From positions 3,044,205 to 3,108,204 of the forward strand of contig OX422197.1 of assembly GCA_949130485.1 (NCBI GenBank): 64,000 nucleotides of DNA. The letters are read 5' to 3'. Both the position numbers and the translations under genes were made by a program. This DNA comes from Agelas oroides. Its lineage: Eukaryota; Porifera; Demospongiae; Agelasida; Agelasidae. Below are positions 1-64,000 of this stretch, piece after piece. The notes beneath the pieces were generated by a model, which saw nothing but the letters and a program-made list of their open reading frames with translations, ran no database searches and was not told where the DNA came from. Each line of letters begins with the position of its first letter. Position 1 is the first letter of the stretch.

Positions 1-4
1 TATA

Positions 5-337
5 CCGTAGATCTGGAAATTTTCGTACGCTGTAAACACATACCGTGGCAGTAAAGACGGACGATTATTGAACACTCAGAAAGTTGTTACGTGTTTGCCA
101 TGAGTCGCCTGTGTTGATCGAAGAAGAGGCTGTCTCGTGTGAAATAACTATCGATAGCTAACTGCACTGTGAAACAAAAAGCCGCAAAACAACTAGCTAG
201 CTGCATTGTGAAATCGCGTGCACAAAATTTGCTGACTGTAATGATTATTCATTGCAGAATATATTTCGTGTTCTTTATTTTCGTGGTTTACGCAAAGTGT
301 GAAAGTATTTTTACAACGAAAATTTTCAGATCTACGG
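5..337. mobile_element. MITE with about 23-bp terminal inverted repeats and TA target duplication
   Basis: The left edge reads TA then CCGTAGATCTGGAAATTTTC. The right edge is the near-perfect reverse complement ending CAGATCTACGG then TA. This 333-bp structure without a credible ORF fits a Tc1/mariner-type non-autonomous element. A related single terminus (AAATTTCTCGATCTACGGTA) occurs near 38705-38727. It lies in the FUBP intron upstream of the KH3 exon. The flanking stretch 340-746 shows nothing else I can support. Confidence 0.7.
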
Positions 338-746
338 TATGGTTTGAGCACAGACCTTATCTTGTGTGGTAGTCTTATTTCAAGGCTCCCATTTGGGTTT
401 CCACCTCGGGATTTAACCTTATTTTTCCTGTGCTGCAATAGACAAAAGTCTGGGGAGGAGCCCCTTGGACAAGGCAAATGTGTAGAGTGCCTGGTAGGAA
501 CCATGTATGGTTAGGCAATGCCTCAAACATCTCAGAATAGAAGATGTGTCACTGTAGCAGTCAAGTTAGAAGTAGGGTTAGGACTGTTTGTACTTGAGTG
601 CAGAAACCTCAGTGCTACTCTCCAAGGAAGGTGCTGTTCACTGGGGCTCACCTGATGAGTTTTTGCCTAACAGAAAGTGGACGTTGTCATGAACTTTTTT
701 GACTAGGTTCTTGTTGTTGAGTGAGTACACTTACAATCTACCTCAG

Positions 747-3700
747 GTACATGTGCCCAAACCTCTTGTGGGGTTCGTGATTGGCCGTAATGGTGAACAC
801 ATAAATAACATCCAGAACACATGTGGGGTGAGACTCCAGTTTCAGAATGGTGAGTGTATGTACCTACAGAGTGCAATTTACCATCATGACGTGAATAGCA
901 TGGAACGTTTGAGCTTGCAAGTGTAGTATGGCAGTTAGTTGAATGCAGTGCCTTACCTACGTGACAGTCAAGATTGCTGTCAATGTCAATTATGTATCAT
1001 TGCTGACAGCGTGCACAAATGACAATGAATCCTATACTACCTTTTTCACGCAAACGTACTGGTTTAGTGACATGTCATCTTAGGATCATTGTACAGTGGA
1101 CCCTCACTTATCCAGCCCTCAATTATCCGACTGCTCGAATTATCCAAACTGTGTTCGTGTTGTTTTCTAATTAATGCACACCATACACGTGCATGATCCT
1201 GGACACAAAAACTAGCTTTGAAAAATCTGAAAAGAGAAAAGGTGTTCTTGCATTGGAGAGTTTGTGACCCCCCGTGAAGGTAGTACTGGTGGCAGATGAA
1301 TTCAGCAGACTCGGGATTTTGACCTTTGGCGACATAATGGAGGCGAAGGTACAATCATTTGCATCACTGATGGCTAGCACAGCCGAACGATATTTGATGA
1401 TTCGCATATACAGCCGTTTTATTTATCTGGCCATAGTCTGGTCCCTGTCACGGTTGGATAAGTGAGTGTCTACTGTACCTGTCATTGGTCTTTCAAGAGT
1501 TTGGTGGGATCTGCTCTTCAGGATGTTCATTCCTTGAAATAGTAAAACTGTGTTGATACTTTGTCTCCATATCAACCACAAATGGTTTTGATTGACACAT
1601 TGCTATCATAATGAGATCAGGGGAGCATATAAGACCTTGTTACTCTGAGGATACTAGCTACACTTTGCAGCTTGATTTCAACACCTTCATGCATTTTTAG
1701 CGCTCAATTCGTGATTGACAACGGTACATTTCCCGATTTGGCGCTGAAAATCTTCAGGGGTGCCTGCACCGGTGGGGCACAGCCTCTAGTTGCTAGGGCA
1801 CGTGCCCCAGTGTGCCCCGGCTTGGCTGTGCGTTATGCACCGCAAAGCTCAGGAGTAGGCTGGGAATGAGGCTAGTGAAACAGCAGATAATGCCTCTCAT
1901 TTGCCCTTTTCCACAGATATCCCTGGGACAGATTACCGAGTGGCCACCATTGCTGGTCCCCCTGAGTCTTGTCATAGAGCAAAGAAAATGGTGGAAGATA
2001 TTGTGGCGGAGGTCAGTGCTCGTTCTAAATGCTACTCCATGCAGTTTCATTATGCTCACCTTGGAGGAGATATACATTGTCAGCACTGCACCAACAAAGT
2101 ATTAGATGGTGGTAGTGGTGAACAATGGTGTGTTCTTGTCGACAATTTTTGAATGTATCCATAAACAAAGTTTTTGCGAATTTAGCTCTACCTGGTGGAG
2201 TGGACTCTGCATGTAGAGTCGGCGAATGGTGGCTCTAAGTGATTTAGAACCACTACACTGAAGCATTTCATGATAGCATACACTAAACATTGCATCACCT
2301 ATTAGATGGTGCTGCTATCTTGGTAACTAGTATTTCTTATTTTTATTCCAGAGAGGTGTACAGGATTTCAATGCAGTGTCATTTCCCTCGGTTCGTGGTT
2401 ACGAGAGCGATGAATTCCAAGTGGTATTTGTGTTTGCCTCCTGAAACCATCTTGGAATTTGTTCCAAGCTGGAGTTTCAGTCGACAACTGTCATGTATAA
2501 AAGTAGGAAAGGAAGTTTCCATTTCCGTTTTGTACAACAATCGTACTGTGGTGCTGCGTGCCTTAAGCTAGAAGATTGTTCAATGCGATTCAAGAACATA
2601 CGTATGACTTTTATTGTTGATCACTGGTGCAAGCCTGAGCAGCAAATGGATGCTCGTGAAGGATGCGTGTGCTTTCTCATTTAGTGCTTAGCTTGTTGAG
2701 AATGACTGGAAAGGTTATACTTGCATTCCACATGCATTTCCACCTCAAAGTCTATTGATGGTGGCTTTGCTGATCACAACTGTGTTGAGCACTAAAGCCA
2801 GGGTGCAGTGTAAAAGAAATTCAAGTCTCTGCTGTTCAGTTTGTGCGGAACGTCAGTAGTATCAGTTATGCTGTCACCTTTGTATTTATGTGTGCACTTT
2901 TTTGCACATCTGTGAATCAGCTTGACCAGGCTTATCTAGTTGGGTAATCCTAGGTCCTTTTTCGGCGACAGTGTTTGATGAATTCTGTGAGGTGTATGTT
3001 CCTACCCACTTGCTTTGTGTTGTCTTGCTTTTAGAGGAATTTACTTTCAGCATCAGTGATTGTCAAGTCAGCACTTGAGTGCATGCCCCATGAATGCAAC
3101 TGTGTTACACCACTGTAGTATGATTGTTGTATAACATGGAATGGGAACTTAGTCACTGCCTCCAATTTTGTGAAGCTGTAGAAGCAGACACAAATGGGCC
3201 TAAAGGAATGCTATTCATCTCTAGAGCCAGGTCTGTTTTGAACACGGTGCTTTAAACACTCAAATTATGTTGAAGCTGCCGCTATGCTTGCTACGGCTGC
3301 CATTCTGGAATTATTTCGATTGCACGTGCAGCACCATTTTTACGTTGTTATGGTACAAAACTATTACAAGTATGCATATGTACATCAACATATACGACCT
3401 GCTATTTGTAAGGAACCATTCACCACCATCATGTCGATCTTCAAGGAACAAATTTCTTGCTCTTTATGATTGTGGTGTTTAGTTTTAGTCGTCATCAAAA
3501 TTGTTACTCAAGTTAGGAGCATCTGAACAAGAACTTTTATGTCAGTGGTATCTGCTACTTGTAATGTACAAACACGTCAGACCAGTTTGCCACATACTCA
3601 GAAGGTATGCACACTGGCCTTGTTCCCAAATCAGCTTTTGATTACTTGTAAAGCAGGAAGGCCTTGACCTTGAACAATGGAAGGCTGAGTGGTGGCTGTC

Positions 3701-6700
3701 AACAAGGCTGTATACACACAACTTGCAAACTGGATGTCCTATGAGTAACATGTAGTTGACGTGGGCATCAATGCTGTTTGTGGTGAATACTGGATAGTGT
3801 TTTGCATAGTGGGTGACAATCTTCCTGCCTTGATATACACAGTGGCATAGGAACCGTAGTGGCCGTAGCGGCTTTGGCCGCTACACTTTTTAGGCCACAA
3901 ATTAGTATTCATAGCCTGCTATAAGTTACTAATAGCTCAAGCTAGCCTTGTTCCCTGGGAACGAGGCCAAGCTCAAGCAGCCTCTTCATTGCATCAGTCT
4001 CATTTGCAGTTAGATGCGTTCATTTCCGCTTAACCCTTTGAATGTGGCAGCAATTTTATGTCATCATTAATTAACCGTGACAGCTGTTACACAATCAGCG
4101 TAACTACTCCGAGGTCAAAGTGTCAAGCGTTGCTTAGCAAGCCCTAGGAGTAGCCAGTGGCCTGATTTGCATGAACAGTGCATAACTAGGCTGGACTACT
4201 AGGTAAGCTGTTTGTGCTTGTTTGAAGCCATTTTGCGCATGGCTATACTCGCATGGCTATACTCGCAACTTACCAGCGTTTTGAAACAGTGCCAATTTTC
4301 TCACTTGGTACCTACAGCTCCGACAGAGTCAGCCAATTTAAAAGTTATTTGAAGGAAGTACTTATGTTTAAACTGGAGGCTTCCTTTGTTTGGGAAAAAG
4401 CTTCGTGTTTTGCAGCCCTTGGCCAAATCACGATCGATCACGAAGTAGTACTGCCCCTTCCTGCTTTTCCTGGATAGAAAGTGAAAAGGCGTGGTCTCAA
4501 CAATTACCACTAAATAAAAAGGGATTTACCCAAAGAGCCGCAAGGCTTCGCTTCTTTGCACAGTAGTGGCCCAAATGTAACAGGCGTATAAATACTCCTA
4601 TCACGCTCACAGGAAGTAAAGATCGGGTGTATATATTTGATGGGTAAGAAGGCAATATGGCTGGATATTGCACGAGTATGTGGCCGTATTTTTACGAGCC
4701 GTAGGTGAGTGAAAATACAGCACAAGAGTGCAATATCCAGCCATATTGCCTTCTCACACATCAAATATACTACTCTGATTTAGCAGCACCTAGATGATAG
4801 ACAGCTACTGCGCATGTGCAGTACAAAGGTCGTTGCTGCATGCATATTTAATGAGCTTCAGGCTGCTGGCCTGTTTCTAGCTTTGGACAGCACCAGCACG
4901 CGTAGCAAACCCTCTACCAGTGGAAGAAAGTACCATAAGTTAGTAAATAATGCCATCTTCATCCGTTTATTTGTTGTTTCAGCAGTGGCTACGAGTGCAT
5001 TCCAATTAAAGCACATGCCGCGGTTGCTACGCAGCATATGCCCTGCAGGCTATCGAATACGAACTATTGAATATGGGAAAATATTAGTCATGTTGCTCTA
5101 TAGGAAATATTATTGGCGCGTATACTAGGTATCATGGCGTACGGTAGTACGCCATATGTAGGGATGACCCCGAAAATAAATGGCCGCCACATTAAAAGTG
5201 CACAAATAACACGCTCGAAATGTCTTCGTTAGATTAGTCAAAGGCCTGTATGAGCCATATCAGGCATTATCGAGTATTTTCATGAGTAAAAAGACTGTTA
5301 AGTTTGCTGGAAAGTATCGCTAAGCACCAGACCGGCAAGTCGCCAAAACAGACAAATCGTCTATCTTCTGACTTTCTTTCTTCTTCTTCTTCTTCTGCCT
5401 CTCACCGCGATAGCACCATAACGGCTGGAGCTTTTACAACGATTCAAACGCAAAACAACAGGATAAATCACTAGGTATTGCACCTGCCACTTATCGGTCT
5501 AAAAGAAAGAACTCAAACTTGTCGGTGATTCCCAGGTAATCTCACACTTACGCTAGCTGCTACACACCATTTTGCTCGAATTAAATATTACTCATAATTA
5601 CGTCACCAGGGTTCAACTGAGCACGTGGTTCAGTACTTTGTAGAGAAGGTGAGAATTGAGCGTTGCATTTTGCAAATCTGATTTCGTGGATCAGTTGACG
5701 TAGTTGTGCTGCACTTTACATCGAACGCAATATGCGTAATGTCCGCAAGAAACGAGCGCAGTACAAGCAGAACTACCTGCGAAACAAAGGGGGAAAAAAG
5801 GCAATCGTCCCGTAATAATTACTGGAAGGACCCGGAGAAACACAGGGTATCTTCCCGGGCGTTCTCCCATGCCTGTTATTGGAAGGACCCTGAGACGAAA
5901 AGGGCGTCCTCCCATGCCTGTTATTGGAAGGACCCTGAGACGAAAAGGGTGTCCTCCCATGCCTGTTATTGGAAGGACCCTGAGACGAAAAGGGCGTCCT
6001 CCCATACCCGTTATTGGGAGGACCCTGAGACCAAAAGGGCATCTTCCAGGGCATCCTCCCATACCCGTTATTGGGAGGACCCTGAGAAAGGAAGGGCAGC
6101 TTCCCGCATATCCTCCCATAGTTGTTATTGGAGGAACCCTGACAAAAAAAGGGCAGCAGCTCGTATGACTAATTTGAAGGCTGCAAAAGCCAAGCTCAAG
6201 TGGTATAGACGGTACTATGCCAGCTAGTGTTTTAACCATCAAGTACTTCATATGACTTAGAACACTAGCCACTGATATTCAATTTCAAGTTTTATTGTCA
6301 ACTTTCACATTTCAAAGTTGCTTGTTATAGTCATTTACATGCATATAGTACACATACAATGTTTACTGCGAGTTGATGGTAGCACTTTGGCTGGTGTCTT
6401 CTTAACATCCTCCTTTTGTGTTGTGCCTGAGTCTTCATATTCCTCCAACGAAGCAAGTGGCAGCCTATTGGTAGCTTGGTATACTCAAACTCTAGTAGCA
6501 CCGAGTCAATAGTGCATGGCTTCATTCCAAACTTCTGCACTAGAGGTGGCCACAGAACTGGCGGTTGTTCAGCTCCACAGACCCCTATGCGTTCGTTTCA
6601 AACCCATTTAGACTATAGCTACTCACCATCAAACAGTTCTGTAATGGGGTCTTACGACTCAATACTCTGGTGACAGTCTATGGAGAGTTTTTCGGTGAAC

Positions 6701-9700
6701 CCATTACTAGTCCACGTGAAATGAGCACAGGATTTATAAGCTTGCATGCGAAGCCTTATTAAACTCATCTGCTTTTCACTTGGTTTTTATGAGGCTTTGC
6801 TTGGACTGTACTTCTAAACCCCCTGAAGTTTGATGTTTGGATTGACGATTTCACTTCAAAGCGTTTGAATTTATGACAATTCTTAGCTCTTTCTACTATC
6901 ATACTGTACACACCATGCATCTTCCCCTCGGCCTACCCTCCCATGTCACTTCTCTCTTACCATTCCTAAACCAAAAAAAAACAAAGCAAACAAGTCACAA
7001 AAAAGTTTTCTCAATGAAAACAAGCACATGTAGGGATGGAACCCTCAAAAACCAACCAAACAAGATAGGAACAACACCACAATACTTTTACACCATCCCT
7101 ACATCTTGTGCCATTTTGCCAACCACGTACACCACAAAACCCTTCAAATTTAAGTTTTTAGGGTTTGTGCTTTTAGTTTAGTTATAGTTAGTTTTTATTT
7201 AGAAAATACTTTTGGTTTAGTTTAGTTCTAGTTTCCCAGTTTTACAAAATTTTTAGTTAGTTATAGTTTCAACCACTGAAACTCTAAAACCCCTTACTAA
7301 AAGGTATTTAGTTACACTTATTGTTGAAAACAGGCTGTATTCTGTTTTAGTACAGTTACGGTTTCTTCTTGTACGTCCTTGGACGTTTTAGTTACAGCCC
7401 CCAAGTTAGCAAGAAATTTAAGTTGCACTTTTGGTTAACTAAATTTTAAAAAGGCCATACTAAAATATATTTAGTTAAAGTTATAGCTAACTAAAACAAC
7501 ACTGCACACCAGCTACACCCACAAACCAACAAACAACCTTTCTCCCTACAACTAGCTACCTACCCCACAAACCCTTCAAACACACCACCATGTCGTTAAC
7601 TACAGACCGACCCAGTACTGCTCACACCACAGCCTTCACTTACAAGACAACCCTTACCTGCCATGCCCAGCAGCTACAAAAGCCCACAACATACGCAACC
7701 CACTCCAACATGCCACACAGACTCAGCACTGATCTTGCACCCCACAGCTTGTACATATTAAACTAGCTAACTATGCCTGCCACACTCAACCGTAACAAAA
7801 TTACAGCCACCCACAACACAACGCACTCTCCATACACAACAACGTGCACTACACACCCAGTACTGCTCGTTCCACAGGCTTCCATGCCCAAGACAACCCT
7901 TCTGTGCACACAAGTAACAAACACAATGCATAGTCGGCAAAATGGCACAAGATGTAGGGATGGTGTAAAAGTATTGTGGTGTTGTTCCTATCTTGTTTGG
8001 TTGGTTTTTGAGGGTTCCATCCCTACATGTGCTTGTTTTCATTGAGAAAACTTTTTTGTGACTTTATAATAGAAATGCCTATCGATCTCAAAGGGTTAAT
8101 GTACACTATAAAGCAATCAAAATCTTGGAGGTGAGATGGCTTGGTACGAGGCTAGTGCACATTTGCACAGAGACTACTACAAGCGACAAAAGCTGGGCGG
8201 TCTCCTGAGAACGACGACAAAGTCAGTATAATCTTGCTGTTTTCCACGTAAATTGAATATTTTACTGGACGGTTGGGAAGGTCTGAGAACGAGGCTAGAA
8301 TATTATACCCTTGAAAAATAGGCCTTATTTTTGCAGTCTAAAGGTGCATACTTTGAAAAAGTTCGCCGCCACGAGCGATTTTTTTTTTTCCACATTTTTT
8401 CTGCCACGCATTGTGCGGCACAGCATGGCCTCTACACTTAAAATTTGCTTCATATGCCTTTGATACAGCAGCACCAACAGATGGGGTTCAAGCCAAGACT
8501 GGAGCTTCCAAACCCTACAGGACCTGGTGTCCAAACTGTGCAGTTCCCCGTCCCCTCTGGGAAGTGTGGACTGGTCATTGGCAAAGGTATGTGGTGGTGG
8601 ATGCCAGTATATGAAGGGCTAAGAGTTCATAACAGTTGATTGAGCTGATGACATTCTGCCTGTGGAAGATGTATGCTCCCCCCTCTCCCCCCTCCCCCCC
8701 CTCTCCCCCCTCCCCCCCCCTCTCCCCCCTCCCCCCCCCTCTCCCCCCTCTCCAATCCCCCCCTCCCCCCCAGCTCTCTTGGCCTTAGTAATCTTTTTCT
8801 AACCCCTTCTGGTCTATGCAGTTTCTTCTTTGACCTCTTTAGTCCCGTTGCTGGTGCTTCTATTGGTAGAGCATATATTTCCAGCCAGTTCAATAGCACC
8901 GTGTACAATAGTCCCGTTGCTGGTGCTTCTATTGGTAGAGCATATATTTCCAGCCAGTTCAATAGCACCGTGTACAGTCACATGATATAGATAGGCCACT
9001 GAGTCGAGTTCTGGTGTTGACAGCTTCTATGTTTGTAAAGCTCTAGGCTGGACAGTGGATCACATATTCAGTGGATACAAGTTCTGGCGGTTTTACTAAT
9101 TATTTCGTGGTAGCTGTTGAGAGTGCCTTGCATGACTGGCTAACTAACTCAGTTTTTAATGTAGCATAAGAGTTTGGTCAATATATATATAACACCGAAG
9201 CACGTACTGTTCCAGAATCTACCAAAATGAGCTTTCCACGATTTAAACAAGTCTGTATCACAGTCCTTGGCCCGAGCTGGTTTCACAATACCCCATAGTA
9301 TGTGTTGTAGTCATAGTTTTATCACATGTAATGTCTATTCTTGGGCACTTTGCACCTTGGGTTCATTGCAATTATAACCAGATACAGTCCTTGCAGCTGT
9401 TTACATGTTAACATCATAAGCAATGTTTTCACTCTGAAGGTGGTGATACTATTCGTCAGCTGCAAGTGCAGTCTGGAGCCCACATTGAACTACATAGAGG
9501 CGCACAGCCGAACCCACATGAGAAGTTGTTCAACATCAGAGGTACTTGTGCATGTAATCCATAAGGGATCTTTCTTGCAGCATCAGTGTTGTAGCTAAAG
9601 CACGGGAGTGCAGCGGCCCCACAATGTGGGTCGATAATTTATTGCTTTTGAACGCAACAGCTAACTTTCGCCAGCATTTATCTCACGTCACAAGTAAGAT

Positions 9701-12700
9701 AAGATTACATGCTGAGGACCAGCATGTAGCTAAACTTCTCATATCCAAGAATCAGCACAAACTTCTTAGAGATACGTTAGTTCCAAGCATTGTAAGCTGG
9801 TGGGTAGGGTTTCAGCGATCATCAATTGATTGCCGACTGTACCCAGGAAGGACATGTTGAAAAGGCATCTGTAGGTGACTGGGGTTCGAAGAGCCCTTTG
9901 CTCCATAAACAAAATTCTGGTTAGATTACTGAGTATGCTTGTGTATTTATGTGAGTATTTATGCATAGTAAGCTAGCAAACTGTATTAACATCACAGTGA
10001 TAAATTCACTGGGATAAAACTTAAGCTACTAAGTGGTGATGTCTTCATGGTTACTCGTAGCATGTTGTGCGTAAATCAATCCTGGCTACTCTACTTGTGT
10101 GCACACAGGCAATCTCCAGCAAATTCAGCATGCTCAGCAACTCATACGACAGAAATGTGACATGATGGTGAGTTAATAGATGAAAAAGTAGTTATTAGTA
10201 ACTGGTGTAAATGTAGAATACTGTGGAGCAAGCCTGAACAAGCAATACAGAGCATCATCATTTGGCTAGCAAGGCTTTGGCAGTACATTACCAGCTCACA
10301 GCATACAGACCATGCATGTCTGTATAGCTACCAGGGATTACCACTGTCTACTTTCTGTAAGCAACCCATGCACAAGTTCTTGATAAAAGGATACAGGAGC
10401 ATTAGGCAGCTACACACAGTAAAGTCCCGCCTCCTGCTGGCCTCTGTTGTCTGTGAGTGCGAACACATTGTATGGCTTGCCAAGCATAGTCACAAATAGC
10501 AGAGGTGTCGAAAGTAAACAGCTATCAATCAAGCGGTAGAAGGATCTCTGCTGCCTTCTGCATTGTGTAAGTAGCCTAGTTTGTCTACACAACTGCTTGT
10601 GCCATGTGCAGTGCTTGCGCTTCATCTACTCAAACAGTTATCCTTCTGAAACACTTGACTTATTGGCTGCACTGCACTTGCTCCATCTTGATGCCATGCA
10701 GATTAGAGTGAAAGTCTTCCTTATTGTCCGTACCTGGCCACGCATGCTATTACATAAATTGTAGTGTAGCTGTATATACAGAACAACGTATGACAGAAAT
10801 ATATAGAGAGAGAAAATCCACCATTCAACTTGCTAGTGTGGGGCTCACTCAAGCTCGCCCCAATTATTGACCACATATTTTATGGTAAGAGAAACTAACA
10901 AGTGCATGTTACACTGTGCCTCCTTTAGGGTGGTCCCGGTGGATTTCCAGGACAGCAGATGCCTGGGTGAGTGTGTATGCTTGTAATGTACATGTATGTT
11001 GCTGTTGTGTTTATGACTGTCTTGCATTGACAAGAGGGTCAATTTTAGGATGTTTGACTAAGCTTCATCCCTTTCCACAGCATGCCCTACCAGCCTGGTC
11101 AAATGTACAATCCTCAGCAGGCAGCATTTGCTGGTGCCCAGGCAGCAGCTACACCCTGGGCTCAGTATCCTTACCAGCAGGCCTATGGTGCTGCTGCACA
11201 GGTAGGTCTGAGTTTCTTCATGCTGATGACTGACGGCTCTGTATTGTGTTTAACTTTGTAACTGTCAAGGCTTTAACGTGATGCATACATCTACATAATT
11301 ACCTGCGTTAAAGACTCATGGTCTCCAGTTTCACACACTGTTGAAGGCCAATATACTTGGCCTCTGGTATTGTAAAGCCATCCACACAGAAAATTTTCAA
11401 GTTGTAAAATGTCATAAGACAAATATTTTATGTTAAAAGTATGTAGAAGCAATGGGCTACGAAAATATTAACACCAAAATTTTTACATCAAGCATCAGTG
11501 AGCGCTGGCGTATGTATGTGAGGTGTGGCTGAGTTACATGTACTGCTGGCCAAAAACTTGCTGCATTTGAGGCTACCATTATGTAGGTCACTTGTGAGGC
11601 CGGTGAGTAGACAGCAACCCTGTGAGATGACCATCGAATCTTTGGATCTCAAAATGAATGCGCCGCACTAGCACGTAGTTTCGTATCCAGGACTTCTGAC
11701 CCTGGTATTGTTTTTGCTAGCAGTGCTTACCTTACAGGCGAGATAGAAACCAGCGATTTACTTTCACACAGTAATTTTCATTTCTCTAATTAGCTGTTGA
11801 TTGATTTTGGGGAGTTTAATTTTCGTTCGACTTACAAAATTATTTTAACACCAAATGTATGTTGTAAATAAATATACATAGATAATAGTATGTTTGATAA
11901 TGTTTCTTCTCTATCTCTTGTGCCAGCAACAAGCTACTGATCCAAGTGAGTTTATGAGCAATTATTGTTTGATTAATGCTTGAGCAAAATGGATGATCAT
12001 GACGAAAGTTGTGTTCATAGTGTGTGTGTGTCATTGATTTTGTCGACTAATGTAATGGTTTAGCTATACTGCAGCAGTTGGAGGTGAATGTATGATCAAC
12101 CAGTTCTAAAATCTCAACTATCTCTAGCTAAGTCCCTCTTAGTGCTCAAGTCCTGCTTGCTGCCTTACATTGTGTTGTTGTTGTGACCCATCCAGAACCT
12201 TTCACTCTTCTAAGGGCTTTCCTGCCTTTCACTGCATTTGTTTCCCTCTGCTGTGTTTTTGACCATTTTGGGTCCAGTGTGACTCTCTTAGCAGTTTAGT
12301 TTTGTTCTTCTTGACATAAATCTAACTTCTATGGTGATTTACGTGTTCTAGATGCTTACAGATGAATTTGAGCTGTAAAACTGTACTCAAGCACTCCTAA
12401 TCCAACTGTAGGGCTCAGACAGGCTTACACCACATATTGTTTTGCTTCTGGTAGCTGTACTGTCGTTTTAGCAACAAGCAAAGCAAAGAGTAGAGGAACT
12501 CCTAGTAGGAAAAGGTCTATCTTGGTGCATGGGTCTTTCAAGATCTTACAATTCACTTTTGGCTTTGTGCTTTTTTGCGAGTTTCACTGAAATAACAGTG
12601 TAAGTGTTGGTTGATTTGTGCTTTTGCAGGCCACCAAGCAGCATGGACTGCCTACTACCAACAGCTGTATGCTGCTCAGGCTCAGGCTCAGGCACAAGCA

Positions 12701-13115
12701 CAAGCACAAGCACAAGCTGGACAGCAAGGTATTGGCTCTCACCTGATTACAGTCCCACACTCCGATGCTTACAGAATTTAGCCTTAACTTTTTTTTGGTG
12801 TTTTGCTTATCTCAGCAGCAGCTCAGCCAGGACAGGGGCAGCCTGGGCAGGCATCAGGAGACCTGCAGTCTCAGTGGGCAGAATACTACCGGCAGCTTGG
12901 CTATGCTTACTATGGTGGCCAGCCAGGAGGAGCACAACAGGGAGGGGGACAACAATCTAGTCCAGGAGCAGGTGGTGGTGTCGGTGGTGGGCCTGGAGGC
13001 CCTGAGCCAAAGGTTTGCGTAGCGTCTATGTACACATTACTGCATGCATAGGTGGGTAGGTTTGGTGAAGTGACATGTGATTTGTGTGCATTGCTGTCTC
13101 TTTCCTTTGTAGTGA
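747..13115 (+). CDS. FUBP: Far-upstream-element-binding protein (FUBP/KHSRP-like), 3' part: KH3, KH4 and Tyr/Gln-rich tail
   Basis: This is a single-stranded nucleic-acid-binding regulator of transcription and RNA processing. Exons by splice signals and phase are 747-849, 1917-2011, 8469-8586, 9440-9541, 10109-10167, 10929-10966, 11081-11201, 11927-11945, 12630-12728 and 12816-13012. They total 951 nt, exactly 317 codons. Residues 1-66 form a KH domain with GXXG loop GRNG and resemble FUBP KH3. Residues about 90-159 form a second KH domain with loop GKGG and resemble KH4. The rest is Gly/Gln/Ala-rich and carries two tyrosine motifs (AWTAYYQQL and QWAEYYRQL), the hallmark of the FUBP activation tail. 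KH1, KH2 and the start codon are missing, so the gene enters from the left edge. After residue 317 either an intron leads straight to a TGA at 13113, or the exon reads on to a TAG at 13049. Family assignment is firm; FUBP1, FUBP3 and KHSRP cannot be separated here. Confidence 0.93.
1094..1475. mobile_element. pogo/Tigger-like MITE
   Basis: The ends are CAGTGGACCCTCACTTATCC and, on the right, GGATAAGTGAGTGTCTACTG, flanked by TA on both sides. The CAGTG terminus with a TA duplication is typical of pogo/Tigger elements. The 382 bp contain no transposase ORF, so it is non-autonomous. It lies in the FUBP intron between the two KH3 exons. Confidence 0.75.
2098..2290 (-). repeat. Dispersed repeat, copy 1 (inverted relative to copy 2 at 49.6 kb)
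   Basis: The reverse complement of this stretch matches 49574-49710 over the segments GTATGCTATCATGAAATGCT, CTTAGAGCCACCAT and GTTTATGGATACATT in the same order. No coding capacity is visible. The copies are diverged, with several small indels. Confidence 0.6.
3943..3969. mobile_element. 27-bp hairpin element, TAGCCTCG family, with 9-bp target duplication
   Basis: The element begins TAGCCTTGTTCCC and ends GGGAACGAGGCCA, so it is almost entirely an inverted repeat. It is flanked on both sides by the exact 9-mer AGCTCAAGC (3934-3942 and 3970-3978). The same termini and the same duplication length recur at 14780, 31342, 35139 and 38061. Confidence 0.75.
4627..4774. repeat. Foldback (hairpin) element with about 50-bp arms
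   Basis: The left arm contains GGCAATATGGCTGGATATTG and the right arm contains its reverse complement CAATATCCAGCCATATTGCC. The outer ends are TATATTTGATG and CATCAAATATA. The two arms are separated by about 45 bp. No ORF is present; it is probably a MITE, of unknown superfamily. Confidence 0.65.
5739..6227 (+). CDS. Tandem-repeat ORF built of about 15-residue CYWKDPETKRASSHA-like units
   Basis: This open frame of 162 codons starts at an ATG and ends TAG. Residues about 25-145 are eight imperfect copies of a 15-19 residue unit centred on YWKDPETKR, YWEDPE or YWRNPDKKR, encoded by 45-bp DNA repeats. The tail is basic (LKAAKAKLKWYRRYY). Trp, Asp-Pro and Lys-Arg are kept between units while other positions vary, which suggests some past selection on the protein. 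I recall similar Tyr-x-x-Asp-Pro-x-Lys-Lys-Arg repeats from transposon-associated proteins of sponges and cnidarians; that is memory and not proof. There is no neighbouring partner gene and it lies inside a FUBP intron. It could be a relic of a larger transposon protein. Confidence 0.5.
   Translation: MSARNERSTSRTTCETKGEKRQSSRNNYWKDPEKHRVSSRAFSHACYWKDPETKRASSHACYWKDPETKRVSSHACYWKDPETKRASSHTRYWEDPETKRASSRASSHTRYWEDPEKGRAASRISSHSCYWRNPDKKRAAARMTNLKAAKAKLKWYRRYYAS
6992..8064. mobile_element. Non-autonomous transposon with about 125-bp terminal inverted repeats
   Basis: Positions 6992-7128 and 7937-8064 are near-perfect reverse complements. The outer ends are AAGTCACAAAAAAGTTTTCT and AGAAAACTTTTTTGTGACTT. 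The interior is rich in CCACACAA-type and TTTAGTTATAGTT-type low-complexity sequence with no transposase. I could not find a clear target duplication. Apparent ORFs across the arms are mirror images of each other and are not genes. Confidence 0.75.
8673..8775. repeat. Polypyrimidine tract, C-rich with TCT interruptions
   Basis: A run of CCCCCCTCTCCCCCCTCCCC-type sequence occupies about 100 bp. It lies in the intron separating the two exons of KH4. The apparent poly-Pro and poly-Gly reading frames are artefacts of composition. Confidence 0.85.
8841..8978 (+). repeat. Tandem duplication, 69 bp x 2
   Basis: Two almost identical 69-bp units begin AGTCCCGTTGCTGGTGCTTC at 8841 and 8910. They differ at only one or two positions, so the duplication is recent. 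They are inside a FUBP intron, and the frame through them is not connected to the KH reading frame. Confidence 0.85.
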
Positions 13116-13570
13116 ACTGCGTTATGTTGATGCACTATTTTGCCAGTGACATTGCTATTTTGCACATGGTTCTCTGATGTTCTACTCGGACTTGCATATC
13201 CTGTTATTATAATGTACAACTCCTCTGTAAGATAGCCCTGTTTAAGTTTATTTTGTATCAGACTATAGGAAAAGTTGCCGGAAAAAGGTATATGATTACT
13301 TATGTATTACGCTTTTTTTTATTAGTGCTATAGTGATACTCATTAAACTTGGTAACTCTGTGTATTCACACTTGTGTTATGGTATAATATCCACTTCTTT
13401 TCGTCAGTTTGCATGCCCGTAGATATGAAGCACCGGTAGAGGAAAACGTGCACAAACAAAACCCCTTGCTGGTTGGTCACTACATGACATTACCAGGTGA
13501 TGGATTTTGATGACCATGGTGATACTGTATTTCCATGTAAGCCCCAAGCTCCTTTGGGGCTTGGGGAGGT

Positions 13571-13704
13571 GTGAATAGATCGTCTTTATGATGTGCACTT
13601 GTCAATACCTTTGACTTTGATGCTTTTCTGATGCACTGTGAATAGATCCTCTTTATCATGTGCACTTGTCAATACCTTTGACTTTGATGCTTTTCTGATG
13701 CACT
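13571..13704 (+). repeat. Tandem duplication, 67 bp x 2
   Basis: Units starting GTGAATAGATC at 13571 and 13638 are nearly identical, and a third copy starts at 13705 but stops after a few bases. No gene is associated with it. Confidence 0.85.
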
Positions 13705-14779
13705 GTGAATCTTTTGCTAAAGCAGTGGTTGCTTGATGTGTGCATATTGCAAATGCTTTTGGCTTCAATTCTGAAAGGTTGCACCATGCTCAGCTGTTGA
13801 AGTTGCCACTCACTACAGAAAGGGTAACAAAACACAATGACAATGCACTTCCATGTTACGATGTTTGCTACTGCTGTGTGTCTTCATGAACTGCATTGCA
13901 TTCATGCATGGATGTGATTGCTATCGTTGCTGGAAAAGTAACTTGTTCTCTCAACTGCATTAACTCCTTGTTTACGCATACCATATATTTGTGAGTGATT
14001 TTTTAACATTGGGGGTATGCAGCAATAAATAGGAGCTAACCCAAGCTATGATTGCTAAATTTTCATGATTTGAAAGTATCTTAACAGGTGAAGACATCCA
14101 GGGGGATTGGAGGTCTGCTATTAGGTATAGTAGTGAGCCGTGTGGTGTCGTTATGTGTAGATGGCAGTGTTTTACCTTCCATTGTGGTGCATTCTAAACT
14201 TAGAAGTTGCATGCAGTGTTTGTTGTTTCAACTTGAGCAGGTACAAGCTTGAAGATGGGTTGCTTCTACCTTTTTGTGTCCTGGCATGAATCTTGCTTAT
14301 GAACATTGTGTACTATTGTGTACATGGCAGGTTTACTAGACTTAAGTTGACTTGTGTATTTCGTTTAGCATTGACGCTAACTTGTTAGTATTCAATTAAC
14401 CTGAAAGTGACAACCAAGTGTATAACTGCAATTCAATTTCAATATTTTGCCTTGTTGCTCTAATAATGAGAAACAGCCAAGCGAACACCTTCACTTCAAT
14501 ATTCCAATTTGTGTCTACTGTGATTGGATTAGGGGAGGCGTTATGGCTTCTGTCAGCCTTCATTAAGTGATATTCAGAACTTTGTCATAGTAGGACTGTA
14601 ATAGTGGAGTGAGAACAAAACTACGGATGGGGCTATGAGGAAAATCTGTTACTGGGATGATAGGTATCATCGTCCTGCCACTGTTATCACATTGTACAAT
14701 CAGTTGACCACCATGAAATTTGACCAAACACCTGTATAAAGGTTTACCTGCACTGATGTCAATTGATACCACACATATT

Positions 14780-15166
14780 TAGCCTCGTTCCCAGGCCGTT
14801 CCCGGCTCCAGTTTTGATCGCTTGCAGTATAAAAACGGAGGGGAAGGCCTGGGAGAAAGAGTCACGTGCGTGACGTCAGGTAGACGTGAGGGGGAGCGGT
14901 GCCCGACGAAGAATCTCGAGGTCCTTCTTGTAATATCTTGTCCAAGAACTTGAGACTGTAACATTCGAAAGACAGCGTCAATACAGCTCGTTGTATGAGA
15001 GACTCGAGGCTGATCAACGCAAAGTTTGTGAATTACAATGATCGGGCACCGCCCCCCTTCACGTCTACCTGACGTCACGCACGTGACTCTTTCTCCCAGG
15101 CCTTCCCCTCCATTTTTATACTGCGTGATCAAAACTGGAGCCGGGAATGGCCTGGGAACGAGGCTA
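14780..15166. mobile_element. 387-bp MITE, TAGCCTCG family, about 125-bp inverted repeats, 9-bp target duplication
   Basis: The ends are TAGCCTCGTTCCCAGGCC and GGCCTGGGAACGAGGCTA. Arms of about 125 bp match with a handful of mismatches around a 135-bp centre. The element is flanked by the exact 9-mer ACACATATT at 14771-14779 and 15167-15175. Long inverted repeats with a 9-bp duplication suggest a Mutator-like element, but no transposase is present to prove it. It is the largest and best-defined member of the TAGCCTCG family here. Confidence 0.9.
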
Positions 15167-17228
15167 ACACATATTGCCATTGATGTTTTGTACAAGCTGT
15201 AAGCCAAGCTGGTGGCTCAAGATTGGGATGTGGAATTGAGGTGAAAAAGCTCTATACATTTTCTTAAGTGTCTGAACAAATCACCAAGGACTGTCATTTC
15301 CAATTTCAAGTAGGTTAGGTGTTGATGAAATCATACTCACTTTACTGGTCTCTTATCCAATCAGTTGTTGGAGAACTGCGTTAATGTTTGGACAAACCAC
15401 AGGGCGTGGTGTACCTGAACCTCAACATGAATACTTTACCTGTGGCATAGCTACAAGTTAGCAAGTGGTACTTTATGTTGTGGTGATGTCATATAACAAG
15501 ATCATAGAAGCTTGCTTCCTGAATATATAGAGTTCTGTGGTGGATCACAAAAAGTTGCCATCTGCACAAAACTCCATACGTTGACAATTAAATTTTATTA
15601 CCATATGCCTGAAGACTTCCATAATAGCCCAGATTTCACCACTGCAACATCAAGGTGGTTAATTTTGTGACTATATACTGAAAAGGTCTCTTGTGGTGGT
15701 GGTACCACTAGCTTATCCTCCCACCATCCGCTAAACAAAATCTTGACGGTAGAAAGGCCAGTATACTGTGACCATATTCTCAATGTGTACTTGTAACAAT
15801 GTTGGATGCATACCACTTGCTTGCACCTTCTGTCACCTGCATCCCAAGTGAAAAAAAAACGGTGTATAATTTGTACTTGCACATCCAAGCACATGTTGTG
15901 ATGGTGAAGCCACTCAGGGCAAACATGCTGAATACAGAGTTTACACAAGTCATGCTACTAGCTGTGGATACGAAACTTGTGTGGCCTTTACTTTCTTCCA
16001 TATTCTTCCCTCGGCTTTTTATTTCTTTCCACTTGGGGTGTAATTTGAGGTGATCATTGTGGGGCATTTCTCCAGCATTTCTCCAGCATGCCCTTGGTGT
16101 TGTTGGTGTACTAAAGGTTGCTACAACTGGTTACTGTAGAAAGTGTGTGATGCAATAGCCAATACACAGACAAGCAAGTGTTGAAATAAACAGGTTAATG
16201 TAAGTGTATGGTGCAATAGACAATGCACAGGTTTGAAATAAACCTTTCAAGTAATCTCGAAACTGTTATTGGACCAGCTTTGGTTGAGCATTTAACTTGT
16301 ACGTAGCTGCAACTCTGCTGCTGCTAGACAGTTTGGACTCCTGTAAGTAGTGCTAGTCTTGCTGTGGTTGGTAGTGCCTATGGATCTCTTAGTGAGGGAA
16401 GTAAGCTTACCAGGTATAATGGGGAAATGAAGGTTAGTTCAATGCCATTTTACTCCTGCAATGCTTCTATGGGCAGTGCACTATTCTAGCTAGATACTTA
16501 CACAGGCTGAACAATTGTTACTTAGGCGGCCATATGCCCTCTTGGGATGACTCAAGAGAGCATAACGTGCGAGTACTGTAGAATGTGGTTTGTCATTGCC
16601 ACCCAACCTCTCATTACCAGTTGGAGTGCAGAAAATGTGGGCAAGCTTTGCGTGTGATTTAGTTGCATGATTTAGTGCACAGGCCACAGTAGTTAGATCA
16701 TGCACTCTTTATGACGAGTGCACTAGCTAAAACAACAACCCTACAATGATACAACCCCACTAGGCAACCCTACAATGAACAGTGAATGTCTAGACAACTG
16801 ATCTGAAGCAGAGGTAGTTGAAGGACTTCTGTTGAAGTGAGTACAATGTGCTTGGAGATGCAAGTTTTGATGCATGAAATTCATAACACCTATATGTCAA
16901 CCTTTTAGCCCTTTAAACACTGAATTTTTTTCACTGGAGATTAGTTTTAGCCTAAGCATGCCTTTAACGCACCGTATCTCCATTTGTGTCAAGGCTCTGA
17001 CTCCAAAGCTGAGGCCAACTCCACTTCTAGCCTTAGCAAGCAGACACGTGACCTTAACCACGCCCCCTCATTAACGAGCATGCAATGGTCAGCACTCTCG
17101 ATTGGCAAACACCCGCTTAGAGCCCAAGAAGCCTTCCCTGCCAGAAATGAACCCCCTGAAAGGTGAGAGTAGCATTTTCTAAGCCTGCTCATGCAGCCAG
17201 GCCAAGAGTTGGCCCACCCGGTGCCAAC

Positions 17229-17609
17229 CACGGTCCTTTTGCAGCCAAGCCTAGCAGCTGCCATGTGCACAGCACCCTGCGGGTGACCCCACCCACCTCC
17301 CCCTGTCCCACCACGGTCCTTTTGCAGCCAAGCCTAGCAGCTGCCATGTGCACAGCACCCTGCGGGTGACCCCACCCACCTCCCCCTGTCCCACCACCCC
17401 CTGTCCCACCACGGTCCTTTTGCAGCCAAGCCTAGCAGCTGCCATGTGCACAGCACCCTGCGGGTGACCCCACCCACCTCCCCCTGTCCCACCACCCCCT
17501 GTCCCACCACGGTCCTTTTGCAGCCAAGCCTAGCAGCTGCCATGTGCACAGCACCCTGCGGGTGACCCCACCCACCTCCCCCTGTCCCACCCACCTCCCC
17601 CTGTCCCAC
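17229..17609 (+). repeat. Minisatellite, four units of 83-98 bp
   Basis: Units beginning CACGGTCCTTTTGCAGCCAA start at 17229, 17312, 17410 and 17508. The 83 versus 98 bp difference is an extra CCACCCCCTGTCCCA. The array lies between weak inverted ends (AGCCCTTTAAAC near 16908 and GTTTAAAGGGTT near 17703) that could belong to a larger MITE. Frames through the array in both directions are composition artefacts. Confidence 0.85.
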
Positions 17610-18273
17610 CCTTTCTGCTGACGCAGAACCTGCGCGCCAGCGCGCAGAGACTATCTTTTCTGCGCAGTGCGCAGTATGACGTTATCAAAAGTGTACTATA
17701 GGGTTTAAAGGGTTAACTAGCTTCACAGTTCATGAAGTAGCACCATTGTTCCAATTTGGTGAGTTTGATCATAATTATACAGTCACTGTAGCCAAAATAC
17801 CCTACTGTCACCAGGTCCCGTGAGTGGTATCACCAGTAGACGACCCTTTTCTGAGCATTCCGTTCCCATGGTAATTGGAGGTTGAGTACTAACTATATAT
17901 GGAGGTCAGTACTCATGCTGATGTGGGTGACATGAACATGCATTGTACAGCAATTTTTGGAAAAGCCAGACAGGAAGCAGTATACCCAAGTTATTGACAG
18001 TTTTCACTGAACTTCTCACTGAGTTTCATGTATGTCCCTTGACCTCCAATATGATGTAATACCATGGGAACTGAATGCTCAGAAAGGGTCTATTACGCCA
18101 GCATTATTTTGAGCATAATCATTGCTGTCAGTCATCAACCATCAAGTGAGCATTTTTGGAAATTCATTTGCAAATCACATGAATCCAGTGCAGCTGCATG
18201 CGCTGGTGTCTGTTGCCAGCGTAACTGGCAGTATTGTCGAATCTGCCAATGCAGCTATAAAATAAACTAGCTG

Positions 18274-18373
18274 ATCATGTTTCAAGTGATTGCATGGGAT
18301 CAAGTAGCTGAGAAGCAGCTGATATCATGTTTCAAGTGAAATGCATGGGATCAAGTAGCTGAGAAGCAGCTAA
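18274..18373 (+). repeat. Tandem duplication, 50 bp x 2
   Basis: ATCATGTTTCAAGTGA followed by GCATGGGATCAAGTAGCTGA occurs twice in direct orientation, starting at 18274 and 18324. Confidence 0.8.
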
Positions 18374-18489
18374 ATCGCAACTAAACAAGCTTTATTGGTA
18401 ATAAAACTATGAGTGTCACAGGACCAGGGGAGTTACCTGGGGCTGATGCCCTTGATCCCCTGCTCCCTCTTCCTTTGTAAATGACAATC

Positions 18490-18815
18490 TTTTCCAATTT
18501 CACAGGTGTGTCTCTATCAGCACCATCTTCCTCCACTAATGGATGTTGTGTGGCACTTCTTTGTACAATTTTGAGTCTTTAGGGGTCCTCTAGTCTCCCA
18601 ATTTTTGATTGAAAAGTTTGTCAAAGTGTGACAAGTTGCCAACTATGGCGACAGTCTAAGATCAAGAATATCAAATCTATGTCTCGAGGTGGGAGGCTGA
18701 AGGACCCCAAAAGTCTAGTTGTACTTAGAACCTTTTTTCCAATCCCACACAACATCCATTGGTGAAAGGAAATAGTTCTAAGAGGGTTGGGAGGGCACAC
18801 AAGTGAAATTAGATC
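18490..18815. repeat. Foldback element with about 150-bp imperfect arms
   Basis: AATGGATGTTGTGTGG on the left pairs with CCACACAACATCCATT on the right. GTCTTTAGGGGTCC pairs with GGACCCCAAAAGTC. AATTTCACAGGTGTG pairs with CACACAAGTGAAATT. The order is mirrored about a centre near 18650. No ORF or target duplication was identified. Confidence 0.65.
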
Positions 18816-19832
18816 AGATTCATGTACATGTAATTGTGTGTACAAAACATTTTTAAGGGAGAGCAGGTGCTGGTGGTGGTTTATTATGCCAAAGAAACTG
18901 TAATGTTTGGTAAAAACTTATAGGTATAAGTCACTACTTGCAGGACCTGATGATACAAGTTACTACTTAACCAGTGATAGTTAGCAAGTGTTTTTGTTAC
19001 GCATGAGTTAACAAGTCTTCCCTCTCTGGAAAATCAGTATGTCTGAAGTCATATGTTCATGCAGCCAATAAATGTTGGGCCACTAGGATACTATTTGACA
19101 GTACCCATTTGGAATAGCTACTGTTATTAAAACTAAACCTGCAACTAGTGTTGCCTGTTATATTATCAACTGGTGTTAGCTATGTATTTCAATCCAGGCT
19201 GGTTTCATGGTTGCATACAGATGCATGTCAAGATTTGAAAGTGGGTCCAAGCTTGTTAAATCAATTAAGGGAAAAGCCTTCACAAGGAGTACAGGCTCAA
19301 CTGAAGCAGAGGCAGTTAGTTAGTTTTGTGTGGTCTGGCCACCATCAGACTAGAGACCAGTAAGGCAGTCTCATCCAAAGGCTTCCATGCATCTTGCCAA
19401 CAAACATTCAGTACAGTACTGTGTGATCTCCTTGTTCTGAGGCTCCCTCTTCTTTGCAGTGTTCTCTCTTTCCCAGTGTTTTCCATTCTTTGGTATGGAG
19501 TTTACAAGGTTAAGGGAGAACTGCATCAGAAAACATTGGAGTTGTATTACAGAACACTGAGAACTGAGAGAGCAGTGAAAACAATTGAGAACATGAACAT
19601 GGAGTGGATCAACTTAGCAAATTAAAGAGGAGAGAACCTGGAGAATCGTACCGTTGTTACAACTCGGGCTCCTCCCACACATAGCCCCATGCTAATTTTA
19701 GTCCACGGGCTTGCATGGGAGCTAAAATCTGGGAGTGGCCTGGGATTGAGGGTAGGGTATATATTATCTATGCATGGTTAGTAAACAGTGTCACGAGATT
19801 TTGGAAATCGAGACTCTATTCGAGTGCAGAAT

Positions 19833-27590
<7,758 letters not shown>

Positions 27591-28479
27591 TAACTAAACT
27601 TATTCTAACAATTGTAATCAAATAGGATCTAACAATTGAACTTGCAACTGATTAGAAAGACATAGCTTTGTGTAGTTTTTTTTTTTTTTTTCGTGTGTTT
27701 TTATATTGATTTATATTATCTTCACAATTGCTGGTAATGGCACAGCCTATTACTTTTAAACTAGAGAGGAAATACTGCAAGTGAGAACCGGCATGGGAAC
27801 AAGGATGTGGCTATTATATCATCTTCCTCTGGAGTCACCATGTCTGCCAAAAGTGAAAGAAAATCTCAGTGGTGGGAGAAATTAATAATTAATAACTGTG
27901 GTATTTTCAAAGTGGGTTCATTTAACATAATTATGTTCATAGCTGCAGTAGCAAGAATTGACCAAATGATCAATGCTATATATATACACAATAGATCATC
28001 AGATAATTGGAGTACAAAATTAGGTATGTAGCATTGTATGTATATACTGGATGGAGGTACCAGTAGCCTCCCTATCATATCTGGTGATTTGAGGTATATA
28101 ATACATATCTCCCCTGGGGTGGCAGAATACTGCTTGTCATTGGATTTACGTAGCAATTTTTGTTTGTTTGTTTTCAGGCATAGAAACAATAGTCAATTGT
28201 ACACATTGCTGTCACCAGTGAGTATTAATTATTGAAGCATACAATCTATGTGATGTGATGCTTGAATGTATCTGCTAAATACTGCATTGTCAGAACACTT
28301 ACACAAATGATCTGGTAGGATCCAAAACAGAACTGAACCATCTGAATTTCAGTGAACTTGAATGTGAAAGAATTCATTTACATGTACCATAGGATATGAG
28401 CAGACCTATGCCTGGAAATAAAGTGCAAGACACCAATTCCAGTAAACCACATTTTGGTATCCTAGAATTGTGCAGTGGA

Positions 28480-28620
28480 TGTGTGAACACAATTCCCCTT
28501 GCGAGTCTCCCACGTTTGGGGAGATTGCAAGCTTCAACTCGGCAGAGTGCAAGCCTGAGTCCCTACCTGGAGGAACCGCCTGATTGATCATGGTATCACC
28601 TGTGGCAGCTAAGTTGACTT
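28480..28620 (+). pseudogene. Dispersed fragment, copy related to 44500-44640
   Basis: The order GGGGAGAT, GCAAGC-TCAAC, CAGTGCAA, CC-ACCT, GCCTGATTGATCA and GGTA, ending in a CTGTG-CAG-TAAG sequence, is shared with 44510-44640. Stops interrupt it in the frames I tried. It is a repeat or a decayed exon; I cannot tell which. Confidence 0.45.
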
Positions 28621-28699
28621 CACACTGATTATGAACAGATGACTTAATGTAGAAGTTTTTTTTTTTTTGTGTTTACCATTTACCACATTTGTTATAGCT

Positions 28700-28949
28700 A
28701 AATGAGGATTGGGAGAAGGCAGAACCTACAGTTTGACCAGGCTCCTTGAAATGAGGATTGGGAGAAGGCAGGAACCTACAGTTTGACCAGGCTCCTTGAA
28801 ATGAGGATTGTGAGAAGGCAGAACCTACAGTTTGACCAGGCTCCTTGAAATGAGGATTGGGAGAAGGCAGAACCTACAGTTTGACCAGGCTCCTTGAAAT
28901 GAGGATTGGGAGAAGGCAGGAACCTACAGTTTGACCAGGCTCCTTGAAA
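28700..28949 (+). repeat. Minisatellite, five units of 49-50 bp
   Basis: Units begin AAATGAGGATTGGGAGAAGG at 28700, 28749, 28799, 28848 and 28897. One unit has GTG for GGG, and alternate units carry an extra G (AGGAACC for AGAACC). Confidence 0.9.
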
Positions 28950-30176
28950 TGCAGACGGAATGTCTGAAGTTATCATTCTCTGGGGATAATATTATTCACA
29001 AGTATCCATGTTACAAAGTGGGATTAGAATTTGGGTCCCATCATGACACTATACAGTGGTGTTTCTACCAGCTAGTGGTGCATGAAAATGGGTTTACCAC
29101 AACTAAAAGAAATAGCTACAAGCACTGAAGCAGTTTTGGATATTGGATCGTGTGACCACTACCAGAAGAAGCATGTGTGTGCATGCATGCACATGTGAGT
29201 GCATGCAGTGGGTAACTTTGCATAACATAAGGGAGATGTGGCTCGTTGATTGTTCATGCATGTGCATGTGCTCATTTGTAATGTAAACATGTAGGCAGTA
29301 ATTAATCGCTAACTGACACACATCAAGGGCTCAAGATATGCATACTTACTACTGATAGTATTAACCTTTCTGTGCCTTTGCCAATCTGGGTCAGGTTTTA
29401 TCACAACGTGTACACATACTCCAAATGATTAGACTGGCTGGATAGTTACCACGCTCACATGCACCATGTGTACAAAGTTAGTAATTAGCACTACTGGTAT
29501 AATTTTATACGTATATCTTAGACATAATTGTACAGTTGCATAAAGGTGTGGTTCAGAATGAACAGCCACGTTATTACTAATGAGTCGCCAATCTGCATGG
29601 CGTAGCTACATGACCTATGTAGGTAGTGCATGAACCTGGTACCTTTGGTGTAAGAATTCACAGCTAAATCAATGTGCTAAGTATAAGTCATACATGACAA
29701 TACATGATGAGCATAGTTAGCTAGTATGCAGGATCACATCACATTCCCAGACATTTGCTTGGGAATGTGGTTTAGCTGTAAGTGTGTATCAACATTCGGT
29801 CTCATACTCCTGTTGTAGGGGGTGTGACCAAAATGTCTATCTTGCTTCAGAGCAATGCATACAGGTTAGCTATTGCAATCCTCTCATACATCCGGGGATA
29901 ACTTATGGCTGCAAAGCGGCTGCTAGCTAATGCTCAGTTTACTGATTTGCAGCCAGAGATCGACCCAGCCTGAGAATTGATGGAGCTCAAACCCAGGAGC
30001 CACTTCCGAAGGCGGTTCCCAGACCCTTTCAGTGCAAGTGGCGGATGAAGCACGGGGTGTTAAGTAGCTCCACCCTCTTTCCTGCTGACGAGTATAATTA
30101 CATGCTGCATGTATAATTCTGCTGCATGTATAATTAGCTACATGCTGCATGAATAATTTTGCTGCATGTAAATTGA

Positions 30177-33277
<3,101 letters not shown>

Positions 33278-36200
33278 TAACTGAACTAACAACTGATAAA
33301 CTAGCAACTAATGAATTAGCAATTACACAATCCAAACTAGCAACAAATTTGGAAACAGATGGCGTAGTTTGTGTTGTGTTTATTATTCTTATACAATTGC
33401 TGTGAATGAATGGGGGCTTGGAGAAGGCAGTGGCTACTATAGGTTCTCTGGAACTGATGCATGGCTTTATTAACCTCTCCTCACACCCATACCCAGCTCT
33501 CTGTTAGTACTGAAAATGCAGAGAGCTGAGTGGGAGCCTGGGAACAAGGCTACTGCTTAATATTGTCTGGAGCATTCTTTTTCTGAGTCTACCCACATGC
33601 ACTATTTACTCTATTTGTTGTGTTCATATATTGGCAAGAAATGTTAAGAAACAGACAATGCAAATATGTAGTTCATGTGGAAAACTGTGCACCTGTTGTG
33701 AGAGCACCACAAAATTTTCTACCACTAGTGTGGCCTACCACCAGTGAACCAGAGGTACATAGCAACTTGTTAAGGCTGAGAGAAGTTTCTTGCTTGTTAC
33801 AGGACATTGCAGAACACTAAAATAACTTGTAACAATGAAGTTTGTGCTAGTCCAGATACAACACACAACTGTGATCATATTCATTTTGATAACAATCACT
33901 GCCTATAGTCCACAGTCCACACTCAGCAATACAGTAAATGGTTGGTCAGTTGACTCACCATACACACCATGTGTGCAACACAAATTCACTAGTGTGGAGC
34001 TCACTTTATATGGTTATACTCTAGTGGAATATGGTTGTACCGAACAGAGCCCTCACAGTTTACAACCAGAATTTCTCCTATCCACTAATACATGATGGCT
34101 GTGAATTACGCTCTCTTTGTCAATGCTAGCGTGTTGACTGATCTACTACACTGCTACATATCACATGCCAATACCTGTTGGGTTAATTACACCCTTTGTT
34201 TAGCACATATTCTCTACTAGGTGCATGATTGCCAGTTACTGCTTAGACTCATAAGTGCATGCATTATAAACCAGAGTTTATGGTATTTCTCATTTTTGTA
34301 TCACAAGAAAATAAGGTGTCTTGTTTAGAATACAACGGCTGCACTGATAATTTGGTAGAAGTGTATTCAGACCATTTAGTGTTCTGATCAAAAGTGTCTA
34401 ATCTGTGAGATCATGCATGTGTCTCTCACAAAAATACCCCTACCTACTGGAGGAGTGGGTTTAGCATTTCTGCCTTGTGTACGCGCATGTATATATCTCT
34501 CCAAGTGCAGTCAGAGTTCATGAATTCGTAGTGGTGAAATGTACATGAAGGTGTAGCCTCATTCCCGGCCAGGGAATGAGGTTAATGAAGGTGCAGTGCT
34601 TATACATGTTAAGGTGGCGACTACTTCAGGGACAGTGTCCGATCATGTATAATGCGATACATCTAAGGCATGCAAATCACTTTATGCCTGAGTTGAATGA
34701 GACGATAGAAGGCATAGCTACATGGTCTACTGAACAGAATAGCTCGCAGCCTGCTAGGGTAAACAATATATACAGCCCTGAAAATGCCAAGACCACAATA
34801 TAGTAGTACGTCCGAAATTAAATTATACACCCGAGAATTCTACATTATGCCTCTTATGACTTAGGCCTCGCATAATTTGAAGTATACTTGCAGAAGCGAA
34901 ATATTTGTGTAAATCTGCATATGCATTTGCAATTAGTGTTTGAGACCCAAACACAAGATATTTTCCTCATGACTTTTTCACATGAATAGAAAAAGCTGCC
35001 AAGATTTACCTACAATCATAGCACTGGAGGTGACTTTTCGGCCACTCCAGACAATACACACACACGTTGACCTTTTGGTAGTGGCATGTGCTGATGAAAT
35101 TCATAGTGTGTCTGTCTACACTCAACTGTGCAAACATGTAGCCTCGTTCCCAGGCTCTCCCCACTAAGGAGGGGAGAGCCTGGGAATGAGGCTAGCAAAC
35201 ATGAACATTGTTATATAGTGGTTTCTCACTATGAATTCATGTTTGGACTTAGAGTGGGTGTGTTTGCAAAGTTCATGTCGAGAAAGGACAATATTGTTGG
35301 GCATGTTTTACAAAAAATAGTACGGAGATGTGTGCTGAGCTTTGACACACTTGCGTGCAGGCAATGTTCACCGGCCTACATTACCACAGTGCAGGTTGCC
35401 GTAGCTTTGAAATAGTATGCAAATATATGCAAATGTATGTTCACACACTCTTACTGCTTACCAGTTGTTAATTGTACTGCAGAGATGAGATGCATTAGCG
35501 GGCAGCCAGCAACTTGATACTGTGTAAGTAATCACTTGTAAGTGGAAAAAATTGTGCTAAGTTCATAATAAAGAACTTGTTCAACTGACCTTGAGCTACT
35601 GGCCAGAATACGTAGCTAACAGGCATTTTTTTCTAAAGCAGTGCAGTTACATCTATTTGTGCTCTCACACACATGCAATTGATTTCTGTTTTAGGCAAAC
35701 ATGCTATTAGCACATAACTTGACCTGCAGAATCAAAGTGGGCGTATTTCTGCAAGACACAGACTATAGTCCCTGCATCACACATATTCTGCCCTGGCTAA
35801 CTATCTGAGCATGTGTATATACACATACTTAGTTGTAAAACATGATGTGGACTGGCAAAGGCATGAAAGGTTTAATAGAAGTTATAAGTATAATTTATAC
35901 TTATAACTTAATCAAGTGGCATGTTATGGTACATTTGGTGTACGAATTCACAGCTAAATCAATGTGCTAAGTAAGTCATACATGACAATATATACATAGT
36001 TAGCTAGCAGGGTCCGCTGTCACACCATCTTGTTCCTAGACACTTACTTGGCAATGTGGTGAGTGTGTATCGACATTCACCGGCCTCATACTGAGGCCCT
36101 TCCTCTAAAAACATGGGTATGAGGCTGGACATGTGCTGACTCATTGTGGGACATTTACACACATCAGTACAATTTGGAGGTGCCTACCGTGATCGCAGTG

Positions 36201-36823
36201 TTAGTGTACTAGGTTTGAACCTGGACATACTGCCTGAGCTTTCCTACCAGCAAACAAGTCCCTCCCCTTCCAATGACTATAATTGCCAAAACAGAGGTAG
36301 ACAATGAAGTAGGGGTGTGTCCTTTGTGATGATGGCTGCATGTGGAATTGGAGGGAGGAGGGTGGATGCGGGGAAGCTAAAGACAAGTGAATTGGGCACA
36401 GAGATCACTGTTCTTCCCTTACCACACCACATTGGTACTGCATGAACCCTAAGAACTTTTCTCTGACACCACTTGTTAACATAGCCCAATGCTCAGGACA
36501 GGACACGTACTGGGGTGGGTGAATTTTAATCTATGCATAAACCTAGAATTCCAGAATTCATGCATTTCTTTACTACAACTTTTCAGTACTGAGAGACCAG
36601 GCAAGCCTGGCAAAGAGATTGATCCAGCCTGAGAATTGACAGAACTCGTGCACAATATCCGGAGGCTGTTCCAGACCCTTTCAGTGCAAGAGACGGAGGA
36701 AGCACGCGGGGGTCAGTTAATTAACTCCACCCTTTTTCCTGCTGACGTGTATAGTTCTGCTGCATGTGACACAGATATTTTGCTAGTGTCACCTTTGGCT
36801 TTCTCGATTCAAGTGGCGTCACT
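33278..36823. other. Interval between GST2 and GST3
   Basis: Contains the right arm of the inverted duplication, a 56-bp hairpin element at 35139, and flanks duplicated around 42 kb. A degenerate hairpin near 33473-33551 ends TGGGAACAAGGCTA and is probably an old TAGCCTCG copy. There is no gene. Confidence 0.6.
35139..35194. mobile_element. 56-bp hairpin element, TAGCCTCG family, with 9-bp target duplication
   Basis: It begins TAGCCTCGTTCCCAGGCTCT and ends AGAGCCTGGGAATGAGGCTA. Nearly every base pairs with the other half around a loop of a few bases. The exact 9-mer GCAAACATG lies at 35130-35138 and 35195-35203. The same element is not evident at the homologous site in the 42-kb duplicate. 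Confidence 0.85.
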
Positions 36824-41225
<4,402 letters not shown>

Positions 41226-43079
41226 ATAACTAGCAACTACGTAATGAATTAACAATTACAGGATCCAAACTAGCAACCGATTTAGAAACAGATGGCTTAG
41301 TGTAGTAGTGTGTGTTATGTTTATATATATTAATTGCTATTAATTTTTAAATATTCTTACAATTGCTGTGAATGAATGGGGGCTTGGAGAAGGCAGTGCC
41401 TACTATATATAGGTTGAAAATGATGCATGACTTATAATTAGCCCCCCCCCCCCCTCAGGCTCCCACCAAGCTCCCAGCTTTTTTCCCTTATATGGGAGCC
41501 AGTAGATATTTCTTCTACCAGTGGGACTATCATGTTAATTCTTCAGGTGCTCTGCATGGTGGTCATGCATAATACCACCATGTTTCTCTTGCAATCAGTG
41601 CTCTTGCAAAGCATTTGATCATAGCAACTATCTTCCTTTATTGGTTGGTGGTGAAGTAATCTAGACTACGTAAACACAAATAATTCAGCTACTGCAATCA
41701 TTATGCAAGGTATTGTCTATATACTGTCTAGGAAAAGAAGCCAAACAAGTCATACATACTAGCACTAAGTCAGTGTCGTCTCAGACTTGTAGTTCAGCTT
41801 CAGCTTAATTAGGCTACAGATTCAAACTGTTAGTTTAGTTTTAATTTTAGTTATTGAATCCACAAATGGTTACTATCAGTACAATTTTTTCATTACTAAA
41901 ATGAAACATGCCTTTAAAATTTGTTTTTGTTTATAGTTTTAGCTAATTAGAACACTGAGCGCCTGAATTTGCCTAATGCAAGAGATGTGGATATCCAGTC
42001 CTCTCTACCAAAAATTACACACATTATGCCTCTTATGGCTTATGCCTCGCTGCGGAAGTGAAATCTTTGTTGAGACCCAAACACAGGATATTTTCCTCAC
42101 ATGCCTAGAAAAAGCTGCCAAGATTACCTGGCACTATTTCATAGTGTACTGGAGGTGGCCAATATATAATGTTTGTTTTTTCATACTTGCAGCCACTCCA
42201 GACAATACACACTTACACATGTTGACCTTTTGGTGGGAGTGGGGTGATACATGTATTGATGAAATTCATAATGTGTCCGCATTTCTTTACTGTGCAAACA
42301 CATGGTTGTATAGTATACACCTACGTGAACTTTGTAAACACCCACTCCAAGTCCAAACAGGGTTGCATAAATTTGTAATGAAATTTGCTGGGCATGTTTT
42401 AGTATGGAGATATGTGCTGAGCTTTGATACACTTGTGTGCAGGTAATGTTCATCAGCCTACGTACATTACCACGGTGCAGATTGCCATAGCTTTGAAATA
42501 GTATGTGTATGTTCACACACTCTTACTGCTTACCAGTTGTTAATTGTACTGCAGAGATGAGATGCATTAGGGGGCAGCCAGCAACTTGATACTGTGTAAG
42601 TAATCACTTGTAAGTGGCAAAAATTGTGCTAAGTGCCTTGTTCAACTGACCTTGAGCTACTGGCCAAAATACATAACTGGCAAGAAGTGCAGTTACAAAT
42701 AATTCCCCGATTCATCTGTTTGTTCTCTCACACACATGCAATTGTTTAACAATTATTTATAGCAAACATGCTATGATGACTTGACTACATGTCCTGCCCT
42801 GGCTAACTATCTACACATAATTAGCAGTAAAACATGATCTGGATTTTCAAAGGTATGGAAAGGTTTATACTTATAAATGGAGTTGTCATGACTTGCATGA
42901 CCCGTCAGCTCAGCACATTAAATTTAGCAACCATATAGTCAAGGCATATACACTGGACCAGACAGAACAGGTTCACACAATAAATAGACTACTTAATTAA
43001 CCACAATATTTTGTAGCAATTTTTACTTTCTCCAAGTTTACATTACATATTAACAAACTTCAGACTACATGCATGTGGT

Positions 43080-43507
43080 TAGGCCTTGGTAGATTATGCT
43101 CCAACTTCTACCCATTATTCTATTCTTTTATTCCCATAAACTTCACCTATTATTCTTTTCAATGCACCTATTATTCTCAATTATGCTACTGGATTTCACA
43201 CATATGCATATAAAAAATGACAATAATTTGAAAGTGGTTACAATTATAGGATTCTCGCCTTTCTCAGTGGTTGTGTTCTAGCATTACTGAAAGCTGTATG
43301 TAGTCCTCTAAAGAAGATTCTTGCTGTAAACATAAGAAACATGTTACTGGGAATGAGGCTACAGTGCACTTGGTCGAAAGAGATTGCAAGTTTGCAATGT
43401 TCTGGCCACCTGATCAGGAAAGTGTACCTATTATGTCAGCATAATTCTTGATGCTCAGGAGCACCTATTATTCCCAAAATTATGCTAGCATAATCTACCA
43501 AGGCCTA
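43080..43507. mobile_element. hAT-like MITE with 8-bp target duplication
   Basis: The ends are TAGGCCTTGGTAGATTATGC and GCATAATCTACCAAGGCCTA. The 8-mer CATGTGGT lies immediately outside both ends (43072-43079 and 43508-43515). 428 bp, no transposase. An 8-bp duplication is characteristic of hAT elements. Confidence 0.8.
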
Positions 43508-43546
43508 CATGTGGTTCACTGATAGTTCATGCACCCATGCACTTGT

Positions 43547-43646
<100 letters not shown>

Positions 43647-43864
43647 CACGCATGCACGCACACACACATGTACAGACAGAGAATTGCTGCTTGTGGCTGA
43701 ACTTAGAATAATATACTGACTTCTAATTTTGTTCCCAGGCCCACATAAAGTCAAAGTGTTTATTCTTCTTTTACATTATCATCACCTCATTAATTAAGTC
43801 AAAACCCACAAGTGTTTTGTTCGCACTGTGGGTATAAAAGATAAGTAGTGGAGTGGGAGGTTAC

Positions 43865-44074
43865 TCAGGCATTGCTGTTCACCAAGTTGAAGCCTGCGAT
43901 CTTATCAAATGTGGGAAACTCGAGTGTGCAATTTTTGGTAGGTAGCATATCCTGGACAATGGATGGCACACGCATGTTTCGGAAACAATCCCCTGCCCAA
44001 CCCTTATACCCTATCCTTGTTTCCGAAACAGCAAAGCCGTATGAATCCGGTTGAATAATTGTATGCTCACACAA
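43865..44074 (-). pseudogene. Uncharacterised protein-like ORF fragment
   Basis: The 69-codon frame reads like protein, with segments such as YGFAVSETRIGYKGWAGDCF and VPSIVQDMLPTKNC, but I do not recognise the family. I see no convincing splice partner on either side. It may be a transposon or gene remnant. Confidence 0.3.
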
Positions 44075-44339
44075 CCCCTGTACATTGGATTTTAAACATG
44101 AACTTGATAATTTTGCTTCTGGTCCCTTATTCTAGCAGTCCCAACAAGCTGGAGTTGCAACACTGAGTGTAAAAAGGTTTTGAACCTCTGCAACTCAAAA
44201 TGTCTTGTAGCACTTCTTCAAATAATAAAAATTGAAGGTCTACTAAACAATTTTTGCCAGCATCATATCTGAACCAAGCCTTAGGATTAACTCCAGCATT
44301 TGATCCAGCAGTATTTACCTCCCACCATCACAGCAAACA

Positions 44340-44640
44340 CAACAGTAGTACTAGCTATAGCTCCCCTCCAATTGAGTTGCCACCATTTGGGTGTACGTAG
44401 GCATGGCACATGCACATTTTTCAGCTGCATAGAGAGAGGCTGTTTAACACCCATCCCCTCAGCAAGCTCCTTCTTCAATTTTCAATTGACTGTGCAGGGG
44501 GTGCATGAATGCATTCCCCTCCCACCTGGGGAGATCACAGGCATCAACGTTGCTCAGTGCAATACCCAAGTCTCCACCTAGAGAAAGTGCCTGATTGATC
44601 ACGGTACATATCCCCTGTGCCAGGTAAGTTAATTGTGCAC
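44340..44640 (+). pseudogene. Inverted copy of an exon piece of the Death-ankyrin gene, plus a dispersed tail
   Basis: The translated segment CTFFSCIERGC followed by TPIPSASSF matches CTFFSFIQRGC and TPIPSASSF encoded on the opposite strand at about 48745-48815, with the surrounding bases also alignable. The following part (about 44500-44640) is shared with 28480-28620. It is either a partial duplicated exon or a repeat that also became part of the gene. Confidence 0.6.
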
Positions 44641-45163
44641 TCCACTGAATAAAACACTTGTGGCGCTCAACTTACTGTTACATTATTCATGATGTAAGTT
44701 GGAAGTATTTGCAGCTAAATTTAGAACAATGTACTGGTACCTACAAATGTCAGCTGAGGTCCAAGGCCTAACTGTACCTTGTAGCACCCTCAGTGGTAGT
44801 GTGGTACGTAAACCAATTTTAATTGCAAGTATTGCAAGTAAAATCAGCTGATATAATCAGGCTGTAGCCAGAATGTTACAAACTCTAGCAATTCATCAGA
44901 ATGTCATGTCAAAATTTAGAGAACACATTAACAAAATTAATAACTGCTGAAGCGGGGTAAATTTGTATAATTGGTATCAACAACATAACTACACCGTGAT
45001 TAACAGTCTGCTATAGTATACGTAGTATGTATATAAGGTGTTGCATTGCCCTGATATGGAGCAAGAGTGGTGTCATGTTATATAAGCAGTCTTGGAATGC
45101 CCATACCTTCTCAACAGAGAACAATATTTTGCACGGCAGTACCATCAATAATGTAAAGTGCTT

Positions 45164-48100
45164 CTAAGGAATATCATCTGAACATGATGGATTGTAGTAC
45201 ATCTTCAATGATAGATTGCAATCTTGTTTTTCAATCAAATACTTGACTATGTGGTGATGACCACACTCAGCAGCATAGTTAAGAGGAGTTTTACCATACT
45301 GACCTGGAATGTTTTGGTCACAGTTTTGGTCAGAGATGAAAAACTGGATAATGTCCAAGTGCCCTTCCACTACTGCTAGATGTAGAGCAGTGTCATTGTT
45401 GGCATTTCTATTTGTTGGGTCGCAGTGTATCTCAAGAGTGAGAAACTTTACTATGTCTATGTGGCCCTTTTGTACTGCCATGTGAAGAGGAGTGTTCTGA
45501 CTAAAATCTCTACACATTGAGTCACAGTGTTTCTCAACAGTAAGGAACTTCACAATGTCCATGTGGCCCATTGCAGCAGCGCAGTGAAGTGGAGTGCATT
45601 TCAGGTCATCCAAACATGATGGATTGCAGCCTTGCTCATCAGTTAAATACTTGACTGTGTGCAGATGACCACACTCAGCAGCATGGTGAAGAGGAGCTCT
45701 ACCATATTGACCTGGAATGTTTGGGTCACAGTTCTGATCTGAGATAAAGAATTTAAGTATTTCCAAGTGCCCTTCCACTACTGCTAGATGTAGAGCAGTG
45801 TCATTGTTGATAATTCTACTTGTTGGGTCGCAGTGCATCTCAAGAGTGAGAAACTTTACTATGTCTATGTGGCCCTTTTGTACTGCCATGTGAAGAGGAG
45901 TGTTCTGACTAAAATCTCTACACATTGAGTCACAGTGCTTCTCCACAGTAAGGAACTTCACAATGTCCATGTGCCCTTTCATGGCAGCACGGTGAAGTGG
46001 AGTGCATCCCAGGTCATTCAAACACGATGGATTGCAGCCTTGTTCTTCAGTCAAGTGCATGACTACATGAAGATGACCAAACTCAGCAGCACGATGAAGA
46101 GGAGTTTGGCCATACTGACCTGGAATGTTTGGGTCACAGTTTTGATCCGAGATGAAAAATTTAACTATGTCCAAATGTCCATTGATTACTGCTACATGTA
46201 GAGCAGTGTCATTGTAAGCATTTCTACTCGTTGGGGCCCAGTTCATTTCAAGAGTGAGGAACTTCACTATGTTTACGTGACCATTTAGTGCTGCCATATG
46301 AAGAGGGGTGTTCGGATTAAAATCTGTCGTCAAGTCACATTGTTCTTCCACAGTAAGAAACTTCACAATGTCCATGTGCCCAATTGCAGCAGCACTGTGA
46401 AGTGGAGTGTACTTATGTTCATCCAAACATGATGGATTGCAGCCTTGCTCATCAGTTAAGTACTTGACTATGTGCAGATGACCACACTCAGCAGCATGGT
46501 GAAGAGGTGTTCTGCCATATTGACCTGAAATGTTTGGGTCACAGTTCCGATCTGAAGTGAAGAATTGGACAATGTCCAAATGCCCTTTTATTACTGCTAG
46601 ATGTAGAGGAGTGGATTTGTTGATATTCCTAATTTTAGGATCACACTGCATCTCAAATGTGAAGAACCTAACTATGTCTATATGACCATTTCGTGCTGCC
46701 ATGTGAAGAGGTGTGTTCTGATTAAAATCTCTACACATTGAATCACAATGCTTCTCTACAGCTAGGAATTTCACAATGTCCATGTGTCCCTTCATTGCTG
46801 CACAGTGTAATGGAGTGTACTTATGTTCATCCAAACATGATGAATTGCAGCCTTGATCATCAGTCAAATACTTGACTATGTGAAGATGACCAAACTGAGC
46901 AGCATAGTGAAGAGGAGTACCACCATACTGACCTGGAATGTTTGGGTCACAGTTCTGGTCAGAGATGAAGAATCTGAGTATGTCTAAGTGGCCATTCCAT
47001 GTTGCAGTGTGTAGAGGAGTGCTGTTCCATTTGTTCTTGAGGTCACTTGTAATTGGAGTGTATCTTTGAAGTTCTGAAGTAAGAAACTCAACAACAGCCT
47101 GACACCCACCTGCACAAGCTCTATGTAATGGATTGTTTCCAAATTCATCTTCACACAGTGGTTCCATCTGCTGTTCAATAACCAGAAACTTCACCACATC
47201 AAGATGACCTTGTTCACTAGCTAAATGAAGGGGTGTTAAGCCAAGTGGGCCTGGATATGCTGGGTTGCAGTTACTTTCAGTAATGAAGTACTTGAACACC
47301 TGCAGATTTCCTACTATTGCAGCCATGTGAAGAGCAGTAAAGCCATGCTGATCTCTCTGCATTGGGTTGCAGTGCTGCTTCTCAACAAAAAACCTGACAT
47401 CCTCCAGCTGTCCATTTGCTGCTGCACGGTGGAGTTTCAAACTACTTCCAGACATGCAGGAGGACACTGTTTCAGCAAGATCCTGCACTCTTAGTTCATA
47501 CTCTAGCTCCTCCAGCTCTTTGTCCAGAGGATCCTATTGTTACCAAAACAAAATGAGTAGCCACGTCAATGCAAAACCGTTGTAAAGGTATAATTATACA
47601 GAAGTCATGTATACTGGTTGCTGGTTGGATAATTGTGTTACCTCAGATAATGTAGTGCTCTTTCCACCTGTGAATACACTGAACCCAATGGCTGAATCTC
47701 TGTCAACATCAGGTTGAGACTTCTTTCCCACTGGTTCCTTAACGTCAACTTCTTCAACTGGGATAATTATTACAAGAACAATGACTATAACATTTGACTA
47801 GTACTATTTGTGGTGTCAGACTGTTAGGATATTAGCTAATAACCACACACCCCCCCCCCAAGATTTTGTGTCATTATTAAGTTGCAGTTTCTTTCACACT
47901 GGTTACAAAACTTCTGCTTCATCAATGTCAGAGGATCATGCATGTAAGGAAATCTGAATATGTGTTATATGGCTCTGACATAGAAAGCCACATGCACAAA
48001 CTTACCATTTGCAACAATAGCAGAATCTGGGAACTGATACTCTCCACATGCAAGTTTGATTACACCTTCGGCTTCCAGCATCCTCTCTTGTTCTCTGGAC

Positions 48101-49530
48101 AGTGGAAATATGCCCTGCTGTACACATGAAGCCACCTGGAATGTCAGCTTGACACAGCCCTCCTCTATTCGACAAAGACGTAGAATTCCTTGGGGTGAAA
48201 CACGTAGGATTTCACTTAGTTTATGACGAAAACCTTCAATCTCTGCAACAGTGTAATTGTCATATTGTGAGTCCACTTTCACAAATATATCAGCATGGTC
48301 AGCATCACTTACTGGCCCGAAATCTGGCAGGCATTCAAAGATTCTTCGCTTTGCATACTGATTAAAATCATCCTTGTATCTCTGTAGTCTATCTTTATCT
48401 TCCTCTGCGCCAAGTGTTTTTATGATGTGTTCAATTATGTGGTAGTTAAAAAAAGAAAAGTAGTCTTTTAGGATCAGGAAAACTTTTGGAATTTTATCTG
48501 TAGCTTCCAATTTTTGGAAGCAATATTGAAACAACGGCACTTGTGGCTCCTTGAATACAGGTTTAAATGCTCCTAAAGTCATGACACGAGACACCAACTT
48601 ATCGGACGACACATTTTGACTGATGAGAGACTCAATTGTTGCTGACACAAGCTCCTGGAATCTCATCATTATCTCTTGAGACTCAAACTGAAGCCTTCCC
48701 CTGAGATCCTGCTGCTGTTCATGGGTGAGTCCACTGAGATTGAGGTAGGGAAAAGAGCTTGCCGAGGGGATGGGTGTTGGACAGCCTCTCTGTATGAAGC
48801 TGAAAAATGTACATTTGCCACATCCACACCCAAACGGTGGCTTCTCAATTGGAGAGGGGCTGATACTATGCCTGTGCTTTGCTGCAATGGTAGAAGGGCT
48901 TTCTGAAATAACTGCATCAGCTGGAGCAACAGCAGGAGCTGTTTCTTTTGGATCTTGGATTATCCTCGTGTCTTGGCTTGGAACTTCTGCAGAAAATAAA
49001 GCACATGTTCTATCACATACTAGTGCACTGTTAGTCAGAGTAAATGTACCTTGGTGACACCTGGCTTCCACTGACTCATTAAAGCTGTTGTGGTTCTCTG
49101 GACCACAATACTGCTTTTCTATTTCCTCAGCCAACCGATTCTCACCAACACTGGAAGTGTTCAGCGCATCAACAAGATATCTCCAGGAGGGGGCAGTCAC
49201 CTTGCTCATCCAGTAATCAAGTGTATCACACAGCTTGTCCATTGAGTGACCTGATTTTTTGGCAAGATTTCTGAGTTCAAATGTTGGAACATCTAATTGC
49301 ACTCCAATTGTATACCACTTGTCACACACTGAATGCAGTGCATTGATGGCAGCTTTTAACGTCAGTGCTGTACCTGTGGAAGACTCTTCTGTCACATGTA
49401 TTTATAATTGCATACAATAAATGTGGAAGACTGCTGTCACATTTATTTACAGCTGTATACAATATATACTCAGCTGCTGTTTATTCCAATAGACTAATAG
49501 TAGGTCTAATATCCACACAATACCTTCCAT
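45164..49530 (-). CDS. Death-domain protein with 22 ankyrin repeats
   Basis: Exons read 49530-49524 (ATGGAAG), 49373-49050, 48986-48006, 47757-47642 and 47533-45164. They total 3798 nt, 1265 aa plus stop. The 63-nt intron 48987-49049 has good signals but is a multiple of three, so retention would also stay in frame. Residues about 5-95 resemble a Death domain (KWYTIGVQLDVP, LAKKSGHSMDKLC and SWRYLVDAL). A central region of about 300 residues has no named domain. A Glu-rich coiled stretch (DPLDKELEELEYELRV) precedes 22 ankyrin repeats with TPLHxAA and GHxDIVKF cores. It is likely an intracellular adaptor in innate or death signalling; that role is inferred from domains only. The frame extending upstream of 49373 begins with GTG and lacks an in-frame ATG, which is why I place the start in the small upstream exon. 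Confidence 0.85.
49392..49476 (+). repeat. Short tandem duplication upstream of the Death-domain exon
   Basis: CTGTCACATGTATTTATAAT and CTGTCACATTTATTTACAGC, each followed by a GTATACAATA-like segment, lie about 47 bp apart in direct orientation within the first intron of the Death-ankyrin gene. Confidence 0.6.
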
Positions 49531-49573
49531 CTTGGGAGGACCTGGATTCACTTCCACATCCCCCTAGCATTAG

Positions 49574-49710
49574 AGTATGCTATCATGAAATGCTTGAATT
49601 TGATTGGTCAGTGTGAGGGCTCTAAACCACTTAGAGCCACCATCCTCCAGGCATAGGGTAGACTTACATTTGTAACAACAATGTTGTTTATGGATACATT
49701 AAAAAAGTGT
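49574..49710 (+). repeat. Dispersed repeat, copy 2
   Basis: Matches the reverse complement of 2098-2290 (see copy 1). It starts about 45 bp upstream of the predicted first exon of the Death-ankyrin gene, so it may overlap that gene's promoter. Confidence 0.6.
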
Positions 49711-52700
49711 TGATAAAAACACAGTATTGTTGAAACAAAATAATTAGTTGCTACTGATGCAGAGGAATGTAAACATATCCCATAATGGTGCTGATATTCA
49801 AATTATGGTGGGAACAGTGCAGACGGACTGGTTCAGCTTTCAGGTTTGTGATAGTGTCACCCTGAGTTTCTTGACACACTGTCTTCGCCATTTATGCCAG
49901 AGTTTCATAGAATAGTCGGTGGTCTTTCCTTTCGCTCTGCTGCCTTGTTTTGGCGCAGACGCTGGTGCAGAAGGGTGTAACTTTCAGTTTGGTAGGTGAA
50001 GCTTGTTTCACCTTTCTTGTGCAGTAGACAAAAGTTTTGGCATCGTCCTGCAATCATTTGAATATCTCATTGCTAACATGTTCCATCTGCATTGGTTTGA
50101 AAAGTTGCATTATAGTGGCCGTATTTGTAGCATACTCTAAATAAGTTCCGCCAGTTGCAGTGCACCTTCCCAACCTAGTCTCGTTCCCAGACCCTCCCAA
50201 AAGGAGGGTCTGGATAAACAGGCTGGGATGGAAGTGTTCACTACGGAATGTTAGATTGCTGAGCCTTCTGTCACCAGTAGAGCCCTCAGCTGGACCAAAT
50301 AGTGTTCTAATCTTTCTGCTTGGTGTTCACAACTTTCTACAATGAAGTAAAACACAGCCGCCTGTGAAGATGACTCTTGTGCGGTTAGCATTTCCAATAA
50401 ACACACCTCAGAATGCTAATCAAAAGCCAATTGGAAGTGCACCTGCATACCAAGTGGAGTGTACACTTCCACCCCAGCCCGTTTATCAGACCCTCCTTTT
50501 CGATTTTTTGAGGATTTAGTTCTGAGACTATTGACAACCCTACCTCTCTCCTTCGGAACTGGTTACTACATTTATAGTACATGTACTCTCTCCTTCGGAA
50601 CTGGTTACTACATTTATAGTACATGTACTCTCTCCTTCAGCTTGGGCCAGGAATGCAGTAAATACTGCAGTATCACAACCCTACCTCTCTCCTTCGGAAC
50701 TGGTTACTACATTTATAGTACATGTACTCTCTCCTTCAGCTTGGGCCAGGAATGCAGTAAATACTGCAGTATCATAACAGAGCAACAAATGTCATGTAAC
50801 CCTTGAGCACCTGGGGTGTGTTATTTATGACCCCCCCAGGGCATTCCCCCGCCCCCCCCCCCACTATTATCTATGAATGGAACTGGTTACCACATTTACT
50901 AGTACATGAACTGGTAAGGCACTCTTGACTTGTAGGTTGAAAATGTTACTTGAAAAATTGATCTCAGAGGGTCTAAAGTTTCCTGGGCCCAAGCTCCAAA
51001 CCCCTGTATAGTTTGTGTATAAAGCACAGCAAACAGGAAGTTGTCCTACCCTTGTTCGCAGGCCTCTCAGAGCCGTACAAAGAGTTCAGTCACAGTCCAA
51101 GCAGTGAACACTGTGTGGGAACAAGACTAGTGATGTCTCCCCAAAGTTTTTAACCGTCAACTTTTGCCCCCTCTTGACAATTTTTCTAAGGGGCCAACAC
51201 ATTGTGGTACTAGTTCCGCCTGGGTTATTTGGATGACTGAAGCTATACTTTCTTGTAAAAGCGGCCGGGAAATTCACTTTAAATGTGGCTAACCTGTGTA
51301 GTGTTTCATCTGGTTAAAATGTTTGGGGGGGGAGGGAGTAATTGCACAGCACGAAGCACCTTGCGACTTTTTGGAGGGTGTAGCTCACTGCACTTTGCTA
51401 ATTAGTGAACACCAAGCTTCTAGTGGGATGTGGTTGAAGTTAGTTCTTAGCTTATTAAGCAACTAGTAAGATGTATTTGTGATTAAACAATTTCTATGCA
51501 GCATCCAACCTATGATGTAATGATAAAGTCAATCTCTTTGGGGAGGAGCTTCTCCCCTCCCCCTCCTGTAGATGAAACCCTGCTCAGACATGCCAAGGTT
51601 GAAAGGCTGAAATGCTGGTCACATGAATGAGGCTCCTCATGCTCAGTCAGTGGGGGGGTTGACAGTTTTACACGAATCAACAACATGGCATATGTATACC
51701 TGCTGTTTTTATTCTCCATCTTTTATTCTCCAAGTTTATTCAAATCACCCTGGAGCGAGCTTTGTATGACTAACAGAGCGCACTCATGGAGTTTTGAGAA
51801 GCACAGCTTCAAGCGTTATGTATATATAACTGAGTGTTATAAGCTTATTCACCAAAGGTTATTACAAGGCTGCTTTGTGTAGATGGATGTTGCTAATGCC
51901 GTCGCACCCCACTAGCTATAACATGCTGACGGGGAATTCAAAGTGTTGTGTGCCATCAGGACTTGACTTCGAAGGTTGGTGGCTTCGTTGTATGTTATCG
52001 TTTGCTCAATTATTTGCTTCGAGGGCATCGAGTTGCTGACATGGGCGCTCTTTTGTGGTTGTGGAAACACTTGAAAGAGCACCCACCTTTGGCAGACTTG
52101 TAAGGTGCTCCGCCCATGGGCACTCTTTCGCAAGACTACGGTAATATAATAAGGGTTCAAGGACCACAAACAAGAAGACCAGTTAGAAGGGCTATACGCT
52201 GATAGTTTATGCTTCTATCTATATCATATGGCTCTTACTATACTTTCAGAATCACACATGATGTGATGTATGCATTGCAGTTTGCTTAAGTCTCGTAAGT
52301 AGCTACATAGCTGTAAGCAAGAGTTGATGTCATGCTATAAGCTTATTAGCACAAATGTATTTGTTTAGCCACTATTAGTTGAATATTAGTTTCTCATCAG
52401 GGTCTTTTAAAGTTAATGTGGGCGGGGGGCCATTATAACATTATTCGTCGACTGCCAAAAAAAAGGGCTCCTGGACTCGACAGGCCACAAATCCTGTGAA
52501 AGATGCATGAAATGTAGCATCTGTGGGATGAGCGCTCTAACGTTTTCAGGAAGGAGACTTCTTTTGGCTGGTTGTCAGTACGCTCAAATCGACATGCAAC
52601 TTGCAGTACCGATGCATACAGAGCACAAAATCGAAAACTACACAATGATTTTTATAATGGGCCAGCGAAGCAGGGCCCAGCGGGCAGGAGGTGAGAAACT

Positions 52701-52976
52701 AATATGTAACAAATAGTGTGCCTTCTAATGATTCACATCCACGGTCCATATTAGGAAGCAAGTGAATCAGAAAATTCTATGGCAAAGCTATCTTACAACC
52801 AGTCTACCTCTACTGGTGCTATAAACTGCTCTCTTGGTTTTTAGAGCAGACAAAACTGACTAGATGTGGCACTGGAGAAGTCTCATGTGTATCCCATCCC
52901 AGTATATCCAATAAGCTAACCCCTTATTCATACATAAAGTAAAACATCAATATATCTATAAAGCTTTCTTACCTGT
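49711..52976. other. Interval between the Death-ankyrin gene and the small minus-strand gene
   Basis: No exon chain was recognised. A tandem array lies at 50537-50778. Old TAGTCTCG-type hairpins lie near 50178-50215 and 51048-51132. A C-rich run lies at 50830-50863. The remainder (51300-52970) shows nothing I can support. Confidence 0.55.
50537..50778 (+). repeat. Nested tandem repeat
   Basis: CTCTCCTTCGGAACTGGTTA followed by a TACATTTATAGTACATGTA block occurs three times. A longer unit that adds CAGCTTGGGCCAGGAATGCA and CAGTAAATACTGCAGTATCA occurs twice. Confidence 0.85.
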
Positions 52977-54210
52977 TCAGGAGAACACACAACTCCTGCC
53001 TTTCACAACCACAGTATCCAACACTTTGCCTCCATCATCAATGACCTTTTGTCCTGCAGGCCTATCACGTGATCCGCATGGGATTGGGTGAAAAGACAGC
53101 CTCCCGTTTAATTACACACCCAAAATGTTTTGACCCAATACAGTTCTGTTGCCAGAAAGTTCTGTTAAGGACGTATTTTCGGAACTGAATCAGTACCGCA
53201 GTAGCATCAGGACAGTATCAGATTAGTCTCGCAGGCCCGACCCATTTCCGCAAAAGAAGGGAAGGGTCTGGTGAACTGCGTGTACAAGCCGTGTCCCACC
53301 GGAATGCAATTAGCTGGATGACGTAACCAGATTTCGAATAATGCACTCTTGAATTACCTGTTGCGGAGTGCTCACGCTCCCCGAGAAGTATAGTCGAAGT
53401 GTTTTTAAAGCTTCTGCAGTAGCGGAAAAGATGCCCTAGCTCTCTTTCGCCGTTTTCGAGACTGCTATTGTTACTCAAACAGTGATGTAATGCGTCATGT
53501 GACAAAATACTGCAATGTGATTGTACCGCACTGTACAGTGCGGCAGGACACAGCTTGTATACGTTGTTCACCAGACCCTCTCCCTTCTCTAGCGGAAGTG
53601 GGTCGGGCTTGCGAGACTAGTATCAGATCAGTACGCACATAATCTGTATCAGACCTGTATGAATGGCATGTCTTAGGGCTGTTTTTGTAGAACTGATACA
53701 GATCCGATTTACAGTTCGGTGTCAGACCCGTTGCTTGCGTTTCCGCTGGGTACAGTACTACAGATCTGGATCAGATGGATTCCAGTTCTAATTCATCACG
53801 TAAAATTTCGCTGTGCATAGATTCTACAATGTGGCAACTGATCAGTGATCTTGTAGAAAACATAAGCTTACTTTTGGATGTCTCATTCATGGTTGAGTCA
53901 TGGAGGCTCTGCCCTTCGTAAATCGCTAAGTCTCGTAACAGGTCCGTAACACGGAAGTTTACGTATTTCCGTAAAAACCATCGAAAAATCACTCCCAGGT
54001 CTACTCACGTGGTTTGGTTGTGCTGGGATCCCGGCTGGGATCCAGGGTGGTGGCCTCGAACTGCCACTGGCGAGTCGGATCAGAAACATGGTTAGTCACT
54101 GCATGGATAATAACGTAACTGCGAAACTGTGGTGGTAACTGAACACCAGACTTGCTTGTAAACGACACTGGCACTTTCCAAACGTGAGTATGCCCCTTTA
54201 ATACCGCCAT
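52977..54210 (-). CDS. Small two-exon gene, 92 aa, unrecognised
   Basis: Exon 1 is 54210-54009, starting at ATG in a good context (CGCAATGAATGGCGG, using the second ATG) and ending in CAC before GTGAGTAG. Exon 2 is 53053-52977, after CCTGCAG, and ends TGA. Phases fit: 202 nt leaves one base and exon 2 supplies two. The total is 279 nt, 92 aa. The protein is hydrophilic with a beta-like N-terminus (HVWKVPVSFTSKSG, FRSYVIIHAVTNH) and a C-terminus GKVLDTVVVKGRSCVFS. There is no signal peptide or membrane segment. I do not recognise the family. Intron 1 carries a complete MITE. It is transcribed away from SKIV2L, so the two may share a promoter region. Further exons cannot be excluded. Confidence 0.5.
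53224..53619. mobile_element. 396-bp MITE, TAGTCTCG subtype, 9-bp target duplication
   Basis: The ends are TAGTCTCGCAGGCCCGACCC and GGGTCGGGCTTGCGAGACTA, with imperfect inverted repeats of about 74 bp. The exact 9-mer GTATCAGAT lies at 53215-53223 and 53620-53628. It lies in the intron of the small minus-strand gene, and ORFs over it are not genes. Confidence 0.88.
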
Positions 54211-54981
54211 TCATTGCGATATGATCTTGACTTACCGATATGTCTATGCTTCAACTTCTTGTTTTATTAGGAATGATTCCAAAATTATCCAGGATTCTAG
54301 CATAGGAGGATATACTGGCATAATAGGCCAATCAATAGAAAGTGAATCACGGAATGGGAAGATGAACCAGCCTGTCAGCCCTTGTAGATTTAGGATTCTC
54401 AACTCAAGTCTTCCTTTTGCGTACTAAATTCAATTTTGTTGGAGGATTTAGTTTTTCTAGAATAGAACGCTGAGTCAGTTAAGTTGGCTCTATAATAGCA
54501 CCATCAGTATCAATCAGATATTGCCGCACATACTGCACGTGTACATACACAGCTAAATTAGACTGGACCCAGAATACACTTGTGTAATTATTGGAGATAC
54601 TGGAGCACAAGAGCCATTTTTGCAAGTGGCCATGTTTGCTATGTCTTTTATGAGCAGAAACAGCTCCTGTGATCCAATGACTGGTGACAGAAGGTTAAAC
54701 AGTTGCAACATTCTGCAGTGTATACCATTATCCAACCTATTGACTAGGCCCTCCTCTCAAGGGTCTTTTTTGGAAACTGCATGTGGGGCAGTGTTGTTTA
54801 GTTTAAGCACAATATTATCGCATTAACTACTCCTGCATGGTATCACATTCTCTTATAATTATAGCTTATGCAATGGATAGACCTACTTCTCTCTAGGGGA
54901 GTATTTTGCTAATCAGCTATGTCTAAAAATTTTTGCTATAAAAGTTGTACAGCTACTTCTTCTCTGATGTTCTCTGTGTAG
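54211..54981. promoter_or_regulatory. Divergent interval between the small gene and SKIV2L
   Basis: The two genes point away from each other, so this 0.77-kb stretch probably holds both promoters and the unidentified first exon of SKIV2L. I see no clear TATA box or initiator at a defensible position. Confidence 0.35.

Positions 54982-64000
<9,019 letters not shown>

Follow-up and report, generated by a model that had tools for sequence, protein, structure and literature searches.

Short hairpins with 9-bp target duplications in an animal genome: probable remnants of longer terminal-inverted-repeat transposons

P elements are excised by a staggered cut that leaves a set tip length at the donor site. 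In maize MuDR, Hsia and Schnable reportedly described in 1996 deletions that arise by interrupted (abortive) gap repair. Excision footprints of Stowaway/mariner elements are described in PMC4561436 as a short piece of element-end sequence with a small duplication at the donor site. AcademH elements (Kojima 2020) are presented in PMC10045372 and PMC10799480 as helicase-encoding DNA transposons with target site duplications (TSDs) of 9 or 10 bp. Rehavkus elements are characterized in PMC6446971 by a 9-bp TSD, a PHD-finger transposase and a minisatellite.

Here we analyze a family of short hairpins with 9-bp TSDs in the window, i.e., the whole stretch of 64,000 nucleotides under study, and in the genome that contains it. 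We conclude that the short hairpins (stubs) are probably collapsed remnants of longer terminal-inverted-repeat transposons, the middles of which were lost in repair. They are probably not jumping units a few dozen bases long.

Hairpin copies in the window and in the genome

The initial annotation listed six hairpins with TAG(C/T)CTCG ends in the window, and each of the six is exact both in its interval and in its 9-bp direct repeat. The proposed ends are exact in some copies only: those at 3943-3969, 31342-31372, 35139-35194 and 38061-38097 deviate by one or two bases in one end or both. We scanned the window for pairs of TAGYCTCG-like ends with at most one mismatch per end, located 16-6000 bp apart. 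Among the 113 pairs obtained, exact flanking repeats were found in seven at length 9 and in one each at lengths 8, 10 and 11; the latter is the same poly-C tract in each case and is also counted among the seven. The seven include two copies that had not been listed, 20099-22221 and 57673-57989. With TAACCTCA as its left end, the copy at 31342-31372 is not among the scanned pairs. The copies are given below.

3943..3969, no strand assigned: 27-bp stub, TSD AGCTCAAGC (3934-3942, 3970-3978); carried as a passenger by a dispersed repeat of about 200 bp
14780..15166, no strand assigned: 387-bp MITE-like copy, TSD ACACATATT; gap-free inverted repeats of at least 40 bp
20099..22221, no strand assigned: 2123-bp unit, a 639-bp MITE with a nested repeat of about 1.48 kb; inverted repeats of 95 bp
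31342..31372, no strand assigned: 31-bp stub with a diverged left end, TSD CACCTTCAT
35139..35194, no strand assigned: 56-bp stub, TSD GCAAACATG; a similar 76-bp stub is at C1:224059
38061..38097, no strand assigned: 37-bp stub, TSD CTCAGCAGT; a sister with identical TSD is at C1:10328552
38112..38200, no strand assigned: 89-bp element with exact TAGCCTCG/CGAGGCTA ends, without an intact 9-bp TSD
38201..38216, no strand assigned: 16-bp CAGTCTCGCGAGACTA, two ends directly joined, one mismatch
53224..53619, no strand assigned: 396-bp MITE-like copy, TSD GTATCAGAT; similar tips are found in a 57-bp stub at C1:1513723
57673..57989, no strand assigned: 317-bp MITE-like copy, TSD AGGGCACTG

The 387- and 396-bp copies have a length that is ordinary for MITEs. 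Both flanks of the 27-bp copy match the loci L009-L015, which were picked for a near-identical 27-mer; because these loci resemble the window on both its sides, the 27-bp copy is a passenger. The 37-bp copy shares its TSD with its sister, therefore the locus 38061-38097 was copied too. The 2123-bp unit was considered as the autonomous element and rejected, being a MITE with a repeat nested inside: copies at other loci, such as C16:4034760-4035394, match its bases 1-206 and 1691-2123. Its flanks are poly-C, and a 9-bp TSD is uninformative there.

Intervals of 16-76 bp with exact 8-bp ends occur at 4,597 places genome-wide (1,407 of 16-46 bp and 3,190 of 47-76 bp) versus 7 for the reversed control. 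The shortest perfect stub, of 16 bp, consists of two 8-bp ends with no interior. We compared the flanks of 70 independent stub sites drawn from 102 loci, in a grouping that may have merged two 40-mer sites (L077 and L085). An exact 9-bp duplication was found at 30 of the 70 sites; the loci were partly picked for shortness or repetition, so this share is no unbiased estimate for the genome. The exact duplication was 10 bp long at one site and 8 bp at three, and it was absent (within two mismatches) at 20. Among 4,830 pairings of mispaired flanks none matched exactly, four had at most one mismatch and 12 at most two. The outcome that the initial annotation had named as a refutation, duplications no commoner than at random hairpins, did not occur (30/70 versus 0/4,830).

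Two samples can be given on their own. The first consists of the 18 first-listed places of 47-76 bp on C1 (L100-L117), taken without visible repeats and C1:1026350; the duplication was exact over 9 bp at four of them, 8 bp at two and 10 bp at one, with one mismatch at three, two mismatches at two and none detected at six. The second comprises 11 stub loci, i.e., 10 sites, outside the 70: eight have exact 9-bp duplications, one has a mismatch and one has 8 bp.

The full-length relative and its class

A relative with stub-type ends, the search for which had been suggested by the initial annotation, was found. It is a 10.1-kb full-length copy (C21:4555477-4565583) with matching tips and an exact 9-bp TSD, CTTGCTTGC, and it encodes a RecQ-like helicase and a DUF6589 protein. 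In a second long copy with such tips, C1:3610194-3616939, the TSD has one mismatch. The helicase of the 10.1-kb copy matches DEAD (1.9e-15) and Helicase_C (9.2e-12), with DNA helicase Q1 as its best PDB match (4.7e-15). DUF6589 is found in two minus-strand frames (4.2e-34 and 2.5e-11); about 3 kb of the element lie outside this reading. DUF6589 is a candidate for the Academ-type DDD/E transposase.

The 10.1-kb element fits AcademH, with a putative transposase not matched to a named Academ reference. The helicase is encoded by the element itself, and the TSD is 9 bp long in the 10.1-kb copy and mostly 9, in one case 10, bp long at stub sites. As for Rehavkus, the TSD length agrees and tandem arrays of 38-40-bp tips are present at L096 and L097; the scanned frames showed no PHD finger.

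Parents, joints and passengers

The tips and the 9-bp duplications are shared by the 10.1-kb copy, by stubs as short as 16 bp and by copies in between. The relation between long and short copies can be followed in family G, the ends of which have 312 exact 23-bp matches genome-wide. The family has the features of MITEs: it is short, non-autonomous and abundant, with inverted repeats and TSDs. Its helicase fragment has 151 matches, and the family seems to have arisen by deletion from an element that encodes a helicase. Six parents, chosen for ends about 640 bp apart, are 640-644 bp long; the TSD is exact in five and has one mismatch in the sixth. The first 100 of the 312 end matches contain 21 exact end pairs, of which 13 are at 601-700 bp and six at 76 bp or less, with two outliers of 451 bp and 1,891 bp. 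The length distribution within one family is thus two-peaked.

The complete list of G-derived stubs of up to 61 bp with one exact 23-bp G end includes 37 places. Twelve of them are one and the same 40-mer joined at the 8-bp CCACGTGG, and three, namely two 56-mers and the 47-mer predicted from parent L091, are joined at the 9-bp GTGGCCTGG. Parent L092 allows 395 end-to-end joints, and homology of at least 5 bp occurs in only two products, namely the 40-mer and the 56-mer. The exact 40-mers occupy 12 different sites. Eleven have exact 9-bp TSDs, each different; the twelfth (L070) is flanked by GGTTAACCC on both sides, with an extra TAGCCC. For nine of the ten 40-mers with one mismatch, the TSD is exact in four, has one mismatch in three and two mismatches in one, and is absent in one. 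Among four 56-mers, two with the exact joint and two close variants, no TSD occurs twice; three of the TSDs are exact and one has a mismatch. The four differ in internal changes, one of which matches parent L093.

The other 22 of the 37 stubs lack joints of 8-9 bp, therefore microhomology is not the sole route. In eight of these the joint shows 0-2 bp of homology; the other 14 include letters that the two ends of no single parent among the six account for. Such letters are substitutions, filler or traces of other parents. Between 9 and 45 nt of tip are retained per side in the G list. Deeper in the G inverted repeats there is homology of 8-14 bp (at least 10 bp in four of the six parents), the product of which, about 115-124 bp long, is found in none of the 21 exact end pairs from the first 100 of the 312 matches. 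A simple longest-homology rule would not predict that this homology is unused; it fits only with repair confined to the tips.

Recurrent joints are also seen in shorter stubs. A 32-mer found at three sites is joined at GGCC, a palindrome in the tips. The 18-mer TAGCCTCGTACGAGGCTA and the 16-mer TAGTCTCGCGAGACTA, each at two sites, are joined at the tip palindromes GTAC and CTCGCGAG, respectively. A 42-bp stub with an exact TSD contains about seven bases of TTAGGG-type filler, and a 58-bp stub with the tips of the 10.1-kb family itself has the exact TSD CAGCCTTTG.

Most identical stubs, however, travel inside larger repeats. Units of 24, 27, 41, 46, 53, 57, 75 and 45 bp were considered as mobile and rejected, since the flanks are common to the copies of each kind. 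The passenger kinds sampled include two 53-mers and further unlisted ones. The joined flanks of the 24-mer carrier (its empty site) were found at no place with up to three mismatches, which is uninformative either way.

Origin of the stubs

The sequences suggest the following course. A 10.1-kb element or its MITE derivative of about 640 bp would insert and duplicate 9 bp of target. The inserted copy would later be excised or broken, possibly through excision by the transposase. Repair would then retain about 9-45 bp per tip, often with a joint at a short microhomology; short-tract gap repair ending in microhomology-mediated joining may produce such joints. Palindromic motifs would suit the joining: any palindrome that the two tips have in common is at the same time a direct repeat. 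The option that repair leaves stubs, one of those offered by the initial annotation, gains support here: where the same joint recurs at unrelated sites, it falls on the longest microhomologies close to the tips of the longer parent.

Other explanations have to be weighed. The hairpins had been tentatively assigned to a Mutator-like transposase. According to PMC6446971, 9-bp TSDs are frequent in MULEs, and the genome has at least 119 MULE matches (150 of 194 candidates scored). However, none of these matches lies in either long copy with stub-type tips, and in five sampled MULE loci (L065-L069) the MULE domain is not enclosed by a TAGYCTCG pair with a 9-bp repeat, the ends there being different or absent. 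The full-length relative carries a RecQ-like helicase and DUF6589. On these scored matches and five loci MULEs were rejected as the stub source, and it is extremely unlikely that these are Mutator-like elements with MULE stubs. Movement of the 16-60 bp stubs themselves by a transposase, with two interior-free tips being enough, is very unlikely. It is favored by the 40-mers at 12 unrelated sites with 11 exact, differing TSDs, and by the recurrence of the 32-mer (three sites), the 18-mer and the 16-mer (two each). But these repeated products are those expected from tip-proximal microhomologies of the parents, and the four 56-mers differ in changes, one being present in a sampled parent. The remaining fetched identical stubs share flanks within each kind and thus were not self-moved; moreover, a unit of 16-19 bp would scarcely have room for two transposase sites. 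The suggestion that the ends alone suffice for transposition thus gives way to passengers in larger repeats and recurrent microhomology products.

Passive deletion without a transposase, in which replication slips or hairpins are processed between short direct repeats that lie within the inverted repeats, is unlikely as the general source. The inverted repeats could form hairpins, and recurrent joints do lie at palindromic direct repeats. Against it, a single one of the 21 exact end pairs (first 100 of 312 matches) is 77-600 bp long versus six stubs and 13 full copies, the inner homology is unused, and one stub with clear filler suggests break repair. Slippage at some sites is compatible with all this counter-evidence. 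An excision of the P-element kind, i.e., a fixed staggered cut after which a set tip length left at the donor is filled in and joined, would agree with the short retained tips. It is quite unlikely: in the G list anything between 9 and 45 nt of tip is retained on each side, and the class of 47-76 bp (3,190 stubs) is larger than that of 16-46 bp (1,407), so there is no sign of a cap up to 76 bp. It is doubtful, though less so than these alternatives, that helicase-encoding transposons have an excision mode of their own, in which the helicase or transposase opens the tips, the flanks keep about 10-45 nt and the host joins them at palindromes. In that case the scar at each locus would be predictable from the tip palindromes, and thousands of independent repair outcomes of one break type would be present in the genome.

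If the stubs are collapsed transposons, they form a natural archive in which the outcomes of very many break repairs within one animal genome are preserved. Since the start sequence, the end product and the TSD can all be read, one could measure without an experiment which microhomology is chosen and how filler is used. The abundant stubs would be tied to a helicase-encoding element and not to Mutator. Mobility is not implied by very short MITE-like units with perfect TSDs.

Among known systems, the family resembles AcademH in encoding a helicase and in its TSDs, mainly of 9 bp and occasionally of 8 or 10 bp; its second gene is DUF6589, a domain with a possible link to Academ. As in MITEs, there are non-autonomous copies with terminal inverted repeats, TSDs and high copy number, but most short copies are below the usual MITE size and are taken as repair products. 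In contrast to Stowaway/mariner footprints, about 9-45 nt of tip are kept per side. The MuDR gap-repair deletions are a parallel to the proposed collapse, in that the interior is deleted and both ends are kept. Here, however, nearly everything is often removed, down to 16 bp and at very many places, and an identical joint recurs at unrelated sites.

Target duplications at the stubs

The six hairpin copies of the window and their 9-bp duplications agree exactly, in intervals and repeats, with their description in the initial annotation. We scanned the window for end pairs with at most one mismatch per end and 16-6000 bp apart. An exact 9-bp flanking repeat was found in 7 of the 113 pairs; repeats of 8, 10 and 11 bp were found once each, the single case being poly-C. 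A wider scan, covering the window and loci L001-L024 fetched round stubs (at most two end mismatches in total, 2802 pairs), gave flanking repeats of 9 bp in 24 pairs, and of 8 bp and 10 bp in one pair each.

The window corresponds to C15:3044205-3108204 of the genome. The whole genome (259.3 Mb, 141 contigs) contains 97 exact-ended units of 16-24 bp, 1407 of 16-46 bp and 3190 of 47-76 bp, counts that take in copies carried within larger repeats; the reversed controls gave 1, 3 and 4, respectively. We fetched 102 stub loci, selected partly by shortness or repetition, which represent 70 independent sites. The 9-bp duplication is exact at 30 of these sites, has one mismatch at 9 and two mismatches at 7; exact duplications of 8 bp (3 sites) and 10 bp (1 site) were also observed, and 20 sites have none. 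As a control, the left flank of one site was paired with the right flank of another; an exact repeat of at least 6 bp occurred in none of 4830 combinations (at most one mismatch, 4; at most two, 12). The sampled stubs thus carry duplications far more often than mispaired flanks, contrary to the outcome that the initial annotation had named as refuting it. The shortest perfect stub, TAGTCTCGCGAGACTA (16 bp, locus L029), has GGAGGAGAA flanking both sides. At L013:5512-5576 a 19-bp stub and its target are repeated in tandem, GGCCAGTTG-TAGTCTGGGAACAAGACTA-GGCCAGTTG-TAGTCTGGGAACAAGACTA-GGCCAGTTC.

Identical stubs and the family G parent

Identical stubs, fetched because of their identity, often share their flanks. 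This applies to the 24-mer (14 grouped loci, among them a variant of 21 bp and a copy altered by substitution) and, within each kind, to the 27-mer, the 41-mer (4 loci), the 46-mer (3 loci), two 53-mer kinds, and also the 45-, 57- and 75-mers, each of 2 loci. Such stubs were therefore copied inside larger repeats. The 27-bp window copy is part of a larger, copied repeat, and the 37-bp window copy has a sister with an identical duplication.

Other identical stubs occupy unrelated sites. The palindromic 40-mer TAGCCTCGTACCCAGGCCACGTGGCCTGGGTACGAGGCTA occurs at 43 places with at most three mismatches (reversed control 0). Its 12 exact copies are all at unrelated sites, 11 of them with exact, differing 9-bp duplications and the twelfth with a duplication plus six additional bases. 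Likewise, the 32-mer (4 loci) represents three unrelated sites, the 18-mer TAGCCTCGTACGAGGCTA two, and the 16-mer (3 loci) two. Viewed alone, these stubs resemble tiny units that transpose. Their recurrence can nevertheless be explained, judging from the sequences, by a longer parent.

The tip of family G, TAGCCTCGTACCCAGGCCACGTG, occurs 312 times in the genome and is frequently paired in plus/minus orientation at a distance of about 640 bp. Six such pairs, fetched as parents, are 640-644 bp long, with the duplication exact in five and bearing one mismatch in one. Both G tips contain the palindrome CCACGTGG, which is consequently a direct repeat between the ends as well, and joining the ends at CCACGTGG produces the 40-mer. 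This product accounts for 12 of the 37 G-derived stubs (a list complete for lengths up to 61 bp with one exact 23-bp end). The 9-bp homology GTGGCCTGG is used by three (two 56-mers and one 47-mer); of the other 22, eight have 0-2 bp of homology and 14 contain letters unexplained by one parent. Parent L092 allows 395 products between its two ends, and no more than two of them, the 40-mer and the 56-mer, use homology of at least 5 bp. The 56-mer, counting two near variants, is present at four sites with differing duplications and differing changes, and one change is also found in parent L093. The joints of the 32-, 18- and 16-mers lie at GGCC, GTAC and CTCGCGAG, respectively, which are palindromes of the respective tips. 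Loci L096 and L097 are tandem arrays of 38-40-bp units resembling the G tip, a minisatellite that expanded from the end of a transposon.

Stub lengths and repair

Excision would make a break that repair turns into a stub. Among 21 exact end pairs, taken from the first 100 of the 312 G tip matches, 13 are full length, six are at most 76 bp, one is 451 bp and one is a longer copy of 1891 bp. The six parents also have deeper inverted-repeat homology of 8-14 bp (at least 10 bp in four), whose product of about 115-124 bp is absent among these 21 pairs. The length pattern and the unused deeper homology suggest, in this small sample, that repair proceeds inward from the tips over a few tens of bases. 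Interrupted gap repair would give this pattern, and we prefer it to resection from an internal break. The stub at L128 has an exact duplication and about 7 bases of TTAGGG-type filler inside; the one at L129 has only three unexplained bases, in the context GGGTTAG. We assume TTAGGG to be the telomere repeat of the host.

A long relative and its placement

In the 640-bp G parents, a stretch of about 96 codons encodes part of a DEAD-box helicase (DEAD 2.5e-7; translation checked). A paralogous helicase match led to the first of two long copies, a relative with the same kind of ends that the initial annotation had proposed to look for.

Long copies with a helicase match
C21:4555477-4565583, full-length copy, 10,107 bp; 30-bp tips differing at one base, exact CTTGCTTGC duplication
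C1:3610194-3616939, second long copy; one-mismatch duplication, helicase match near one end

In the full-length copy, whose frames were read except for about 3 kb, one strand encodes a RecQ-like helicase (DEAD 1.9e-15, Helicase_C 9.2e-12), whose best match among solved structures is DNA helicase Q1 (4.7e-15), and the opposite strand has two DUF6589 frames (4.2e-34 and 2.5e-11). By coordinates, the helicase of the G MITE and that of the long copy both start at a distance of about 170 bp from the tip, which suggests that the MITE is derived from a related element by deletion. The tips of the 10.1-kb copy's own family also form a 58-bp stub with an exact duplication (L134).

Open frames adjoining this element (L119:739-2474, minus strand) contain GCDYVSFFKGIGK, which to us recalls FEN/XPG nucleases; they gave no Pfam match. 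A similar repetitive frame, with common repeats YWKDPETKR / PVIGRTLRRKG, was seen by eye in window 5682-6278 and inside the element (L119:4059-4484). By eye, a 1221-aa frame in window 23806-27471 (minus strand) resembles the endonuclease and reverse transcriptase of a non-LTR retrotransposon, with zinc fingers at the C-terminus.

The initial annotation considered a Mutator-like transposase for these ends. Among the MULE matches listed (150 of 194 candidates scored), none lies within either long copy. The five MULE loci that were sampled have other ends or none, not the stub type. Both results disfavour a Mutator origin. Other Mutator-like families are present in the same genome: the MULE-coding loci L066 and L067 have perfect inverted repeats of 39 bp (GGGATTCGC...) and 30 bp, respectively.

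We take DUF6589 to be a likely Academ transposase domain; the literature searched yielded no mention of it by name. In the portions of the open-licence literature consulted, we recognised no description of a comparable stub population. AcademH elements are reported to make 9- or 10-bp duplications and encode a helicase (PMC10045372); the 9-bp duplication and the element-encoded helicase found here fit both features.
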